NCBI RefSeq assembly: GCF_020911925.1
Contig: NZ_CP087134.1
Span: 4,402,001-4,466,000, forward strand
Origin: Flavobacterium cupriresistens
GTDB lineage: Bacteria; Bacteroidota; Bacteroidia; Flavobacteriales; Flavobacteriaceae
DNA length: 64,000 nucleotides
Reading direction: 5' to 3'
Made by a program: the position numbers and the translations under genes. This document shows positions 1-64,000 of this stretch, piece by piece (positions within the stretch are counted from its first letter, which is position 1; each line of letters starts with the position of its first letter). The notes below the pieces were generated by a model, which searched no databases, was not told the DNA's origin, and saw only the letters and a list, made by a program, of their open reading frames with translations.

Positions 1-1
1 A

Positions 2-1048
2 ATTGTCCTGGCAAAAGTCAGCAGTGGTACTATGGGTGAGCATACCATAACCGTTTCAGACATAAACGGGTTGAAAGTAGGCGATGTCGTAGAATTACAA
101 TTATTTAATAAGGACGGCGAAAATGGCGAAATTATTAAAGATTTATACCAAGGTGCTCCTGTAAAACCGGGTTCACACCATTGGAAATTTCCAAAATTAC
201 CCATCGTAAGACAACAAGTTGAAATTACTAAAATTTCAGGTTCTAAAATCACGCTAAAAACACCTTTGACTATTGGGATCAAACCCAGTTATCAGGCACA
301 ATTGGTAGAATGGAAACATTTAAACGAAGTCGGAATTGAACATCTGCGTTTTACATTTCCGGATATTCCGAGAGTAGCACATCACGTTGAACCGGGAAAT
401 AATGGTATTTTTCTAACCCGTGTTTTTAACAGTTGGGTCAAAGATGTAACCATAACCAATGCAGACAGCGGAATTTTGGCAGAAGAGATCGCCAACGTCA
501 CCATACAAGATATCGTAACCGACGGAAATCATATGGCACATTACACCGTTACTTTAGGGGGTGTACATAATGTTTTAGTAAAGAATCTAAAGGTGTACAA
601 TAAAGCCGTTCATCCTTTAAGTTTCAACACATTTGCTACTAAAAACGTGTATCAAAATTGCGAGGTTTTTGCAGATCCGCTTTTGGATCAACACTCGGGT
701 GCCAATCATCAGAATTTATTCGATCATATAACGATTCATTTAACTCCGGATAACACCAACAGTTATGCTTTGTTTGGTGGTGGCGGTGCCGACTATTGGA
801 AACCTTCACACGGTCCCTACAGTACTTTTTGGAATCTGAATGTACAGGTTTCAAACCCCGAAGAGCATACCAAACCGGTTTTACTTTACGGCATGAAAGA
901 CGGCCCTTTCGCCAGAATTATAGGAGTAACTGGAAATACAACATTCGAAGTAAAATACGACCCCGAGCCCTACATTGAATTTTTAAATGAGTCTATGGAG
1001 AAAGTACCTTCTTTATATGATTATCAATTAAAAAAACGATTAAAATAA
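2..1048 (+). CDS. Right-handed beta-helix protein, C-terminal part (pectate-lyase-like fold)
   Basis: The reading frame is open from the first bases of the window, so the gene starts upstream and only its last 348 or so codons are visible. The protein shows the short, repeating hydrophobic and asparagine-rich turns of a parallel beta-helix (for example VKDVTITNADSGI, NVTIQDIVTDGN, VKNLKVYNKAV), the fold of pectate lyases, GH28 and related carbohydrate-active enzymes. I cannot place it in a catalytic family. It lies directly before a hybrid two-component regulator and a SusC/SusD pair on the same strand, so it probably belongs to that polysaccharide locus as a secreted lyase, hydrolase or sulfatase-associated helper. 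The fold is fairly sure and the activity is unknown. Confidence 0.6.
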   Translation: MVLAKVSSGTMGEHTITVSDINGLKVGDVVELQLFNKDGENGEIIKDLYQGAPVKPGSHHWKFPKLPIVRQQVEITKISGSKITLKTPLTIGIKPSYQAQLVEWKHLNEVGIEHLRFTFPDIPRVAHHVEPGNNGIFLTRVFNSWVKDVTITNADSGILAEEIANVTIQDIVTDGNHMAHYTVTLGGVHNVLVKNLKVYNKAVHPLSFNTFATKNVYQNCEVFADPLLDQHSGANHQNLFDHITIHLTPDNTNSYALFGGGGADYWKPSHGPYSTFWNLNVQVSNPEEHTKPVLLYGMKDGPFARIIGVTGNTTFEVKYDPEPYIEFLNESMEKVPSLYDYQLKKRLK

Positions 1049-1089
1049 GTTTAGGTAAAACTGTATCATTTACAATCTAGCTAAATCAC

Positions 1090-1145
1090 AAAGAGTAAAG
1101 AGTAAAGAGTAAAGAATATAGAGCAAAGAATATAGAATATAGAAT
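1090..1145. repeat. Heptanucleotide tandem repeat (8 units)
   Basis: Eight consecutive 7-bp units follow the pattern AAAGAGT / AAAGAAT / ATAGAAT. The period is exactly seven although the units differ. It lies between the beta-helix gene and the HTCS gene. Other arrays with a 7-bp period but different units occur at 21407-21434 and 59055-59117. Confidence 0.8.
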
Positions 1146-1189
1146 ACTTTGATCAAATAAAAACTTTGCGCCTTAGCGCCTTTGTGGCT

Positions 1190-1200
1190 CCCCCCCCCCC
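1190..1200. repeat. Poly-C tract of 11 in the HTCS leader
   Basis: An uninterrupted run of eleven C residues lies 31 nt before the likely HTCS start codon, in an otherwise AT-rich leader. It follows a copy of the dispersed CTTTGCG-type repeat (1161-1187). Long homopolymers can slip in replication, so the tract length may vary between cells. Sequencing error in its length is also possible. Confidence 0.8.
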
Positions 1201-1231
1201 ACCATTATTTTCACAATATAATTCGAATGCT

Positions 1232-4200
1232 ATGAAAAAAAAAATAGCTCTTCTAGTTTTAGTCCTCATCACGGGAAATCTATTTTCTCAAAATAAATAC
1301 CGTCTTAAAAATATCTCGACAACCGATGGTCTTTCGCAAAGTTCTGTCATTGCCATACATCAGGATAAATTAGGGCAAATGTGGTTTGGTACGCGGGACG
1401 GACTCAATAAATACGACGGAAGCAAGTTTACCATTTTTAGAAATGACATTTCAGACAAAGCAACAATTAGCAATAATGATATTCTGGCGATTGAAGAAGA
1501 CAATTCGGGGAAAATATGGGTCGGAACTTATAATGGCCTCAACTGCTACGATCCTGTTTCTAATACTTTCAAGAGGTATTTGCACTCCAATACCAACCAC
1601 ACCATTAGTAGTAATGCTGTTTGGTGTATCAAAGAAATTGGCAATGAACTTTGGTTTGGAACCTCAAAAGGCTTGAGTATTTTCAATAAAAAAACCAAGC
1701 TGTTTACTTCTGTTTTCCATTCAGATACCGATACCTCAACTTTGCCAAGCAATAATATTCTGACTATTATAAAAACCAAAAAACAGGAAATCTGGATTGG
1801 CACAACAAAAGGTTTATGCCGACTTACAAGCAGAAATAACGGAAAATTAACCTTTAAAAATTATCCACTAAACACTACTGATTTACTTAATGTTCAAACC
1901 ATTGCAGAAGACGCGCAAGGTGATTTATGGATCGGTACCAAAAACAAAGCGCTTTTAAAACTCGATATAAAAACGCGTCAATTTGTTTCTTTTTTACCGA
2001 ATGAAAAATACAAAGAAATAAACGCAGACATTCGTTCATTAGCCATTGACAATCAAGGTTCGTTATGGATTGGCGCTTATGATGGAATCTATATTTACGG
2101 CAAAGATAAAAGTCTGCAGAAAATCAATAACAGCAATAATAGCAACGGAATTGACAAAGTAAAATCAGTTTTTATCGATAAAAAAGGTTCTGTTTGGATC
2201 GGCTGTTATTACAAAGGCGTAAACATCTGGGATGTATCTAATGTCAATTTTTCGAATTACAATCAGAATTCAAAAAAAATCCCAATGAGTTTTGATGTCA
2301 TCAGTTCGATCATCACCGACAAAAACAAAAATATCTACTTTGGCACAGAAGGCGGTGGAATAACCATTTACAACCCAAATACATCGGCAACAAGTTATAT
2401 CAATAGCAGCACTGGACAAAGCAATAAAAATGATATCAAATCGATGTCGCTTTCTCCCGATAATATCTTGTGGATTGGTACATTTTCTAAAGGTTTATCA
2501 GCTTACAACACCCTTTCAAAAAGAATTGAAGACAACCGCATCAGTTCGGAATTAAGCGCATTAGTAAAAGAAACCGGTGTCTATTCTATCAAAACGGAAG
2601 CCAACGGAATTGTTTGGATCGGAACTTTCGGAAAAGGTTTGATTCGATACAATTCTATTGACAAAACCTTTGTCCTTGTAGGAAACGATAACACAAAAGC
2701 CAATTTTCTAACAAACAATATTATCCGAACTCTTCTAATTGATCAAAAAAAGAGACTTTGGGTCGGAACTCAAAATGGACTTAATTGCATCTCGTTGAAC
2801 AATTTCAAACCCAATCATTATTCTATACAGCATTACTTTTTTGATAAACCTTCTTTGTCGGGAGATGATATACTCACGCTATATCAGGACAGTCAGAACA
2901 AAATATGGGTGGGTACAAAAGCAAAAGGACTGCATTATTTTGATGGAAAAAGATTTCAGAAAATCAATCTAAAAGTCGGAAACACTGTCATTACTTCGAT
3001 ACATTCGATTTTAGAAGATGGTGACAAAAACCTATGGGTAAGCACGAATCAGGGGATTTTAAAATACAGTACCACTCAAAAAACGGTTGCTTTATATGAT
3101 CAAAAAGATGGTTTGGCAAGTAATGAATTCAATGATAATTCGGCCTTAAAGCTGGACGCTACTCAATTTTATTTTGGAAGCCCGTCCGGAGCTACGTTTT
3201 TTGACGCCAAAAAAATTGTCCTGAACCGATATTCGCCACAGGTTTTAATTACAAGTCTCAAAATTAAAAATAAAACGATAAATCCAAATGACACACCGGA
3301 AATTTTAGAGAAAGGCATCAGTTACACCAAAAACATAACGCTCGATTATGACAAGGCTAATTTTTCTATCAGTTATGCCATTCCAAATTACATCCGATCA
3401 AAAAACAATCAGTACAGTTACCGCTTAATTGGTCTGGAAAACAACTGGACGACAACCAAAAATACCGAGGCCATATTTGCCATTCAAAACCCGGGAACTT
3501 ATGTTTTTGAAGTAAGAGGTGCCAACAATGACGGGGTCTGGAACAGCACTCCCACTACACTTACCGTCACTGTAAATCCTGCGCCTTGGCGAAGTATTTG
3601 GGCTTTTTTATTGTATGGAATAACAATTGGACTTGGATTATATGGATTGATGTGGATTATTAAATCAAAAGCCACATTAAAACAAAAACTGGAATTAGAA
3701 TATCTGGAAACCAAACGCATTGAAGAAAACAATCGTATCAAATTGGATTTCTTTACGAACATTTCGCACGAATTCAGAACACCGCTGACCTTGATTCTTG
3801 GCCCCTTGCAACAAATATTGGCGGACTATAACGGAACCAACGAAATGTACAAAAAACTGTTGGTTATAGAAGGAAGTGCCAATCATCTTTTGAGTCTGAT
3901 TAACCGATTAATGGATTTCAGAAAACTAGAAAGCCATAAGGTCACCTTGGAATCTGCCAATGGAAATATTGTAAAATTTACTAAAGAAATCTTTCTGTCT
4001 TTTATAGAATATGCCAAAGATGGCGGCTACCAGTACACTTTCGAATCTTCACATGAGGAAATTCAGGTGTATTTTGATCGCTACAAATTAGAGCGTGTTT
4101 TCTATAACCTGATTTCAAATGCCTTTAGATATACGCCAAAAGGAGGTGTTATTGCAATCAAAATAAGTCAGAACGCAGAAAACTTATTCATTGCGGTAGA

Positions 4201-5326
4201 AGATTCGGGGGTTGGAATTGCTCAGGAGCATATTGATAAAATTTTTGATTTATTTTTTGAAATTCCAACCCACAACAACGTTCAGAAAAATTACAATAAA
4301 GGCACCGGAATTGGGTTGTCGATTGTAAAAAACATTGTAAAACTTCATAAAGGAACCATAAATGTCGTCAACAAAAAAACGGAAGGTATCATTTTTACGG
4401 TCACACTTCCATTAGGGAAAGAACATCTTCGACCAGAAGAAATCATTAAGGATTTTAGAATCAGCGATGCTATTGAACAGTATACAGCACAACTAGTTCC
4501 TAATGAAACAACAGAACCGGAAGACATTGACGATTATGTAGTGAATGCCGAAAAACAAACGATACTACTTGTGGAAGACCATAAAGTACTGAGAGACTTC
4601 ATGAAAAATCTGCTTAAAAAAGAGTATAACATTCTGGTTGCCGACAACGGAAAAACGGCCTTAGAAAAAGCCATTCAATATGTGCCTAATTTAATTATCA
4701 GTGATGTAATTATGCCTGAAATGGTCGGTACCGAGCTTTGTTCCAAAATAAAGGAAAACCTGAAAACCAGTCATATTCCTGTAATATTACTGACTTCACG
4801 ATCCTCTTTGGTTTACAAATTTGAAGGATTGGAAAGTGGCGCTGATGATTATATCAGTAAACCTTTTAATTTAATTGAATTTAAACTCCGTATTAAAAAT
4901 CTCCTCCATTCAACGGAACGATTAAAAGCAAAATTCTCAAGCGAAGACAATTTTGTTCCGGCAGAAATAACGGTATCTTCCATAGACGAAGCACTATTAA
5001 AAAAAGCCTTCCGTATTGTAGAGGACAATATCTCCAACGAGCAATTTGACATTCCTTTTTTCTGCTCCGAACTAGGAGTAAGTCGCACGATGTTATTTCT
5101 AAAAGTAAAAGCTTGGACGAACTTCACGCCAAATGAATTCATTCATGAAATAAGATTAAAACGAGCCGCCCAATTGTTGGAGCAAAACAAACTAAACGTT
5201 TCTGAAGTCAGTTATAAGGTAGGTTTTAACAACCCCAAATACTTTAGCAAATGTTTTCAAAAAAGATATGGAAAAACTCCGTCACAATTTGCTGACAAAT
5301 TTTCTAAACCGTTGTCCGTATTTTAA
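1232..5326 (+). CDS. Hybrid two-component system sensor/regulator (HTCS)
   Basis: This is a one-protein sensor kinase and transcription factor that typically controls an adjacent PUL. Counting from the ATG at 1232 (1364 aa), it has a signal peptide (MKKKIALLVLVLITGN), about a dozen WIGT/WFGT beta-propeller repeats over roughly residues 30-690, a Y_Y_Y domain, and one membrane segment near 785-808. A HisKA box NISHEFRTPLTLI follows with the phosphorylated His near 846, then an ATPase domain (NLISNAF, DSGVGI, GTGIGLSIV). The receiver has its Asp near 1158 (IISDVIMPEM), and an AraC-type HTH ends the protein. An upstream TTG at 1166 is in frame but would place a proline run before the signal peptide, so the ATG is preferred. 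It should sense an oligosaccharide in the periplasm and activate the susCD operon downstream. Confidence 0.95.
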   Translation: MKKKIALLVLVLITGNLFSQNKYRLKNISTTDGLSQSSVIAIHQDKLGQMWFGTRDGLNKYDGSKFTIFRNDISDKATISNNDILAIEEDNSGKIWVGTYNGLNCYDPVSNTFKRYLHSNTNHTISSNAVWCIKEIGNELWFGTSKGLSIFNKKTKLFTSVFHSDTDTSTLPSNNILTIIKTKKQEIWIGTTKGLCRLTSRNNGKLTFKNYPLNTTDLLNVQTIAEDAQGDLWIGTKNKALLKLDIKTRQFVSFLPNEKYKEINADIRSLAIDNQGSLWIGAYDGIYIYGKDKSLQKINNSNNSNGIDKVKSVFIDKKGSVWIGCYYKGVNIWDVSNVNFSNYNQNSKKIPMSFDVISSIITDKNKNIYFGTEGGGITIYNPNTSATSYINSSTGQSNKNDIKSMSLSPDNILWIGTFSKGLSAYNTLSKRIEDNRISSELSALVKETGVYSIKTEANGIVWIGTFGKGLIRYNSIDKTFVLVGNDNTKANFLTNNIIRTLLIDQKKRLWVGTQNGLNCISLNNFKPNHYSIQHYFFDKPSLSGDDILTLYQDSQNKIWVGTKAKGLHYFDGKRFQKINLKVGNTVITSIHSILEDGDKNLWVSTNQGILKYSTTQKTVALYDQKDGLASNEFNDNSALKLDATQFYFGSPSGATFFDAKKIVLNRYSPQVLITSLKIKNKTINPNDTPEILEKGISYTKNITLDYDKANFSISYAIPNYIRSKNNQYSYRLIGLENNWTTTKNTEAIFAIQNPGTYVFEVRGANNDGVWNSTPTTLTVTVNPAPWRSIWAFLLYGITIGLGLYGLMWIIKSKATLKQKLELEYLETKRIEENNRIKLDFFTNISHEFRTPLTLILGPLQQILADYNGTNEMYKKLLVIEGSANHLLSLINRLMDFRKLESHKVTLESANGNIVKFTKEIFLSFIEYAKDGGYQYTFESSHEEIQVYFDRYKLERVFYNLISNAFRYTPKGGVIAIKISQNAENLFIAVEDSGVGIAQEHIDKIFDLFFEIPTHNNVQKNYNKGTGIGLSIVKNIVKLHKGTINVVNKKTEGIIFTVTLPLGKEHLRPEEIIKDFRISDAIEQYTAQLVPNETTEPEDIDDYVVNAEKQTILLVEDHKVLRDFMKNLLKKEYNILVADNGKTALEKAIQYVPNLIISDVIMPEMVGTELCSKIKENLKTSHIPVILLTSRSSLVYKFEGLESGADDYISKPFNLIEFKLRIKNLLHSTERLKAKFSSEDNFVPAEITVSSIDEALLKKAFRIVEDNISNEQFDIPFFCSELGVSRTMLFLKVKAWTNFTPNEFIHEIRLKRAAQLLEQNKLNVSEVSYKVGFNNPKYFSKCFQKRYGKTPSQFADKFSKPLSVF

Positions 5327-5350
5327 AAAGTCCTTTATTTTCAGGGCTTA

Positions 5351-5389
5351 AAAAAGGGTGTCTGTATTTTTAGATACCCTTTTTTGTAC
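5351..5389 (+). terminator. Rho-independent terminator after the HTCS gene
   Basis: A 13-bp stem (AAAAAGGGTGTCT paired with AGATACCCTTTTT, one G-U pair) ends in a T run, 25 nt after the HTCS stop codon. It separates the regulator from the susC operon. Confidence 0.8.
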
Positions 5390-5410
5390 TTCTATATCGC
5401 TTGTGCCTAA

Positions 5411-5418
5411 TACATTTG
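5411..5418 (+). promoter_or_regulatory. -7 box of the probable susC promoter
   Basis: TACATTTG matches the Bacteroidota -7 consensus TAnnTTTG. The nearest TTTG upstream ends at 5386, giving a 24-nt spacer that is slightly long. Transcription would start near 5424, leaving a leader of about 117 nt before susC. HTCS-activated promoters often have a poor -33 element, which fits. Confidence 0.45.
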
Positions 5419-5422
5419 TGGT

Positions 5423-5515
5423 ATGAAAGTCAAAAAAACAAAATTCATATTACTCCAAATTCTCTTCATGATGCTGATAATAGGAATGAGTTTATTGCTT
5501 TTTTATTTTAGCTAA
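5423..5515 (+). CDS. Possible 30-residue hydrophobic peptide in the susC leader
   Basis: A short open frame begins at ATG 5423 and encodes MKVKKTKF followed by a hydrophobic stretch rich in Leu, Ile, Met and Phe, which looks like a single membrane helix with a positive N-terminus. It lies wholly between the HTCS terminator and susC, starts almost exactly where transcription from the TACATTTG box should begin, and stops 25 nt before the susC start. It could be a leaderless small membrane peptide, a leader peptide for susC, or chance. No family is recognised. Confidence 0.3.
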   Translation: MKVKKTKFILLQILFMMLIIGMSLLLFYFS

Positions 5516-5540
5516 CATTAACCTTTAAACCAAAAAATGA

Positions 5541-8500
5541 ATGTTTACAAACCAAAAAATTAAGTCGTTTAAATGGTGTTTCCTCGTACTCTTTTTACTG
5601 GGAATTACTATTGTGAATGCACAGGAGAGAAAAGTCACCGGAAAAGTTACTTCCAGTGAAGACTTACTCGGGCTTCCTGGTGCTAATGTATATATCAAGG
5701 GATCTTCTGTAGGAGCCACTGCCGATATGGATGGGAATTATGCTGTTTTTGTTTCAGAAAAAAATGCTGTACTTGTTTTCAACTTTATAGGATATCAGTC
5801 GGTCGAAATTCCGGTCGGAAATAAAACCGTTGTCAATATTAGTCTAAAACCCGATACCAAAAATCTGGATGAAGTAATTGTGATCGGTTATGGAACCCGC
5901 AAAAAGAGCGACATTACAGGTTCTGTATCTTCTGTAACGGCAAAAGAATTAACTGCCTATCCCTTATTAAATGCAGAACAAGCTTTACAAGGGCGTGCAG
6001 CGGGGGTTTCTGTACAATCCAATAATGGTGGTGAACCGGGCGCTCCGATAAAAATCAGAGTTCGTGGAGGTACTTCGATTAATGCCAGTGGAGACGCGCT
6101 TGTTGTGGTGGATGGTTTTGCAGGGGTTTCTATGCCTGCACCTCAGGACATCGCCTCTATTGAAGTATTAAAAGATGCCTCAGCAACTGCTATTTACGGA
6201 TCAAGGGGATCTAACGGGGTTATTATTGTTACCACCAAAAAAGGAAAACCGGGAAAACCGGTTATTGAATTCAGCAATTCAACTTCCGTACAATCTGTCA
6301 ATAACAAATTGGATTTATTAAATGCCGATCAGTTTGTAGCGTACCGAAAAAGTTTTACTACACATACAGCAGGACCAGCAAACACAGACTGGCAGGATGT
6401 CATTTATCGTGATGGAATGATTTCGAATAATCAATTGTCTTTTTCCGGAGGATCGGAAAAAGTAAGGTATTACGTTTCAGGAAATTATTTCAATCAAAAT
6501 GGCGTTGTAATTAATTCCGGAATTGATAAATACTCCATTGTAAGCAATTTAGAAGCCGATTTAAGCGACCGATTTAAAGTAGGTTTGAATACCTTTCAAA
6601 GCAAACAAAATAAAGAAGGAATTATTTCTCAAACCGGTGCAGGCGGAACCGGAGCTGCCGGTGTAATTGCTGCTGCTTACCGTTTTATGCCGGATCAGGG
6701 CATCTACAAACCTGACGGAAGCTATACTTCTACTGCTCCTATTGGGGATGATATTGACAATCCGTATGCAACAGCGATGGAAAATGTTTTAGAAACCGTT
6801 TCTGTAGTAAGCAGAAATAATTTCTTCGCCACTTATAAAATCACACCTGACCTCGAATTTAAAACCACTTTAGGTTTATCGGATTCCAACTCTCAAACCG
6901 GAAGATTTATTCCGTCCACTTTAATTGCAGGGAAAAATATCAAAGGAGAAGCTTCTGTAAGCAACAACCGAAATTCCTCCTTCCTGACCGAAAATTATCT
7001 GACGTATAAAAAAGAGATTATCACAAAAGGAATCCTGACTGTTCTTGGAGGGTACTCCTATCAGAAAAACAAAAACGAAACTTCTTTTGCGGCCTCAAGA
7101 GGATTTTTGACCAATACCAATTCCTATCATAATTTAGGGGCCGGAACAGTCTTTTTAAAACCGGATTCTTCTTTATCAGAAACCGAGTTGATCTCCGCTT
7201 TCGGAAGGCTAAACTTTGATTACGACGATAAGTACTTACTAACGTTTACGGCCAGACGTGACGGTTCATCGAGTTTCAGTAAAAACTATAAATATGGAAC
7301 TTTCCCATCGGGAGCCATTGGCTGGAACATCGCTAAAGAACAGTTCTTAAAAGACAATAAAACGATTTCTAATCTTAAACTAAGAGCCAGTTATGGTGCT
7401 ACAGGAAATCCTTCTATCGGTGCTTATTCTACGCTGTCCAGATTTTCTGAGATATATGATGTGAGTGGTGACGTAATTGTAAATGCAGTTCAATTAACAT
7501 CATTGGATAATCCAAACTTAAAATGGGAGACTTCCTATCAACAAGATTACGGGATCGATTTAGGTTTGTTTGATAATCGCATAAGTTTAACCGCCGATTA
7601 TTATAAAACGATTACCAAAGACTTGCTGTTCAACAGACCTTTACCGGGAGTTTCAGGAATTGCTTCGCAACTTCAGAATGTTGGAGAACTAGAAAATAAA
7701 GGTTGGGAATTAGGCATTAACTCTAAAAACTTTATCGGAGCCGATTTTACCTGGTCGACCAGTTTTAATATTTCATCCAACAAAAATAAAGTATTGAAAT
7801 TAGCCGATAACAAAGACCTTCTTATCAACTCGACACCGGGGCATTTCCTTGCAACGGAATCTCAGATTTTGAGAGTTGGACAGCCGGTTGGTTCCTTCTT
7901 CGGATTTGTTTATGATGGTGTGATTCAACAGGGAGAAACCGTACTTCCGGGGAATTTTGAAACCGCTCCGGGTGGAGAAAAATTCAAAGATGTAAATGGT
8001 GACGGAAAATTAGATTCGAACGACAAGACCATTATCGGAAATCCAAATCCGAACTTCATCTTCGGTTTAAACAATGATTTCACCTATAAAAATTTAGACT
8101 TAAATATTTTCTTCCAAGGTTCAGAAGGGAATCAAATTCTGAATTATACTTTAATGGAATTGGCTTCAGGCAACAATAATGCAACAACAGAAGTTTTAGA
8201 CGCCTGGACTCCTACGCACACCGACACCAATGTTCCGGCCAATGCAGCGAGAACCAAAAGAGTAACGTCAAGATTTGTATACGATGCAAGTTATATCCGT
8301 TTGAAAAACATCTCACTTGGATACAGCTTAAATGAAAAAATTGTTTCGAAAATGGGGCTGAGCAAAGTCCGTTTTTTCATCAGTGCGCAAAATATCTGGA
8401 CCATTACCGACTATCCGGGTTCTGATCCGGAGGGCAATTATCTGAATGATACCAATGCCAGAAGTAATACCAATTTGGGTCTGGAATATGGAAGTTACCC

Positions 8501-8543
8501 AAATGTGAGAACATTTACGTTCGGATTTAATTTAAAATTTTAG
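5541..8543 (+). CDS. susC: SusC-like TonB-dependent outer-membrane transporter
   Basis: This is the outer-membrane channel that imports oligosaccharides captured by its SusD partner, powered by TonB. The 1000-aa protein has a signal peptide ending at NAQ (about residue 28) and a carboxypeptidase-regulatory-like domain at about 33-115 (VTGKVTSSEDLLGLPGANV). A TonB-box region with VIGYGTRKKSDITGSV follows, then a plug with the family motif DGF and DASATAIYGSRGSNG, and a 22-strand barrel ending in FTFGFNLKF with a terminal Phe. It is the first gene of the operon, 18 nt before susD. An ATG at 5537 is out of frame and soon stops, so 5541 is the start. The substrate cannot be read from the sequence. 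Confidence 0.95.
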   Translation: MFTNQKIKSFKWCFLVLFLLGITIVNAQERKVTGKVTSSEDLLGLPGANVYIKGSSVGATADMDGNYAVFVSEKNAVLVFNFIGYQSVEIPVGNKTVVNISLKPDTKNLDEVIVIGYGTRKKSDITGSVSSVTAKELTAYPLLNAEQALQGRAAGVSVQSNNGGEPGAPIKIRVRGGTSINASGDALVVVDGFAGVSMPAPQDIASIEVLKDASATAIYGSRGSNGVIIVTTKKGKPGKPVIEFSNSTSVQSVNNKLDLLNADQFVAYRKSFTTHTAGPANTDWQDVIYRDGMISNNQLSFSGGSEKVRYYVSGNYFNQNGVVINSGIDKYSIVSNLEADLSDRFKVGLNTFQSKQNKEGIISQTGAGGTGAAGVIAAAYRFMPDQGIYKPDGSYTSTAPIGDDIDNPYATAMENVLETVSVVSRNNFFATYKITPDLEFKTTLGLSDSNSQTGRFIPSTLIAGKNIKGEASVSNNRNSSFLTENYLTYKKEIITKGILTVLGGYSYQKNKNETSFAASRGFLTNTNSYHNLGAGTVFLKPDSSLSETELISAFGRLNFDYDDKYLLTFTARRDGSSSFSKNYKYGTFPSGAIGWNIAKEQFLKDNKTISNLKLRASYGATGNPSIGAYSTLSRFSEIYDVSGDVIVNAVQLTSLDNPNLKWETSYQQDYGIDLGLFDNRISLTADYYKTITKDLLFNRPLPGVSGIASQLQNVGELENKGWELGINSKNFIGADFTWSTSFNISSNKNKVLKLADNKDLLINSTPGHFLATESQILRVGQPVGSFFGFVYDGVIQQGETVLPGNFETAPGGEKFKDVNGDGKLDSNDKTIIGNPNPNFIFGLNNDFTYKNLDLNIFFQGSEGNQILNYTLMELASGNNNATTEVLDAWTPTHTDTNVPANAARTKRVTSRFVYDASYIRLKNISLGYSLNEKIVSKMGLSKVRFFISAQNIWTITDYPGSDPEGNYLNDTNARSNTNLGLEYGSYPNVRTFTFGFNLKF

Positions 8544-8561
8544 TCAAATACCATCACTATC

Positions 8562-10079
8562 ATGAAAAAATATATCGCTTTTATTTTCCTGGGAATATTC
8601 GCCTTCGGATGCTCTGATTTAGAAGAACATCCCGTAGGAATCATTCGTCCGGATAACTTTTTTAATAATACAGACGATTTGCAAGCTGCTGTAAATGGAA
8701 GTTTTGCCAACATAGCCCACAACAACTACTGGGGAAGAGAGTTTACCATTGCCCTGATGCTTAGAGATGATATGTCCGATATTGGAGACCGAACCACTCA
8801 GGCAGCAAGGATTGATGTAAACGATTTTAGAATGAACGACACCAATGCACTGGTTGCCAACTTCTGGCCACAATCGTTTATCATCATTGCCGCAGCCAAT
8901 CAGGCGATCGAAGGCGCTAAAAAAACGCCCGGTGATCCTGCAAAAGTAAACGCCATTGTTGCTCAGGCTTATTTCGCACGAGCTTTTACTTACTATCATT
9001 TGGTTCGCATCTTTGGAGATGTTCCGTATATCGATTTTGCCGTAAACGAAGTTTCACAGGTCGATAAATTAAGCCGAACCAAAGAAGCAGTAGTATATGC
9101 CAAAATCATTGAAGATTTGGAATTTGCAAAAAAATGGCTGGACGACAAACCAAAAGTAAAAGCCGTTCCCGGAAAAGGAACTGCAGCAGGTTATTTGGCT
9201 TCGGTGTATTTAACTTTAGGAAATTATCAAAAAGCCTATGATGAAGCCAAATACGTTATTACCAATGAGGCAAAATTTGGTTTAGGGTTGGATGCCGATT
9301 TTCAGGATTTATTTAATGCTACAAAAGCAGCAACACTAAAAGAGCCTTTATTTACAATTGATTTTAACAACTTAACCTCCGGAAATTACGGTCAGGACTA
9401 TACCGCCTTTTTTACAGGTTCCTTAAAAGATGACAGTTACAGTTACGGACAGGGGTTTTCTGTGGCTGTACCTTCTTTAAAAGTTTTTAACGACTGGGAT
9501 CAGAGAGATTACAGAAGAGCGGTAAGTTTTGACACTATCATCAGAAAAAAAACAGGCCCGGGTGGTGCTTTGCAAATTTATCCGTCAAGCGATAACGAAA
9601 AAGCCCCACGCCCTCATATTGCCAAATACTATCGTTTTCCGGGTAAAGCAGGTGCTAACGGAAGAACTTCCCAACACAACTACATCACGATGCGTTATGC
9701 CGAGGTATTGCTAACGGCTGCTGAGGCTTTAAACGAAATTAGTCCGGGAACTTCAGAAGCGGATGGTTATGTAAACCGAGTGCGTGCCAGAGCCAGAAAC
9801 AAAGCAGGCAGACAAGTTTCTTTTCCCGCAAATGTAACACCTGGATTATCTAAAACCGATTTCAGGAAAATGGTGGTTGATGAAAGAAGATTAGAATTGG
9901 CGTTTGAATACATTAGATGGTACGATATTAAAAGACTTAAAAATGGCCCTGAAGTATTTGGTCCAAATGGTTTTGAGCCTCACGCCAATTTTGATTCCAA
10001 CAGAGATTATTTGTTCGCATTGCCGGGAACTGAGTTGGCGATAAATCCAAACTTAGCACCAAATAACCCTGGCTATTAA
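8562..10079 (+). CDS. susD: SusD-like surface glycan-binding lipoprotein
   Basis: SusD-family proteins sit on the cell surface as lids on the SusC barrel and bind glycan. The 505-aa product has a lipoprotein signal peptide with the lipid-carrying Cys at residue 17 (FGCSDLEEH), an acidic stretch after it that fits lipoprotein export to the surface, and TPR-like helices (QAYFARAFTYYHLVRIFGDVP). The usual RagB/SusD C-terminal motif is present (VVDERRLELAFEYIRWYDIKRL). It follows susC by 18 nt and precedes the GH88 gene by 21 nt, so the genes are probably co-transcribed. Confidence 0.94.
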   Translation: MKKYIAFIFLGIFAFGCSDLEEHPVGIIRPDNFFNNTDDLQAAVNGSFANIAHNNYWGREFTIALMLRDDMSDIGDRTTQAARIDVNDFRMNDTNALVANFWPQSFIIIAAANQAIEGAKKTPGDPAKVNAIVAQAYFARAFTYYHLVRIFGDVPYIDFAVNEVSQVDKLSRTKEAVVYAKIIEDLEFAKKWLDDKPKVKAVPGKGTAAGYLASVYLTLGNYQKAYDEAKYVITNEAKFGLGLDADFQDLFNATKAATLKEPLFTIDFNNLTSGNYGQDYTAFFTGSLKDDSYSYGQGFSVAVPSLKVFNDWDQRDYRRAVSFDTIIRKKTGPGGALQIYPSSDNEKAPRPHIAKYYRFPGKAGANGRTSQHNYITMRYAEVLLTAAEALNEISPGTSEADGYVNRVRARARNKAGRQVSFPANVTPGLSKTDFRKMVVDERRLELAFEYIRWYDIKRLKNGPEVFGPNGFEPHANFDSNRDYLFALPGTELAINPNLAPNNPGY

Positions 10080-10100
10080 AACATTATATTAAATTTACTT

Positions 10101-11282
10101 ATGACTAAAGTTAATCACATACTTTTTGTTCTTGGGTTTGCATGGCTGCTTACAGCGTGCAAATCCGGGAATAATTCTCAGACTAATGTAACTGCATCTT
10201 CCGGTAATCTGCTTGAAACCCGTTATAAAATGATGTTGGAATATCCCGTAGATTCGATGGCAATGCCACGCAGCATGACCCCGGAATCCAATCTCATAAA
10301 GAAAGTACCTTCGCGAGATTGGACCAGTGGTTTTTTTGCCGGAAACTTATGGCAATTGTATCGACTAACAGGCAATTCCGAATACAAAAAACAGGCAGAA
10401 AAGTGGACGCCATTCAGCAAAAAAGAAAGTGTAAATCGTGGCTCTCATGATGTTGGATTTAAGGTGTATTGTGCCTTTGGAGAAGGTTTAAAAGTAGTCG
10501 ATAATCCGGAATACAAAAAAACGATTATCAAAGGAGCTGAAACCTTATGTACGCGTTTTAATGAAAATGTAGGTGCGATCCGTTCCTGGGATTTCAATAA
10601 AGACATTTGGGAATATCCGGTAATCATTGATAATATGATGAATTTGGAATTACTTTTTGAGGCTACTAAATTATCCGGTAACAAAAAGTATCAGGATATC
10701 GCCATCAAACATGCCAATACCACACTCAAAAATCAATTTAGAAAAGACAACAGCTGTTACCATGTGGTGGTTTACGACACCATTACGGGAGCTGTAAAAA
10801 AGAAAACGACTTTACAGGGATACAATGACGATTCGGCTTGGGCACGAGGTCAGGCTTGGGCGGTTTACGGATTTACCATGTCGTATCGTTATACAAAAGA
10901 CAAAGCGTACATTGATCAGGCGGAAGCAACCGCAAAGTTTTTTATGACGAATAAAAACCTGCCCGAAGATGGGATTCCGTATTGGGATTTTAACGACCCT
11001 GGTATTCCAAATGCGGCACGTGATGTTTCTGCAGCCACCATTATGGCCTCAGCTTTATACGAACTTTATGGCTACACCAAAAACAAAACGTATCTGGCTT
11101 ATGCCAACAAAGTAATCCAAACTTTAAATTCAGATCAATATATTTTAGACTCTAAAATCAATGCACCGTTTATCTTCGGTCATAGCACAGGAAACTGGCC
11201 CAAACACGACGAAATTGATGAGCCAATCATATATGCCGATTATTACTTTCTGGAAGCAGTATTAAGAAAAAAAGACTTATAA
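10101..11282 (+). CDS. GH88-type unsaturated glucuronyl hydrolase, lipoprotein
   Basis: GH88 enzymes remove the 4,5-unsaturated uronic acid that polysaccharide lyases leave at the non-reducing end, by hydrating the double bond. The 393-aa protein has a lipoprotein signal with Cys20 and an alpha6/alpha6-barrel sequence. The two conserved acids are visible: Asp117 in SHDVGF and Asp177 in IIDNMMNLELL. Their spacing of 60 matches the catalytic pair described for Bacillus unsaturated glucuronyl hydrolase (Asp88/Asp149). GYNDDSAWARGQAWA is also typical of the family. It implies that a lyase product is the substrate, but no lyase is visible in this part of the window. It lies 3 nt before the GH2 gene. 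Confidence 0.88.
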   Translation: MTKVNHILFVLGFAWLLTACKSGNNSQTNVTASSGNLLETRYKMMLEYPVDSMAMPRSMTPESNLIKKVPSRDWTSGFFAGNLWQLYRLTGNSEYKKQAEKWTPFSKKESVNRGSHDVGFKVYCAFGEGLKVVDNPEYKKTIIKGAETLCTRFNENVGAIRSWDFNKDIWEYPVIIDNMMNLELLFEATKLSGNKKYQDIAIKHANTTLKNQFRKDNSCYHVVVYDTITGAVKKKTTLQGYNDDSAWARGQAWAVYGFTMSYRYTKDKAYIDQAEATAKFFMTNKNLPEDGIPYWDFNDPGIPNAARDVSAATIMASALYELYGYTKNKTYLAYANKVIQTLNSDQYILDSKINAPFIFGHSTGNWPKHDEIDEPIIYADYYFLEAVLRKKDL

Positions 11283-11285
11283 CGT

Positions 11286-13715
11286 ATGAGAAAATTATCT
11301 TACTGCTACAAATTTGTTTTTACATTCCTTTTTGTTTTTTATTTTGGTTGTAACAGTCTTTCTGCTCAGACCAATACCGATAGCCGTACCAAAACAAATC
11401 TCAACGACAATTGGCTTTATTTAGAAAACGGTACTGCAAACCTCAAAGAGGCACAAAAAGCAATCAATTGGGCTCCAATAAGTTTACCGCATAGTTGGAA
11501 CAGCGAAGATGCAACCGATTTAATTCCGGGTTACAGACGGGATGCGAGCTGGTATCAAAAAATGCTCAACATCACAAAAATAGATCAAAACCGACGTTAT
11601 TTTTTATATTTCGAAGGCTCCAATGTCACTACCAAAGTTTATGTAAACGGTAAAGAAGCAGGCGGTCATATTGGTGGTTATATTGGTTTTACAATCGATA
11701 TTACAAATTATATCAAAGAAGGAAATAATGACCTTTTTGTGCGTGTAGACAACAGTTATGATATTGAAATTATTCCATCACAAAAAAGTGATTTTTTTAT
11801 CTACGGAGGAATTACACGTGATGTTTGGCTGGTTTCTAAATACAAAAACAACATTGCCAATCTGAAAATTACAACTCCCGAAGTATCGGACAAAAAAGCG
11901 TCTTTAAATGTTAGTGCTTCAATAGAAAATCCGGAAGAACTAAAGGGACTTTCATTAAGTGTTATCCTTAAAAATCCAAAAGGAAAAAAAGTCGCAGTTA
12001 AAACCATTTCCGTTACCGATAAAACAGTAAACATAAGCTTTGAGAATCTTAAAAATCCTGAATTGTGGGATACTCAAAAACCTAATTTATATACGATCAC
12101 CGCTGTGCTGTCAGAAAAAAATACCGTCAGAGACAGCACTAGCGAAAAAGTTGGTTTCAGATGGTTTGAGTTTAAGGATCACGGTGCTTTTTACCTTAAC
12201 GGAAAAAGACTCCTGATTCGTGGCACACACCGACATGAGGAACAAGCCGGAGTTGGCGCTGCCATGAGTAATGCACAACATCGCGCCGACATGGAATCCA
12301 TAAAAAAAATGGGCGCTAATTTTGTTCGTCTGGCCCATTACCCGCAAGATCCCGAAATCTACAAAGCCTGTGATGAACTTGGTCTTTTGGTTTGGGATGA
12401 ATTGCCTTGGTGTCGTGGCGGAATTGGAGATGAACTCTGGAAAACAAATACCAAAAACATGCTGGTCGAAATCATCGAACAGAATTACAACCATCCGAGT
12501 ATTATCATTTGGTCTTTAGGGAACGAAATGAACTGGCTTCCTGACTTTCCGGATGGAGACAATACCGAGAAAACCAATGCTTTTTTAAGTCAGCTGAATG
12601 ATATTGCGCATCAACTTGATCCAAACAGAAAAACCGCAATTCGCAAGTATTATGAAGGCTCACAAATTGTAGACGTCTTCTCCCCTTCTATCTGGTCAGG
12701 CTGGTACTCCGGCAGCTACAAAAGTTATCAAAAGGCAATTGATGTTTACAAAAAAGAATACAAGCATTTTATTCATGCCGAATATGGTGGTGACAGTCAT
12801 GTTGGGCGTCACAGCGAAAATCCGATCACCGGCGAAAACATTATAAAAGCGGAAGGCTGGGAAGAAGCCATCGTGCAAACCAAAGTAGCCAATATTGCTC
12901 AAATTGGCGATTGGAGCGAAAATTATATCGTAGATTTATTCGACTGGCATTTGCATATCTCTGAGAATGATCCAACGTTTGTGGGAAATGTGCAATGGGC
13001 ATTTAAGGACTTTGCAACACCGTTACGCCCCGAAGACGATATCCCATACATGAACCAAAAAGGACTGGTAGACCGAAACGGAATTCCAAAAGATGCCTAT
13101 TATGTCTTCAAAAGCTACTGGAGTGACGAGCCTTTCACGTACATCGAATCACACACTTGGACTGAACGCCAAGGGCCTGAGAATATGCCAAGAGTTTTAA
13201 GTGTTTTTAGCAATTGCGAAAAAGTGACTTTGTTTCACGACGGAAAATCACTGGGTGAAAAACAAAGAAATACCACGGTTTATCAGGCATGTGGTTTAAC
13301 CTGGGACGTTACTTTCAAAAAGGGAGAAAATACGTTAATTGCCATTGGAAAAGACAAAAGCGGAAAAACGGTCTCGGATACTATAAAAGTAAACTATCGA
13401 TTTATTAAAAATGAAGCAGCTGTTTCTTTACAATTGTCTTCGGAAAAGTTAAAAAACGGAAATTATCTGGTAACCGCTATTGCGATAGACCACAACAATT
13501 TACGTTGTTTAGATTATGAAGAGAGTGTCTATTTTCAATGTTTGAAAGGTGGAAACACAATCAAAAATCAAGGAACACCTACCGGAAGTGAATCGATTCG
13601 AATGGCTAATGGAAAAGCTGCAATAGAGGTAGTTCCAAATGGCACCGGAGCTCCGATTGAAATGACCGTTTTAAATCAGAATTTTAAGGGCGAATATTTA
13701 AAAATACAACCATGA
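11286..13715 (+). CDS. GH2 glycoside hydrolase (beta-galactosidase/beta-glucuronidase family), 809 aa
   Basis: This is a secreted or periplasmic exo-acting beta-glycosidase. After a signal peptide (to about residue 27) come the GH2 sugar-binding domain (LPHSWNSEDA, YFEGSNVTTKVYVNGK), an immunoglobulin-like domain and a TIM barrel starting near RGTHRHEE. The acid/base is Glu414 in WSLGNEMNW and the nucleophile Glu499 in HAEYGGD. An extra C-terminal beta domain of about 150 residues follows (DUF4982-like position). GH2 includes beta-galactosidases, glucuronidases and mannosidases, and the exact sugar is not determined. The neighbouring GH88 favours a uronic-acid-containing glycan. Confidence 0.9.
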   Translation: MRKLSYCYKFVFTFLFVFYFGCNSLSAQTNTDSRTKTNLNDNWLYLENGTANLKEAQKAINWAPISLPHSWNSEDATDLIPGYRRDASWYQKMLNITKIDQNRRYFLYFEGSNVTTKVYVNGKEAGGHIGGYIGFTIDITNYIKEGNNDLFVRVDNSYDIEIIPSQKSDFFIYGGITRDVWLVSKYKNNIANLKITTPEVSDKKASLNVSASIENPEELKGLSLSVILKNPKGKKVAVKTISVTDKTVNISFENLKNPELWDTQKPNLYTITAVLSEKNTVRDSTSEKVGFRWFEFKDHGAFYLNGKRLLIRGTHRHEEQAGVGAAMSNAQHRADMESIKKMGANFVRLAHYPQDPEIYKACDELGLLVWDELPWCRGGIGDELWKTNTKNMLVEIIEQNYNHPSIIIWSLGNEMNWLPDFPDGDNTEKTNAFLSQLNDIAHQLDPNRKTAIRKYYEGSQIVDVFSPSIWSGWYSGSYKSYQKAIDVYKKEYKHFIHAEYGGDSHVGRHSENPITGENIIKAEGWEEAIVQTKVANIAQIGDWSENYIVDLFDWHLHISENDPTFVGNVQWAFKDFATPLRPEDDIPYMNQKGLVDRNGIPKDAYYVFKSYWSDEPFTYIESHTWTERQGPENMPRVLSVFSNCEKVTLFHDGKSLGEKQRNTTVYQACGLTWDVTFKKGENTLIAIGKDKSGKTVSDTIKVNYRFIKNEAAVSLQLSSEKLKNGNYLVTAIAIDHNNLRCLDYEESVYFQCLKGGNTIKNQGTPTGSESIRMANGKAAIEVVPNGTGAPIEMTVLNQNFKGEYLKIQP

Positions 13716-14022
13716 TAAAAGTGGAAGTGAATAATTTTAACCGCAAAGTGCGATAAGAAAAAGGGCTAAGGCCACTAAGGTTAAACTTGTGGCCAACTTT
13801 TACTTTGCAAAACTTAATGCTCTTTGCCGTTATTTTAAAGCCTGAACTTAATTAATATTTAAATTATAAATCATTGTTTATCAGCATTTAAAATACTTTT
13901 TTTTATCTCCTACCAGGTCAGAAAAAGACCTTGCAGGAAAACCGTACTATTTAAAAATTAGCAACTTAATACCATAACTCCGGTTTAAAGCATTTTAACA
14001 AACCCATCTAATGATACTAAAA
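13716..14022. other. Intergenic region with a dispersed CCGCAAAG-type repeat
   Basis: About 300 bp separate the two GH2 genes. Positions 13738-13831 form a bracketed element: AACCGCAAAG at the left and its near-inverse CTTTGCCGTT at the right, with an inner GGCCAC/GTGGCC hairpin at 13770-13793. A further imperfect hairpin lies at 13909-13937 without a T run. I see no gene here. A promoter for the second GH2 may lie in the last 100 bp. Confidence 0.6.
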
Positions 14023-15831
14023 ATGAAAAAATTACTAACCCTATTATTTCTTACCTCTTCTGTTTTTGGGTTCGCACAGAATTTAATCTCCAACGTCTCC
14101 AACAGAAATACCACTTCGTTAAACGGGGTTTGGAATTACATTGTTGATCCTTACGAAACGGGTTACTATAGTTTTCACCATGATGTTTATGACAAACAGG
14201 CCAAACCTTCAAATGCGGCTTATTTTAATAATTATCATGCCGTAAACAAACAGGAATTAGTAGAATATAATTTTGATACTTCTCCCAAAATAAACATCCC
14301 GGGAGATTGGAATTCGCAGGTTCCGGAACTAAAATATTACGAAGGAAATGTATGGTTCAAAAAATCTTTTGATTACGATTTAAAAGAAAAAAAACGTCTC
14401 TTTGTCTACATTGGCGCCATTAACTACAAAGCAGATGTCTATTTAAACGGTAAAAAATTAGGCACACATGAAGGAGGTTTTACACCCTTTAATTATGAAG
14501 TTACCTCAATTGTAAAACCAAAGGACAATTATTTAGTAATTAAAGTAGACAACACCCGACACAAAGAAGATGTTCCGACACTAAATACAGATTGGTGGAA
14601 TTACGGCGGAATTACGCGCGATGTTACCTTAATCGAAGAATCAGCATCTTTTGTAGAAGATTATACGATTCAATTGGACAAAAAGAATCAAAACAAAATT
14701 TCCGGTTTTGTCAAAATCAATAACTTAAATCCGGAACAGAATGCGGTCACCATCACCATTCCGGAATTGAAAATTAAATACAAAGCTAAAGTAAGTCCGG
14801 ATGGCATTTTGAAATTTGAAATTCCGGTCAAAAACGTTTCTTACTGGTCTCCCGAAAATCCAAAATTATATCAGTTGGGCATTGATTTTAACGGTGAAAA
14901 ACTAGAGGATACCATTGGCTTTAGAACGATCGAAACACAAGGCGACAAAATTCTGTTAAACGGAAAACAGCTCTTCTTGCGAGGGATCTCCATTCATGAA
15001 GAAAATGCCAAAGGCGGACGTGCCAATTCTGAAGAAGATGCCTTGCGTTTGCTTAACTGGGCTAAGGAATTAGGTTGCAATTATGTACGTCTTGCACATT
15101 ATCCGCATAACGAAAACATCATCAGAATGGCCGATAAACTGGGTTTGATGGTTTGGGAAGAAATCCCCGTGTACTGGACCGTAGAATTCACCAGAAAAGA
15201 AACCTACAACAATGCACAAGAACAACTAACAGCTGCCATTACTAGAGATAAAAACAGAGCTTGTATTATCATTTGGTCTATGGCTAATGAAACACCAATT
15301 TCTGATGCCAGAAATACCTTTATCCAAAATCTGGTTGCACATACCAAATCATTAGACAACACGAGATTAATCAGTGCGGCCCTATTAACACAAACAAATG
15401 ACGGATTTGGAACTATAAATGATGCCATTGGCGAATCCCTGGATATCATTTCCTTTAACCAATATTTAGGCTGGTATGGTGGCAATCTGGAAGATGCGGA
15501 AAAAGTGCTTTGGAAAACCAAATACAACAAACCCGTTATTGTCTCTGAGTTCGGAGGAGATGCAAAAGCTGGCTTGCATGGCGACAAAAAAGAACGCTGG
15601 ACCGAAGAATATCAAGAATACTTGTACATTCAGAATCTTAAAATGATCGAAAAAATACCTCATCTGAGCGGATTAAGTCCTTGGATTTTAGTTGATTTCA
15701 GATCTCCAAGAAGGCTGTTACCGGGAATTCAGGACGAATACAACCGAAAAGGCCTGATCTCAAACGAGGGTCAGAAGAAGAAAGCTTTTTACATTATGCG
15801 CGATTGGTACGAAAAGAAGAAAAAGGAATAA
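14023..15831 (+). CDS. GH2 glycoside hydrolase (beta-glucuronidase-like), 602 aa
   Basis: This is a compact GH2 enzyme with the three-domain layout of beta-glucuronidase: sugar-binding domain (SLNGVWNYIVDPYE, NVWFKKSFDY, VYLNGKKLG), Ig-like domain, and TIM barrel (LRGISIHEENAKGGR). The acid/base is Glu423 in WSMANETP and the nucleophile Glu509 in VSEFGGDAKAG, numbered from the ATG at 14023. An in-frame ATG at 14011 would add four residues; the later one gives a clean signal peptide MKKLLTLLFLTSSVFGFAQ. Length near 600 aa and the HEENAKGG motif favour glucuronidase or a related activity over classical beta-galactosidase. Together with GH88 and the other GH2 it should trim oligosaccharides imported by SusC. 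Confidence 0.87.
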   Translation: MKKLLTLLFLTSSVFGFAQNLISNVSNRNTTSLNGVWNYIVDPYETGYYSFHHDVYDKQAKPSNAAYFNNYHAVNKQELVEYNFDTSPKINIPGDWNSQVPELKYYEGNVWFKKSFDYDLKEKKRLFVYIGAINYKADVYLNGKKLGTHEGGFTPFNYEVTSIVKPKDNYLVIKVDNTRHKEDVPTLNTDWWNYGGITRDVTLIEESASFVEDYTIQLDKKNQNKISGFVKINNLNPEQNAVTITIPELKIKYKAKVSPDGILKFEIPVKNVSYWSPENPKLYQLGIDFNGEKLEDTIGFRTIETQGDKILLNGKQLFLRGISIHEENAKGGRANSEEDALRLLNWAKELGCNYVRLAHYPHNENIIRMADKLGLMVWEEIPVYWTVEFTRKETYNNAQEQLTAAITRDKNRACIIIWSMANETPISDARNTFIQNLVAHTKSLDNTRLISAALLTQTNDGFGTINDAIGESLDIISFNQYLGWYGGNLEDAEKVLWKTKYNKPVIVSEFGGDAKAGLHGDKKERWTEEYQEYLYIQNLKMIEKIPHLSGLSPWILVDFRSPRRLLPGIQDEYNRKGLISNEGQKKKAFYIMRDWYEKKKKE

Positions 15832-15860
15832 GATTTTAGTTTTTCTATACATAATTCTCT

Positions 15861-15868
15861 TATTTTTG
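15861..15868 (+). promoter_or_regulatory. -7 box before the DUF2911 gene
   Basis: TATTTTTG fits TAnnTTTG and sits 28 nt before the ATG at 15896. No clear TTG is found at -33. Confidence 0.4.
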
Positions 15869-15895
15869 TATAAACTACATTAAAAATACTACATT

Positions 15896-16456
15896 ATGAA
15901 AAACTTTAGTTTACTTACCCTTCTCTTATTATTTGTCTTTTCTGTTAACGCTCAAGAGGTTAAATTCCCTGCTTTGGATGCCAGTCCGGCAGATATTGCT
16001 TATTTCCCGAATAAAGCGGTAAAGTTTAAAAAAACCGACACTACACTTCCGTCGATAAAAGTGATTTATTCAAGACCATCAGCTAAAGGTCGCTCCATTT
16101 TTGGTGAATTAATTCCTTTTGGTGAAGTATGGCGTGTAGGGGCAAATGAAAATACAGAGATTAAATTTTACAAGCCGGCTACAATCAATGGTATTGCAGT
16201 TCCTGCAGGTACTTACAGTCTTTTTGCCATTCCTGAAAAAGACAAATGGACCGTTATCATCAACAAAGAAATTGACTTATGGGGTGGATATGCTTACGAT
16301 CAAAGCAAAGACCTGGTAAGAATTGTGGTTCCGGTTAAAGCCATAACAACTCCGGTAGAGGCGTTATCGATTGCTTTTACAACTCAGGGTGCAGTTACCA
16401 ATTTGGTTATTGGCTGGGATAAAACAACGGTTGAAGTTCCGATTACGCTTAAGTAA
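15896..16456 (+). CDS. DUF2911 family secreted protein
   Basis: The 186-aa protein has a signal peptide (MKNFSLLTLLLLFVFSVNAQ) and the DUF2911 features: IKVIYSRPSAKGRSIFGELIPFGEVWRVGANENTEI followed in the same domain by AGTYSLFAIPEKDKWTVIIN, seen here as spaced motifs SRPSAKGR, WRVGANE and GTYSLF. The family is common in Bacteroidota, and its molecular role is not established. The gene stands alone with its own -7 box and its own terminator. Confidence 0.88.
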   Translation: MKNFSLLTLLLLFVFSVNAQEVKFPALDASPADIAYFPNKAVKFKKTDTTLPSIKVIYSRPSAKGRSIFGELIPFGEVWRVGANENTEIKFYKPATINGIAVPAGTYSLFAIPEKDKWTVIINKEIDLWGGYAYDQSKDLVRIVVPVKAITTPVEALSIAFTTQGAVTNLVIGWDKTTVEVPITLK

Positions 16457-16477
16457 GTTGAACTAAACTTCTAAAAT

Positions 16478-16520
16478 AAAAAAGAGACACTAAATTTATT
16501 AATTAAGTGTCTCTTTTTTT
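16478..16520 (+). terminator. Rho-independent terminator after the DUF2911 gene
   Basis: AAAAGAGACACT pairs with AGTGTCTCTTTT around an AT-rich loop and ends in a run of T. It lies 22 nt after the stop codon at 16456. Confidence 0.85.
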
Positions 16521-16568
16521 TATAACTTTCGTTAATTAACTAACAAGCAATATTTTAAAACCAAAATA

Positions 16569-17963
16569 ATGAAAAAATACTATTTGCAGCTGTTATTATT
16601 ATTGACGATTTATTCCGGTTATTCACAACAAAAATTCAAAATTACATACGAACAATTAAAAGAATATGAAGGTATTTATGAATATGTAAATAAAGGAACT
16701 CTTAAAATAGCGGCTTCACCTAAAGACACCGTTTTATATGCCATTATTAACGAAAGCAAATACAAATTAAAAGCAATTGATAAAGATGTTTTTCAAAACA
16801 TGTCCAACGAAAAAGTGACTTTTTTGAGAAAAGAAGGAGCTGTCACCGGTTATGCTTCAGAAGGAACTACTTTTAATTTAATTACAAAAAAGGTCATTTT
16901 CCCCAAAGAAATGTGGTACGCAAGACCAAATGCAAAAGACTTTAAATACGTCTATGTACAGCCCAAACAAGATACAGACGGACTACCGACAGGAAATCTT
17001 GATTATACCGGATTAGACAAGTCTTTATTGAATGAAATGATGCAAAAAATTGTAGACGGTAGCTTTCCAAACGTCCACAGTGTTTTGATTATAAAAGATG
17101 GAAAATTGGTATTTGAAGAGTATTTTTATGAATACAATAAAGCCAAACTACACGAGTTAAGATCTGCCACCAAAAGTTTTGTTTCTGCCCTCACCGGAAT
17201 CGCCATTGACAAAGGGTATATAGAAAACAAAGAGGTCACTGTACTTTCCTATTTTCCCGAATATACTTTTAAAAATCTTACCGAAGACAAAAGACTGATT
17301 TCAATTAAAAATCTTTTGACCAATCAAAGTGGTTTAGATTGTGATGTAAGTAATGCTAAATCAGAAGGAAATGAAACGGTAATGAATTCTTCTCCCGACT
17401 GGATACAATATACCTTAGACTTACCAATGGTAGACGTGCCGGGAGGAAAAGGAATGTATTGTTCCGGAAATCCAATAACACTAGGTAGAATTATCGAAAA
17501 AGCGACCAAAATGACGTTGCCGGATTTCGCCAAACAAACCCTTTTTAAAGATATAGGGATTAAAAATTTTACCTGGAATTTTAAACCAGACGCCTCAAGT
17601 GCTGAAACCTTTTGCCAACTCTATTTAAACTCAAGAGATATGGGAAAACTAGGTTTACTTTACCTTAATCGAGGTATTTGGAATGGTAAACAGGTTATTT
17701 CTACTGCTTGGGTAAAAGAGTCCTTAACCAAACAATCTGTTGTTCAAGGCGTAAATTATGGTTATTTATGGTGGCTAAAATATATAGATGTAAACGGCGT
17801 ACGCTACAATGGGAAAGCAGCACAAGGAAACGGCGGTCAAAAAATTTACATTTGGGAAGAGCAAAATATGGTGACCATTATTACCGGAGGCAATTACAAT
17901 TCACAATCCCCAAGCGACGAAATCATCCAAAAATATATACTACCTTCTTTCAATAAAAAATAA
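16569..17963 (+). CDS. Serine hydrolase of the class C beta-lactamase / penicillin-binding family
   Basis: The protein (464 aa) has a signal peptide ending near YSGYSQ, an N-terminal domain of about 130 residues, and a serine-hydrolase domain from about 165. The SxxK motif is visible as Ser199-Ala-Thr-Lys202 in RSATKSFVSAL, and a YCSGN segment stands where the family's Tyr-x-Asn lies. The third motif is GNGGQKIYIW. Such proteins in Bacteroidota are usually esterases or peptidases of unknown substrate rather than true beta-lactamases. The gene appears to be a single transcription unit. Confidence 0.85.
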   Translation: MKKYYLQLLLLLTIYSGYSQQKFKITYEQLKEYEGIYEYVNKGTLKIAASPKDTVLYAIINESKYKLKAIDKDVFQNMSNEKVTFLRKEGAVTGYASEGTTFNLITKKVIFPKEMWYARPNAKDFKYVYVQPKQDTDGLPTGNLDYTGLDKSLLNEMMQKIVDGSFPNVHSVLIIKDGKLVFEEYFYEYNKAKLHELRSATKSFVSALTGIAIDKGYIENKEVTVLSYFPEYTFKNLTEDKRLISIKNLLTNQSGLDCDVSNAKSEGNETVMNSSPDWIQYTLDLPMVDVPGGKGMYCSGNPITLGRIIEKATKMTLPDFAKQTLFKDIGIKNFTWNFKPDASSAETFCQLYLNSRDMGKLGLLYLNRGIWNGKQVISTAWVKESLTKQSVVQGVNYGYLWWLKYIDVNGVRYNGKAAQGNGGQKIYIWEEQNMVTIITGGNYNSQSPSDEIIQKYILPSFNKK

Positions 17964-17995
17964 AATTAAGAATCAATTATTTTTATTGGTTACAA

Positions 17996-18022
17996 TTGGT
18001 ACAATTAAGTTTTGTACTTTTA
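17996..18022 (+). promoter_or_regulatory. Probable promoter of the YegP-like gene
   Basis: TTG at 17996-17998, a 16-nt spacer, then TACTTTTA (one base from TAnnTTTG) at 18015-18022. Confidence 0.4.
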
Positions 18023-18064
18023 TGAATAGCATACTATTAAATGCCTAACTTAAACAAAAATTAT

Positions 18065-18397
18065 ATGGGAAAATTTGTAATTACTACAAGAGCGAACGGT
18101 GAATTTCAATTTAATTTAAAAGCCGGAAACGGTCAGACTATTTTAACCAGCGAAGGTTATACTACAAAGGCTGCCTGTACAAACGGAATCGAATCTGTAA
18201 AAACGAACTCTCAGGATGATGCCAGATATGACAGAAAAGAATCCAGCAACGGAAAACCTTATTTCAATCTAAAATCAGGTAATGGCCAAATTATCGGGGC
18301 AAGTGAGATGTATGAAAGTACTGACGCCAGAGAAAATGGAATTGCTTCAGTAAAAACAAATGCTCAGGATGCTGCAACAGACGATCAAACGGCATAA
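18065..18397 (+). CDS. YegP-like small protein with two DUF1508 repeats
   Basis: The protein contains two DUF1508 repeats of about 50 residues each. The first reads GEFQFNLKAGNGQTIL...EGYTTKAACTNGIESVKTN and the second, in the same register, KPYFNLKSGNGQIIGASEMYES. The family (E. coli YegP) is small and cytosolic, with no settled function. An ATG at 18041 is in frame, but homologous repeats begin right after MGKFVIT, so 18065 is preferred (110 aa). Confidence 0.88.
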   Translation: MGKFVITTRANGEFQFNLKAGNGQTILTSEGYTTKAACTNGIESVKTNSQDDARYDRKESSNGKPYFNLKSGNGQIIGASEMYESTDARENGIASVKTNAQDAATDDQTA

Positions 18398-18417
18398 ATA
18401 ACAACTATCAAACAAAA

Positions 18418-18452
18418 AAAGGGCTTGAAAATCTAGTGTTTTCAAGCCCTTT
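18418..18452. terminator. Bidirectional terminator between convergent genes
   Basis: A perfect 14-bp stem (AAAGGGCTTGAAAA with its complement) and a 7-nt loop lie between the YegP-like gene on the plus strand and the 71-aa gene on the minus strand. A and T runs flank it on both sides, so it can serve both. Confidence 0.85.
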
Positions 18453-18518
18453 CTCTTTGTATTTAAATAGTATCGGAGCACATTTACGAAAATGTACCGA
18501 TGGTATAAATTAAAAGAA

Positions 18519-18734
18519 TTAATCCTCCAATATTTCACAGGCAAAACCCAAATTTATGATTTCGTTTTTGATAACTGGAATTTGTACCGTTTCAATATAA
18601 TCGACGCGCAAAATTTTATCACAATCTTCCAAATCAAAAATAAATGAAGCGTTTGGAAATATTCTTTTAAGCATTTTTAAAATTCTGTTGGACTGTCTTT
18701 TTGAATTCACATTTGTTTTGAAAATCTCAATCAT
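18519..18734 (-). CDS. Small hypothetical protein, 71 aa
   Basis: The product is a short alpha/beta-looking protein (MIEIFKTNVNSKRQSNRI, then IFPNASFIFDLEDCDKILRVD). It has no signal peptide or membrane segment. The pattern FDLEDCDKILRV suggests a metal- or ligand-binding ferredoxin-like fold, but I do not recognise the family. It is the last minus-strand gene of the TetR cluster, 103 nt after the DUF3817 gene, and ends at a shared terminator. Coding looks likely because the frame ends cleanly and sits between good signals. Confidence 0.6.
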   Translation of the reverse strand: MIEIFKTNVNSKRQSNRILKMLKRIFPNASFIFDLEDCDKILRVDYIETVQIPVIKNEIINLGFACEILED

Positions 18735-18837
18735 GATTTTTCTAATTAATGGCTATTGATGCAATTAATCTTGGCTCAATTACGCCTAAAAGGTTAAGTC
18801 ATCTGTTTTTATTATTCTAAAATTCAATGAAGCTGTT

Positions 18838-19155
18838 CTAATTTTGATCCATTTTGATTTTGCTTAAAATTTTATGATCAATATAGAATGTCCCAAACGG
18901 AACTATACAAGCCAAAAGAACTTTCCATGTTGTGGTTTTAAACTTCCAATTCTGCTCAACACCAACACTTAAGGTATTGAATATAAAAAGCAGAAATAAC
19001 GCCCCATGAATAGGCCCTATCGCTTTTGTCCCCGCAGGATTATCAAAAAAGTACTTTAGCGGAACTGCTATAAAAACTAAAATCAATAAAGATACGCCTT
19101 CAAGAAGTCCCAGAATTCTTAATCGGCCAATGTTTGTTTTGAAAAAATTTATCAT
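18838..19155 (-). CDS. DUF3817 family membrane protein
   Basis: The 105-aa protein has three hydrophobic helices and the DUF3817 pattern: RILGLLEGVSLLILVF at the start, VPLKYFFDNPAGTKAIG in the loop, and PIHGALFLLFIF next. The family is of unknown function and resembles integral membrane proteins next to transporters or redox genes. It starts 2 nt after the previous minus-strand gene stops, so the two are co-transcribed and probably controlled by the neighbouring TetR protein. Confidence 0.85.
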   Translation of the reverse strand: MINFFKTNIGRLRILGLLEGVSLLILVFIAVPLKYFFDNPAGTKAIGPIHGALFLLFIFNTLSVGVEQNWKFKTTTWKVLLACIVPFGTFYIDHKILSKIKMDQN

Positions 19156-19157
19156 AA

Positions 19158-19616
19158 TTATCTAAAAAAAGGTCTGTTTGCTAATGGAGAGAATGGCCAC
19201 GGAATGGCTATGAAGATGATACTTATTGCAAGGGAAAACCAAAAAAGTATCGTTTTGAATTTGTCTTTGTCGGTTTGTTTGCGTTTTGCAACTGCCGATC
19301 CAATTGTAATCATAGCGATGGCAACAAGCATTAAAACCATATGGATTACACCGAAAAAAAAGGTGCTTAAATCTTTTGATCCCTCCGTAAAATTGTTCCA
19401 GTAATATTTAATTATGGGACTTTGAGAGTACAAGACAATTCCGATCATTAATTGTACGTGTGCAATGGTTGCGGTCCAATGTCGTACCAGATTATCCTTT
19501 TTAGAAAAGGGTGAATTATTTGTAAAACCCCGGTATGCTCTGATAATAGAGTAAAATAAACTTAAAAGCACCAGCCATCTTACGACGGAATGCAGAGATA
19601 GTAGTATTGGGTACAT
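19158..19616 (-). CDS. Four-helix membrane protein, cytochrome-b-like
   Basis: The protein (152 aa from the ATG at 19616) has four hydrophobic helices. It includes paired histidines in LLSLHSVVRWLVLL, VRHWTATIAHVQLMIG and FFGVIHMVLML, which could bind haem, as in small cytochrome-b-like proteins of Bacteroidota. The function is not known. An upstream in-frame ATG at 19661 would put the start codon inside the TetR operator-like palindrome, so 19616 is favoured. It heads a two-gene unit with the DUF3817 gene. Confidence 0.7.
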   Translation of the reverse strand: MYPILLSLHSVVRWLVLLSLFYSIIRAYRGFTNNSPFSKKDNLVRHWTATIAHVQLMIGIVLYSQSPIIKYYWNNFTEGSKDLSTFFFGVIHMVLMLVAIAMITIGSAVAKRKQTDKDKFKTILFWFSLAISIIFIAIPWPFSPLANRPFFR

Positions 19617-19653
19617 TGTTATCTTTTTTAAAATAATAATGCAAATATAAATC

Positions 19654-19679
19654 AAAAACATACTAACTAGTATGTTTTT
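19654..19679. promoter_or_regulatory. TetR-type operator, perfect inverted repeat
   Basis: Two perfect 12-bp arms (AAAAACATACTA and its complement) are separated by AC. The site lies 4 nt after the tetR stop codon and 38 nt before the start of the membrane-protein gene. It shares the core TACTAAYTAGTA with sites at 20285 and 22639. It probably controls the membrane genes. Confidence 0.75.
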
Positions 19680-19683
19680 GAAA

Positions 19684-20280
19684 CTAGTTTTTTTCCAAAC
19701 TTTTCAAGTAGCATTTAAGCTCTTCTAAATAAGCTACATAACAATCATTATTATCAAAAAGTTTTCCCAAATTTCGAATTCCCCAATAGCCAGACAAAAC
19801 AAAAAGAGTCACTTGTTCCTCATTAACTTCGGGTTTAATAGCTCCCGAATCTTTACCTTTTTTTAAAGCAATTTGCATCGCCTCTTTCACCTCAGCCGAA
19901 AGCTTAAAAAGGGCTTCACCAAACTGCTGGTTTATTTGCGGCATTTCCTGAGTCAAATTTCCCGCCGGACAACCGTATTTTCGAAGTAGAAAAGAATTCT
20001 CTAACAATAAATACTGCATCATTTTATAAATGTCGCTGACTGCATCCTTAGAATTCAACAATGGTTTTACAAAATCTTCCTGCATTAACGGATACATAAT
20101 CTCGTTAATAACGGCCAATCCCATTTCGTCTTTATTTTTAAAATGATAAAAAAAAGCCCCTTTGGTTACATTAGTGGTTGCAATTATGGTATCAATACTG
20201 GTCGCCTGATATCCCTGAGTATAAATTAACTCAAATGATTTTTGGAGAATCGAAAGTCGTGTAGAAAGTGCTTTTTTCAT
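19684..20280 (-). CDS. TetR/AcrR-family transcriptional regulator
   Basis: The 198-aa protein begins MKKALSTRLSILQKSF and has an N-terminal TetR HTH (YQATSIDTIIATTNVTKGAFFYHFKNKDEM), followed by a C-terminal ligand domain with a CPAGNL segment typical of the TetR_C_33-like group. A TTG at 20292 could extend it by four residues, but it overlaps an operator-like site, so the ATG at 20280 is chosen. It is the first gene of a minus-strand cluster with two membrane proteins and has palindromes on both sides, which suggests autoregulation. The ligand is unknown. Confidence 0.9.
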   Translation of the reverse strand: MKKALSTRLSILQKSFELIYTQGYQATSIDTIIATTNVTKGAFFYHFKNKDEMGLAVINEIMYPLMQEDFVKPLLNSKDAVSDIYKMMQYLLLENSFLLRKYGCPAGNLTQEMPQINQQFGEALFKLSAEVKEAMQIALKKGKDSGAIKPEVNEEQVTLFVLSGYWGIRNLGKLFDNNDCYVAYLEELKCYLKSLEKN

Positions 20281-20284
20281 AAAA

Positions 20285-20300
20285 GATACCAATTAGTATT
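20285..20300. promoter_or_regulatory. Second TetR-type operator at the tetR start
   Basis: GATACCAATTAGTATT resembles the perfect palindrome at 19654-19679 (core TACYAAYTAGTA). It lies 4 nt before the tetR start codon, where bound protein would block its own transcription. Confidence 0.6.
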
Positions 20301-20454
20301 CTTTACAAAGAAATATAAAATAGAGGAGCTTTACAAATCTGTAAATTAGGGCATATTGGGTCCGATATCCATTTCTTTAAATAGCACAATAAAAAAGTAA
20401 CTTTGAAAATTTCATTAAAAATTCTACATGGGATTCCTGTCGGTTTGTTTCTCC

Positions 20455-20522
20455 TAAAGTTGCAGAGTCTCGAAGTTAAAAAAATCAGAACAAAACTTGG
20501 CGCCTCTGCGACTTTGCGAGAT
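20455..20522. repeat. Dispersed CTTTGCG-type inverted repeat
   Basis: AAAGTTGCAGAGTCTCG and, about 35 nt later, the near-inverse ending CTCTGCGACTTTGCGAG belong to the same dispersed family as the elements near 1161, 13738, 25884, 56994 and 58749. Apart from this element, the operator and the terminator, the region 20281-20652 appears to hold no gene. Confidence 0.55.
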
Positions 20523-20603
20523 TTTTGCTACCCCACAACTTTTGAACTTTATCTGAAAAATAGTCTCTGCTCGGTCAACTTCTTTCGCATTATAAAACAA
20601 AAA

Positions 20604-20631
20604 ACCCGACAGCTTTATAAAAACTGTCGGG
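20604..20631 (-). terminator. Terminator of the histone-like gene
   Basis: AAAACCCGACAG and CTGTCGGGT form the stem. On the minus strand the hairpin is followed by a T run. It lies 22 nt after the stop codon at 20653, and its CCCGACAG stem recurs at 29431 and 61042. Confidence 0.75.
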
Positions 20632-20652
20632 TCTTATTTTTGAATACAAATA

Positions 20653-20829
20653 TTATTTTTTTGATTCTTCGATAGAAACTTTTCTAAACTCTTTTAAAAG
20701 TTTTTCAATTTCTAAAGTTGATTTACGTGCTCTTGGTCCAGCAGCTTTAACACCTTTCTCAGTTAGTGCTTCTGCTTCTGCTTTGAATGTGTCGATTTCG
20801 GCGTTGATTTTTACTAATAGATCGTTCAT
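20653..20829 (-). CDS. Histone H1-like (Hc1-type) DNA-associated protein
   Basis: The gene encodes 58 aa, starting at MNDLLVKINAEIDTFKAEAEALTEKG, which forms a coiled-coil-like helix. A basic middle (KAAGPRARKSTLEIEKLLKEFRK) follows. Bacteroidota carry conserved proteins of this length and pattern, usually named histone H1 or Hc1-like and thought to bind DNA in the nucleoid. A longer frame opens upstream, but the conserved Met and the promoter at 20854-20886 favour the short form. It is monocistronic. Confidence 0.85.
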   Translation of the reverse strand: MNDLLVKINAEIDTFKAEAEALTEKGVKAAGPRARKSTLEIEKLLKEFRKVSIEESKK

Positions 20830-20853
20830 GCTTATACTTATTAAATTAAGGCG

Positions 20854-20886
20854 CAAAAATAAAAGTTTGCTAGATAGATAACGCAA
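20854..20886 (-). promoter_or_regulatory. Promoter of the histone-like gene
   Basis: On the minus strand TTG (20884-20886), a 22-nt spacer and TATTTTTG (20854-20861) match the Flavobacterium-type promoter TTG-N17-23-TAnnTTTG. Transcription should start near 20847, about 18 nt before the ATG. Confidence 0.55.
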
Positions 20887-21406
20887 GTTTAATGTTAAAA
20901 TTATGCCAGTTTTTACCGTACCGCTTAATATTAAATTAACCTGCAACACTTGCTCTTAATTATCAATCAATTACATAAAAAATAAGCTCCGAATTTGTTG
21001 CAGTTTTTTTCAAAATTTTCTCTCTCACGCCATCTATTTCGGTTAATTCTTACCATTTTCCACCGATTTCAGGATAGTCTTATTAGTTGTTATCTTCAAA
21101 AATTACAGAAAAGCGATATAGAAATACCTCCTCATACAATGATTAACCTGGAGTCTAGTCTATTTAATGGGTTATTACTTTTTTTAAAACGTTTGGCAAT
21201 TTGATAAAGTGTCGCAAAACCTCGTAGAGCTACAAGCGAAAAAAAGCCACAGATTAAAGGATTAAAAGGATTAGATAATCTGCGCTATTCTTTTTAATCT
21301 CAAGCAAAAAAACAATTCGCGCAAATTGGTGTAATTCGTGGCGCAAAAAGTTAGCGACGAATTACACTAATTAACTCATTCTAATTGACTTTTTAGCTTG
21401 GGATTT

Positions 21407-21434
21407 GGAATTTGGAATTTGAAATTTGAAATTT
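21407..21434. repeat. Heptanucleotide tandem repeat GRAATTT (4 units)
   Basis: GGAATTT, GGAATTT, GAAATTT and GAAATTT follow without gaps, preceded by a shortened unit. The 7-bp period matches the arrays at 1090-1145 and 59055-59117. Confidence 0.75.
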
Positions 21435-21464
21435 GAAGTAGCTGCAAATTTCCCAGAAAAAAAT

Positions 21465-21495
21465 AAACCAAGAATACTATCACATATCTTGGTTT
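21465..21495 (-). terminator. Terminator of the receiver-like gene
   Basis: AAACCAAGA pairs with TCTTGGTTT around a 13-nt loop. The minus strand continues into T residues. It lies about 33 nt after the stop codon at 21528. Confidence 0.7.
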
Positions 21496-21527
21496 TTAAA
21501 ATGCTCTCGTATTCTTAAACAAACCAA

Positions 21528-21980
21528 CTACGAGCCAGAAAAAGCAATCCAATTTTTAAAAAAAATGTACAATTGGTTTTCTACCACAGCTGAATCCAAA
21601 AAAGATTCTATTAGTCGTTGTTTAAAATTTAAAGCCTTTTTAAAGTTGTATCTTAAATCTGCCATCAGATCAATACCCGTTTTTGAACCATCCAAAAGCA
21701 CTACACCACTGAATTCTTCAAGAAAGGCTGTTCTTGCAAATAATTGCTCATTAAAAACGCAGACTAAAACATTTGTTTCTCTTTTATATACTTTTAATAA
21801 ATTGACCAGTTCAATTTTGTTATATACTACAAATATTAAACCATCAAAATTCTCATCTTTGATTGCATCTTCTGTCAAAAGAGAATGGTCAACAAACTCA
21901 AATTCCTGACGCAATTTCTTTTTAAACATTTTCACAAATACTTTATTGGTATCACAGACCAAAACAGTTCTCTTTTCCAT
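21528..21980 (-). CDS. Degenerate receiver-like protein, 150 aa
   Basis: The beginning, MEKRTVLVCDTNKVFVKMFKKKL, resembles the first strand and acidic pocket of a response-regulator receiver. The segment DGLIFVVYNKIEL stands where the phosphate-accepting Asp is expected, but no Asp is there, and the later Thr/Lys pattern is weak. I call it receiver-like by fold only. It may be a phosphorylation-independent regulator or an unrelated Rossmann-like protein. Its neighbour is the YcxB-like gene, 104 nt upstream on the same strand. Confidence 0.5.
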   Translation of the reverse strand: MEKRTVLVCDTNKVFVKMFKKKLRQEFEFVDHSLLTEDAIKDENFDGLIFVVYNKIELVNLLKVYKRETNVLVCVFNEQLFARTAFLEEFSGVVLLDGSKTGIDLMADLRYNFKKALNFKQRLIESFLDSAVVENQLYIFFKNWIAFSGS

Positions 21981-22084
21981 TGATTTCCTTGTATTAACTT
22001 TAGCCCGGTGGCTAAATATTTTTATTCAATTATTATCACTAACTACATCTCGTTTTAAAGCATAAAACGCTCCTATTCAAGATT

Positions 22085-22627
22085 TTAAATTTTCATAATT
22101 TCAGTCACATTATTCTCAACAAAGGCAATTAAATCACTCAGATTTCTACCATTCTTGCATCTATTTGAAATAGATATAATGTGCTGATCAGTATCTTTCA
22201 CATATAAAAAAAAGAAATCTTTGGTCAAGACTGCTTTTTCAATTTGGCTCCATTTATGGACAAAAGCACCTATCGGAGAATTTACACGGATGTTCGAATT
22301 AGTAAAATTGAGTCGGTACTTCCCTATGAAATTAGTATACCCCTCTAATTTTCTCATTACCTTAAAAATGACTTTGCAGATGGTATTTACAAATGCATAA
22401 TGAAATACAAAAAACGACACCATCAGCACTGAACTTCTTAAATACCATTTTAAAACATCATCATCACTTTTCAAATTAAAAAAATCAAAAAAGATGAAAC
22501 CTACTAAAGCGATGGTAAAAAGAACTGTAACCCTTTCTTTGTATAAACGTTTAAAATACATCTTATTCAGTTTTTGTATTTCAGTAACATTTAGTTCAAA
22601 CTCTATAGAAATTTTAGACGTATTCAT
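22085..22627 (-). CDS. YcxB-like membrane protein
   Basis: The 180-aa protein has a short N-terminal strand region, two membrane helices (VTVLFTIALVGFIFFDFF and SSVLMVSFFVFHYAFV), and a C-terminal domain with YRLNFTNSNIRVNSPIGAFVHKWSQIEKA followed by FFFLYVKD. This layout matches the YcxB-like family (PF14317), which is of unknown function. A TetR-like palindrome (TACTAATTAGTA) lies 12 nt before its start codon. It may therefore be linked to the TetR protein at 19684. Confidence 0.75.
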   Translation of the reverse strand: MNTSKISIEFELNVTEIQKLNKMYFKRLYKERVTVLFTIALVGFIFFDFFNLKSDDDVLKWYLRSSVLMVSFFVFHYAFVNTICKVIFKVMRKLEGYTNFIGKYRLNFTNSNIRVNSPIGAFVHKWSQIEKAVLTKDFFFLYVKDTDQHIISISNRCKNGRNLSDLIAFVENNVTEIMKI

Positions 22628-23064
22628 ATTCTTGACATTACTAATTAGTACATTTTATATTTTCTGATTTAAGTATTTCATTAAAACAGTATGCAAAATT
22701 AGAGGCCAGAACAAGTTTCAAATTACCCCCTTACGACATATAAATATCAGAATAAGACTTTAATTATTCAAACATAAAACACTGTAAATCAGCACTAAAA
22801 ACCACAAACAAAACACTTATCAATTAAAATGCAACACTAATAAATACATCAAAACATCTTAACTTTTTATTAAAGAACTTTGCGTATGATAAAATATAAA
22901 TACATACCATAATTATATTTTAAATAATAGAATGTTTTGTGACAGACAATTATATTAGAAATGGCGAAGGTGTCGGAGAAGAAAAGATTTTAAATAAATA
23001 ATGAATTCTTTTGCTTACGAGTTAGGAGTAAAAAATATTTTTTGTAAAACAATAGAAATACCAC
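22628..23064. other. Divergent intergenic region, 437 bp
   Basis: This separates the YcxB-like gene (minus) from the first AraC gene (plus). It contains the palindrome at 22639-22650. I find no open frame of note, no hairpin with a T run, and no clear promoter with both boxes. Confidence 0.5.
22639..22650. promoter_or_regulatory. Third TetR-type palindrome, before the YcxB-like gene
   Basis: TACTAATTAGTA is a perfect 12-bp palindrome and shares the core of the sites at 19661-19672 and 20287-20298. It lies 12 nt upstream of the ATG at 22627. Confidence 0.5.
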
Positions 23065-24045
23065 ATGAAAACAATTGAACACTCTTATAGTGCTGACTTA
23101 AGTTGGGTACAACATTTAACAGAACAATTTGGAGGAAAAGTAGAGGGTAACTTTATAAATGTTCCTGAGGATATCCACACTGGAATCCGTTATTTCCTTG
23201 AATGTGAAGAAGGAATTGTAGCCTATTATGTCAATGTAAAATACCATCAAGACGTACTCTTTACTCAAAAAAACTCAAGAAATGATTTTATAGCATTGTA
23301 CTATGATCTTACTGAAGGTGACGCCAGTTTAGAAACCAATAATACAATCTTCGATATAGGACGATGGAAATATAATTTGGCTGTAATTGACGGCTCACTT
23401 CTAACTGATTTTCACGTCAAGTCAGGAAGTAATACCTATGCCCTTTGCATATTTATAAAAAAGAACGTCCTTAATACATTTGTTAAAAACAATACTCTTT
23501 TTTTTCCCGATTTACAAAAGCTTATCGATCCCGAAAAAAATACGATTATCAGAATTGACAGGATTGCTGATGAAAGTTACCATATATTAAATGACTTGCG
23601 CAAACTAAATGCCGGTGGGCCAGTTTTTGATCTAAATCTTAGGGCTACGGTACATCTTTTAATGTCTAGTTATATAAAAAAAATAGCACTTGATAAGTTT
23701 GTTATTCAAACTGTTAAAGAAACAGATCTTAAAAAAATAATAGCCATTCAAATGTTTCTAACTGAAAATATTGAAGGTGCTTTTCCTACTATTGCGGTGA
23801 TGGCAAAAAATGCAAAAATGTCTGAATCAAAATTCAAAAATTTATTTAAAAAAGTAACCGGCTTAACACCAAACTCCTTCTTTCTGAATAATAAGCTCCT
23901 TCTGGCAAAAGAACTTCTTGAAAGCAGACAATTGTCAATCTCTCAAGTTTCAGATAAACTTCATTTTAGTAATAACTCCTATTTCTCTTCAAAATTTAAG
24001 GAGCATTTTGGAGTTTCTCCAAAGAATTATATTAAACAATTATAA
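23065..24045 (+). CDS. AraC-family transcriptional regulator, paralog 1
   Basis: The 326-aa protein has an uncharacterised N-terminal domain of about 220 residues and an AraC HTH pair at the C-terminus (FPTIAVMAKNAKMSESKFKNLFKKVTG and the closing HFGVSPKNYIKQL). It has no signal peptide or membrane segment. It is followed after a few nucleotides by a second protein of the same layout, so they arose by tandem duplication. Regulated genes are not evident next to it. Confidence 0.88.
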   Translation: MKTIEHSYSADLSWVQHLTEQFGGKVEGNFINVPEDIHTGIRYFLECEEGIVAYYVNVKYHQDVLFTQKNSRNDFIALYYDLTEGDASLETNNTIFDIGRWKYNLAVIDGSLLTDFHVKSGSNTYALCIFIKKNVLNTFVKNNTLFFPDLQKLIDPEKNTIIRIDRIADESYHILNDLRKLNAGGPVFDLNLRATVHLLMSSYIKKIALDKFVIQTVKETDLKKIIAIQMFLTENIEGAFPTIAVMAKNAKMSESKFKNLFKKVTGLTPNSFFLNNKLLLAKELLESRQLSISQVSDKLHFSNNSYFSSKFKEHFGVSPKNYIKQL

Positions 24046-24063
24046 TCTTAAATGTCGCCACTA

Positions 24064-25083
24064 ATGAAAAAAATAGCTCTTTCATATAACCTGACACCCG
24101 AATGGCATCAAGCGTTAGCTCAAGAAATAAGCGCTGAACTTATTGATGGAAAAATAATTGTTATACCGGAAGCACTTGGTGAGGGGCATTCCTACTTCAC
24201 CCAGATAACTCCGGGGATTTCTGCATTGTTTATTGATTTTGTTTTAACCAAACCAATTGAAGTAAATCGATTAAAATCAGAAAATGATTTATATATTTTT
24301 CACTTCGATTTAAGTGATTCTCCCAATTCAATAGAAATTGATGCTGTAGAGTATCAAATCGATTCTTTTGAAAATCCGAGTTTCACTATTTCAAACAACA
24401 AGATAGAAAGCGCTTTCAGACCTTTAATCAATAAACGAACAGTAGTATTACAACTACTAGTTGACAAAAAAGTATTAAATGAATACTTAAGAGCAGATAC
24501 GATTGAAGAATATACCAAACGAAAAAATGAAGCGATGGGAAACTCCCATCACTTTTTTGATACTATTGACAGCAATAGCAATTTATTACTGAAATCAATT
24601 AAGGATAAATCAATTTCTGATCTTTCATTTGACTCTTTTTTAAAAGGTATTTCATTAAAACTGCTGGGTAATTTTATAATTCGATGCGAAAATTCATCAG
24701 CAGTACAAAGTGAAGCAACCAGAATTGAACTGGAAGCGGTTGCAAAAACAAAAAACTATTTTTTGGATAATCTGACCAATTCGTTTCCTACCGTAAGTTT
24801 TTTATCCAAAATGGCTGGTATGTCTCCCTCCAAATATAAAATACTATTCAAAAAACAATTCAATAATTCCCCTAAAAATCTCTTTCTTAAAAAAAAAATG
24901 ATACTGGCGAATGATCTTTTAAAAAGTGGGAATTATAATACATTGACAGAGATTGTGTATGAATTAAATTACACCAGACTCAATCATTTCCGATCCAAAT
25001 ATTATACTTTCCATCACAGAAAGCCTTCAGAAGATTTTGTAAGAAAGACCTACCAGACAAATAACAGAAGATATGCCAGTTAA
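24064..25083 (+). CDS. AraC-family transcriptional regulator, paralog 2
   Basis: This is a paralog of the preceding gene: both start in register (MKTIEHSYS and MKKIALSYN), both carry a similar N-terminal domain and both end in an AraC HTH. Because of that alignment the ATG at 24064 is chosen over 24052. The second helix-turn-helix is less typical (ELNYTRLNHFRSKYYTFHHRKPSEDFV), so DNA binding may differ. The two are co-transcribed, 18 nt apart. Confidence 0.85.
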   Translation: MKKIALSYNLTPEWHQALAQEISAELIDGKIIVIPEALGEGHSYFTQITPGISALFIDFVLTKPIEVNRLKSENDLYIFHFDLSDSPNSIEIDAVEYQIDSFENPSFTISNNKIESAFRPLINKRTVVLQLLVDKKVLNEYLRADTIEEYTKRKNEAMGNSHHFFDTIDSNSNLLLKSIKDKSISDLSFDSFLKGISLKLLGNFIIRCENSSAVQSEATRIELEAVAKTKNYFLDNLTNSFPTVSFLSKMAGMSPSKYKILFKKQFNNSPKNLFLKKKMILANDLLKSGNYNTLTEIVYELNYTRLNHFRSKYYTFHHRKPSEDFVRKTYQTNNRRYAS

Positions 25084-25119
25084 ACTCTAAAACGAGTACT
25101 AGGATAAAAATACAACTTG

Positions 25120-25863
25120 TTATCTAATACTTTTTTGGAGTTTAACCAGAGAAGGATCATCCAAAAGTTTTATTTGATTGATCACAATTTTAGCAATTTC
25201 CGTTGCTCCCAATAAGGAAAGATGTGTATCATCGTTTTTCTCTTCTTTATAATAAGGTACTTCTCCGGCTTTAAAATGCAAATGAAGTAATTTTGATTTT
25301 TCTACTCCGTAAGATTGTTCTAATAATTCAGTGTAATATTCTAAATCTATATACGGTACTTTATATTCCTGTGCAACCAGTCGTGTTTCTAATGGATAAT
25401 CACCGTGGGTCGGAATCAATACACCTTGCTCGTTAAAATTTCGTCTGGCAATTGAACTTAGCAGTATAGGCACGGCTCCTTTTTCTCTGCTTTCCTTTAC
25501 AAATCGGATTAAATTATATCGGTATGCGGTATGTGGATTGGTGTATCGGGCAGAATCTCCCGTTTTCTCATCATTATGGCCAAATTCTATAAAAACATAG
25601 TCTCCAGTTTTAAGTTTTTTATAGATAGAATCCCAACGTTTTTCGGCGATAAAACTCTTTGTACTTCGGCCATTTACTGCTTTGTTTTCTACCAGAATAT
25701 TGTCTTTAAAAAAGGGTTGCAAAACCTGCGCCCAACCGTGTTCGGGATTTTTATCGGGATCTTTTTTATTGGCCATGGTAGAATCACCAATACAATAAAC
25801 TGTCGTTTTTTGTGCCAGACAACTCATGGAAATTAAGAATATGAAGGATAGATAATAGTTCAT
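25120..25863 (-). CDS. Rhamnogalacturonan acetylesterase (CE12, SGNH/GDSL fold)
   Basis: CE12 esterases remove acetyl groups from galacturonate residues of rhamnogalacturonan or pectin so that lyases and hydrolases can act. The 247-aa protein has a signal peptide (to about 18) and the SGNH blocks: GDSTMANKK with the catalytic Ser, NGRSTKSF with Gly, FGHND with Asn, and DDTHLS with the Asp-x-x-His pair. It is the last gene of the pectin cluster, about 160 nt after the GH28 gene. The intervening DNA holds a dispersed repeat, so it may be transcribed separately. Confidence 0.9.
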   Translation of the reverse strand: MNYYLSFIFLISMSCLAQKTTVYCIGDSTMANKKDPDKNPEHGWAQVLQPFFKDNILVENKAVNGRSTKSFIAEKRWDSIYKKLKTGDYVFIEFGHNDEKTGDSARYTNPHTAYRYNLIRFVKESREKGAVPILLSSIARRNFNEQGVLIPTHGDYPLETRLVAQEYKVPYIDLEYYTELLEQSYGVEKSKLLHLHFKAGEVPYYKEEKNDDTHLSLLGATEIAKIVINQIKLLDDPSLVKLQKSIR

Positions 25864-25883
25864 TTTATTTAAAAATTAGAGTT

Positions 25884-26017
25884 TTACCGCAAAGCCAACG
25901 TGTGTTAAGCGTTTACAAAAGTGGAGTTATTTTTTTCTCGCAAAGACGCAGAGTCGCAAAGTATTTTCTAAGCTTTAATACTGAGAACCTCTGTAACTTT
26001 GCACCTTTGAACCTCAA
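25884..26017. repeat. Dispersed CCGCAAAG/CTTTGC-type repeat
   Basis: The 160-nt gap between the CE12 and GH28 genes contains ACCGCAAAG, CTCGCAAAGACGC, GAGTCGCAAAG and CTTTGCACCTTTG, the same degenerate family seen at 13738 and 56994. No gene is present. Confidence 0.6.
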
Positions 26018-26023
26018 AAAAAC

Positions 26024-27373
26024 TCATTTCGCTGCGGAGGGAACCGTCGCTCTTTTACCAATAAAAACATCACTCATGATCACATTTTCTGCATTTTCAT
26101 TAGAAAGGGCATTTTTTACTTCTTTTATTTCGATATTGTTTAGAAACACATTTCGAATCTTCTTCTCGGGAAATCCCTGAATGACTATTCCTGATTCTGT
26201 TGCTTTATTACAGGTGATAGCAGAAAAATGTATATTTGATATATCCGACTGGAAACCTTTTCCTTCTCCATGATAATTTGCTGTTATATACAAACAATCT
26301 TCTACTTCATCCAGTTGGATATTTCTGACATGGATATTCTTAATGAATCCACCCCGATCTGCATTGGTTTTTATGTAAATTCCTCTTTTTAAATAACCAA
26401 CCGCTTTGCAATTCTCTACATAAACATTCTGGATTCCGCCTGACATTTCGCTTCCCAGGACAACTCCGTGAAGTCCTTTAAAATTGCAATTTCTGATTAC
26501 TATATTCTCGCTTGGAGTAACCGAATTGGCTCTTCCTTCATGATCTCTTCCTGCTTTAATGGCAATGTTATCATCTCCGTTATCAAAAGTTACATTTTCA
26601 ATTAGAACATCTTTTGCGTACTCCGGATCGATTCCGTCATTATTGTAATTCAACGATTTATAATGGACTCCACGAACGGTAATACTTTCTGATTTTAACA
26701 GATGCAAACACCAAAATGGTGCATTTTCGATATGAATGTTTTCTACCAAAATATTTTTACAATTAAAAAACTGAATCATTTGTGGCCTCAGGAAAAAACC
26801 TTCTCCAAACTTTCTGTCTTTTAATGCAACTGCATTGTGATTCATTTCACGACTTCTGTTTTTCCCTTCCGTTTCTTTGGCTTTAAAACTTTTCCAGACC
26901 TTCCCTCCTTCTCCGTCTATCGTTCCTTCGCCCGTTATCGCAATATTAGTACATTCATAAGCATAGATTAACGGACTGTAATTGTAAAGCATTGTTCCTT
27001 CCCAGCTTGTCAAAACCATTGGCAAATAGTCTTTCGGGTTATCACTAAATTTAATCTTTGCCCCTTTTTCAAGTCTAAGATTGACATTACTGACAAAGTG
27101 AATCGGTCCATTTAGTTTATAGATTCCTTTAGGTACAATTATGGTTCCTCCCTTATTCTTTTTGCACAATGCCATGGCTTTATCAAAAGCCAATTTTGTA
27201 TTGGTAACAGAATCCCCTTTTGCTCCTAATTCCAAAATATTAATTTGGAAGGAAGGAAAAACCGGTAATTGAATTCGGTTTACAATAGCATCTACTTCTG
27301 CAGTTGGAAATTCCGCTTTCTGAGCGAAAGAACTGCAAGAAATTAATAAAATAAGGAGGTATTTAAAATTCAT
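26024..27373 (-). CDS. GH28 polygalacturonase-family glycoside hydrolase
   Basis: GH28 enzymes cleave alpha-1,4-galacturonan or rhamnogalacturonan by inversion. The 449-aa protein has a signal peptide and a beta-helix with the catalytic motifs: NNDGIDPEY, GDDNIAIKAGRD with the Asp pair, LHGVVLGSE with the His, and RGIYIKTN with the substrate-binding Arg and Lys. The ending VLGSEMSGG and the first motif NNDGIDPE suggest an exo-acting member of the kind found in Bacteroidota pectin loci. It stands 27 nt downstream of the PL10-CE8 gene, in the same operon. Confidence 0.93.
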   Translation of the reverse strand: MNFKYLLILLISCSSFAQKAEFPTAEVDAIVNRIQLPVFPSFQINILELGAKGDSVTNTKLAFDKAMALCKKNKGGTIIVPKGIYKLNGPIHFVSNVNLRLEKGAKIKFSDNPKDYLPMVLTSWEGTMLYNYSPLIYAYECTNIAITGEGTIDGEGGKVWKSFKAKETEGKNRSREMNHNAVALKDRKFGEGFFLRPQMIQFFNCKNILVENIHIENAPFWCLHLLKSESITVRGVHYKSLNYNNDGIDPEYAKDVLIENVTFDNGDDNIAIKAGRDHEGRANSVTPSENIVIRNCNFKGLHGVVLGSEMSGGIQNVYVENCKAVGYLKRGIYIKTNADRGGFIKNIHVRNIQLDEVEDCLYITANYHGEGKGFQSDISNIHFSAITCNKATESGIVIQGFPEKKIRNVFLNNIEIKEVKNALSNENAENVIMSDVFIGKRATVPSAAK

Positions 27374-27400
27374 TTGTATTTACTTTTATGAAAACCGGAT

Positions 27401-29410
27401 TTAGTTTGAAAACCAGTTTGGTACTGTGTCCTGAAGTATATTTTCTATTGTATATTTTTCTGCTTCTTTTTTGGAAAGCTGATGCGACCACAGCACTCTT
27501 TTTTGGGGTTGATATCCTTCTCCCTTGCAATTGTACTCGGCATAAAAGGCTTTTTTTTCTGCTTCGGGTTTAGACCAGTTTTGCCAGCCTTCGGGTCTTA
27601 TATGGTTCCCTATATCACAATTTATAAATACTGTTTTTGCATAAATTCTCCATGGTCTTCCCAGATAAACTGCCGTTGCTACAGGATCAGCGGTTAGTCT
27701 GCAGTTTTTGAAAACAAAACCAAAGGCCGTCCCTTCTGGAGTTGAAGCGGCGGTAATAAAAGAATCTTTGATGCTATGGATTGTACAATTTTCAAATAAA
27801 GTTGTTGCATTTCCAAAAATAAAATCGGTTGTTCCTTCAATATAACAATCCTTAAAATACTGTTTGGCATTTTCCCCCGACAGGTATAAAGTATCCTGAT
27901 TTCCAAGTATCAAACAATTCGAAATCTGAACACGATTGGCCACAACAGACAACGCAATCGCCTGACCATTGTCTCCCGAAGTATTTTTAATGGTTAAATT
28001 GAATGCCGAAAAATCATCCCCTTCAACCAAAACGGTGTAGGTGTAAAAAGTACTGTTTCGTCCTGAATTTATCTTTGCGAAATTGTCGTCAAATGCGATG
28101 ATCGTATTTTCTTTACTTTCGCCTATTAAAGTCAAATGGGTGTTCCATTCCGGGATTCTCACTTTTTCGGTATAAATTCCGTTTTTTATAAAGAGGGTTA
28201 CTTTTTCATACGGGAAGGACGGACAGGCATTTACTGCTTCCTGAATTTTAATAAAATCTCCCGTTCCGTCCTGAGCCACCGTAAAATAATGTTCTTTTTT
28301 CTTTGAAGGAGTTACAACTGTCTCCATTCTCACTCCGTTTTTTGCTGCCCATCCGGCATATTTTTTAAGAACTTCTTTGGGCTCATCTGTATACCAGGCA
28401 TAACCATTTCGACGCTCGGAGCCGATTTGATCTAAAGATTTCTTTTTAATTCCGTCACGATCACAGAAGAAAGGTTCGTTTGTATCCAATTCCATAAATC
28501 TTGCCCAAATTGGTGCTCCGTTTGACGTAACTATCATTTTCTTCTCTATGATTTTTCCGTCGTCATTTAGTACCCGTTTTTCTTCGAGATTGGTAATTTT
28601 AGTTTTTTCAAACCACGCCTGGGCACTTTTTACAGCAGTACTAATTTCCGCAGAGGGGCTCTCTATTGACATTAATAACAAGGTAATTTTAGCTGATTCT
28701 TTTCCGCTTAAAGACGGAAGTTCATAGGCTCTTGCTTTTGCCGGAGTCAACGTTATTTCATCATACTGTGCGCACCAGGCGGTTAATACTCCGTTTTGTC
28801 TGTATTGTGTTTTTAGGATACAATCTATACCTTTATTGAAGGCTTTTTTAGTTTTTTCAACTATTTCATTTGATGGTTTAATGCTATAAAAATCTGTTCT
28901 TTCACTAATTTGTTTTAGAACATTCAGAATATTAACCATCGAATCATCATTGTAGGTGATATGGGTGTAATATCCTTTTTTCAACGGATAAAATTGCGGC
29001 CATCCTCCATTTGCGTATTGTGCTTCAAGTAAATAATTGATTCCTTTTAAAAAAGATTCTTTGTATCGTTCGTCTTTGACCTCAGCATACATTCTAGACA
29101 TAAAAAGCATCTCTTGACAAGTCGCACCGTTATCTGTTGTAGTTTCTAATGCTGTTTTTTTAAGCGCAATCAGATCCTTTTTTTGCTGAGAAGTTAATTC
29201 CTGTTGCATTTGTATGTTCTTGGGCCATCCGCCAATATCTCTTTGATACAACAACACATTTTCCGCTATTTTTTGGGCTTCAACAGAGGCAAACCAGACA
29301 GCACCATTTTTACGAATAATATCCGACCAGTTTTTATAGGTGTTTTGAGCATTTGCTACAAAACCTGTGACTAATAAAACTAGTAGTATTATTATTTTTT
29401 TGAGTATCAT
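27401..29410 (-). CDS. Bifunctional pectate lyase (PL10) and pectin methylesterase (CE8)
   Basis: Two enzymes are fused in one secreted 669-aa protein. After a signal peptide (to about 21) residues 25-350 form the PL10 pectate-lyase domain (NVLLYQRDIGGWPKN, ANGGWPQFYPLKKGYYTHI, LPSLSGKES). From about 375 a CE8 domain starts (FTVAQDGTGDFIKIQEAV), with GNQDTLYL, GTTDFIFGN carrying catalytic Asp, and YLGRPWRIYAKT with the Arg. Methylesterase action supplies the demethylated pectate that the lyase cleaves, so the fusion couples two successive steps. It begins the right half of the cluster, downstream of a hairpin that may end the GH105 transcript. Confidence 0.93.
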   Translation of the reverse strand: MILKKIIILLVLLVTGFVANAQNTYKNWSDIIRKNGAVWFASVEAQKIAENVLLYQRDIGGWPKNIQMQQELTSQQKKDLIALKKTALETTTDNGATCQEMLFMSRMYAEVKDERYKESFLKGINYLLEAQYANGGWPQFYPLKKGYYTHITYNDDSMVNILNVLKQISERTDFYSIKPSNEIVEKTKKAFNKGIDCILKTQYRQNGVLTAWCAQYDEITLTPAKARAYELPSLSGKESAKITLLLMSIESPSAEISTAVKSAQAWFEKTKITNLEEKRVLNDDGKIIEKKMIVTSNGAPIWARFMELDTNEPFFCDRDGIKKKSLDQIGSERRNGYAWYTDEPKEVLKKYAGWAAKNGVRMETVVTPSKKKEHYFTVAQDGTGDFIKIQEAVNACPSFPYEKVTLFIKNGIYTEKVRIPEWNTHLTLIGESKENTIIAFDDNFAKINSGRNSTFYTYTVLVEGDDFSAFNLTIKNTSGDNGQAIALSVVANRVQISNCLILGNQDTLYLSGENAKQYFKDCYIEGTTDFIFGNATTLFENCTIHSIKDSFITAASTPEGTAFGFVFKNCRLTADPVATAVYLGRPWRIYAKTVFINCDIGNHIRPEGWQNWSKPEAEKKAFYAEYNCKGEGYQPQKRVLWSHQLSKKEAEKYTIENILQDTVPNWFSN

Positions 29411-29430
29411 TTTTAATTTGTTACGTACTT

Positions 29431-29463
29431 AAACCCGACAGGTTTGAAAAACCTGTCGGGTTT
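29431..29463 (-). terminator. Hairpin CCCGACAGGTTT between GH105 and PL10-CE8
   Basis: AAACCCGACAGGTTT and its inverse form a 14-bp stem with a 4-nt loop. It lies between the GH105 stop codon and the PL10-CE8 start on the minus strand. T residues are few on that side, so termination may be partial. The same stem occurs at 61042-61074 and a shorter form at 20604-20631. Confidence 0.6.
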
Positions 29464-29479
29464 AGAAAAATTTAATATT

Positions 29480-30697
29480 TTATCTGTTTAATTCCAGGGC
29501 TGCCAGAATAAAGGGGCCGGTTGCTTTTGGGTCATTATCCTTTTTTTTCTCGTTTACATAATAGTCATATGAACCGTCACGATAGGGTTTTCCTCCTAGA
29601 CCAGCTACCTGACAGGCTTGAGTAAGTGTAATTCCACCATCGGCATCTGTTTTAATTAATTGTTGAGTCAGACCATCAAAGGCTTTGTTCGCCAGTTTTT
29701 TATATTTTGCAGGTAGATATCCTTTGTTAGCGCCTTTGGCAAAAGCATAAGCAAACATAGAAGATCCTGAGGCTTCTAAATAATTGCCTTCCTTTCCACC
29801 TTTATCGGTTACCTGATACCATAAACCGGATTGATCCTGATATTTCGCTAAACTTGCGGAAACGGAATTTAAATATTTTACCAATTCTTTTTGCTTTGGA
29901 TGTTCTTTTGGGAAATAATCCAATACATCGACAAGTGCCATGGCATACCATCCCAATGCTCTGGACCAGAAATTTGGGGAATTTCCCGTTTCTTTATTAG
30001 CCCATGGCATTTCTTTGCTTTCATCCCAACCATGATACAACAAACCTGTTTTTGGATCTGTTGCATGTAGTTGAATTTGTTCAAATTGTTTGGCCACATC
30101 ATCGAGATTTTTTCCATCTTCGAAGGTAACCGTGTATTGCGCATAAAATGGCTCTCCCATATACAAACCGTCTAGCCACATTTGGTTTGGATATATTTGC
30201 TTGTGCCAGAAACCGCCGCTTTTGGTGCGCGGTTGCTCGCTTAGCTGCTTGCGTAAAAGCTGTAATGCTTTTAAGTACTTTTCTTCTTTTGTAGTGGCAT
30301 AAACATCAAAAAGCAAACGGCCGGGTACAACCAAATCAATGTTGTATTTATCTAATTCATAAGTGTTAATAGTACCATCTTCCTGAACCAATGCATCCAC
30401 ATAACCTCTTACATAAGCCTTGTATCTTGGGTCCGGATTTTTTTTATACAATTCTTCGATTCCATGTAAAACTAATCCGTGAACATAATCCCATTTTGGT
30501 GTTTTAGAATCGTCGATCATATAAGCTTCGGGATGTCGTTTCATTAAGGTCAACGTCATTTTGTCTGACCATTTTAGATTTTTAGCAATAACGATATCCT
30601 TGTTTACCTGCTCCTGCGCGATCAGTTTGCTGTTTGTAAAAACCATCGTGCAAATTAATAGTACTGATACAAGTATATTCTTTTTGTTATTTATCAT
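29480..30697 (-). CDS. GH105 unsaturated rhamnogalacturonyl hydrolase, paralog A
   Basis: GH105 enzymes remove the unsaturated galacturonate from lyase-derived pectin oligosaccharides, yielding 5-keto-4-deoxyuronate for KduI. The 405-aa secreted protein has an alpha6/alpha6 barrel. The conserved Asp is seen in PNQMWLDGLYMGEPFYAQY, and the helical motifs WGSRALGWYAMAL-like (NFWSRALGWYAMALVD) and LEASGSSMFAYAFAKG. It lies 22 nt after a second GH105 gene with about the same length, so the pair is a tandem duplication. Substrate preference probably differs between them. Confidence 0.92.
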   Translation of the reverse strand: MINNKKNILVSVLLICTMVFTNSKLIAQEQVNKDIVIAKNLKWSDKMTLTLMKRHPEAYMIDDSKTPKWDYVHGLVLHGIEELYKKNPDPRYKAYVRGYVDALVQEDGTINTYELDKYNIDLVVPGRLLFDVYATTKEEKYLKALQLLRKQLSEQPRTKSGGFWHKQIYPNQMWLDGLYMGEPFYAQYTVTFEDGKNLDDVAKQFEQIQLHATDPKTGLLYHGWDESKEMPWANKETGNSPNFWSRALGWYAMALVDVLDYFPKEHPKQKELVKYLNSVSASLAKYQDQSGLWYQVTDKGGKEGNYLEASGSSMFAYAFAKGANKGYLPAKYKKLANKAFDGLTQQLIKTDADGGITLTQACQVAGLGGKPYRDGSYDYYVNEKKKDNDPKATGPFILAALELNR

Positions 30698-30719
30698 TTT
30701 AAAAATTGTTTAAATTCTA

Positions 30720-31943
30720 CTATTTATCTAATTCAATCGCACTTAATAAAAAGGCTCCGATACCTATTGCTCCATTTTCTTTTGTCTTTGCAGTAAGGTA
30801 ATACTCGTTTGTACCATCGCGGAAAGGTTTTCCTCCCAAACCAACATTTGAAGAAACATTGAGAATGTTTACTTCACCCGCTTTATTCACTTTTACAAAC
30901 TCTTTTATAAAACTGTCAAATGATTTTTGAGCCGTTCGCTTGTAGCTTGAAGCTAAATATCCTCTGTTTGCTCCTTTTGCAAAAGCATAAATAAGCATTG
31001 CAGAAGCCGATGGTTCGACATAATTCCCAAATAATTGAGGCTTATCTGCTACCTGATACCATAAACCTTCGGGACTTTTATACTCGTTTGCATTTTTGGC
31101 TATTTGATTGAGATAGGCAACTAAAACTTTATACTTTGGATGTGATTTTGGAAAATAATCCAGTGTTTCTGTCAAAGCCAGCATATACCAGCCAATGCCA
31201 CGCCCCCAGATTGTTGGCGATGTTCCGGTTAGCTTATTGGCCCAACCAATTTCCTTACTTTCGTCCCAAGCCTGATATATTAAACCTGTCTGTTTGTCTA
31301 TTATGTAATTTTGTACCAACTCAAATTGTTTCGCAATATCATCCAGACTTTTCCCTTTTTCATACTTCATGGTAAATTGTGCGTAGAAGGGTTCGGCCAT
31401 ATACAAACCATCAATCCACATTTGGTTGGGGTAGATTTGTTTGTGCCAAAATCCTCCGCTGGCTGTTCTGGGTTGACTTTCTAATTGATTTCGAAATTGA
31501 CCCAATAGTTTTAAGTAACGGGAATCTTTTGTAACCTCATATAAATTAAACAGCAGTTTCGCAGGGCTTAAATAATCGATATTGTATTCTTTTAAATCGT
31601 ACTTTTTAATACTTCCGCTACTGTCAATCCTTTCATCGACATAGTTTTTTATGTAGTTCAGATATTTTTTGTCGTTTGTCTTTTGAAATAATTTTTCAAA
31701 ACCGGACAATACAAAACCCATTTTATAATCCCACTTCGGTTTGTCATTGCCATCAAGCTGCCAGGCATTTGGATAGTTTCTTAAGACAGTTAGCGCTGTT
31801 CTTTCCGACCATTTTAACTGATCAGAGATAATCGTTTTATCGGAATCATTCTGACCTTGTGCTTTTATTTTACTGCCAAAAATCAGCAGTAAAACAATAA
31901 CAACTTTTATAAAATTGATCTTTTTAAAAACAGCTTTTATCAT
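30720..31943 (-). CDS. GH105 unsaturated rhamnogalacturonyl hydrolase, paralog B
   Basis: The product is 407 aa with a signal peptide and the same blocks as paralog A: PNQMWIDGLYMAEPFYAQF with the catalytic Asp, IWGRGIGWYMLALTET, and VEPSASAMLIYAFAKG. The two align along their whole length but differ at many positions (for example NFWSRALG versus TIWGRGIG), so the duplication is not recent. The gene starts 4 nt after the DUF4861 gene ends and is certainly in the same operon. Confidence 0.92.
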   Translation of the reverse strand: MIKAVFKKINFIKVVIVLLLIFGSKIKAQGQNDSDKTIISDQLKWSERTALTVLRNYPNAWQLDGNDKPKWDYKMGFVLSGFEKLFQKTNDKKYLNYIKNYVDERIDSSGSIKKYDLKEYNIDYLSPAKLLFNLYEVTKDSRYLKLLGQFRNQLESQPRTASGGFWHKQIYPNQMWIDGLYMAEPFYAQFTMKYEKGKSLDDIAKQFELVQNYIIDKQTGLIYQAWDESKEIGWANKLTGTSPTIWGRGIGWYMLALTETLDYFPKSHPKYKVLVAYLNQIAKNANEYKSPEGLWYQVADKPQLFGNYVEPSASAMLIYAFAKGANRGYLASSYKRTAQKSFDSFIKEFVKVNKAGEVNILNVSSNVGLGGKPFRDGTNEYYLTAKTKENGAIGIGAFLLSAIELDK

Positions 31944-31947
31944 ACTA

Positions 31948-32913
31948 TTACATTTTACCTTTTTTGTTCAGTACTTCTAATCTTTCGTCCAGATATTTTA
32001 CAAATTCTTCTTTTGTTTTAATACCGTTTGCTTCTTGTTCCCAGGCACCTAACAGATAGAATGAAGTCCATTTGGTTGTGGGTTTGAATACTAACAAATA
32101 ATCTAAATCGGTATCAACGTTATTTTCAATAGTGCTAACTTCGTAGAAAAGAGCCATTCCCAATTTATCCGGAACCAGTGATTGCTGACCATAAGTTGCT
32201 AAATAGGCCCACTTTTTATTCTTGCTTTCTTTTTTAAGCAATTCGGTGTTTTTTTGTTTCACGATTCCGGTACAAATTCCCTGAATTGCTGATGAAGCTT
32301 TAAAAGCATGTTGTGTATACAGTTGATCCGGTTTTATGGTTAATTCCGATATAAAGTTAATTTTATCTGAAGCGGTTTTCCATCCGAAATAATCAATTTT
32401 TACTACCGATTCGTTAGCTTTATTTGTCACATAGGCGATTGTTGAATCGACTTCGTGGAAGTGTAATTTTTCTTTGTTTAAATAACGATCTATTGATCCA
32501 ATTCCGATTCCTTTTCCGGCTTTGAGGATATCTGCTCCCCAATCACTCATTTCGTGATAGGAATCAAAATTGTCCTGTCCTACTTTTGGTAATATATTCT
32601 CAGTTGTTTTTTTTCCGAAAATATCAATCGCATTTCTCCAATCTAAATACAAGCGGTATCCAATTCTGTTGTTCTCCCATCCCGGACCTTCGTAGCGAAT
32701 ATCAAAGGAATGATCGGTATGTTCCGGAGCCAATTTTAGTCGGTCAACATTATTAAAAGTGGTTCCTCCAATGTATTTGCGTGCCTCCCATTTTCCATCT
32801 GTTTTTGCGGATATTTCGGCGTACGTTTTGTTCTTTTTTATATCGTATTGCTGCGCATTGGCTGCTGTAAAACCTAATAAAAATAAAGTCGCTATTTGAA
32901 TTCTTGCTTTCAT
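31948..32913 (-). CDS. DUF4861 domain secreted protein of the pectin locus
   Basis: The protein (321 aa) starts with a signal peptide (MKARIQIATLFLLGFTAANA) and shows blocks of the DUF4861 family, such as APEHTDHSFDIRYEGPGWEN, RNAIDIFGKKT and HEMSDWGADILKAGKGIG. The family is found in Bacteroidota pectin and rhamnogalacturonan loci, often next to GH105 and CE12, and is of unproven activity. The acidic, tryptophan-rich sequence fits a carbohydrate-binding or carbohydrate-active beta-rich protein. Its position between an esterase and two GH105 genes supports a role in pectin-oligosaccharide breakdown. Confidence 0.85.
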   Translation of the reverse strand: MKARIQIATLFLLGFTAANAQQYDIKKNKTYAEISAKTDGKWEARKYIGGTTFNNVDRLKLAPEHTDHSFDIRYEGPGWENNRIGYRLYLDWRNAIDIFGKKTTENILPKVGQDNFDSYHEMSDWGADILKAGKGIGIGSIDRYLNKEKLHFHEVDSTIAYVTNKANESVVKIDYFGWKTASDKINFISELTIKPDQLYTQHAFKASSAIQGICTGIVKQKNTELLKKESKNKKWAYLATYGQQSLVPDKLGMALFYEVSTIENNVDTDLDYLLVFKPTTKWTSFYLLGAWEQEANGIKTKEEFVKYLDERLEVLNKKGKM

Positions 32914-32925
32914 TTTATTCCTGAA

Positions 32926-33867
32926 TTATTTAAAAATTTTATCTAAAAATTGCGTTGTATAACCAACTGTTTCCTGCAACCACGGCTCAAAAAACCAAAA
33001 AGAATGCGGTGTGTTTGCTATTGTTTTAACCTCACTGTAAATGCTATTCTGATTTAAAATGGCAATCATATCGTCTCTTCCGGCATGAAATCTTTCGAAA
33101 CTACTGTTTATAAAAAGTATTGGAGGTGTATTTTTGTTAGCGTGACTCAAAGCTGAAGCCTTGTTCCAGTTCTCCGAATTTTCTTCATAAGTCCCATTCA
33201 ACCAAAAAGCAGCCATTTCTTCCTCATTTGATTCCGGATGTTTAAAAGCCAAAATTCCGTCTATATCAATAATCGCGTTTACTTTTGAGGATGTTTTACT
33301 TGTATTGTTTGTATCTTCAAAAGTCAAGTCTTCATTTGTTGTACCAATCAAAGCTGCCATTTGTCCGCCCGAAGAGCAGCCCAAAATCGCAATTTTGTTT
33401 GGATTTGCATGAAATCTTTTCGCATTATCTTTTATAAACTTTATCGCGTTTTTTACATCATATATCGCTTGCGGATATTTCGCTTCAGTTGATAATCGGT
33501 ACTCAACGGCAAAACAGGTATATCCTCTTGAGGCTATTTCCTGTGCGAGAACCCACATCTGATTTTTATTGCCTGACTTCCATCCTCCACCATGAATTAA
33601 AATTACAACCGGATTTCTCTTTTCCTCCTTCGAATTTACAAAAGAATCTAAATGTAATGCTCTCTCTTTTTGCTTATTATAAACTATATCGTAAATCTGG
33701 TCCACATTTTCATCCTTCTTTGCTTCGGCGATCTTTATAAAAGGGTATTTTTTGATCAGCTTGGCGTAGGTGCTTTTTATTGTATAGGTTGTATCGATAC
33801 TGTAAGCCGTCTGCGATTGACTATGGTTTACGGATAAAGCAAAAACTAGTAACAGTATTTTTTTCAT
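32926..33867 (-). CDS. Secreted alpha/beta-hydrolase esterase of the pectin locus
   Basis: The product is 313 aa with a signal peptide. The alpha/beta-hydrolase blocks are HGGGWKSG (oxyanion hole), LGCSSGGQMA (catalytic Ser in GxSxG) and NTPHSFWFF (catalytic His), so it is a carboxylesterase of the BD-FAE / esterase-lipase type. In this context it probably removes acetyl or feruloyl groups from pectin side chains. It is the first gene of the esterase-DUF4861-GH105 operon, preceded by a 428-bp region with duplicated repeats. It could be a pectin acetylesterase, though this cannot be shown from sequence. Confidence 0.85.
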   Translation of the reverse strand: MKKILLLVFALSVNHSQSQTAYSIDTTYTIKSTYAKLIKKYPFIKIAEAKKDENVDQIYDIVYNKQKERALHLDSFVNSKEEKRNPVVILIHGGGWKSGNKNQMWVLAQEIASRGYTCFAVEYRLSTEAKYPQAIYDVKNAIKFIKDNAKRFHANPNKIAILGCSSGGQMAALIGTTNEDLTFEDTNNTSKTSSKVNAIIDIDGILAFKHPESNEEEMAAFWLNGTYEENSENWNKASALSHANKNTPPILFINSSFERFHAGRDDMIAILNQNSIYSEVKTIANTPHSFWFFEPWLQETVGYTTQFLDKIFK

Positions 33868-33928
33868 TGCTTTTGATTTAAAACAGCATTAGAAGCTCGC
33901 TGTTTATCAAGCTCCTAATACCATTCAA

Positions 33929-33974
33929 AAAAAACAAGAAATAGGCATCAACCAAATGTTTATCTCTTGTTTTA
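33929..33974 (-). terminator. Possible terminator of the GH28-susC-susD operon
   Basis: AAAACAAGAAATA and TATCTCTTGTTTT pair with one mismatch around an 18-nt loop. On the minus strand the hairpin is followed by TTTT. It lies downstream of susD and just before the esterase operon. Confidence 0.5.
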
Positions 33975-34098
33975 TTTAAAATTAACTTGTTGATCGCAAT
34001 TATTTTTTAACACTTAGAAACATAGAACTTACCATTCGAAAAAGAATATTTGAATCATGTTATTCCTCACATAGTATACTTTTTGAAATGTATCGTTG
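33965..34098. repeat. Direct repeat, copy 1 (~134 bp)
   Basis: This block begins CTTGTTTTATTTAAAATTAA and shares, in order, TTAAAATTAACT, GAAACATAGA, TTCGAAAAAGAATATTTGA and TGTTATTC with the block at 34107-34233. It lies between the susD gene and the esterase gene, a region of 428 bp without a gene. Confidence 0.75.
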
Positions 34099-34106
34099 TT
34101 TGTTTA

Positions 34107-34233
34107 CTTGTTTAAAATTAACTCGTTGAATGTCATTCTTTTTTAGTACATAGAAACATAGACTTTACTGTTCGAAAAAGAATATTTGAGTCCTGTTATT
34201 CTTCCTATCGTATGCTTTATGAAAGGTATGGTG
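34107..34233. repeat. Direct repeat, copy 2 (~127 bp)
   Basis: This is the second imperfect copy of the block at 33965-34098, with the same order of motifs, including TTCGAAAAAGAATATTTGA. Both contain ACATAGAAACATAG-like pieces that recur near 41966 and 43401. Confidence 0.75.
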
Positions 34234-34295
34234 TTTACTTTACTTTACTTTCATTTTCATCAGCGCAAAACTATGTTTCTATGTATTTAATTGTA

Positions 34296-35915
34296 TTAAT
34301 TATAGGCCGGGTTTTGTGGGAAATTTTTACTTTGATTTAAATCCAAAGCCTCTTGTGGAATTGGTCTCAAAATTTTCTTTTCTCCATTTGCTCCGTCAAA
34401 ATTTGCTGCTTTAATATTGAAATTATGTAAAGAGGCTCTTTCGATTAATTTTCCGGTACGCTTCAAATCAAACCAGCGGTTGTATTCTCCGATCATTTCT
34501 CTTGCTCTTTCGTCCAAAATATAATCGATGTTAAACTCTCCGGCAGTTGCATTGGCCACACCGGCTCTTTTGCGTACTTCATTTAATCTGATTAATCCTG
34601 TGGCAGGATTGGTGCGCAAATAAGCTTCTGCTGCAATTAAATAGGTATCTGCCAATCTGGAAATTACAAAATCACGGGTACTTGTTCTTGGTGTAGTTGA
34701 ACTAGTAGCGAAAGGTGCTTTTGGATCATCAAACTTGCGAACCGGAATAGTTTGGTAATCACTATTCAAACCTTTTCCTGCACCATAAGTTCCGTATAGG
34801 TGAATATTAGTTTTTGGATTTGCCAGTTTGTATGCATCTAATTCTGCCGGAGTCATCCATTTGGGTACATAAAAATGAGTAACCGCTAAACCTGTTTTAT
34901 TGGCTACATCATAATAATCATAATATCTTGTATAGGTTTGTGTCATAAAAGTTCCATCCCAACGGGTATCTCCTTTTTCAAAAAGTCCAATCGCGAAATC
35001 AGTTGGCAATAAGTTGTATGATCTGTAAGGCGCTTTACCTGCCACTTCTGATCCTCCTAAATAAGAACTAAAATAACTTGCTTGCCCGTTTCCGGTAGTC
35101 TGCGGGTTGGAACTGTTAGAACCGGCACTAAACTGAGCCGAGAAAATTACTTCTGCATTTATATCATTTGCCGGCAACCATAAATCACTATACTTAATAG
35201 TCAAAGCCTGACCGGCTATAGCATCGTCTGCATATTTTGCAGCAGTTGCAAAATCGGTTGCGGCACCAAAAGTTTCATAGGCTCTGGTTAAATATACTTT
35301 TGCCAATAAATCCTGAACGGCTCTTTTGGTCACTCTTCCTGTAAAAGCACCGGCGGGTACCAAATTGAGAGATTCTTCTAATTCTTTAACTATAAAAGTA
35401 TAGATTTCTTCTGCTGAATTTCTATCAAAAGACAATACCGGTGAATCGTGATATTGGGTGTCTAAACTAACACCTCCGTAGGTTTGTACTAATAAAAAGT
35501 AGGCATTTGCTCTTAGATACTTTACCTCTCCGATTCGGGCACTTAAGGTTGCCGTTTTCTCTGTTAATTCTCCAAAATGCAAAGCTGTATTGGCTCTTTG
35601 AATGGCTTTGTAACATTCTTTATACAGATAATCTACATTGGGAGAGGAAGAAGTCAGTTGTGTATATTGGCTTATTCCGATTGGTTCTGTACTTCTGCCC
35701 TCGGCATATAAATCTGTTCCGGAAACAAACAACCAGGGTTCACCACCGTAAATATCTTTTAGTTCTGCATAATTTGCATTTATTAAAGATTCATATCCTG
35801 ATGACTTCAAATATTCCGAAGTCTCAGCGCTGGATCTGTTGTCCTCTTCGATAAAATCACTACAAGAACTAAGTGTTAATAATGCTATTGATAGGGTTAT
35901 TATTGTTTTTTTCAT
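34296..35915 (-). CDS. susD: SusD-like surface glycan-binding lipoprotein, pectin locus
   Basis: The 539-aa protein has a lipoprotein signal with the Cys at residue 18 (LSSCSDFIEED), followed by acidic residues. It shows TPR-like helices (VKYLRANAYFLLVQTYGGV) and the RagB/SusD ending with YILDERAREMIGEYNRWFDLKRT. It partners the SusC at 35927, which ends 11 nt before susD starts. With SusC it should bind and import homogalacturonan or rhamnogalacturonan fragments made by the surface and secreted pectinases. Confidence 0.95.
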   Translation of the reverse strand: MKKTIITLSIALLTLSSCSDFIEEDNRSSAETSEYLKSSGYESLINANYAELKDIYGGEPWLFVSGTDLYAEGRSTEPIGISQYTQLTSSSPNVDYLYKECYKAIQRANTALHFGELTEKTATLSARIGEVKYLRANAYFLLVQTYGGVSLDTQYHDSPVLSFDRNSAEEIYTFIVKELEESLNLVPAGAFTGRVTKRAVQDLLAKVYLTRAYETFGAATDFATAAKYADDAIAGQALTIKYSDLWLPANDINAEVIFSAQFSAGSNSSNPQTTGNGQASYFSSYLGGSEVAGKAPYRSYNLLPTDFAIGLFEKGDTRWDGTFMTQTYTRYYDYYDVANKTGLAVTHFYVPKWMTPAELDAYKLANPKTNIHLYGTYGAGKGLNSDYQTIPVRKFDDPKAPFATSSTTPRTSTRDFVISRLADTYLIAAEAYLRTNPATGLIRLNEVRKRAGVANATAGEFNIDYILDERAREMIGEYNRWFDLKRTGKLIERASLHNFNIKAANFDGANGEKKILRPIPQEALDLNQSKNFPQNPAYN

Positions 35916-35926
35916 TTTGACTCTTT

Positions 35927-38900
35927 TTAAAATTTAACACTCATTCCCATTTGATACGTAATCGATGCTACACGACCTACACCAAATCCTGCTGCAGCCC
36001 ATTCCGGATCGTAACCATCATACTTGGTGAATACAAATGGATTTAAAACATTTACATAAAAACGCAGGTATTTCATTTTAAATTTCTCAATAACGCTTGG
36101 CTTAAAAGTATATCCTAAAGCAATATTTTTAATTTTCACAAAAGAGTTATCTCTGTAATAACCTACACCATTAGAATTCCAATAAGTACCTTCGTTAAAT
36201 GCCATTGGATATTGGTTAGAAGCATTCGCCGGTAACCCTGCATCATTTGCCGGAATATACCAGTCAATATCAGCTTTCTGACGACCTCTGTCAAATACAT
36301 TCGTAAAGTTGGCGTGGTAAGGGCTAAATACATACGATCCCTCGCTGATAATTGCTGAAGCTGATAAATCAAAATTACCTACATTCAATTTTGTTGAAAT
36401 ACTGCCTGTCCAATCCGGATTGGCGTGACCCAAAATTTGTCTGTCGTCTGTTGTGATTTTTCCGTCGCCATTTACATCTTCTACTCTTGCCTGACCCTCA
36501 CTTTGTCCGTAAGATGCGGCTTCAGCAGCTTGATTGGCTTGCCAGATTCCTGTAAATTTATAATTGTAAATAGCGTCTATCGATTCACCAATAAACAAAT
36601 TGTTCCCTACATCATCATTTTCTTCATCGTAAACCGATACAATTTTATTGTTGTTTTTTGAAAAAACGAAAGTTGTTTCCCATTTCACAAAATCAGTATT
36701 GATGTTTTTTGTGGTTAACAATACTTCTATTCCTTTATTGCTTACGGAACCGATATTATTGGTGTAAGTTCCGTATCCATTTTCTGTTGGTAATTTCTGA
36801 TCCAGTAATAAATCGGTAGAAAGTCTGTCGTAAACATCTACACTACCTGTAATTCTATTGTTTAAAAATCCGAAATCCAATCCAACGTTAAACTCTCTCA
36901 TTTTCTCCCAACCTAATTCTTTGTTGGCCGGTTTCCCTTGCAACCATCCGTTTGCCGTTGTATTATTGTAATCGTAATACGTTTGCTGATCTATTTTGTT
37001 AATGGTAGAATAAGCCGCTACCTTGTTGTTTCCGGTGTATCCGTAACTTGTTCTAAGTTTTAAATCGGAAACAACTTGTTGGGTTTTCATAAAACTCTCA
37101 TCCACTACTCTCCATGCGAATGCCGCTGAAGGAAATGAACCCCATTTGTTATTGTCTGCAAATCGGGAAGAACCATCCCATCTGTCTGATAGCGTCAATA
37201 AGTAACGTCCTTTATAACTGTAATTTAAACGTAACGCATAAGAAAGTAAAGTACTTTTAAGATAACTTGAACCTACTAAAAAAGTCGATTGTTTCCCTGA
37301 ACCTAAATTGTCAAATCCCAAATCAAATGGCTGATCTGTAGAACTTGCCGAAGTGGTTTCCGTTTTATCATAATACATACTTTGAAGTCCCAATAAAGTA
37401 AAAGAATGATCCTTATTTAAATCATAGTTAATCGTAAACTGATTGTCCCAGGTTGAATTGAAATTTCCTTTTTCATTAACTGAAGCCGAAGGTAAATTTC
37501 TGTTAGCAACACCTGTATTGGTTAAAGCACCCCACGCCTGTCCTTGTCTGGCGTGATCATAACCAACTGCATAAGTAGATTTAAAAGTAAGCCATGATAT
37601 TGGTTTGTACTCTACAAATACATTTCCTACACCGTTCCATCTTGTAATTTCATTGGTTGAATTGGCAATTTCCAATAACGGATTATAAGTACTTGTTTTA
37701 TTAATTAAGAAAGCACCTGAATCGTCTGTCAATTTTCCCGGTAATGGAAATAAGTTTCCATGCAAATCATAAGGAGTGTAAAACGGACTTAATCTGAAAG
37801 CTTCCTGCATAGCCAAAGCACTTCCTAATTCCTGATTTGTTTTGGTCAGTGTCAAATTAGTTCCCACTGTAAATTTATCGTTCAGTTTGTGTGTTAAACC
37901 CACTTTAAAACTGTATTTATCTAAGGATTCATTCTCAACATTTCCAGTTTCGTTTTGCAAACCAATACCTAAATTATACGCTAATCCGCTATCACCGCGA
38001 CCTGAAATTGACACGTAATTATTTTGTTGAATACCATCTTTAAGTACGGCATCGTACCAGTCAAAAGTATCATTGTTGGCTACTCTTTCGGCAAGTAATG
38101 AGTTTTGTGTACCTATAACGGTAGCATTTAAAGTCGCCGGTGTAACGGTTCCCGTAATCGGATCTTTTTTAGCTGTCGTTAAATAAGCCGACTGATGATA
38201 CAACCACCATTTTTGTCCACTCATCATTTTAGGCAATCTCGCAACTTGTTTTCCTCCAATGTAAGAATCAATAGAAACCGTCATTCCGGCTTTGGCTGTT
38301 GATCCACTTTTGGTAGTTACGATAACAACTCCATTGGTACCACGTGAACCATAAATCGCTGTGGAAGAAGCATCTTTTAAGATATCAATTCTTGCAATGT
38401 CTTGTGGGTTTAGAAAGTCAATTCCGTCCGTTGGAACTCCATCTACCACAAACAAAGGTGTCGCTCCTCCCGAAAAGGAACTTTTTCCTCTAATTGCAAT
38501 TGTGAAAGGATCACCCAAACGTCCCGTTGAAGCATTGATCTGAACTCCGGCTACATTTCCTTGTATTCCTTCCAGTACATTGGTCGTATTCTTTTCGGTA
38601 ATGGCCTTAGCATCCAATGTTCCTACTGAACCAGTCAGATCGGTCTTTTTTACAGTACCGTACCCAACTACAACAACTTCTTTTAAGGCATTTGTATCTT
38701 CAACAAGGCTTACGTTAATGGTTGTTTTTCCTCCTACCGTAATCTCCTGTGTTTGAAATCCTATAAAACTAATATTCAATACCGCTTTACTGCTACTGAC
38801 TTTTATTTTATAAGTTCCTTCAAAATCTGTTGACACTCCATTTTTAGTCCCTTTTTCGAGAATATTTACTCCCGGTAAAGAAAGACCTGCTGCATCTGTA

Positions 38901-39028
38901 ATTTTCCCTTCCAATGTGATTTCCTGACTATTCTGGGCATACAGCTGAGTCCCTAATATTAAATTCAGGAAAAATAAAAATACAATGCTGTATTTTCTCT
39001 TTCTCTTTAATAGTTTTTTTATGCTCAT
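35927..39028 (-). CDS. susC: SusC-like TonB-dependent transporter, pectin locus
   Basis: The 1033-aa protein carries a signal peptide, a carboxypeptidase-regulatory-like domain (LEGKITDAAGLSLPGVNI), the TonB box and start of the plug (VVVGYGTVKKTDLTGSV), and the plug motif DASSTAIYGSRGTNG. A beta-barrel follows, ending with MGMSVKF and a terminal Phe. The gene follows the GH28 lipoprotein gene by 40 nt, so the three are one transcript (GH28-susC-susD). A LacI-type operator lies before the GH28 gene. The substrate is inferred from the operon to be a pectin oligosaccharide. Confidence 0.95.
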   Translation of the reverse strand: MSIKKLLKRKRKYSIVFLFFLNLILGTQLYAQNSQEITLEGKITDAAGLSLPGVNILEKGTKNGVSTDFEGTYKIKVSSSKAVLNISFIGFQTQEITVGGKTTINVSLVEDTNALKEVVVVGYGTVKKTDLTGSVGTLDAKAITEKNTTNVLEGIQGNVAGVQINASTGRLGDPFTIAIRGKSSFSGGATPLFVVDGVPTDGIDFLNPQDIARIDILKDASSTAIYGSRGTNGVVIVTTKSGSTAKAGMTVSIDSYIGGKQVARLPKMMSGQKWWLYHQSAYLTTAKKDPITGTVTPATLNATVIGTQNSLLAERVANNDTFDWYDAVLKDGIQQNNYVSISGRGDSGLAYNLGIGLQNETGNVENESLDKYSFKVGLTHKLNDKFTVGTNLTLTKTNQELGSALAMQEAFRLSPFYTPYDLHGNLFPLPGKLTDDSGAFLINKTSTYNPLLEIANSTNEITRWNGVGNVFVEYKPISWLTFKSTYAVGYDHARQGQAWGALTNTGVANRNLPSASVNEKGNFNSTWDNQFTINYDLNKDHSFTLLGLQSMYYDKTETTSASSTDQPFDLGFDNLGSGKQSTFLVGSSYLKSTLLSYALRLNYSYKGRYLLTLSDRWDGSSRFADNNKWGSFPSAAFAWRVVDESFMKTQQVVSDLKLRTSYGYTGNNKVAAYSTINKIDQQTYYDYNNTTANGWLQGKPANKELGWEKMREFNVGLDFGFLNNRITGSVDVYDRLSTDLLLDQKLPTENGYGTYTNNIGSVSNKGIEVLLTTKNINTDFVKWETTFVFSKNNNKIVSVYDEENDDVGNNLFIGESIDAIYNYKFTGIWQANQAAEAASYGQSEGQARVEDVNGDGKITTDDRQILGHANPDWTGSISTKLNVGNFDLSASAIISEGSYVFSPYHANFTNVFDRGRQKADIDWYIPANDAGLPANASNQYPMAFNEGTYWNSNGVGYYRDNSFVKIKNIALGYTFKPSVIEKFKMKYLRFYVNVLNPFVFTKYDGYDPEWAAAGFGVGRVASITYQMGMSVKF

Positions 39029-39068
39029 TTTTGTTTTAATGGTTTGGTTAATTGATAGTTATTAGCTT

Positions 39069-40508
39069 TTAATTTTTAATCGATTCTACTTTTTTTCCAT
39101 TGATATAAGTATTTAAAAAGTTTACGTTTTTGACATTTTTAAGGGAATAGAGGGAATCTACTTTTTCTATTACCACATTTTTCAGGGTGATATTTTGTAT
39201 CGGTGATTCTTTGTAACCGTCGGCCAGAATCCCATATTTACCTCCATTTTTTACTTTAATATTTTCCAAACTAATATTTCTGATGGACGGTATAAATTTT
39301 CCTTCCTGACCACCATACACATTGTACGTCATCGTTGCTCTCAACACGCATTCGCGTACCGTTCCAACTTCAATATTTCTGACATAGATATCTTCTGTTG
39401 TACCACCGCGTTTCGAGTTGGTTTTGATTCTGATGGCGCGATCCAGATTTGGACTGTCCATGCTGCAATTTTCAACAAAGACATTGTTGACGCCAGCCGA
39501 AATTTCGCTTCCCATTACAACCCCGCCATGACCGTCTATCATTTTGCAATTTTGAACGATAATATTTTTACTCGGAATTGCGACCCTTCTTCCGTCAGCA
39601 TCTCTGCCGGATTTTATGGCAATACAATCGTCACCCGTGTTGAACGTGCAATTTCTAATGATTATATTTTGAGAGTATTCCGGATCACAACCATCATTAT
39701 TAGGACCGTGACTGTTTATCGTCAGACCGTCGATAATCATGTTATTCGATTTTATCGGATGTACAATCCAAAAAGGTGCGTTTATAATTTTAATATCTTT
39801 TAGGAGCACGGTGTTACATTCGAAGAATTCAATAAAACTGGGGCGTAAATAACGTCCTTCACCAAAGACTCTTTCGGAAACCGGAACTCCTCTTTCGGCC
39901 ATATCAATCAATACTTCTCGATTCTGCGGGTCATTTTGCGACGGAATCCCTTTTTTCCATCCATACTCCTTACCTCCGGACCAAACCCACCAGTTACCAT
40001 TATTCGCCTGACCGTTAAGAGTTCCTTTTCCGGTAATCGCGACATTGGTTTTGTTCTTCGCGTAAATAAGAGGAGAATAATTCATTAATTCTGTTCCTTC
40101 CCATGAGGTATGAACCAGTGGATATTCTTTTGGATCTGTACTAAAAAGAATTTCGGCCTGATCTTCTAAATGCAGATTTACATTACTTTCTAAATGTATC
40201 GGTCCGGTTAGGTATTTTCCGTTTGGAACGAGTACTCTTCCTCCTCCGTTTTTAGCACACTCTTTAATTGCTTTTTCGAAAGCCAGCGTGTTTGACGTTT
40301 TTCCATCTCCAACAGCACCAAAATCATTTACCGAATAGCTTTTATTAGAAAAATGCGTTTCAGGAATACTCTTTACTATTAATTCCATTTTTTTCCATGG
40401 ATCAACTTCAGATGAATTTAGAGGTTGTTTTCCACAGGATAAAAACAATACGGAAATCAAACCAAGAACGGTTGTTAATTGTAACACTATAGATTTATTT
40501 GCAATCAT
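39069..40508 (-). CDS. GH28 polygalacturonase-family lipoprotein
   Basis: The second GH28 of the window, 479 aa, has a lipoprotein signal with the Cys at residue 25 (FLSCGKQ) and so may sit in the outer membrane, unlike the other GH28. The blocks PNNDGCDPEYS, GDDCIAIKSGRD, GHGGVVMGSEISAG and RAIRIKTN supply the catalytic Asp residues, the His and the binding Arg-Ile-Lys. It is the first gene of a GH28-susC-susD operon. A promoter with abutting operator TGTAATCGATTACA (40553-40566) lies upstream. Confidence 0.93.
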   Translation of the reverse strand: MIANKSIVLQLTTVLGLISVLFLSCGKQPLNSSEVDPWKKMELIVKSIPETHFSNKSYSVNDFGAVGDGKTSNTLAFEKAIKECAKNGGGRVLVPNGKYLTGPIHLESNVNLHLEDQAEILFSTDPKEYPLVHTSWEGTELMNYSPLIYAKNKTNVAITGKGTLNGQANNGNWWVWSGGKEYGWKKGIPSQNDPQNREVLIDMAERGVPVSERVFGEGRYLRPSFIEFFECNTVLLKDIKIINAPFWIVHPIKSNNMIIDGLTINSHGPNNDGCDPEYSQNIIIRNCTFNTGDDCIAIKSGRDADGRRVAIPSKNIIVQNCKMIDGHGGVVMGSEISAGVNNVFVENCSMDSPNLDRAIRIKTNSKRGGTTEDIYVRNIEVGTVRECVLRATMTYNVYGGQEGKFIPSIRNISLENIKVKNGGKYGILADGYKESPIQNITLKNVVIEKVDSLYSLKNVKNVNFLNTYINGKKVESIKN

Positions 40509-40552
40509 TTATGGCGTAGTTTTTTATTTTTCAGCAACAATTGTAAGTTTTA

Positions 40553-40566
40553 TGTAATCGATTACA
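40553..40566. promoter_or_regulatory. LacI-type operator at the GH28-susC-susD promoter
   Basis: TGTAATCGATTACA is a perfect 14-bp palindrome with the central CG of LacI/GalR-family sites. It directly follows the -7 box, covering the expected transcription start. Related sites occur at 40717, 54081 and 55734. Confidence 0.8.
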
Positions 40567-40598
40567 CGAAAGTAAAAAAATACTTTGATTGCACCAAA
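40567..40598 (-). promoter_or_regulatory. Promoter of the GH28-susC-susD operon
   Basis: On the minus strand TTTG (40595-40598), a 20-nt spacer and TACTTTCG (40567-40574, one base off TAnnTTTG) abut the operator. This gives a roadblock design like the transporter promoter at 55748-55778. Confidence 0.5.
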
Positions 40599-40716
40599 TT
40601 TATTTAGAAAAAATTTATATATTTAATTTTTATTACCAATTATATTTACACTTAATGTAAAAAAACGCATAATTTATTATCATTGTAGTACTGCAAATCG
40701 TTAAGATATAAATATT

Positions 40717-40730
40717 GGTAATCGATAACA
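40717..40730. promoter_or_regulatory. Variant LacI-type operator before the LacI gene
   Basis: GGTAATCGATAACA keeps the core TAATCGATnACA of the other three sites but not perfect symmetry. It lies 8 nt upstream of the -33 box of the LacI gene, so autoregulation is likely. Confidence 0.55.
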
Positions 40731-40738
40731 TTAAATAA

Positions 40739-40765
40739 TTGTTATACAAAAAAAATGTACTTTTG
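40739..40765 (+). promoter_or_regulatory. Promoter of the LacI-family gene
   Basis: TTG (40739-40741), 16 nt, then TACTTTTG (40758-40765). Transcription should start near 40772, 22 nt before the ATG. Confidence 0.55.
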
Positions 40766-40793
40766 TCCAGTAACTAACTTGAAAACCTATTGA

Positions 40794-41822
40794 ATGAGCG
40801 AAAAAATAACCATTTACGATATTGCCAAGAAATTGAATATCACCGCTGCAACCGTTTCCAGAGCGTTAAACAACAATCCGAAAATAAAAGAAAGCACCCG
40901 TGAGTTAGTACTCAAAACGGCAGCTTCGATGAATTACAAGCAAAACAAACTTGCTTTAGCCTTAAAAAGTGGCCGTAGTAATAATATAGGAGTAATTGTT
41001 CCGCGCATTGACAGCAACTTTTTTGCCTCGGTAATCAGAGGTATTGAAGAAGAATTACATCCGCATGGTTATCAGGTCATCATTTGCCAGACACATGAAG
41101 ATCCTAAAAGAGAAAGTGAAAACTTATATACGTTAATAGATGCTCAGGTAGATGGTATTTTAATGTCTGTTACCGATGTGGCAAACGAAAATACGGCTGC
41201 TTTTCAATATGTATTAAATAAAAATGTACCCTTAGTATTTTTTGACAGAAGTAAACATATAGATGGTGTCAGTTCTGTTACCATCAATGACTTTAAAGGT
41301 GGATACATGACCACCAAACATCTGATTGATGAAGGTTGCAAAGCTATTGCTCATTTTTCAGGAGACTTGTCTCTGGAAATCTTTAAAAACAGGTTTTTGG
41401 GCTACAAACAGGCTTTATCAGATCATGGAATGCCTTTTAATGAAGCGTATGTTATTCGTACAAAAAGTGCTTTAGATTCCGGTAAGGAAGCTGTAAATGT
41501 CTTATTACAATTAGAAACTCCGCCTGACGCTATCTTTTCATCGAGTGATTTTGCGGCTTTAGGGGCTATTCAGGTATTAAAAGAAAAAAATATTAGCATT
41601 CCGGAAGAATTTTGTGTGGCTGGTTTTAGTAATGAGCCTTTTACTAAGTTCATGGAATTGTCAATTACTTCTGTCGATCAGTCTCCTCTTGAAATGGGAA
41701 AAATGTCTGCTCGCGTTTTCTTAGAACAGGTAGATAAAACGGATACGATCAAAATTGAGAAAAAGGTTGTTTTGGCTCCGGAATTACATATTCGGAAATC
41801 GTCTTCCCGAACTGTCTCTTAG
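40794..41822 (+). CDS. LacI/GalR-family transcriptional regulator of pectin and uronate genes
   Basis: The 342-aa repressor or activator has the LacI HTH at residues 5-25 (TIYDIAKKLNITAATVSRAL), a hinge (LALALKSGRSNNIGVIVP) and a periplasmic-binding-protein-like ligand domain ending near the HIRK motif. It is divergent from the GH28-susC-susD operon. The palindrome TGTAATCGATTRCA occurs before that operon, before this gene in variant form, and before kduI and the uronate transporter. The ligand is probably an intracellular uronate intermediate such as 2-keto-3-deoxygluconate, by analogy with KdgR, but that is inference. Confidence 0.92.
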   Translation: MSEKITIYDIAKKLNITAATVSRALNNNPKIKESTRELVLKTAASMNYKQNKLALALKSGRSNNIGVIVPRIDSNFFASVIRGIEEELHPHGYQVIICQTHEDPKRESENLYTLIDAQVDGILMSVTDVANENTAAFQYVLNKNVPLVFFDRSKHIDGVSSVTINDFKGGYMTTKHLIDEGCKAIAHFSGDLSLEIFKNRFLGYKQALSDHGMPFNEAYVIRTKSALDSGKEAVNVLLQLETPPDAIFSSSDFAALGAIQVLKEKNISIPEEFCVAGFSNEPFTKFMELSITSVDQSPLEMGKMSARVFLEQVDKTDTIKIEKKVVLAPELHIRKSSSRTVS

Positions 41823-41844
41823 TGAAATACTCCTTTGAATAATA

Positions 41845-41880
41845 AACCCAATAACTTCAATGTTTATTGGGTTCTTTTTT
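41845..41880 (+). terminator. Terminator of the LacI gene
   Basis: AACCCAATAA and its complement TTATTGGGTT enclose a 9-nt loop and are followed by a T run. It lies 23 nt after the LacI stop. Confidence 0.85.
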
Positions 41881-41882
41881 TT

Positions 41883-41910
41883 AAAACATATAAGTGATGT
41901 AAGTTCATTG
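41883..41910. repeat. Solo copy of the ATAAGTGATGTAAG repeat
   Basis: This stretch carries the sequence ACATATAAGTGATGTAAG and then TTCATTG, also found at the ends of the element at 45418-45827. It marks the left part of the repeat-rich gap between LacI and the membrane AraC gene. Confidence 0.7.
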
Positions 41911-41951
41911 TAGTTATGGGTGTAATTACTTTGCGTTATTGGGGGCTTTAG

Positions 41952-42109
41952 TTGGGCGTAATTCATTATAACACATAGACTCATAGCTCACAAAGCCTAA
42001 AAAAAGACGTTTCACTTCAAATAAAACACATAAGATTATTTGAGAAAATCTTGATTTTCTTGAAACTCCTTAAACTGTACATTCTTAAACTATGTGTCTA
42101 TGTATTAAA
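41952..42109. repeat. Left copy of the inverted repeat around the AraC gene
   Basis: This copy starts TTGGGCGTAATTCATTATA and runs through a CATAGACTCATAG segment and CTTCACTTCAAATAAAACAC to CTATGTGTCTATG. Its inverse is found at 43401-43558. Between 41881 and 42264 I see no gene. Confidence 0.75.
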
Positions 42110-42229
42110 CAACTCTCAATAGAACTACATATGGTCAGTTAAAAATAAATGAGTTGCATTATGAATTTTTAAGCAATCATTTGAGCATAAATTTCATAAA
42201 TAAATTTCGCAACCAACAGCATAAAAAAT

Positions 42230-42237
42230 TACTTTTG
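42230..42237 (+). promoter_or_regulatory. -7 box before the membrane AraC gene
   Basis: TACTTTTG fits TAnnTTTG and lies 27 nt before the ATG at 42265. A -33 TTG is not clear. Confidence 0.4.
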
Positions 42238-42264
42238 TTACGTCAACGATAAGTTCCACTGCAC

Positions 42265-43359
42265 ATGAATATTAATCTATTAACGACTATTTTTATTGTG
42301 GGAGGATTGACTTTGTTGTCGTTTCTCAAATTGAGCAATGTTGATGCTGTAAATCGGAAGGCGAATATCTCTTTTGGAATTTTCTTGTTGCTTTGGTCGA
42401 GTTTCTGGTTAGATGAACTGCTCTTTGCGAGTCATTTAGAGAAAGGAGATTTTATCTTTTACATTATACGTTTTGTTCAATTATTTACCCCTATTCCTTT
42501 CTATTTCAGCATTGTATTTTATACCAGCCCGAATTACAAAATAACATTTCGTGACTTGCGATTTCTTGTTGTACCGCTGCTTTTTTTAATCCTTATCCTG
42601 TTCCGATCCTTGTTAGATAAAACACTTATCAATTTATGGATTAGTTGTGTTTCTCCACTTCACGCTTTGTATTATCTGCAATTATCATTTAGAAGAATAC
42701 TTAAACATCAAAAGGACATTGAGATTTTTTCATCCAACAAGGAATTAATTAGCCTCAATTGGATCAAGTACATTATCTACTGTTTGGTTCTGTCTGCTTT
42801 AGCAACCATTCTTTATACCATTTTAGTTCCAAATGGACCGTTAAATACCTATATCAATTTATTCTTTTTGGGCACGGTTTATTTTGTGGCTTATCATTCA
42901 ATCAAACAAAAGGAGTTGTTTCCGGTTGGGTATGTTCCCGAAAAAGAAACCGAAATTTTTACAGCGCAATACGAAGGTAATACTCCGAAAAACAAACTGT
43001 TTGATGATAAAGAATTAGCGCTTTACAAAAATAAGTTACTACAGTTAATGTCCGAAGAAAAACCTTACCTGGACACCGAACTTAATCTAATCAAATTGTC
43101 AGATATGCTGGGGCTTTCCGGACATCAACTCTCTTATATCATCAACAACGGATTTGATGAGAATTTTTTCTACTTCGTCAACAAATTCAGAGTTCAAAAA
43201 GCCAAAGAACTGCTCGAAAAACAGGATAATGATAAATTTACGATCTTAGCTGTTGGTTATGATGCGGGATTCAATTCTAAGACTTCTTTTAATACTACTT
43301 TCAAAAAAATGACCGGTGATACGCCTTCCGATTACCGAAAAAAGCATTCAAGACAATAA
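42265..43359 (+). CDS. Membrane-bound AraC-family regulator
   Basis: The protein of 364 aa has six or seven hydrophobic helices in the first 220 residues and a C-terminal AraC HTH pair (LNLIKLSDMLGLSGHQLSYI and a second half with FNSKTSFNTTFKKMTGDTPSDYRK). Such 7TM-like AraC proteins are common in Bacteroidota, where the membrane part is thought to sense a signal. The gene is enclosed by a ~158-bp inverted repeat. It may control the SDR/epimerase pair downstream, though this is only inferred from position. Confidence 0.88.
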   Translation: MNINLLTTIFIVGGLTLLSFLKLSNVDAVNRKANISFGIFLLLWSSFWLDELLFASHLEKGDFIFYIIRFVQLFTPIPFYFSIVFYTSPNYKITFRDLRFLVVPLLFLILILFRSLLDKTLINLWISCVSPLHALYYLQLSFRRILKHQKDIEIFSSNKELISLNWIKYIIYCLVLSALATILYTILVPNGPLNTYINLFFLGTVYFVAYHSIKQKELFPVGYVPEKETEIFTAQYEGNTPKNKLFDDKELALYKNKLLQLMSEEKPYLDTELNLIKLSDMLGLSGHQLSYIINNGFDENFFYFVNKFRVQKAKELLEKQDNDKFTILAVGYDAGFNSKTSFNTTFKKMTGDTPSDYRKKHSRQ

Positions 43360-43400
43360 ACTACTGCTGGCAACATTAGGGCCAATTCGGATCAATACTA

Positions 43401-43558
43401 TTTAACACATAGACACATAGATTTGGGATTTACAATTTATGCTGTTTAAATAAAAACATAGTTTTTACACATAGTCTTATGTGTTTTATTTGAAGTGAAG
43501 CGCCCTTTTATTAGCTATGCAAACTATGACTCTATGTGGTAAAATTAATTACACCCAA
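43401..43558. repeat. Right copy of the inverted repeat around the AraC gene
   Basis: Read on the minus strand it repeats the order of the left copy (41952-42109): TTGGGTGTAATTAATT, CATAGAGTCATAG, CTTCACTTCAAATAAAACAC, CTATGTGTCTATG. The interval 43360-43655 holds no gene besides this copy. Confidence 0.75.
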
Positions 43559-43655
43559 AGAGTTTACTATTAAACATTAAAATAGGTTCCGATAGATAAA
43601 TCCGAACCTTTTACCCAATTATCGAATCTACTTTTACACCTTAAATCACAAACAA

Positions 43656-44435
43656 ATGAAAGAGTTGTATACAGTAGTAACCGGAGCAAGTCAGGGTTTA
43701 GGAAAATCGTTTGCCTATGAACTTGCACAAAGAAATGAGAACTTAATTTTGGTGAGTTTGCCCAATCAAAACTTGCGGGAATTGTGTATGGAATTACAAA
43801 GTCGTTTTAAGATCAAAATCCACAGTTTTGAGATTGATCTGACCCGAAAAAGTAATGTGCTAAAATTAGCCAGTTGGATCAACGACAATTTCAACCTGAA
43901 AATGTTGATTAATAATGCCGGAATAGGCGGTACAAAAGAATTTGAGAAGGCTGGTGTACACTATCTCGACAATATTATTCAGCTTAATGTTATGGCCACT
44001 TCTTTGTTGACGCATCAGGTATTGCCCAATTTACAGCGTCACCATAAAGCCTATATTTTAAACATTTCCAGTCTTGCCGCCTTTTCTCCTATTGCCTACA
44101 AAACGGTTTATCCGGCCTCAAAGGCTTTTGTATACTCCTTTTCACGAGGTTTATATGAAGAACTAAAAGATACAAATGTTTTTGTGAGTGTTGTAAATCC
44201 TGGTCCGATGAAAACAAATGACGAGGTAACAAAGAGAATTGAAAGTCAGGGATTCTTTGCCAAAATGACCTCCTTAGATCCAGATCAGGTGGCCGTTTTT
44301 TGCCTGAACCGATTAGAGAAAAGAGATACTGTAATCATGGTCAATCAATTTAGCTGGCTTTTCCTGAAAATTTTGCCTGTTTGGTTCAAACTGCCAATGC
44401 TCTCCAATAAAATTAAAAAGGAACTAGCCTTATGA
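43656..44435 (+). CDS. Short-chain dehydrogenase/reductase (SDR)
   Basis: The product (259 aa) has the SDR cofactor motif TGASQGLGKS, the NNAGIGG block, the catalytic Ser in ISSLAAF, and the YPASKAF motif for Tyr-x-x-x-Lys. It resembles classical SDR proteins with an extra hydrophobic C-terminus (FSWLFLKILPVWFKLPML), which may attach it to the membrane. Its stop overlaps the start of the next gene by 4 nt (ATGA), so the two are translationally coupled. The substrate is unknown. Confidence 0.9.
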   Translation: MKELYTVVTGASQGLGKSFAYELAQRNENLILVSLPNQNLRELCMELQSRFKIKIHSFEIDLTRKSNVLKLASWINDNFNLKMLINNAGIGGTKEFEKAGVHYLDNIIQLNVMATSLLTHQVLPNLQRHHKAYILNISSLAAFSPIAYKTVYPASKAFVYSFSRGLYEELKDTNVFVSVVNPGPMKTNDEVTKRIESQGFFAKMTSLDPDQVAVFCLNRLEKRDTVIMVNQFSWLFLKILPVWFKLPMLSNKIKKELAL

Positions 44436-45397
44436 AAAGAGTTTTCATGACCGGAATAACCGGATTATTAGGAACCAATCTGGCCAACGAATTGTTACTT
44501 CAAAACTATCAGATCACCGCAGTCACTAGAGATCCTGATAAATATATTGGCAACCTAAATTCCAATCTAAAATTAATAAAATCTAATCTGCACGCTGATC
44601 ATACCGAATACCTTGAAAACATTGAAATCGTGATTCATATCGCTGCCGAAACGGCTACAAATCTTATTCGCTATTCCGATTATGAAAAGATAAATTATGA
44701 TGCCACAGTGTTATTATTTAAAAGCGCCCAAAAACAACAGGTGAAACAATTTATTTTCATTAGTACCGCCAACACTATTGGTTATGGCTCTCTTGCAAGC
44801 TTAGGAAATGAATCCCGAAAAATCAAAAGTCCCTTCTCGCAATTAGATTATGCAAAAACCAAACTTAAAGCAGAAGAATATGTATTGAAGAATGCAAAAA
44901 ACATGGCGGTAAAAATTTTAAATCCAACTTTTATGATTGGTCCCTACGACAGCAAGCCGAGTTCAGGGAAAATTATTCTGATGAGTTTAGGTAAAAAGGT
45001 TGTCTTTTATCCGCCCGGAGGCAAAAATTTTGTGGCTGTAAAAGATGTTGTCAGTGCTATCATTAATAGTTTTGAAAGTGGAAACACAGGAGATAAATAT
45101 CTTATTGCAGGAGAAAATCTCTCTTATAAACATTTTTTTGAACAACTCAGAACGCAGCAAAATCGAAAGCAATTTTTAATTCCTGTACCAAAATTTATAT
45201 TGATTGCCTTAGGGTTTATGGGAAGTACAGTCCGTTTTTTTTCAATACAAACAAGTCTAAGTCTCGTCAATACCCGAATCCTGTGTGTAAACAATTATTA
45301 CTGCAACAAAAAATCCAAAGAGCAACTCAAAATGCAATACAGCCCTATTGAAAATGCACTATTTGAAGCAGTAGACTATTTTAATTCAAAAAAGTAG
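44432..45397 (+). CDS. NAD-dependent epimerase/dehydratase family protein
   Basis: The 321-aa protein is an extended SDR with the GITGLLGTNLA nucleotide-binding motif, the HIAAETA block and the YAKTK form of Tyr-x-x-x-Lys. It belongs to the NAD-dependent epimerase/dehydratase/reductase class acting on sugars, steroids or flavonoid-like substrates. The gene overlaps the SDR gene by 4 nt. It is the last gene before a palindromic repeat element, which may limit transcription toward the convergent uxaA gene. Confidence 0.88.
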   Translation: MKRVFMTGITGLLGTNLANELLLQNYQITAVTRDPDKYIGNLNSNLKLIKSNLHADHTEYLENIEIVIHIAAETATNLIRYSDYEKINYDATVLLFKSAQKQQVKQFIFISTANTIGYGSLASLGNESRKIKSPFSQLDYAKTKLKAEEYVLKNAKNMAVKILNPTFMIGPYDSKPSSGKIILMSLGKKVVFYPPGGKNFVAVKDVVSAIINSFESGNTGDKYLIAGENLSYKHFFEQLRTQQNRKQFLIPVPKFILIALGFMGSTVRFFSIQTSLSLVNTRILCVNNYYCNKKSKEQLKMQYSPIENALFEAVDYFNSKK

Positions 45398-45417
45398 TTT
45401 TTTTAAAACCATATATT

Positions 45418-45441
45418 TTTAAACCATATAAGTGATGTAAG
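45418..45441. repeat. Left 24-bp end of a palindromic element
   Basis: The 24 bp, which include AAACCATATAAGTGATG, are repeated in inverse at 45804-45827. The left end lies 21 nt after the epimerase stop codon. Confidence 0.85.
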
Positions 45442-45803
45442 AAAATATAAGTTTTGCCGAAATGCGCTTAGAAAAACAGTCAATAAAAATTCTACAAATT
45501 ATGATAAATCATAAAATTGAAATTTACGCCTAACAGTTGCATCCAGAATATTTTCCTTTTTATTGCAAATAATTAATATGGATTTGAATTGCCGTTGGTT
45601 TTAACCAACGGTTGTGTAGACTCGAGTCAATAGGCTTTAGCCAAAAAACTTAAGAGTCAAATTTTGGCTAAAGCCTCTATCAATGTCTTTTAAATCCGTT
45701 GGTTAAAACCAACGGCAATTCAAAAAGTATTTATTAATATTAAATAAAACCAGTATTTAAATATACCCATAGTAAGGTTTACTATAGCGCAAACTTCAAT
45801 GAA
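45442..45803. repeat. Interior of the palindromic element with nested stems
   Basis: This interval holds no gene. A perfect 26-bp inverted repeat (GAATTGCCGTTGG...; 45586-45611 and 45696-45721) encloses a perfect 15-bp one (AGGCTTTAGCCAAAA and inverse; 45632-45646 and 45662-45676). Together they could fold into a long cruciform or RNA hairpin. The whole element, with the 24-bp ends, is about 410 bp. Confidence 0.85.
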
Positions 45804-45827
45804 CTTACATCACTTATATGGTTTAAA
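45804..45827. repeat. Right 24-bp end of the palindromic element
   Basis: This is the inverse of 45418-45441. It finishes two bases before the uxaA stop codon, so the element fills the space between convergent genes. A partial copy lies at 41883-41910. Confidence 0.85.
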
Positions 45828-45829
45828 CT

Positions 45830-47452
45830 CTACAAAGAAACTCCGCGTTTCCAAGGAATAAAATCGTTTTGGTTTAGAATTGCCGCTTTGGTTTTGATGG
45901 TACCGCTGGCTACGTCAATGATAAATTCTAACATTTCGTCGGCCATTTCATCAATTGTTTTTTCACCTGTAATAATTCCTCCGGTGTCGATATCGATAAT
46001 GTCAGACATTTTTTTCGCCAATTCTGTGTTGGATGAAATTTTTACAACGGGTGCGATTGGGTTTCCTGTTGGTGTTCCTAAACCCGTGGTAAACAAAACC
46101 ATATTGGCTCCGGATCCTACCATTGCAGTTGTACATTCTACATCATTTCCGGGAGTGCAAAGTAAATTTAATCCCGGTTTTGTAATGTATTCTCCGTAGT
46201 CCGAAACCCCAACTATTGGTGAGGTTCCTCCTTTTTTGGCAGCTCCTGCAGATTTCATGGCATCTGTAATCAAACCGTCTTTTATATTACCCGGAGATGG
46301 ATTCATATCAAACCCTGAACCTGCATCCACAACCGTTTTTTCATACCATTGCATCAAATCCAAGAAACGTTTTCCTCCCTCTTCTTCTACACAACGGTTG
46401 ACCAACTCTTGCTCTACACCACATAATTCCGGAAACTCAGAAAGAATGGTAGTTCCTCCTAAAGCAGCCAACAAATCGGAAGTAACTCCTAATGTGGGAT
46501 TCGCTGAGATTCCAGAGAACCCGTCAGAACCACCACATTCCAAACCAATTTTCAATTTTGATAAGGGTGCCGGTGTTCGCTCTAGTTCATTTGCTTTTTT
46601 GATTTCTTCAAAAGTATCTTTCACAACACTGCTAAGCATGGCTTCAATCGTCCCTATTTGTTGCTGATCGTAAATTAAAACCGGTTTTTTACTGTCCGGA
46701 TTAATTTCATTCAATGCATCTTTAAAAATTTGAATTTGAAGATTTTGACAACCTAAACTCAAAACCGTAGCACCAGCCACATTCGGATTGTTAACATATC
46801 CGGCCAATAACTTAGCCAGACTATGCGAATCCTGACGAATTCCGCCACAACCACCCTGATGCGTGATAAATTTTACTTCTATATTGTTGAATAAATCCGG
46901 ATTGCTTGCTTTTCCCTCCTTGCTATCCACTCCGCTTTCTTTACTTACTAAAGAGCGAAGTAAAAGCTGATAGTCATTTTCTTTAGGTTTCATTAATTCC
47001 TTTTCGAAAATATCTTTTAAGATCTCGATATTCCTGTTTTCACAAAAAACCAAAGGAAAAAACAACCATACATTTTCAGTTCCAACCTGTCCGTCTTCTC
47101 TGTGGTAACCCAGAAAAGTTCTGTCTTTCCATTTGTCAATATTGGGTGCGGTCCAACCAATCGTTTCCGTTTTGCCTGTTACCTTATCACTTTCGTGTTT
47201 TACGTTTAATGTAGAAAGCAAGTCTCCTTTTTCTATTCTTTCACTTGACTTTCCTACCAAAACACCGTACATAATAATCCTGTCGCCTGTATTAAGCGGA
47301 GTTAAAGCAATTTTGTGTTTGGCTTTTACATCAGAACCAATTGCAATCGTTTCTCCTTCAAAATGAATCAGTTCCCCTGCTGTCAGGTTTACTAAAGCGA
47401 CCGCAACATTATCGGTAGGATTAACTTTTATTATTTTTTTTTGCGTTTCCAT
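45830..47452 (-). CDS. uxaA: Altronate dehydratase
   Basis: UxaA converts D-altronate to 2-keto-3-deoxygluconate by dehydration, in the galacturonate route. The 540-aa protein combines a small N-terminal SAF-like domain (VNPTDNVAVALVNLTAGE) and the large C-terminal domain with TFLGYHREDGQVGTEN, THQGGCGGIRQDS, ECGGSDGFSG and LLCTPGNDVECTTAMV. The Cys-rich motifs suit an iron-dependent enzyme. The single-polypeptide length matches the family. Its start is 2 nt from uxaB, and it is the last gene of the uronate operon. Confidence 0.95.
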   Translation of the reverse strand: METQKKIIKVNPTDNVAVALVNLTAGELIHFEGETIAIGSDVKAKHKIALTPLNTGDRIIMYGVLVGKSSERIEKGDLLSTLNVKHESDKVTGKTETIGWTAPNIDKWKDRTFLGYHREDGQVGTENVWLFFPLVFCENRNIEILKDIFEKELMKPKENDYQLLLRSLVSKESGVDSKEGKASNPDLFNNIEVKFITHQGGCGGIRQDSHSLAKLLAGYVNNPNVAGATVLSLGCQNLQIQIFKDALNEINPDSKKPVLIYDQQQIGTIEAMLSSVVKDTFEEIKKANELERTPAPLSKLKIGLECGGSDGFSGISANPTLGVTSDLLAALGGTTILSEFPELCGVEQELVNRCVEEEGGKRFLDLMQWYEKTVVDAGSGFDMNPSPGNIKDGLITDAMKSAGAAKKGGTSPIVGVSDYGEYITKPGLNLLCTPGNDVECTTAMVGSGANMVLFTTGLGTPTGNPIAPVVKISSNTELAKKMSDIIDIDTGGIITGEKTIDEMADEMLEFIIDVASGTIKTKAAILNQNDFIPWKRGVSL

Positions 47453-47454
47453 AA

Positions 47455-48921
47455 CTATTGTATGTAAGTTCCTGAATTTATCTGTTTTTTAAAATTGGTA
47501 AAACCTTGTTCGATACCCTTTTCATCTATTTCTTTTAAGGCTTCAGCAATAGTTTCTGTCAAAGATGGAATCGTAGTCAAATCTTCATCCCAGAAACTTT
47601 TATTTTGCAAAGTGAGTGTTGCAATTTCATTATAGTCATTTGATTTCCAGACTTCATTAAAAAAAGAAATAATATCTTCACTGTCGCTTATTGGCAGATT
47701 TTGTCCATTCCAGGTTCCTTTATAAAAACGAATTAAGCAGGCAAATGCATACGTTAAATGAACCGGCAACTTTTTATGAATAGCGACATACTCCGTCAAA
47801 CTTGGTAAAACACGTACTTTGAATTTAGAAATCGAGTTTAGGGCAATCGAAGACAATAAATGTTTGATAAAAGGATTTCTGAAACGATCTAAAATTTCCT
47901 CGGCAAAACTGGCCAGTTCGGCTGGATCCATAGCCAAGGTTTCATTGATTTCTTCGAAAACGGCTTTGTTTACAAATTCACCCGTAAAGGCATTATCTAC
48001 CGTTTCTTTAACTGTTTCGTTTCCGTAAAGCAACGAGAAAGGTACCATAGCGGTATGGGCTCCATTTAAAATCCTCACTTTTCGGGTGCGATACGGCTGC
48101 ATATCCTTGACGATCTTTACGTCTAAATCGGTCTTATCAAATGGAAGTTTTGCCTTCAGCGCATCATCACCTTCAATTACCCACAAGAAGAAACTTTCCG
48201 CACTTACAATCAAATCATCTTTATAAGACAACTGACTGTTGTATGCTTCGATTTGATCCCTTGGATAACCCGGAACAATTCGATCTACCAAAGTATTATG
48301 GAAGGAGCAGTTGTTGATGACCCAAAAAACAAAGTCCTGCTCCAATTTCCATTCAATAGCATATTTTAGAACAATTTCTTTTAACGTATCCGAATTGTAA
48401 TTGATCAGTTCACAGGGAATAATGGTCAATCCTTTCGAAGCTTCTCCATTAAAATGCTTAAATCTTTCGTGTAAAAGCACCGTTAATTTCGCCGGAAAAG
48501 ACACCGGAGGCTGCATTGTCGGAAGATCAGATGCGATATATTCTATACCGGCTTCGGTTGTATTGGATATAATAAAAGCCAATTCTTCTTCTCTGGCCAA
48601 AGCCAAAAAATCTTGAAAAGAAGCATACGGATCAATTGCTTTTACAATATTGGTAATCAATTCTTTCTCCTGAATTTCCTGCCCTTTTTTAACCCCTTTC
48701 ATAAATAAAGTATACAAACCGTCCTGTGCATTAATCATCGGAACCAAGCCTTTATCGATCGGTTGTACCACAGCAATACCGGCATTAAAATCAGCCTTCT
48801 GATTGAGCTTTTGAATAGCAAATTCTACAAAAGCCCTTAAAAAATTACCCTCTCCAAATTGCACAATCTTGATTGGAAGTTTCGCTGTTAACTTCGCATT
48901 TGATCTGTTTATTTTTTCCAT
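47455..48921 (-). CDS. uxaB: Tagaturonate reductase (altronate oxidoreductase)
   Basis: UxaB reduces D-tagaturonate to D-altronate with NADH. The 488-aa protein belongs to the mannitol-dehydrogenase-like family. The N-terminal cofactor motif is seen in VQFGEGNFLRAFVEF, a middle segment has IVSAESFFLWVIEG, and NGAHTAMVPFSLLYG lies in the catalytic domain. It begins after a gap of about 208 nt from the aldolase gene. The gap shows no clear promoter, though a run of T and A at 49050-49100 is AT-rich. Confidence 0.94.
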   Translation of the reverse strand: MEKINRSNAKLTAKLPIKIVQFGEGNFLRAFVEFAIQKLNQKADFNAGIAVVQPIDKGLVPMINAQDGLYTLFMKGVKKGQEIQEKELITNIVKAIDPYASFQDFLALAREEELAFIISNTTEAGIEYIASDLPTMQPPVSFPAKLTVLLHERFKHFNGEASKGLTIIPCELINYNSDTLKEIVLKYAIEWKLEQDFVFWVINNCSFHNTLVDRIVPGYPRDQIEAYNSQLSYKDDLIVSAESFFLWVIEGDDALKAKLPFDKTDLDVKIVKDMQPYRTRKVRILNGAHTAMVPFSLLYGNETVKETVDNAFTGEFVNKAVFEEINETLAMDPAELASFAEEILDRFRNPFIKHLLSSIALNSISKFKVRVLPSLTEYVAIHKKLPVHLTYAFACLIRFYKGTWNGQNLPISDSEDIISFFNEVWKSNDYNEIATLTLQNKSFWDEDLTTIPSLTETIAEALKEIDEKGIEQGFTNFKKQINSGTYIQ

Positions 48922-49129
48922 TTTAAATTCTTTATCACTTTATCAATTCCCCTAACAATCTCCTAGTCTGATTTTTACATTTTTAAATTGTAAAAGAAAC
49001 ATCACACCTGAGTGAGAAATAAATCTTGTCGTGAGGATTCACAAGATTTATTTTGCAAGTGTAATGTTCTATTACAATAACTAAAACTCCAAAAAACGAC
49101 TCGTCGAACAGGGAACTGTTATAATTGTA

Positions 49130-49801
49130 CTATTTATTTTTTATCTTTTTGATGATCGCCAGAACCTCACTTACTTTGTTTTTTAAACCCTCAAAGTCAT
49201 TCTTATCAAGCATCTCTTTTGAGATTAACTGTGACCCCAAGCCAACACAAACCGCACCGGCATCGAGCCACGAAGTCAGACTTTCTACGGTTGGTAAAAC
49301 ACCTCCTGTGGGCATAATACTTGTCCAGGGACAAGGGCCTTTTATTGCTTTTATAAATTCCGGTCCATAGATATCTCCCGGGAATAATTTTACGATTTCG
49401 CATCCTAATTCTTCGGCTCTGGCAATCTCGGTAAGTGTCCCGCAACCCGGTGACCATAATACTTTACGACGATTACAGACTATTGCAATATCTTCTCTAA
49501 AAACAGGAGTCACAATAAAATTAGCTCCTAACTGCAGGTATAAAGACGTTGCTGCTGCGTCTGTAACCGATCCTACGCCCAACATCATTCCCGGTAATTC
49601 AGCCAATGCATATTTATTTAAAGCCCCAAATACCTCAAAGGCAAAGTCGCCGCGACTTGTAAATTCCATTAACCTTGCACCACCATCATAACAAGCTTTT
49701 AACACTTTTTTACTCACTTCGATATCCGTATGAAAAAAGAGCGGAACCATACCGTTTTCTTTCATTTGCGAAGCCACTTCAATTCTTGAATATTTTGCCA
49801 T
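49130..49801 (-). CDS. eda: 2-keto-3-deoxy-6-phosphogluconate aldolase
   Basis: Eda cleaves KDPG to pyruvate and glyceraldehyde 3-phosphate by a Schiff base. The 223-aa protein has the class I aldolase blocks: LMEFTSRGDF with the Glu position, FIVTPVFRED, SPGCGTLTEI, and CEIVKLFPGDIYG with the active Lys. It is slightly longer than the enteric enzyme (213 aa). It lies 12 nt after the kdgK gene, so the two encode successive steps in one transcript. Confidence 0.95.
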   Translation of the reverse strand: MAKYSRIEVASQMKENGMVPLFFHTDIEVSKKVLKACYDGGARLMEFTSRGDFAFEVFGALNKYALAELPGMMLGVGSVTDAAATSLYLQLGANFIVTPVFREDIAIVCNRRKVLWSPGCGTLTEIARAEELGCEIVKLFPGDIYGPEFIKAIKGPCPWTSIMPTGGVLPTVESLTSWLDAGAVCVGLGSQLISKEMLDKNDFEGLKNKVSEVLAIIKKIKNK

Positions 49802-49813
49802 TTTTTATTTTAA

Positions 49814-50836
49814 TTATCTTGATACCAAACCTGTAGCATCACCATCAACCATATTCTCTACTTCTTTTAATGTCACTAAATTGTAATCTCCCGAAATAGT
49901 GTGTTTTAAACAACAAGCAGCTACTGCAAAATCTAAAGCTCTCTGGTTGTTGTTCTGATATTCGCATAGACCATAAATCAATCCGCCCATAAAGGCATCA
50001 CCACTACCAACTCGATCTACAACAGGAGTTACTTCTTTGACAGCGGCATTGTAAATCGCTTTTCCATCAAACAAAATCCCTCCAATTCTTTGGTGAGAGG
50101 CACTAACCGAATAACGGAGTGTGGTCGCTGCAATTTTTAAATTCGGAATAAAATCAAAGAGTTTCGTATACAAAGCAGGAAGCGTTTTCTCATCCTGGTA
50201 GTTTGGATTTACTTTTGGAATTCCTAACATAAAATACGCGGTATCAATATCTCCCAAAATCACATTGCTGTATTTTAGTAACTCGGGCATAACATCACTC
50301 GGCGTTTTACCATACTGCCATAATTTGGATCTGTAGTTTAAATCACATGAAATCGTGATTCCCAATTTATGTGCTACTTTAATCGCTTCCAGACAAGCTT
50401 CGGCAGCAGTTTTAGAGATGGCAGGTGTAATTCCGCTCCAGTGAAACCAAGTTGCACCTTCTAATACTTTTTCCCAGTCAATACTTCCTTTTTCAATGGT
50501 TGCCATTGAACTGTGTGCTCGATCATAAACCACATTGCTTCCACGAGTTCCGGCTCCGGTTTCCAGAAAATAGATTCCCAGACGTTCTCCTCCAAAAATT
50601 ATATTTTTTGACTCGACGTTCATTTTTCGCATTTCTTTTAATGCTGAACCTCCTATTTCATTTTCAGGTAAACGGGTTACAAATTCTGCATTCAGACCGT
50701 AATTCGCCAGTGAAACGCAAACATTAAATTCGCCTCCTCCATAAGAAGCTCCAAAAGCTTTAGCTTGCGAAAAACGCAAATGCCGCTCTGTCGAAAGCCG
50801 TAACATTATTTCTCCGAATGCAACTATTTTATTCAT
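49814..50836 (-). CDS. kdgK: 2-keto-3-deoxygluconate kinase (PfkB family)
   Basis: KdgK phosphorylates 2-keto-3-deoxygluconate to KDPG. The 340-aa protein has the PfkB N-terminus (FGEIMLRLSTERHLRFSQA), a conserved YGGGEFNV motif, and a C-terminal ATP-binding motif DRVGSGDAFMGGLIYG with the catalytic Asp. Position between uxaC and eda and the substrate pathway support the name. An intergenic gap of about 169 nt upstream holds a dispersed repeat at 50851-50963. Confidence 0.93.
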   Translation of the reverse strand: MNKIVAFGEIMLRLSTERHLRFSQAKAFGASYGGGEFNVCVSLANYGLNAEFVTRLPENEIGGSALKEMRKMNVESKNIIFGGERLGIYFLETGAGTRGSNVVYDRAHSSMATIEKGSIDWEKVLEGATWFHWSGITPAISKTAAEACLEAIKVAHKLGITISCDLNYRSKLWQYGKTPSDVMPELLKYSNVILGDIDTAYFMLGIPKVNPNYQDEKTLPALYTKLFDFIPNLKIAATTLRYSVSASHQRIGGILFDGKAIYNAAVKEVTPVVDRVGSGDAFMGGLIYGLCEYQNNNQRALDFAVAACCLKHTISGDYNLVTLKEVENMVDGDATGLVSR

Positions 50837-50850
50837 ATTATTCTATTATT

Positions 50851-50963
50851 TTACCGCAGATAACTTCTTTTTTTTGCCACAGATTAGCAGAATTAAAAGG
50901 ATTTAAAACTTTGTGAACCTGGTGTAAATCTTTGCGAACCTTGCGTAAACCCTTGCGGTTATT
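50851..50963. repeat. Dispersed repeat in the uxaC-kdgK gap
   Basis: ACCGCAGATAAC at the left and TTGCGGTTATT at the right bracket a GCCACAGATTAGC-type piece (50876-50903), which is the same family as 21246-21272, and CTTTGCGAACC-like copies. It separates two genes of the uronate operon. Confidence 0.6.
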
Positions 50964-51005
50964 CTTTTTTCTAAATAAAACTTATTCTCTTAATAATCTA
51001 AAAAC

Positions 51006-52412
51006 TTAAAATTTAAAATATTCTTTTGCATTGTTATAAGAGATGTCCTGTACCAATTTTCCAATCCATTCCATATCATTTGGAAGTTCTCCTCTTTTGA
51101 TTTCGTCACCTAAAAGATTACAAAGAATACGTCTGAAATACTCATGTCTCGGGAAAGACAAAAAGCTTCTTGAATCGGTTAACATTCCAACGAAACAGCT
51201 AATTAATCCCATATTTGAAAGGGCATTCAATTGTTTTGTCATTCCGTCCTTCTGGTCCAGAAACCACCAACCTGATCCAAATTGTACTTTTCCTTTACTA
51301 CTTCCGTCATTAAAGTTTCCAATCATGGTTGCCATGACTTCATTGTCTGCCGGATTTAAATTATAGATAATTGTTTTAGTCAATTTATCTTTGCTGTCCA
51401 AAGCATTTAAAAAAGAAGATAGTTTTTGCGCTTGCGGATAATCTCCAATTGAATCCCAACCCGTATCCGGACCTAAAATTTTGTGCATGCGTGCATTATT
51501 GTTACGTAAAGCACCTAAGTGAAACTGCTGTACCCATCCTTCCTCATGATACATTTCTGCTAAAAAAAGCAAGATGGCACTTTGGAATTTTAAAGCTTCT
51601 TCCGGAGTAATAATTCTGTTTTCTCTTTTCTTTTTGAAAATCGTATTGACCTCCGTTTCTGTAAATTCTTCAAAATAGATCTGATCTAATCCATGATCGC
51701 TTAGTTTACAGCCATTTTGACTAAAAAACTTGATTCGTTTTTTTAAAGCGCTACATAAATCGGAATAGGTATTTATCGCCACACCGGACACATCCCCTAA
51801 TGTGTCCAGATAGGCATTATAACCATCGTTTGAAATTAGAATGGCTTTATCAGGCCTGAAAGCCGTACTCATTTTAGTCCCAATCGGATTCTTAGCTAAT
51901 TTTTGATGAAACTCCAGCGTATCAATAGGATCTTCGGTTGTACACACTAGTTCAGCATTTACTTTTTTAAGCAAATTCTGCGTGCTGTAACTTTCAGAGT
52001 TTATTTTTTCTGTCGTTTCGATATAGATCTTTTCTGCTGATTTTTCATTCAACAAATCATAAATATCAAAATAACGTGCTAACTCCAAATGTGTCCAGTG
52101 GTACAAAGGATTTCGCATGGTGTACGGAACGGTTTTCGCCCAGTTTATAAATTTATCTTTATCTGAAGCGTTTCCTGTAATAAATTCTTCCTTTATCCCT
52201 AAAGTACGCATGGCGCGCCATTTATAATGATCCCCATTGATCCATACTTTTGTAATTGTATCAAAAATGGTATTATCTGCAATATGTTGTGGAGACAAAT
52301 GATTGTGGTAATCAATTATCGATTGATTTTTTGAGTAATTATGATACAATTCTTCCGCGAATTTATTTTCAAGCAAAAAATTATCATTTATGAATGTGGT
52401 ATTTGAACTCAT
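51006..52412 (-). CDS. uxaC: Glucuronate/galacturonate isomerase
   Basis: UxaC converts D-galacturonate to D-tagaturonate and D-glucuronate to D-fructuronate. The 468-aa length matches the family. Blocks such as SIIDYHNHLSPQHIADN, ITEDPIDTLE-like TTEDPIDTLEFH, and FHLGALRNNN and VGMLTDSRSFLSFPRHEYFRR with its metal and substrate residues are in place. It lies 21 nt after kduD and directly uses galacturonate released by GH28 and GH105 relatives. Confidence 0.95.
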   Translation of the reverse strand: MSSNTTFINDNFLLENKFAEELYHNYSKNQSIIDYHNHLSPQHIADNTIFDTITKVWINGDHYKWRAMRTLGIKEEFITGNASDKDKFINWAKTVPYTMRNPLYHWTHLELARYFDIYDLLNEKSAEKIYIETTEKINSESYSTQNLLKKVNAELVCTTEDPIDTLEFHQKLAKNPIGTKMSTAFRPDKAILISNDGYNAYLDTLGDVSGVAINTYSDLCSALKKRIKFFSQNGCKLSDHGLDQIYFEEFTETEVNTIFKKKRENRIITPEEALKFQSAILLFLAEMYHEEGWVQQFHLGALRNNNARMHKILGPDTGWDSIGDYPQAQKLSSFLNALDSKDKLTKTIIYNLNPADNEVMATMIGNFNDGSSKGKVQFGSGWWFLDQKDGMTKQLNALSNMGLISCFVGMLTDSRSFLSFPRHEYFRRILCNLLGDEIKRGELPNDMEWIGKLVQDISYNNAKEYFKF

Positions 52413-52433
52413 ACTTTTTTATCTAATTAAAAA

Positions 52434-53225
52434 TTATTCGTTAGCCGGTTTACCAATAGTAGCAAGGATTCCACCGTCAACATACAAAATATGACCGTTG
52501 ACAAAATCACTCGCTTTAGAAGACAAAAATATCGCTGCTCCTGCCAGATCATCTGCATCTCCCCATTTCGCAGCAGGCGTTCTGTTAATTATAAAATCAT
52601 TAAAGGGATGCCCTTCTACTCTAATCGGTTTGGTTTGTTCTGTTGCAAAATACCCCGGACCAATACCGTTAATCTGAACATTGTATTTTGCCCATTCGGT
52701 AGCCATATTTTTGGTTAGCATTTTCAAACCACCTTTGGCAGCGGCATAAGCCCCTACTGTATTTCGGCCTAATTCACTCATCATGGAGCAAATGTTGATT
52801 ATTTTCCCTTGTCTTCGTTCGATCATTCCTTTGGCAACGTGTTTAGAAACAATAAACGGACTTACTAAATCGAGGTCAATTACTTCCTTAAAATCGGCCA
52901 CTTCCATTTCGATTAGCGGAATCCTTTTGATAATTCCGGCATTGTTAATTAAAATATCAATTGGTCCTACTTCACTTTGAATTTTTTGAACTGCAGCACT
53001 AACTTCCTCCTCTACGGTCACATTAAATCTATAACCAACGGCTTTAATTCCTTCGTTTTGAAGTTCTTTTACCGCATCATCAATTTTTTGTTGCGAAGAA
53101 TTACCGTTTACAACAATTGTTGCTCCGGCTTTTCCTAATCCTTTTGCCATTGCCATTCCCAGTCCGTGTGTACTTCCTGTAATCAAGGCTACTTTTCCTT
53201 CTATATCAAATAATGAATTTGCCAT
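52434..53225 (-). CDS. kduD: 2-dehydro-3-deoxy-D-gluconate 5-dehydrogenase
   Basis: KduD reduces 2,5-diketo-3-deoxygluconate to 2-keto-3-deoxygluconate with NADH. The 263-aa protein is a classical SDR: TGSTHGLGMAMA at the cofactor site, NNAGIIKRIP, catalytic Ser147, and Tyr160/Lys164 in GAYAAAKGGL. It lies 4 nt downstream of kduI, and the pairing with KduI makes the assignment firm. It handles unsaturated galacturonate products. Confidence 0.95.
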   Translation of the reverse strand: MANSLFDIEGKVALITGSTHGLGMAMAKGLGKAGATIVVNGNSSQQKIDDAVKELQNEGIKAVGYRFNVTVEEEVSAAVQKIQSEVGPIDILINNAGIIKRIPLIEMEVADFKEVIDLDLVSPFIVSKHVAKGMIERRQGKIINICSMMSELGRNTVGAYAAAKGGLKMLTKNMATEWAKYNVQINGIGPGYFATEQTKPIRVEGHPFNDFIINRTPAAKWGDADDLAGAAIFLSSKASDFVNGHILYVDGGILATIGKPANE

Positions 53226-53229
53226 ATTC

Positions 53230-54066
53230 TTATCTTAAATCTGTGATTTTACAAACGTCCATGTCTCCGTAATCTAAATTTTCGCCCGCCATTCCCCAGA
53301 TAAAAGTATAATTACTTGTTCCTGAACCGGAATGAATAGACCATGGCGGAGAAATTACAGCCTGATGATTGTTCATCCAGATATGTCTGGTTTCCTGCGG
53401 TTGCCCCATAAAATGACAAACGGCCTGATTTTCGGGAATATCCAAATAGAAATAAACCTCCATTCTGCGATCGTGAACGTGCGCCGGCATGGTATTCCAA
53501 ACACTACCCGTTCTTAACTCCGTCATCCCCATTTGCAATTGACAAGTGGTTACAACCCCTCCGATAATCATTTGATTTACGGTGCGATGATTCGCAGTTT
53601 CCACTGTGCCTAATTCTAATTTCTTGGCTTCTGCCAAGCTCACTTTTACCGTTGGATAATTCGTATGAGCCGGTGCTGAGTTGATGTAAAATTTAGCCGG
53701 ATTTTTGCGGTCATCGCTTTTAAAAACAACCTCTTTATTACCACTACCGATATACAAAGCATCTTTAAATCCCAATGAATGAGACACTCCATCAACAACG
53801 ATTGAACCGCTGCCTCCTACATTAATAATTCCCATTTCTCTGCGTTCTAAAAAATAACCCGCTTTAAGAGGATCAATAGTTTCCAATTGCAAATCACTTA
53901 AAGGAACTGCTGAACCCGTAATATATCTATCGTAATGCGAGTAGACCAATACAATCTCATCTTCCTGCATTAGGTCATCAATTAAAAATTCTTCTCTTAA
54001 TTGCTGTGTGTCGTATTTTTTAACTGCTTCCGGGCTTGACGCGTATCTTGAACTGTGTTTTGTCAT
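53230..54066 (-). CDS. kduI: 5-keto-4-deoxyuronate isomerase
   Basis: KduI isomerises 5-keto-4-deoxyuronate, the spontaneous form of the unsaturated uronate released by GH105, to 2,5-diketo-3-deoxygluconate. The 278-aa length is standard. The zinc site is intact: His196 and His198 in PAHVHDRR, Glu203 in MEVYF and His245 in PWSIHSG, at the same numbers as in the enteric enzyme. A LacI-type operator lies 15 nt before its start, so it may have its own promoter inside the uronate gene cluster. Confidence 0.96.
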   Translation of the reverse strand: MTKHSSRYASSPEAVKKYDTQQLREEFLIDDLMQEDEIVLVYSHYDRYITGSAVPLSDLQLETIDPLKAGYFLERREMGIINVGGSGSIVVDGVSHSLGFKDALYIGSGNKEVVFKSDDRKNPAKFYINSAPAHTNYPTVKVSLAEAKKLELGTVETANHRTVNQMIIGGVVTTCQLQMGMTELRTGSVWNTMPAHVHDRRMEVYFYLDIPENQAVCHFMGQPQETRHIWMNNHQAVISPPWSIHSGSGTSNYTFIWGMAGENLDYGDMDVCKITDLR

Positions 54067-54080
54067 AACTTTAAATTTAA

Positions 54081-54094
54081 TGTAATCGATTGCA
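54081..54094. promoter_or_regulatory. LacI-type operator before kduI
   Basis: TGTAATCGATTGCA differs from the perfect palindrome at 40553 by one base. It directly abuts a -7-like box (minus strand TAATTTTA, 54095-54102) and lies 15 nt before the kduI ATG. Confidence 0.7.
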
Positions 54095-54152
54095 TAAAAT
54101 TAAAATAATATTCTAAAATTATCCTTTAAACCGTTTAAAAGTTTTTTTTATT

Positions 54153-55598
54153 TTATAAATCTGTAATTGGACTGTATTTTGGCACTAGCGTTTTCATTAC
54201 CAACCAACCTGTTAAGTAACAAACGGCACAAATTGAAAAAATGATAAAATAACCTGATTCAATTCCGTGAAAGCCCATAAAGGCCATATTGCTTTCTTTG
54301 GCATAATCAAACAACATTCCCGATCCTTTATTAATGAAAGTAGAACCTACTCCACCTGCTAAACCGCCAATTCCGGTAATTGTTGCAATTGCTTTTTTAG
54401 GAAACATATCACCAACAGTTGTAAAGATATTTGCCGACCAGGACTGGTGTGCAGCTCCTGCAATACCAATTATGATTACGGGAATCCAATAACTTATATG
54501 TCCTAAAGGTTGTGCGATTAAAGCTAAGAGCGGGAAAAAAGCAAAAATTAACATTGCTTTCATTCTGCCTTCGTAGGGATTCATTCCTTTTTTCTCCACA
54601 AAATAAGTGGGCAGCCAACCTCCAATAATGGATAGTAAGGTGATCATGTACAATACAAATAAGGGCAAAGCAGCCTGTGTTGAATCCATTCCGTAAACAG
54701 AGCTCAAATAAGCTGGGGTCCAGAATAAGAAAAACCACCAAACACCATCGGTCATAAATTTACCAAATGCAAAAGCCCAGGTTTGTTTGTATTTAAAACA
54801 AGCGGCAAGAGACACTTTAGTTGTTGTTTCAGGAACATATCCAGCCATTTTGCTGTCTGCGACATCATCTTGTTGGATGTACTCCAATTCTGCAGCACTT
54901 ACTTTTGGGTGTTTTTCGGGTTTATCATACATAAACACCCAAAAACCCATCCACACAAAACCAAGAGCCCCAATGATAATAAAAGCCATTTCCCAACCAA
55001 AAGACTCTGCTATAAAAGGAATTGATATTGGCGCCGCCAAGGCTCCTACTGTTGCTCCGGCATTAAATATACTGGTAGAAAAGGCTCTGTCTTTTTTAGG
55101 AAAGTATTCTGCGGTTGTTTTTATGGCCGCCGGAAAATTTCCTGCTTCTCCAATAGCCAGCACAAAACGGGCAAAAATAAACAAGCACACACTTACGTTA
55201 ATCACCATCCCGGTATCCTTTACCGTACTGATGATTTCTTTTGCTCTTTCAAAACCAACAAACCATTCACCTGCTATGATTCCGGCTGTTGCAATTCCGC
55301 AAAAGGCATGCAAGCAGGCCCCAAAAGACCAAATACCAATAGCCCATAAAAAACCTTTTTTAGTATCCAACCAGTCTACAAATCTTCCTGCAAACAAAAG
55401 TGATACCGCATAAAAAATCGAAAATAACGCGGTGATATTACCATAGTCATTGTTTGTCCAATGAAATTCCGGTGCAATAAAATCACTCCACGTTAAAGAA
55501 AGTACTTGTCTGTCTAAATAATTTATAGTAGTTGCAAAAAATAGCAGGGCGCATATACTCCAACGATAATTTCCAACTGTGGTTTTGGTTTGGCTCAT
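54153..55598 (-). CDS. exuT: ExuT-like hexuronate transporter (MFS, anion:cation symporter)
   Basis: The 481-aa protein has about 12 hydrophobic helices. It shows MFS family signs: an N-terminal helix with YLDRQVLSLTW, FAGRFVDWLDTKKGFLWAIG, and AIGEAGNFPAAIKTTAEYFP, the anion:cation symporter (ExuT/GudP) pattern. It should carry galacturonate, glucuronate or related uronates into the cytosol. It is longer than enteric ExuT, with an inserted loop near residue 105-135. A LacI-type operator and promoter lie upstream, and KduI and the catabolic genes follow on the same strand. Confidence 0.93.
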   Translation of the reverse strand: MSQTKTTVGNYRWSICALLFFATTINYLDRQVLSLTWSDFIAPEFHWTNNDYGNITALFSIFYAVSLLFAGRFVDWLDTKKGFLWAIGIWSFGACLHAFCGIATAGIIAGEWFVGFERAKEIISTVKDTGMVINVSVCLFIFARFVLAIGEAGNFPAAIKTTAEYFPKKDRAFSTSIFNAGATVGALAAPISIPFIAESFGWEMAFIIIGALGFVWMGFWVFMYDKPEKHPKVSAAELEYIQQDDVADSKMAGYVPETTTKVSLAACFKYKQTWAFAFGKFMTDGVWWFFLFWTPAYLSSVYGMDSTQAALPLFVLYMITLLSIIGGWLPTYFVEKKGMNPYEGRMKAMLIFAFFPLLALIAQPLGHISYWIPVIIIGIAGAAHQSWSANIFTTVGDMFPKKAIATITGIGGLAGGVGSTFINKGSGMLFDYAKESNMAFMGFHGIESGYFIIFSICAVCYLTGWLVMKTLVPKYSPITDL

Positions 55599-55733
55599 AG
55601 TAACTGAATTTGTATGTTTTATGGTAATGGTTAATTCTTAAAATTTTACAACTCTCGACATTTCAACTTCATCAATTATGCGCAATACAACTTCTTTGTT
55701 CAATGGATCAAAACCAGAATAGAAACAAAAAAA

Positions 55734-55747
55734 TGTAATCGATTGCA
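55734..55747. promoter_or_regulatory. LacI-type operator before the uronate transporter
   Basis: TGTAATCGATTGCA has the same sequence as the site at 54081-54094. It directly abuts the -7 box at 55748 and covers the expected start of transcription. Confidence 0.75.
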
Positions 55748-55778
55748 CAAATATACCTTTAAATCTTTATATTCCAAA
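55748..55778 (-). promoter_or_regulatory. Promoter of the uronate operon
   Basis: On the minus strand TTTG (55775-55778), 19 nt, and TATATTTG (55748-55755) are an exact Bacteroidota-type promoter. The operator follows immediately, which suggests repression of the transporter and the genes behind it. Confidence 0.65.
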
Positions 55779-56049
55779 TAAATTGCGTAAAAAATTAATT
55801 TAGGCTTTTAAATAAATACATTGTATAGAAAATATTACGCTAAATTACATATTAAACAATATATTTGTTAAATAGCAATATGTGGAAATAATCCGTTTCA
55901 GGTATAAAAATTGTACCAGATTCAGCCTTTATTCATTCATATTGAACATTTACTGGTTTATACTGCTTCACTGCGAATACTGCAGGCTTTCTAAAAATGC
56001 AAATCTGAATTTAATCCTAAAAAAATAGTACAACTAAACACTTCTAAAA

Positions 56050-56979
56050 TTGAAAAACTACCTCTTAAAAAAAACAGTCTTATCTCTCTTCCTGCTTATA
56101 GGGATGCTAAATCAAATACTAGCGCAAAATCAGATAATCCCGCTTTGGAAGACCATTCCCGGCGAAATTAAAGCAGCCGATTATAAAGAAAACGAAACTG
56201 TAAAGGACGGAAAAGTACAAAGCAGCAGTTTGGTTACGATACCTACTTTAACGGTCTTTTTGCCCAAAGAAATCAAGCCAAATCAAACGGCGGTAATTAT
56301 TCTTCCAGGTGGTGGATATTCGCATTTGGCCATTGCTAAAGAAGGCACAAAAGTCGCGGAATGGTTTACTTCTATGGGAATCGTAGCTTTTGTTCTCAAA
56401 TACAGATTACCCAGTGATTTAATCATGAAAGATAAAGCGATTGGTCCTTTGCAGGATGCACAGGAGTCTGTACGTTACGTGCGACAAAATGCAGCGAAAT
56501 GGAATATTGATACAACTAAAATTGGAATCATGGGTTTTTCGGCCGGTGGTCATCTGGCTTCCACACTCGCAACACATTATGAGGAGAAAGTATACGAAAC
56601 AGCATCAAAAGTAAGTGCGCGTCCGGATTTTTCACTTTTAATATATCCTGTAATTTCAATGCAAAACGAAATAACACACAAAGGCTCTCAAACGAATTTA
56701 CTAGCTACAACTCCGTCTTCTGCATTAATCGATTCTTTTTCTAATGAAAAAAGGGTCACTGCCCAGACTCCACCTGCCTTTTTAGTGCATGCAACAGATG
56801 ATGAAGTGGTTCTGCCGGAAAATAGTATTAATTACTATTTGGCCCTTAAAAAAAATAAAGTTACCGCTGAGTTACATTTATATGAAAAAGGAGGTCATGG
56901 TTTTGGATTGGGTGTGAATGGCACCAGTAAATATTGGACAAAAGATTGTGAGGAATGGTTAAAGAGTAATGGATACTGA
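56050..56979 (+). CDS. Secreted alpha/beta-hydrolase (acetyl-xylan-esterase-like)
   Basis: The 309-aa protein reads through a signal peptide ending at ILAQN and has the blocks LPGGGYSHLA (oxyanion hole), MGFSAGGHLAST with the catalytic Ser, DDEVV with an acid and KGGHGFGLG with His. It resembles esterases that deacetylate hemicellulose or pectin. The start is a TTG, because the next in-frame ATG at 56103 lies inside the signal peptide. It is divergent to the uronate operon and may help to deacetylate pectin fragments. Confidence 0.87.
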   Translation: MKNYLLKKTVLSLFLLIGMLNQILAQNQIIPLWKTIPGEIKAADYKENETVKDGKVQSSSLVTIPTLTVFLPKEIKPNQTAVIILPGGGYSHLAIAKEGTKVAEWFTSMGIVAFVLKYRLPSDLIMKDKAIGPLQDAQESVRYVRQNAAKWNIDTTKIGIMGFSAGGHLASTLATHYEEKVYETASKVSARPDFSLLIYPVISMQNEITHKGSQTNLLATTPSSALIDSFSNEKRVTAQTPPAFLVHATDDEVVLPENSINYYLALKKNKVTAELHLYEKGGHGFGLGVNGTSKYWTKDCEEWLKSNGY

Positions 56980-56993
56980 TCATGTCAAAAAGT

Positions 56994-57180
56994 TGCGGAA
57001 GAGTAAAAATCTCGCAAAGTCGCAAAATCGCAAAGTTTTAATGAAAAAATGGAAAAAAAACTTTGAAACTCCATGATAAAAGAGATACCCAAAGTGAGAA
57101 AGAGTAAAACTTAAAAATAAGAAGAAAAAACTTAGCGACTTGGCGTCTTTGCGAGATCATCAAAGCGAGAAGTGCGGAAA
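56994..57180. repeat. Inverted pair of CTTTGCG-type repeats
   Basis: TCTCGCAAAGTCGCAAAA near 57010 and the inverse-like GCGACTTGGCGTCTTTGCGAG near 57135 belong to the dispersed family. The region 56980-57788 (about 800 bp) contains no credible protein gene; a small RNA candidate lies at 57292-57370. Confidence 0.6.
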
Positions 57181-57291
57181 TTGCTACTTAAAAACTTGCG
57201 CTGAAAAAGTATAAGACCAAGTAATTATAACAAAAGTGAATTTCTAAAAATTACTCGAAAACTTTTAGACTTAATTCATGAATGCAGCAAA

Positions 57292-57370
57292 CAAAAAAAG
57301 TCTATAGATTTGATGAAACAACCAAATCTATAGACTATAGAAAAAATAAACCTTATTGTATTATTTTGAT
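57292..57370 (-). ncRNA. Candidate small RNA with own promoter and terminator
   Basis: A minus-strand unit of about 79 nt would start near 57370 and end in a perfect 14-bp hairpin (AGTCTATAGATTTG and its inverse, 57299-57336) followed by seven T. No minus-strand gene lies upstream, so the terminator cannot belong to a coding gene that I can see. No open frame of use occurs in the unit. It could also be a fortuitous hairpin. Confidence 0.4.
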
Positions 57371-57376
57371 TTTATA

Positions 57377-57409
57377 CAAAGCTATCCACACTAAAATGAA
57401 TAGGTCCAA
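57377..57409 (-). promoter_or_regulatory. Promoter of the candidate small RNA
   Basis: On the minus strand TTG (57407-57409), 22 nt and TAGCTTTG (57377-57384) match the flavobacterial promoter pattern. Confidence 0.4.
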
Positions 57410-57762
57410 TTTTCTTTCTTAACTAAATGTTTTTCTCCAAAAAAACAATAACAATCGAAGGGTAAATACTGTCTTAAGAGGCATGAAACCTACTAAACTG
57501 CCGACTTCTGTTACGCAAATTTATGTCGTACTTTTGAGAATAGCTTACGGTTTCCCACATTTGCATCATTCTTTTTGATTTATTTACATTTCAGAAACCT
57601 TAAATTGTTGTATCAGATCAACTTAAGACTTACGCTTTAACAGATAATTTAACACATCTACTAATCAGATACACCAACACTAAAAACTGCCAACTGTGCC
57701 TGTGACTGAAAACTCATTTAATTTTCTTATTCCAGATTAAGTTCAAACCAGTATTTAACTGA

Positions 57763-57770
57763 TACATTTG
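57763..57770 (+). promoter_or_regulatory. -7 box before the small receiver-like gene
   Basis: TACATTTG fits TAnnTTTG, with a start expected near 57777 and the ATG at 57789. Confidence 0.45.
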
Positions 57771-57788
57771 TATTATAAAATAAAGATT

Positions 57789-58103
57789 ATGAAGACACTT
57801 GAATTCTTAATACTCGGAAAAAATGAAGCAATTTTACCCATCTTACTTCGACTTGTAAATGCAAATGACAACTGGAATGCGGTAGCTTTTAATGACGAAA
57901 AACTAGCACAGGATTACTTTCTGAATACTAAAATAGACCTGGTTTTATTAAGTTCCGGAATAGAAGATCATGTCGAAAAAGAATTCACTGCTTTCTGCCT
58001 AAAAAACCAGCCGGAAGTAGAAGTAATTGAGCATTTTGGCGGTGGAAGCGGGTTATTGCAATCTGAAATACTGCACCGATTGCATCTTAAAGGAAAATTA
58101 TAA
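57789..58103 (+). CDS. Small receiver-like protein, 104 aa
   Basis: The product starts MKTLEFLILGKNEAILPILLRLVNAND and has the alpha/beta pattern of a response-regulator receiver, but the expected Asp segment is NTKIDLVLLSSGIED, with Ser where the phosphorylated Asp stands. It is therefore probably not phosphorylated. It has the same appearance as the protein at 21528. An upstream TTG at 57768 is not favoured, since it would overlap the -7 box. Confidence 0.55.
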   Translation: MKTLEFLILGKNEAILPILLRLVNANDNWNAVAFNDEKLAQDYFLNTKIDLVLLSSGIEDHVEKEFTAFCLKNQPEVEVIEHFGGGSGLLQSEILHRLHLKGKL

Positions 58104-58158
58104 ATCCTTTTCTCTTTTTTCAGATGATCAAAAATCAATAATGCTTCAAATTATATTT

Positions 58159-58166
58159 TAAATTTG
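58159..58166 (+). promoter_or_regulatory. -7 box before the 2'-5' RNA ligase-like gene
   Basis: TAAATTTG matches TAnnTTTG and stands 21 nt before the ATG at 58187. A -33 box is not evident. Confidence 0.35.
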
Positions 58167-58186
58167 CACGTTCCAAACCTGTCTAA

Positions 58187-58750
58187 ATGATGAAGAAATA
58201 TTCTGTTGTTATTTATCCTTCGCAAGCAGTTATTGCTGCTATAAAAACAATGAAGGAACTTCTGAAAACTAAAATTGATTGGTACAGCAGTTGCAACTCA
58301 GTAGCGCATATCACTATTTGTGAATTTTCTTTAAGTGAATCGGAAATAGATAAAGTCAAACAAAAACTTTTTAAAGTTTGCGATACGTTTACCCCTTTTC
58401 AGGTCAGTCTTGATCATTTTGGCGCTTATGAAAATAGTGGCGCTTTCTTTATCGCTCCCCATGAAAATTCGAAAAAAGAACTCAAACCGATTATGAAAAA
58501 AACACAGGAAACATTGAGGTCTTTAAAACTGAAAAAAAGCGACGATCCTCATTTGTCAATCGGTAGGAAATTAACTCCTGAAAACTTAAAAATTGCTTCA
58601 CAACTTTTCACCACAATCGACCTTGATTTTTTGTGTTGTGAAATCGTTTTGCGAGAACTTGATCCGATAAAAAAGCAGTTTTTTGTAATTGATACTTTTA
58701 GTTTTAATGGCAATGAAGTTGCTGAGTTTGTACAGGGGAGTTTGTTTTAA
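58187..58750 (+). CDS. 2'-5' RNA ligase / 2H phosphoesterase family protein
   Basis: The 187-aa protein has two HxT/S motifs, His41-Ile-Thr in AHITICEF and His122-Leu-Ser in DDPHLSIGR, in the order and distance expected of the 2H phosphoesterase superfamily, which includes 2'-5' RNA ligases and cyclic phosphodiesterases. It could act on RNA with 2',3'-cyclic or 2'-5' links, or on small nucleotides. Two ATG codons stand in a row, so the exact start is uncertain by one residue. Confidence 0.85.
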   Translation: MMKKYSVVIYPSQAVIAAIKTMKELLKTKIDWYSSCNSVAHITICEFSLSESEIDKVKQKLFKVCDTFTPFQVSLDHFGAYENSGAFFIAPHENSKKELKPIMKKTQETLRSLKLKKSDDPHLSIGRKLTPENLKIASQLFTTIDLDFLCCEIVLRELDPIKKQFFVIDTFSFNGNEVAEFVQGSLF

Positions 58751-59054
58751 CCGCAAAGTTTGCGAGGGGTTTACGCAAAGTAGATTACTTTTTCACTCGC
58801 TTATTTATGAAGCCGCAATGAATAGTTGTGTAAATATGCCAAGGATGATGGGTATTGTCATGGTTTTTTGTATTCCTCGTTTTCGCAAAAATACTCGTAA
58901 TCGTGTCATTTCGACGAAGGAGAAATCACATCCAATATTCGACAAAGATTGGCGATTTTCTTTACGGAATTTCTTGTGTGATTTCTCATTCTTCGAAATG
59001 ACAAAAAAAACGTAAAATCGATCTACAAAACACATAAGGTTAAGCAACCCCCAA
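58751..59054. repeat. Repeat region with a GTCATTTCGA-type inverted repeat
   Basis: A CCGCAAAG-type copy follows the ligase gene at 58749-58781. Then a GTCATTTCGACGAAGG-type arm lies near 58904-58930, and its inverse, ending TTCTTCGAAATGAC, near 58975-59001, with about 4 mismatches in 27. It resembles a small MITE or REP-like element. No gene is credible here. Confidence 0.65.
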
Positions 59055-59117
59055 CCTGAAACCTGAAACCTGAAACTTGAAACTTGAAACTTGAAACCTG
59101 AAACCTGAAACTTGAAA
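59055..59117. repeat. Heptanucleotide tandem repeat CYTGAAA (9 units)
   Basis: Nine consecutive 7-bp units CCTGAAA or CTTGAAA follow without interruption. The array ends 53 nt before the ATG of the AraC gene. Confidence 0.9.
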
Positions 59118-59144
59118 CGAAAAAAACTACTCCTCTTTTTTTCG

Positions 59145-59152
59145 TATATTTG
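59145..59152 (+). promoter_or_regulatory. -7 box before the AraC gene
   Basis: TATATTTG fits TAnnTTTG, 18 nt before the ATG. The heptad array lies just upstream, where the -33 region would be. Confidence 0.45.
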
Positions 59153-59169
59153 ATTTTTACAACTCCCTC

Positions 59170-60093
59170 ATGAAAACACTAGATTCATTTTACCAGGATA
59201 TCACAGAAGGTTCCGCAGTAGAACCGGCTTCTTTATTACCGAATGGAATTAAAAAAGAAATTGGTCATTTTAATGTGTTTAATATTAAGGAAGTTTTAGA
59301 AAGGCTTCAGGGAAAAGCCATTATGCCTTATGACCGAAGAGCGTACTATAAGATTAGCTTGATAAAAGGCAAAAACAGAGCCGAATATGCCGACAAAATC
59401 ATTGAAATTGAGCAGTATGCACTTTTGTTCGCTACTCCTAAAATCCCTTACAATTATCTCCCGCAAGACACCAATCAATCGGGGCAGTTTTGTGTGTTTA
59501 CCAATGAATTTTTATCCAAAAACAAAAGCGGAATTGATCTCGATGAACTTCCTATTTTTGCGACAGACGGGTACCCGATTTTTCAAATTTCGCATGAAGA
59601 AGTTGCCGAAGTCGAATTGATATTCAACAAAATACAAAAAGAAATCAATTCCGACTATGCGTACAAATACGATTTGATCCGAAATTATGTAGCCGAATTA
59701 ATTCACTTTGGACAAAAACTGCAACCTATAACAGCCTTGTATTCTAAACACAATTCAGCAGCACGAGTTTCTTCACTGTTTGCCGAATTATTAGAAAGGC
59801 AATTCCCTATAGAATCTCCCCATCAGCGACTTACACTGAGAACAGCAAAAGATTTTGCCAACAGATTATCCGTTCACGTGAATCATCTTAATAAAGTTTT
59901 AAAAGAAAATACCGGAAAAACCACCACCGAATTAATCAGTAGCCGTCTTACAAACGAGGCCAAAACCCTCTTAAAACAAACAGATTGGAATATCTCCGAA
60001 ATTGCTTATTCGTTAGGTTTTGAAGAGCTCGCACATTTCTCAAATTTCTTCAAAAAACAAACCACCTTTACCCCCTTAGCATTCCGATCTTAA
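59170..60093 (+). CDS. AraC-family transcriptional regulator (with SDR partner)
   Basis: The 307-aa protein has an N-terminal cupin-like ligand domain (RAYYKISLIKGKNRAEYAD) and a C-terminal AraC HTH pair (TAKDFANRLSVHVNHLNKVLKENTG and IAYSLGFEELAHFSNFFKKQTTFTP). In Bacteroidota this type often stands next to an SDR oxidoreductase gene, as here at 60261, and probably regulates it. Effector and targets are not known. Confidence 0.9.
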   Translation: MKTLDSFYQDITEGSAVEPASLLPNGIKKEIGHFNVFNIKEVLERLQGKAIMPYDRRAYYKISLIKGKNRAEYADKIIEIEQYALLFATPKIPYNYLPQDTNQSGQFCVFTNEFLSKNKSGIDLDELPIFATDGYPIFQISHEEVAEVELIFNKIQKEINSDYAYKYDLIRNYVAELIHFGQKLQPITALYSKHNSAARVSSLFAELLERQFPIESPHQRLTLRTAKDFANRLSVHVNHLNKVLKENTGKTTTELISSRLTNEAKTLLKQTDWNISEIAYSLGFEELAHFSNFFKKQTTFTPLAFRS

Positions 60094-60217
60094 AAATATT
60101 CCCAATTACAATTTTGATAAATTTTGGAATTTGGAATTTCAATATTGGAATTTGATTTTCTTTGAATTTCGCAACTATCGGTTTGATATTTACAATTCCC
60201 CATTACTACTTCGCTCC

Positions 60218-60225
60218 TACCTTTG
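60218..60225 (+). promoter_or_regulatory. -7 box before the SDR gene
   Basis: TACCTTTG fits TAnnTTTG, 36 nt before the ATG at 60261. The interval 60094-60217 also has short GGAATTT repeats near 60125. Confidence 0.4.
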
Positions 60226-60260
60226 CCTAATCAATTTAATATAACAAAAACAATTATAAA

Positions 60261-61025
60261 ATGACAGCACACACAAAAATCGCCTTAGTAACTGGCGGAA
60301 GCAGAGGTTTAGGAAAAAACATGGCATTGGCTATAGCAAAAAAAGGAATCGATGTTATTCTGACTTACAACAGTAAAAAAGAAGAGGCAGAAACTACAGC
60401 AAAGGAAATAGAAAGCCTAGGTCAAAAAGCGGTAGCGATTCAATTGAATGTCTCGAAATCAGATACTTTTGATTCTTTTTTAGGAGAAGTACAAACGGCT
60501 TTAAAAGACACTTTTCATACAGACAAATTTGATTTTCTAGTGAACAACGCCGGAATCGGAATTCACAAACCTTATATCGAAACTACAGAAGCTGATTTTG
60601 ACGAGTTGAGCAACATTCAATTTAAAGGGCCTTTTTTCCTGACTCAAAAAGCACTCCCCAACATGAATGACGGTGGTGGAATTGTAAATATTTCAACGGG
60701 ACTGGCCCGATTTTCATTCCCCGGTTATGCTGCATATGCTGCGATGAAAGGAGCTATGGAAACCTTAACTAAATATCAGGCAAAAGAATTAGGCGCCAGA
60801 AAAATCAAAGTGAATATAGTCGCTCCGGGTGCCATAGAAACTGATTTTGGACATGGAGCCGTAAGAGACAATGAACAATTAAATCAACACATCGCTTCAC
60901 TAACGGCTTTGGGAAGAGTTGGTTTACCGGATGATATTGGAGGCGTTGTAGCCTTTTTATGTACAGAAGATGCCCGCTGGGTCAATGCACAACGCATTGA
61001 AGTTTCAGGTGGGATGAACTTATAA
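60261..61025 (+). CDS. Short-chain dehydrogenase/reductase
   Basis: The 254-aa protein has the SDR signature TGGSRGLGKNMA, a NNAGIGIHKP block, catalytic Ser in NISTGLAR, and YAAMKGAM for Tyr-x-x-x-Lys. It ends with a C-terminus typical of glucose-1-dehydrogenase-like SDR proteins (INGG-like VSGGMNL). The substrate is unknown. It is likely controlled by the AraC gene 167 nt upstream. Confidence 0.9.
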   Translation: MTAHTKIALVTGGSRGLGKNMALAIAKKGIDVILTYNSKKEEAETTAKEIESLGQKAVAIQLNVSKSDTFDSFLGEVQTALKDTFHTDKFDFLVNNAGIGIHKPYIETTEADFDELSNIQFKGPFFLTQKALPNMNDGGGIVNISTGLARFSFPGYAAYAAMKGAMETLTKYQAKELGARKIKVNIVAPGAIETDFGHGAVRDNEQLNQHIASLTALGRVGLPDDIGGVVAFLCTEDARWVNAQRIEVSGGMNL

Positions 61026-61041
61026 TATTTAATAAAAAATA

Positions 61042-61074
61042 AAACCCGATAGGTTTAAAAAACCTGTCGGGTTT
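61042..61074. terminator. Bidirectional CCCGAYAGGTTT terminator
   Basis: AAACCCGATAGGTTT and AACCTGTCGGGTTT pair with one G-U, in the space between convergent genes at 61025 and 61108. It shares its stem sequence with 29431-29463 and 20604-20631. Confidence 0.75.
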
Positions 61075-61107
61075 GGGTAATATAATTGAGTTAGTAAGAA
61101 TTCTTTT

Positions 61108-61581
61108 TTAATCTTTTTGAATGATGACGTCAAAACCTCCGTTTTTATCAAAAACGACATCGTAAAATTTTGTCTTTTTTTCTATTCCGACTTCATACGT
61201 TGTTTTGTTTTTGTCATCTACCACTATTGCAATTTCGCGAATGGCTTTTGCCGGATAATTCTGTTTCAGATACGCTTGTGCTTTTGGCGGAAGCTGGCTT
61301 AACGGAATCTGTGTTTCAGTCGCTTTTAAATTTCCTAAATTATCATAAACGGAAAGGGCTTTTGTCTTTGTTGTAAGATTGAATTTTGCCTCATACCTGA
61401 TTTCATCATTATCATCACCTACATATTCCATCGCCCACACGGCTGTTTTATTCGGATATTGTTTTTCAAAAGCGAAACGAACTACTTCCGGTGGCGTTAC
61501 AACTTCTTTCATCGCAATGCCTTCTTGCGCCCTCAAATAACCACTACCTAGAAAAATAAGAAGTAATAAAACGTTTTTCAT
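61108..61581 (-). CDS. PepSY-like domain secreted protein
   Basis: From the ATG at 61581 the product (157 aa) has a signal peptide (MKNVLLLLIFLGSGYLRAQ) and two copies of a beta-lactamase-inhibitor-like/PepSY fold, with VRFAFEKQYPNKTAVWAMEY and, later, AQAYLKQNYPAKAIREIAIV. Such proteins are periplasmic or surface proteins of Bacteroidota, often next to LytS/LytTR systems as here. The function is unknown. The upstream in-frame ATG at 61608 would give a less clean signal peptide. Confidence 0.82.
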   Translation of the reverse strand: MKNVLLLLIFLGSGYLRAQEGIAMKEVVTPPEVVRFAFEKQYPNKTAVWAMEYVGDDNDEIRYEAKFNLTTKTKALSVYDNLGNLKATETQIPLSQLPPKAQAYLKQNYPAKAIREIAIVVDDKNKTTYEVGIEKKTKFYDVVFDKNGGFDVIIQKD

Positions 61582-61659
61582 GATTTCAACTATTAAATTA
61601 AGATCCAATCCAATAACGTAATGAAAGTACTACTTTAAAATGAATAACAAATGAATTTT

Positions 61660-62358
61660 TTATTTTTTTAATCGATCGGACAACTCTCTTTTATAAGTAA
61701 TTCCAATCGGTAATTTTTCTTTTTTAATGCTAACAAAATCTTTCTCAGTGCTTTCAATTTTATCGAGCGAAACGATATACGATTTATGAATTCGCATAAA
61801 GTTCTTTTCCGGAAGGCATTTCTCTAATTCCGTTGTGGTAATAGAAGCTAAATAGGTCTTTTTGGTGGTATGTAGCTTCACATAATTCCCAAAACTCTGT
61901 GCGTACAAAAGCTGCTCTAATGCAATATCAACAAAATAGCCGTCTACTTTTACACTTACCGAACTAACGATTGCTTCCTCCTCTTTTTCCTTTACATTTT
62001 CCGTGGCAAAAAAACGATCAATTGCTTTTAGAAATCTGGGAAAATAGATGGGTTTTAAAAGATAATCTATTACGCCATAATCATAACTTTCGAGTGCAAA
62101 TTCAGAGTAAGCCGTTGTCAAAATAGTCTTCGGGTGTGTGGGAAGAATCTTCAACAATTCCATTCCTGAAATCTCAGGCATATTAATGTCGAGAAACATC
62201 AAATCGACTTTGTTTTCACGCAGATAATCCATTGTTTCAATGCCATTATAACCTTGAAAAACAAGCTCCAATTGTGGATTTTGCTTGATATAATTCGCCA
62301 GTACATAATGTGCTGCCGGCTCATCATCAACAATAATGCATTTTTTGGGTTCTCTCAT
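61660..62358 (-). CDS. LytTR-type response regulator
   Basis: The 232-aa response regulator has a receiver with phosphorylated Asp in VDLMFLDINMPEISG, the TTAYSEFALES segment and the Lys in LLKPIYFPRF. A LytTR DNA-binding domain ends the protein (MRIHKSYIVSLDKIES). Its ATG overlaps the stop codon of the sensor kinase gene by one base. It probably regulates the PepSY-like gene and the TolC system nearby. Confidence 0.93.
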   Translation of the reverse strand: MREPKKCIIVDDEPAAHYVLANYIKQNPQLELVFQGYNGIETMDYLRENKVDLMFLDINMPEISGMELLKILPTHPKTILTTAYSEFALESYDYGVIDYLLKPIYFPRFLKAIDRFFATENVKEKEEEAIVSSVSVKVDGYFVDIALEQLLYAQSFGNYVKLHTTKKTYLASITTTELEKCLPEKNFMRIHKSYIVSLDKIESTEKDFVSIKKEKLPIGITYKRELSDRLKK

Positions 62359-63395
62359 TAAACAAACTTTTTCAATTGTACTTTTAAATCAACGATATAG
62401 GTGTTTTTATCATCCTGAATGTCCAATTTATAGTCTTTCCCATAAATCAGATTCAAACGCTCAATCGTATTTTTCAAACCAATTTTAGTCGAAACCACGT
62501 CTGTTTTTTTCTTGGGAATAGAATTAACCACATGCAAATGTAATAACCCATTTTCGACCGTTACAATAATCCTGACAAAACATTTCTCAATGGCACAGGT
62601 TCCATGTTTAAAGGCATTTTCAATAAAAGCAATCAGTAACATTGGCGAAACTTTATAGGCGTTTTCGTTGTCAATTTTACAATCGTATGTAATCTCACAA
62701 CGGTAGCCTACACGCTCTTTTTCAAGCTGCACGTAACTGTTTATAAATTCCAACTCTTCTTCTAAAGATACGCATTGTTTGTTATTACTCTCGAGCTGAT
62801 ATCGCATTAATTGTGACACTTTCATAATCAAATCCGGTGTTCTGTCGGGAAATTCTAAACTGATTCCGTAAAGTGTATTAAACGTATTGAATAAAAAGTG
62901 CGGATTCAATTGTCCTTTCAAAGAATTCAACTGCATTTGGTTGAATAATAACGTTTCGTCTGTTTGTTTTTTGTGAATTCTATAAAACTTAAAAACAATA
63001 ATCGGACTCAAAATGCAGACCAATGTCCCCAATACACTGGCCAGTTGATATACGTAACTTCTTTGATGTGAATTTTGATACAAACGACAATTGCTGAACA
63101 TGTCGAGCCTAGTTAATTCGTATAAAACAAGCGAAAAAACAAACACCCCGAACAAAGTCAAAAAGATATACGTTAAAGGTCTTTTGGTTCTGAAAAGTAT
63201 TGGCAACAGAAAAAAACGATTGAACTGGGCATGCATATACAAAACGCAGTAGAAAAAAATCCCCATTAAAATAGAAGTCGCTGAACTAAATAACATCCAG
63301 TCGTTTTTTAATGTATAAATCGTAAAGGAAAAGGCAACAACGGCAATCTCCTGCCACCATTTGTTATCCAACATATTTTCCAGCTTCTTATTCAT
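62358..63395 (-). CDS. LytS-like sensor histidine kinase
   Basis: The 345-aa protein has four or more membrane helices in the first 150 residues and then a HisKA_LytS-type dimerisation region with LNSLKGQLNPHFLFNTFNTLY, where the His and Asn-Pro-His-Phe motif is standard. An ATPase domain follows (LLIAFIENAFKHGT, VNSIPKKK). It is coupled to the LytTR regulator by overlapping TAATG. The stimulus is unknown. Confidence 0.92.
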   Translation of the reverse strand: MNKKLENMLDNKWWQEIAVVAFSFTIYTLKNDWMLFSSATSILMGIFFYCVLYMHAQFNRFFLLPILFRTKRPLTYIFLTLFGVFVFSLVLYELTRLDMFSNCRLYQNSHQRSYVYQLASVLGTLVCILSPIIVFKFYRIHKKQTDETLLFNQMQLNSLKGQLNPHFLFNTFNTLYGISLEFPDRTPDLIMKVSQLMRYQLESNNKQCVSLEEELEFINSYVQLEKERVGYRCEITYDCKIDNENAYKVSPMLLIAFIENAFKHGTCAIEKCFVRIIVTVENGLLHLHVVNSIPKKKTDVVSTKIGLKNTIERLNLIYGKDYKLDIQDDKNTYIVDLKVQLKKFV

Positions 63396-63559
63396 ACTTA
63401 CTTCTTAAATAGTTTACAAAGTACGAACAAATATTTAATTTTTATTTCCATTAAATGACAAATTCAATTGGTCATTTACTAGTGTCTTACATCATTTAAG
63501 ATGACAAAAATCATCGAAAGTAAAATAATTTTGGTAGATCATTTTACACTTTGAGTTAT

Positions 63560-64000
63560 ATGTATTTCAAAAAAATTACTTTACTATTTTTCTTGATTTT
63601 TGCCTCAATCGGTCATTCACAAACCTTGTCTTTAAAAGAAGCCCTGAAGACTGGTCTTGAAAACTACGGATCAATCAAAGCAAAAAACAACTACGCCAGC
63701 GCTTCTCGGGAAACGCTCAAACAATCCCGCCGTGATTATCTGCCCAATTTAAATTTATCTGCGCAACAAGATTACGGAACTGTCAACGGACAGAATGGCC
63801 CGCTTTATGGTTTTGGAGGTCTCGGAGTCGCTTCGTCGGGATTACCGCTTCCGGAACAAAACTGGAACTCTGCATTTGGTGCTCTTTATTTGGTTAATAT
63901 GAACTGGGATTTTTTCACCTTTGGAAAAACGCAGGAAAAAATCAATTTATCTAAAATTGATGTTCAGGCAAAAGAAAAGGATTTAAATCAGGAAAAATTC
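63560..64000 (+). CDS. TolC-family outer-membrane protein, N-terminal part
   Basis: The frame starts at ATG 63560 with a signal peptide (MYFKKITLLFFLIFASIGHS) and runs past the window end, so 147 codons are visible. Motifs are LSLKEALKTGLENYGSIK and TLKQSRRDYLPNLNLSAQQDYG, typical of outer-membrane efflux proteins. It is the channel of an RND or ABC export system, presumably followed by membrane-fusion and pump genes beyond the window. It is divergent from the LytS gene. Confidence 0.9.
   Translation, partial: MYFKKITLLFFLIFASIGHSQTLSLKEALKTGLENYGSIKAKNNYASASRETLKQSRRDYLPNLNLSAQQDYGTVNGQNGPLYGFGGLGVASSGLPLPEQNWNSAFGALYLVNMNWDFFTFGKTQEKINLSKIDVQAKEKDLNQEKF

Follow-up and report, generated by a model that had tools for sequence, protein, structure and literature searches.

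The Flavobacteriaceae play a major part in degrading plant and algal material, and, judged from the literature, the control of their polysaccharide loci is less described than that of the gut Bacteroides. In proteobacteria, pectin depolymerisation and uronate catabolism are tuned by cytosolic 2-keto-3-deoxygluconate (KDG) through KdgR, a member of the IclR family, and in Bacillus subtilis the KDG and hexuronate genes are under the LacI-family proteins KdgR and ExuR. Within the Flavobacteriaceae, a GntR-family repressor of alginate catabolism in Zobellia galactanivorans was reportedly described by Dudek in 2020. The original prediction for the present locus, that one LacI-type regulon links pectin capture to uronate catabolism, took proteobacterial KdgR as the known precedent; this is correct but not the whole picture, since the LacI-family uronate regulators KdgR (BT0487), UxaR (BT0824), and UxuR (BT1434) of Bacteroides had already been predicted, according to the available text of two reports (PMC3878776, PMC4052901).

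The locus was examined in a window of 64,000 nucleotides, the whole stretch of DNA analysed, from a Flavobacterium genome of 5.74 Mb. One LacI-type protein probably controls both pectin capture and uronate breakdown here, through a site at gene starts, in a wiring that is probably common to many relatives. The GH28-susC-susD operon and the divergent lacI gene carry the following features; the named loci are 80 loci of close relatives, one of which, having too little upstream DNA, is left out of the op1 and op2 counts.

34296..35915, minus strand: SusD (Pfam/NCBIfam)
35927..39028, minus strand: SusC, TonB-dependent receptor (Pfam/NCBIfam)
39069..40508, minus strand: GH28; best NCBIfam match alpha-D-galacturonidase BT4155 (below cut-off)
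40553..40566: op1, operator TGTAATCGATTACA, a perfect palindrome lying 45 bp before GH28, exact in 79/79 testable named loci
40567..40574, minus strand: -7 promoter box TACTTTCG, adjoining op1 and facing GH28
40717..40730: op2, the weaker of the two operators (GGTAATCGATAACA), 63 bp before lacI and 164 bp from op1
40758..40765, plus strand: probable lacI -7 box TACTTTTG, 27 bp downstream of op2
40794..41822, plus strand: LacI-family regulator, 342 aa (Pfam PF00356 with PF00532/PF13377)

The uronate catabolism operon and the transporter gene comprise:

45830..47452, minus strand: uxaA, altronate dehydratase type (Pfam/NCBIfam)
47455..48921, minus strand: uxaB, tagaturonate reductase (NF002969, above cut-off)
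49130..49801, minus strand: eda, KDPG aldolase (NF005499, above cut-off)
49814..50836, minus strand: PfkB-family kinase, probable KDG kinase (below NCBIfam cut-offs)
51006..52412, minus strand: uxaC, uronate isomerase (Pfam/NCBIfam)
52434..53225, minus strand: SDR, gluconate 5-dehydrogenase / KduD type (NCBIfam)
53230..54066, minus strand: kduI, 5-dehydro-4-deoxy-D-glucuronate isomerase (NCBIfam NF002091, above cut-off)
54081..54094: TGTAATCGATTGCA, the kduI operator, 15 bp before the gene and in exact form in 77/77 testable named loci
54095..54102, minus strand: -7 box TAATTTTA, adjoining the kduI operator; many of the relatives have TAATTTTG
54153..55598, minus strand: MFS transporter, D-galactonate/hexuronate-type subfamily (TIGR00893, below cut-off)
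55734..55747: TGTAATCGATTGCA, the transporter operator, 136 bp before the MFS gene
55748..55755, minus strand: -7 box TATATTTG, adjoining the transporter operator

The 14-bp palindrome TGTAATCGATTRCA occurs at four exact places in the genome. Three lie in the window, before GH28-susC-susD (40553), kduI (54081), and the uronate transporter (55734), and the fourth precedes an unlinked gene for a secreted PL1-CBM77 pectate lyase. The four sites originally listed for the window are all present, that at 40717 with two mismatches, and Pfam and NCBIfam confirmed the genes behind them as GH28-susC-susD, LacI, KduI, and MFS. Allowing one mismatch added two places in the genome, one between prs- and L25-type genes and one within a CoA-ligase gene, and the reversed-pattern control gave zero; this whole-genome search, a check named beforehand, contradicts random scatter. 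At two mismatches, 132 strand-hits were obtained genome-wide versus 91 for the control, and at up to three mismatches the window held 24 matches against a shuffle mean of 15.9, with 24 being reached in 9 of 100 shuffles. The strength of the signal rests on the near-exact matches, and the window is unremarkable at up to three mismatches. A composite search for -7 box plus operator returned only the four exact places at up to one mismatch in the whole genome and, since the two-mismatch matches are near background (their targets were judged among the first ~100 matches listed), no further targets in the genome are claimed. The even palindrome with a central CG (TGTAATCGATTACA) fits the LacI/GalR operator rule, such a form being described as typical of LacI-family operators, with placement ahead of the start codon as the usual arrangement, in the available text of PMC4052901.

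The site was found to follow the regulator across relatives. Among 61 sampled genomes of the genus, the exact site was present in all 18 that have an ortholog of the LacI protein versus 4 of 43 that do not, and among 199 sampled from the family, in 28/32 versus 8/167. The Fisher values (5.6e-12 for the genus and 8.7e-23 for the family) ignore relatedness and, because the genomes are related, overstate independence. The reversed-pattern control was found in 4/61 genus and 7/199 family genomes, and the rate of the exact site in ortholog-free genomes is close to this level. The ortholog threshold of 50% identity was set after a gap to hits of 42-45% had been seen. Regulator and exact site occur together in 27 of 198 genera sampled, and both are present in F. 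johnsoniae. Four family genomes have the ortholog and no exact site; two of these have a one-mismatch site before lacI, and one has two-mismatch sites. In the family genome G074, where the ortholog keeps its recognition helix, no site of up to two mismatches was found in 19.9 kb. Outside the family, G278 has a 60% homolog with a changed helix, and neither an exact site in the genome nor one of up to two mismatches in 19 kb was found. The 48% homologs of another family lie in the gene order kduI-kduD-lacI-uxaC, with the exact site absent from the genomes and none of up to two mismatches in the loci.

None of 92 exact places in the ortholog-bearing genus genomes (a count that takes in one of the three places in G044 and a single place each in G049 and G014) falls within a called coding frame. 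The nearest genes encode MFS transporters (16 places, the window's included), GH28 (15), KduI (14), PL1-CBM77 (11), SusC (11), secreted PL1 of ~458 aa (9), secreted GH28 (9), and a few others. Neither the SusC nor the secreted GH28 that relatives encode behind the site is closely matched in the present genome (best 38% and 35%, respectively). Of the 36 places in the family set, one (L230:14219) falls within a called frame, and for 7 the nearest frame is unassigned.

A promoter geometry is suggested by the position of the -7 box. At 90 places (leaving out one without a frame within 400 bp, one near a contig end, and four from genomes without the ortholog), the box lies exactly adjacent to the operator in 62 in its strict form and in 81 in a relaxed form (TAnnTTYR), which was chosen after the sites had been inspected; other offsets gave means of 0.11 and 0.38, respectively, with a maximum of 5. 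In the named loci, every testable kduI (77/77; gene not found in 3) and GH28 promoter (78/78; not found in 2) carries the operator with the relaxed box adjacent, and in the genus set the box adjoins 10 of 14 kduI sites. Beside op1, it reads TACTTTCG in 53, TATTTTCG in 20, and TAATTTCG in 6 of 79 named loci. In the available text of PMC6847099, the -7 box of F. johnsoniae extends from -12 to -5; with start sites taken from that organism, the operator should lie at about -4 to +10 and cover the start. It would thus overlap the core promoter, as repressor sites do, and this placement argues for repression.

The genes behind susD form a same-strand string:

25120..33867, minus strand: BD-FAE esterase (32926-33867), DUF4861, two GH105/GH88-type genes, PL10-CE8 (27401-29410), GH28, and GDSL esterase

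As originally reported, no site of up to one mismatch precedes the esterase-GH105 or PL10-CE8 genes in the window. The suggestion that they are regulated otherwise is doubtful, since they follow GH28 on the same strand, yet one TAnnTTTG box, -7-like, lies in the 428-bp gap behind susD. No minus-strand terminator was called in this gap, by a scan that performed no better than chance. In relatives, the esterase-GH105-PL10/CE8 genes lie behind the operator-bearing GH28, in five of them without susCD in between. Possible read-through from the op1 promoter is judged likelier than separate control.

Computational observation of the sites, the genes, their genome-wide specificity and conservation, the link of site to regulator, and the fusion to the -7 box leads to the following model, to which we assign a probability of about 0.88: a LacI-family repressor binds TGTAATCGATTRCA, and pectin capture, import, and catabolism are released together by a uronate intermediate. 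The protein of 40794-41822 would repress from the 14-bp palindrome which, lying directly after the -7 box TAnnTTTG, would place it in the way of RNA polymerase at the start of transcription. Its targets would be GH28-susC-susD (possibly with the genes behind), kduI-kduD-uxaC-kdgK-eda-uxaB-uxaA, the uronate MFS gene, and the unlinked PL1-CBM77 gene, with operon extents as predicted. Upon pectin degradation, a cytosolic uronate intermediate would release the repressor, so that capture, import, and catabolism rise together. The single regulon proposed at the outset is supported by the unlinked PL1-CBM77 gene, by the co-occurrence of regulator and site, and by the complete conservation at kduI and GH28. 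A response in Gramella flava, where, in the available text of PMC5306329, pectin induced hexuronate genes while leaving the susC-susD pair of the pectin PUL uninduced, is counted against the repressor model.

The effector is most likely to be KDG or a nearby intermediate, KDG being favoured because the galacturonate and unsaturated-uronate branches meet there. The chance that the same repressor responds instead to galacturonate, tagaturonate, or an unsaturated-uronate intermediate (DKI/DKII) is only a little short of even: galacturonate would be delivered by GH28 and the MFS transporter, and kduI is among the best-conserved targets. Against this, the regulon includes both branches, and in one relative the site precedes a gene for a PL7-type alginate lyase, an enzyme whose product likewise leads to KDG through known pathways; neither point is decisive.

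A more elaborate reading makes one LacI master repressor run the whole pectin economy of the Flavobacteriaceae (secreted lyases, outer-membrane capture, the transporter, and both uronate branches), from operators fused to the -7 box as one module, with the strong and weak operators between GH28 and lacI forming a repression loop or graded switch that would set the level of the regulator against PUL expression. Taken alone, op2 is not significant, since two-mismatch matches are near the control level genome-wide. What supports it is conservation, an equivalent site standing 62-71 bp before lacI in 79/79 testable named loci (GGTAATCGATAACA in 69, TGTAATCGATAACA in 8, and AGTAATCGATAACA in 2); at up to two mismatches, 11 of the 15 genus loci, the window included, also have one, and a twelfth has one at three. 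The op1-op2 spacing is 163-165 bp in 79/79 named loci and is confined to these close relatives, being wider in other genera; among 34 more distant loci, two sites and no third were present at up to two mismatches in 10, with spacings of 174 to 262 bp. Helical phasing of these ten spacings together with that of 164 was not significant at 10.5 bp (random fraction 0.18) or when the period was allowed to vary from 10.0 to 11.4 (0.10). This reading is unlikely, its odds being lowered by a spacing that is not kept outside the close relatives and by the lack of significant phasing. Autoregulation, common but not universal in the LacI/GalR family, was implied for lacI through 40717 but would be less simple there: op2 is conserved, yet it lies upstream of the probable lacI -7 box, where a block ATGTAtTTTTG is conserved in the alignment of 80 loci, and not on it.

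That position, about -53 to -40, permits activators, and the LacI protein might act within the same regulon partly as an activator or mixed regulator, for example via op2; we regard this as improbable, as the operator over the inferred start at most other promoters suits blocking. A different binder, with lacI as a mere neighbour, has very little chance of being correct. The genome holds seven LacI-family genes, and the window has an AraC gene (42265) and an HTCS (1166-5326), but a comparison with the loci of 18 relatives gave no match to the AraC gene, the site tracks the LacI ortholog over the 61 genus and 199 family genomes, and its form is that expected for a LacI-family protein. The HTCS heads another PUL, and the regulator beside GH28-susCD is of the LacI type. 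The LacI regulator is the candidate binder on the basis of co-occurrence, proximity, and the recognition helix, whose motif (T/S)AA(T/S)VSRALN is shared by 50 of the 52 distinct homologs with at least 51% identity among the matches listed. The helix is no proof, since SAATVSRAL occurs in a 39% homolog of G461, a genome without the exact site. Chance, or AT-rich decoration of start regions that would suit the near-background matches at two to three mismatches, is rejected by the four exact places before pectin and uronate genes against a control of zero, and by the absence of the site from most relatives without the regulator.

Operator, regulon, and promoter geometry are readable from sequence, and new pectin genes can be found by the operator, as was the unlinked PL1-CBM77 gene. 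Genetic tools exist for F. johnsoniae and, with regulator and site both present there, a clear genetic test is possible. The fused -7 box and operator also suggest an inducible promoter module for flavobacteria.

Among the matches listed from open-licence PMC literature, none describes the operator or, for Flavobacteriaceae, a pectin regulon of the LacI type. The operator, the regulon, its spread, and the promoter fusion are new, and LacI-family uronate control is itself already known as a kind. The regulator has an N-terminal HTH and a periplasmic-binding-protein-like sensor domain (PF00356, PF00532, and PF13377 over cut-off), as in LacI/GalR proteins. The nearest solved structures are of CcpA (3oqm, 1rzr), a global carbon regulator that works with HPr and whose cre consensus, TG..AA.CG.TT..CA, is alike in style, whereas the Flavobacterium protein looks local. 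Proteobacterial KdgR likewise puts pectin depolymerisation and uronate catabolism under a cytosolic intermediate, but it is an unrelated protein with a different operator, and Pfam found LacI-family domains only, not those of the IclR type, in the present regulator. Bacillus subtilis KdgR and ExuR share LacI-family control, but an outer-membrane capture system is absent there. The Zobellia galactanivorans repressor also serves a uronic-acid polysaccharide in the same family of bacteria, but differs in protein family and in substrate. Bacteroides ManR and AraR are similarly monosaccharide-type cytosolic regulators that also control a SusC/SusD operon, but, in the available text of PMC3878776, they are of the GntR and NrtR families and act on mannose and arabinose. 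Bacteroides KdgR, UxaR, and UxuR resemble the present regulator as predicted LacI-family regulators of glucuronate and galacturonate catabolism, and the KdgR regulon has a few periplasmic or extracellular genes. As described in the available text, however, their regulons consist mainly of cytosolic enzymes and inner-membrane transporters, and rhamnogalacturonan PULs are assigned to HTCS proteins, whereas in the Flavobacterium system one operator spans SusCD, secreted lyases, the transporter, and catabolism.

The pattern search of the window placed the 14-bp palindrome where the original prediction had located it, as three exact copies and a weaker fourth, and a search of the whole genome (a single contig of 5.74 Mb, with the window at bases 4402001-4466000) found four exact places, listed here together with the weaker op2:

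Window 40553, op1: exact site before the GH28-susC-susD operon
Window 40717, op2: two-mismatch variant before lacI (40794..41822)
Window 54081: exact site before kduI
Window 55734: exact site before the MFS transporter gene
Genome 1269872: exact site 65 bp upstream of the gene for an 861-aa protein (Pectate_lyase_4, CBM77, type IX sorting tail)

The last place, about 3.2 Mb from the window along the contig, lay outside the view of the original prediction and is thus an independent hit on pectin. The site is not scattered at random across the genome, since the reversed pattern, used as a control, had no match even when one mismatch was allowed. One mismatch added two places, one (G000:C1:1180788, in fetched locus L021:8789; TGAAATCGATTACA) between a prs-type (ribose-phosphate pyrophosphokinase) gene and an L25 ribosomal protein gene, and the other within a CoA-ligase gene; both were treated as chance. 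With two mismatches, the 132 strand-hits, versus 91 for the control, were near background. The shared operator is confirmed and strengthened as an observation.

The search was also run, as had been proposed, on Flavobacterium relatives. A LacI ortholog (at least 65% identity) was present in 18 of 61 same-genus genomes, two of the orthologs being cut by contig ends, and the exact site was found in 18/18 genomes with the ortholog, compared to 4/43 without it. These four carried one place each, three of them within coding frames, and control matches occurred in 4 of the 61. Among 199 family genomes from 198 genera, the ortholog (at least 50% identity) was present in 32, with the exact site in 28/32 genomes having it versus 8/167 lacking it, and control matches in 7. 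Fisher tests gave 5.6e-12 (genus) and 8.7e-23 (family), for related genomes that are not independent. Seven of the eight family genomes with a site and no ortholog were examined as loci. In four (L168, L169, L172 and L180), the 14-mer lay within coding frames much alike in length (803-816 aa); it was within another frame in one, upstream of an unidentified frame in one, and where no frame was called in one. Of the four family genomes with an ortholog and no exact site, two carry a one-mismatch site before lacI, a third has two-mismatch sites, one of them before kduI, and the fourth, G074, has no site of up to two mismatches within 19.9 kb. In the class sample (247 genomes) the site was found in 19, and the control in 7; five of the 19 belong to the genus, all with the ortholog, and the other 14 have one or two places each. 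No site was found in G278, a genome from a different family of the same order with a 60% homolog. The site tracks the regulator, and the original interpretation, one LacI-type regulon linking pectin capture to uronate catabolism, was mostly right; its treatment of prior art, of the genes without sites and of the lacI site required revision.

Stretches were taken around nearly all listed genus sites, along with 20 family stretches. None of the 92 exact places from ortholog-bearing genus genomes lay within a called frame, and one had no frame within 400 bp.

Nearest gene at the 92 exact genus places (number of places)
MFS transporter: 16
GH28, shared with divergent lacI: 15
kduI: 14
PL1-CBM77: 11
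SusC of a second PUL: 11
Secreted PL1: 9
Secreted GH28: 9
Another SusC: 2
Unidentified 155-aa frame: 2
uxaC: 1
PL7-type alginate lyase: 1

The same target classes come back in other genera; at the 36 places in the family stretches, the nearest frame was unidentified at 7, and one place lay within a called frame. In the best 80 loci for the LacI protein among named close relatives, all from Flavobacterium or from records labelled Flavobacteriaceae or [Flexibacter] and many from genomes that overlap the genus sample, the exact site was present in 77/77 testable kduI promoters and 78/78 testable GH28 promoters, each with an adjoining -7 box of the relaxed form. Two nearly touching operators share one promoter at L130:5984-6177 (G025), where one has a mismatch and a further operator lies 163 bp off, and at L239:6510-6540 (G213). 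Two lacI orthologs stand in tandem at L122:5560-7860 (G060; 86% and 81% identity to the window protein), and G109 and G071 have two each, not adjacent. At L099:5060-5953, also in G060, the operator and a near -7 box lie 48 bp before the PL7-type alginate lyase gene, which suggests an intermediate common to pectin and alginate as a possible signal. As effector, 2-keto-3-deoxygluconate is a first guess, predicted at about even odds.

At the genus places, the 8 bases preceding the operator, read toward the nearest gene, matched the flavobacterial -7 box TAnnTTTG in 62/90 and its relaxed form TAnnTTYR in 81/90, with mean counts at other offsets of 0.11 and 0.38, respectively. Since the search took exact matches, the 14-bp core is bound to be invariant; the flanks were not selected, so the adjacency is no product of the search. 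It held at 16/16 MFS, 15/15 GH28 and 10/14 kduI sites. The F. johnsoniae -7 element is given as spanning -12 to -5 (PMC6847099), and by this numbering the operator would occupy roughly -4 to +10. Over the start region, a bound protein should block RNA polymerase, and the outcome should be repression.

Of 52 distinct homologs that share 51% identity or more, 50 have the recognition helix (T/S)AA(T/S)VSRALN, whereas two 48% homologs have TASTVSRAL, and their genomes lack the exact site. The helix is not a sufficient mark of the operator, because the 39% homolog at L212 has SAATVSRAL, yet its genome has no site, and G074 keeps the helix although it has none. The 48% homologs (L334 and L335, from G271 and G469 of another family of the class) sit in the gene order kduI-kduD-lacI-uxaC-uxaB with no operator copy nearby, and thus the LacI tie to uronate catabolism may predate the operator.

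The site at 40717 does lie before lacI; however, op2 is upstream of the probable lacI -7 box, not on it, in contrast to the op1, kduI and transporter sites. In the 79 testable close-relative loci, op2 takes an asymmetric form that ends in TAACA and stands 163-165 bp from op1 (164 in 66, 163 in 9, 165 in 4). The intervening stretch differs in sequence between loci (mean identity 0.81 with both operators counted), yet its length barely changes (sd 0.40), whereas the op2-to-lacI stretch is shorter but more variable in length (sd 1.43). Two conserved features lie between the operators (window 40570-40717), the everted element TTACAnTTAATGnAAAAA and an AT-rich block; conserved blocks of the spacer, apart from the operators, could also keep its length. 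Op2 was missing from three deeper-branching genus loci. Farther out, across 34 orthologous or homologous loci, 10 show a pair of sites and no more (up to two mismatches each) in the 450 bp that precede lacI; the pairs are 174-262 bp apart and show no significant helical phasing. The fixed spacing is therefore limited to close relatives. Op2 might serve simple autorepression or weak feedback, or it might assist op1 as a helper operator.

No site precedes the esterase-GH105 or PL10-CE8 genes, as originally noted, or DUF4861. These genes had been suggested to be regulated otherwise, and the 428-bp gap behind susD has one TAnnTTTG box (34273; 0.3 expected by chance), making an own promoter possible. 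Read-through from GH28-susC-susD, which they follow on the same strand, is nevertheless more likely than separate control. The esterase lies directly behind GH28 in five relatives, and a terminator scan, which gave fewer calls than its shuffled controls, placed none on the minus strand of the gap. A 136-bp tandem repeat (window 33972-34243; two copies, 79% alike) fills much of the gap.

The PUL at window 1166-15831, with its own hybrid two-component regulator, SusCD, and GH88-type and two GH2-type enzymes, is a matter apart from the LacI regulon. Between lacI and uxaA (window 42265-45397) are two short-chain/epimerase-type dehydrogenase genes and an AraC regulator gene; comparison with loci of 18 relatives gave no match for the AraC gene.

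Among the open-licence PMC papers listed by the literature searches, no description of the operator, the regulon or its spread in Flavobacteriaceae was found. In PMC5306329, hexuronate genes of Gramella flava rose on pectin and susCD of the pectin PUL did not, a caution against assuming co-induction everywhere. PMC3878776 and PMC4052901 describe predicted LacI-family KdgR, UxaR and UxuR in Bacteroides, as well as ManR and AraR, which couple cytosolic catabolism to SusCD operons; by these precedents, the kind of regulation is already known.
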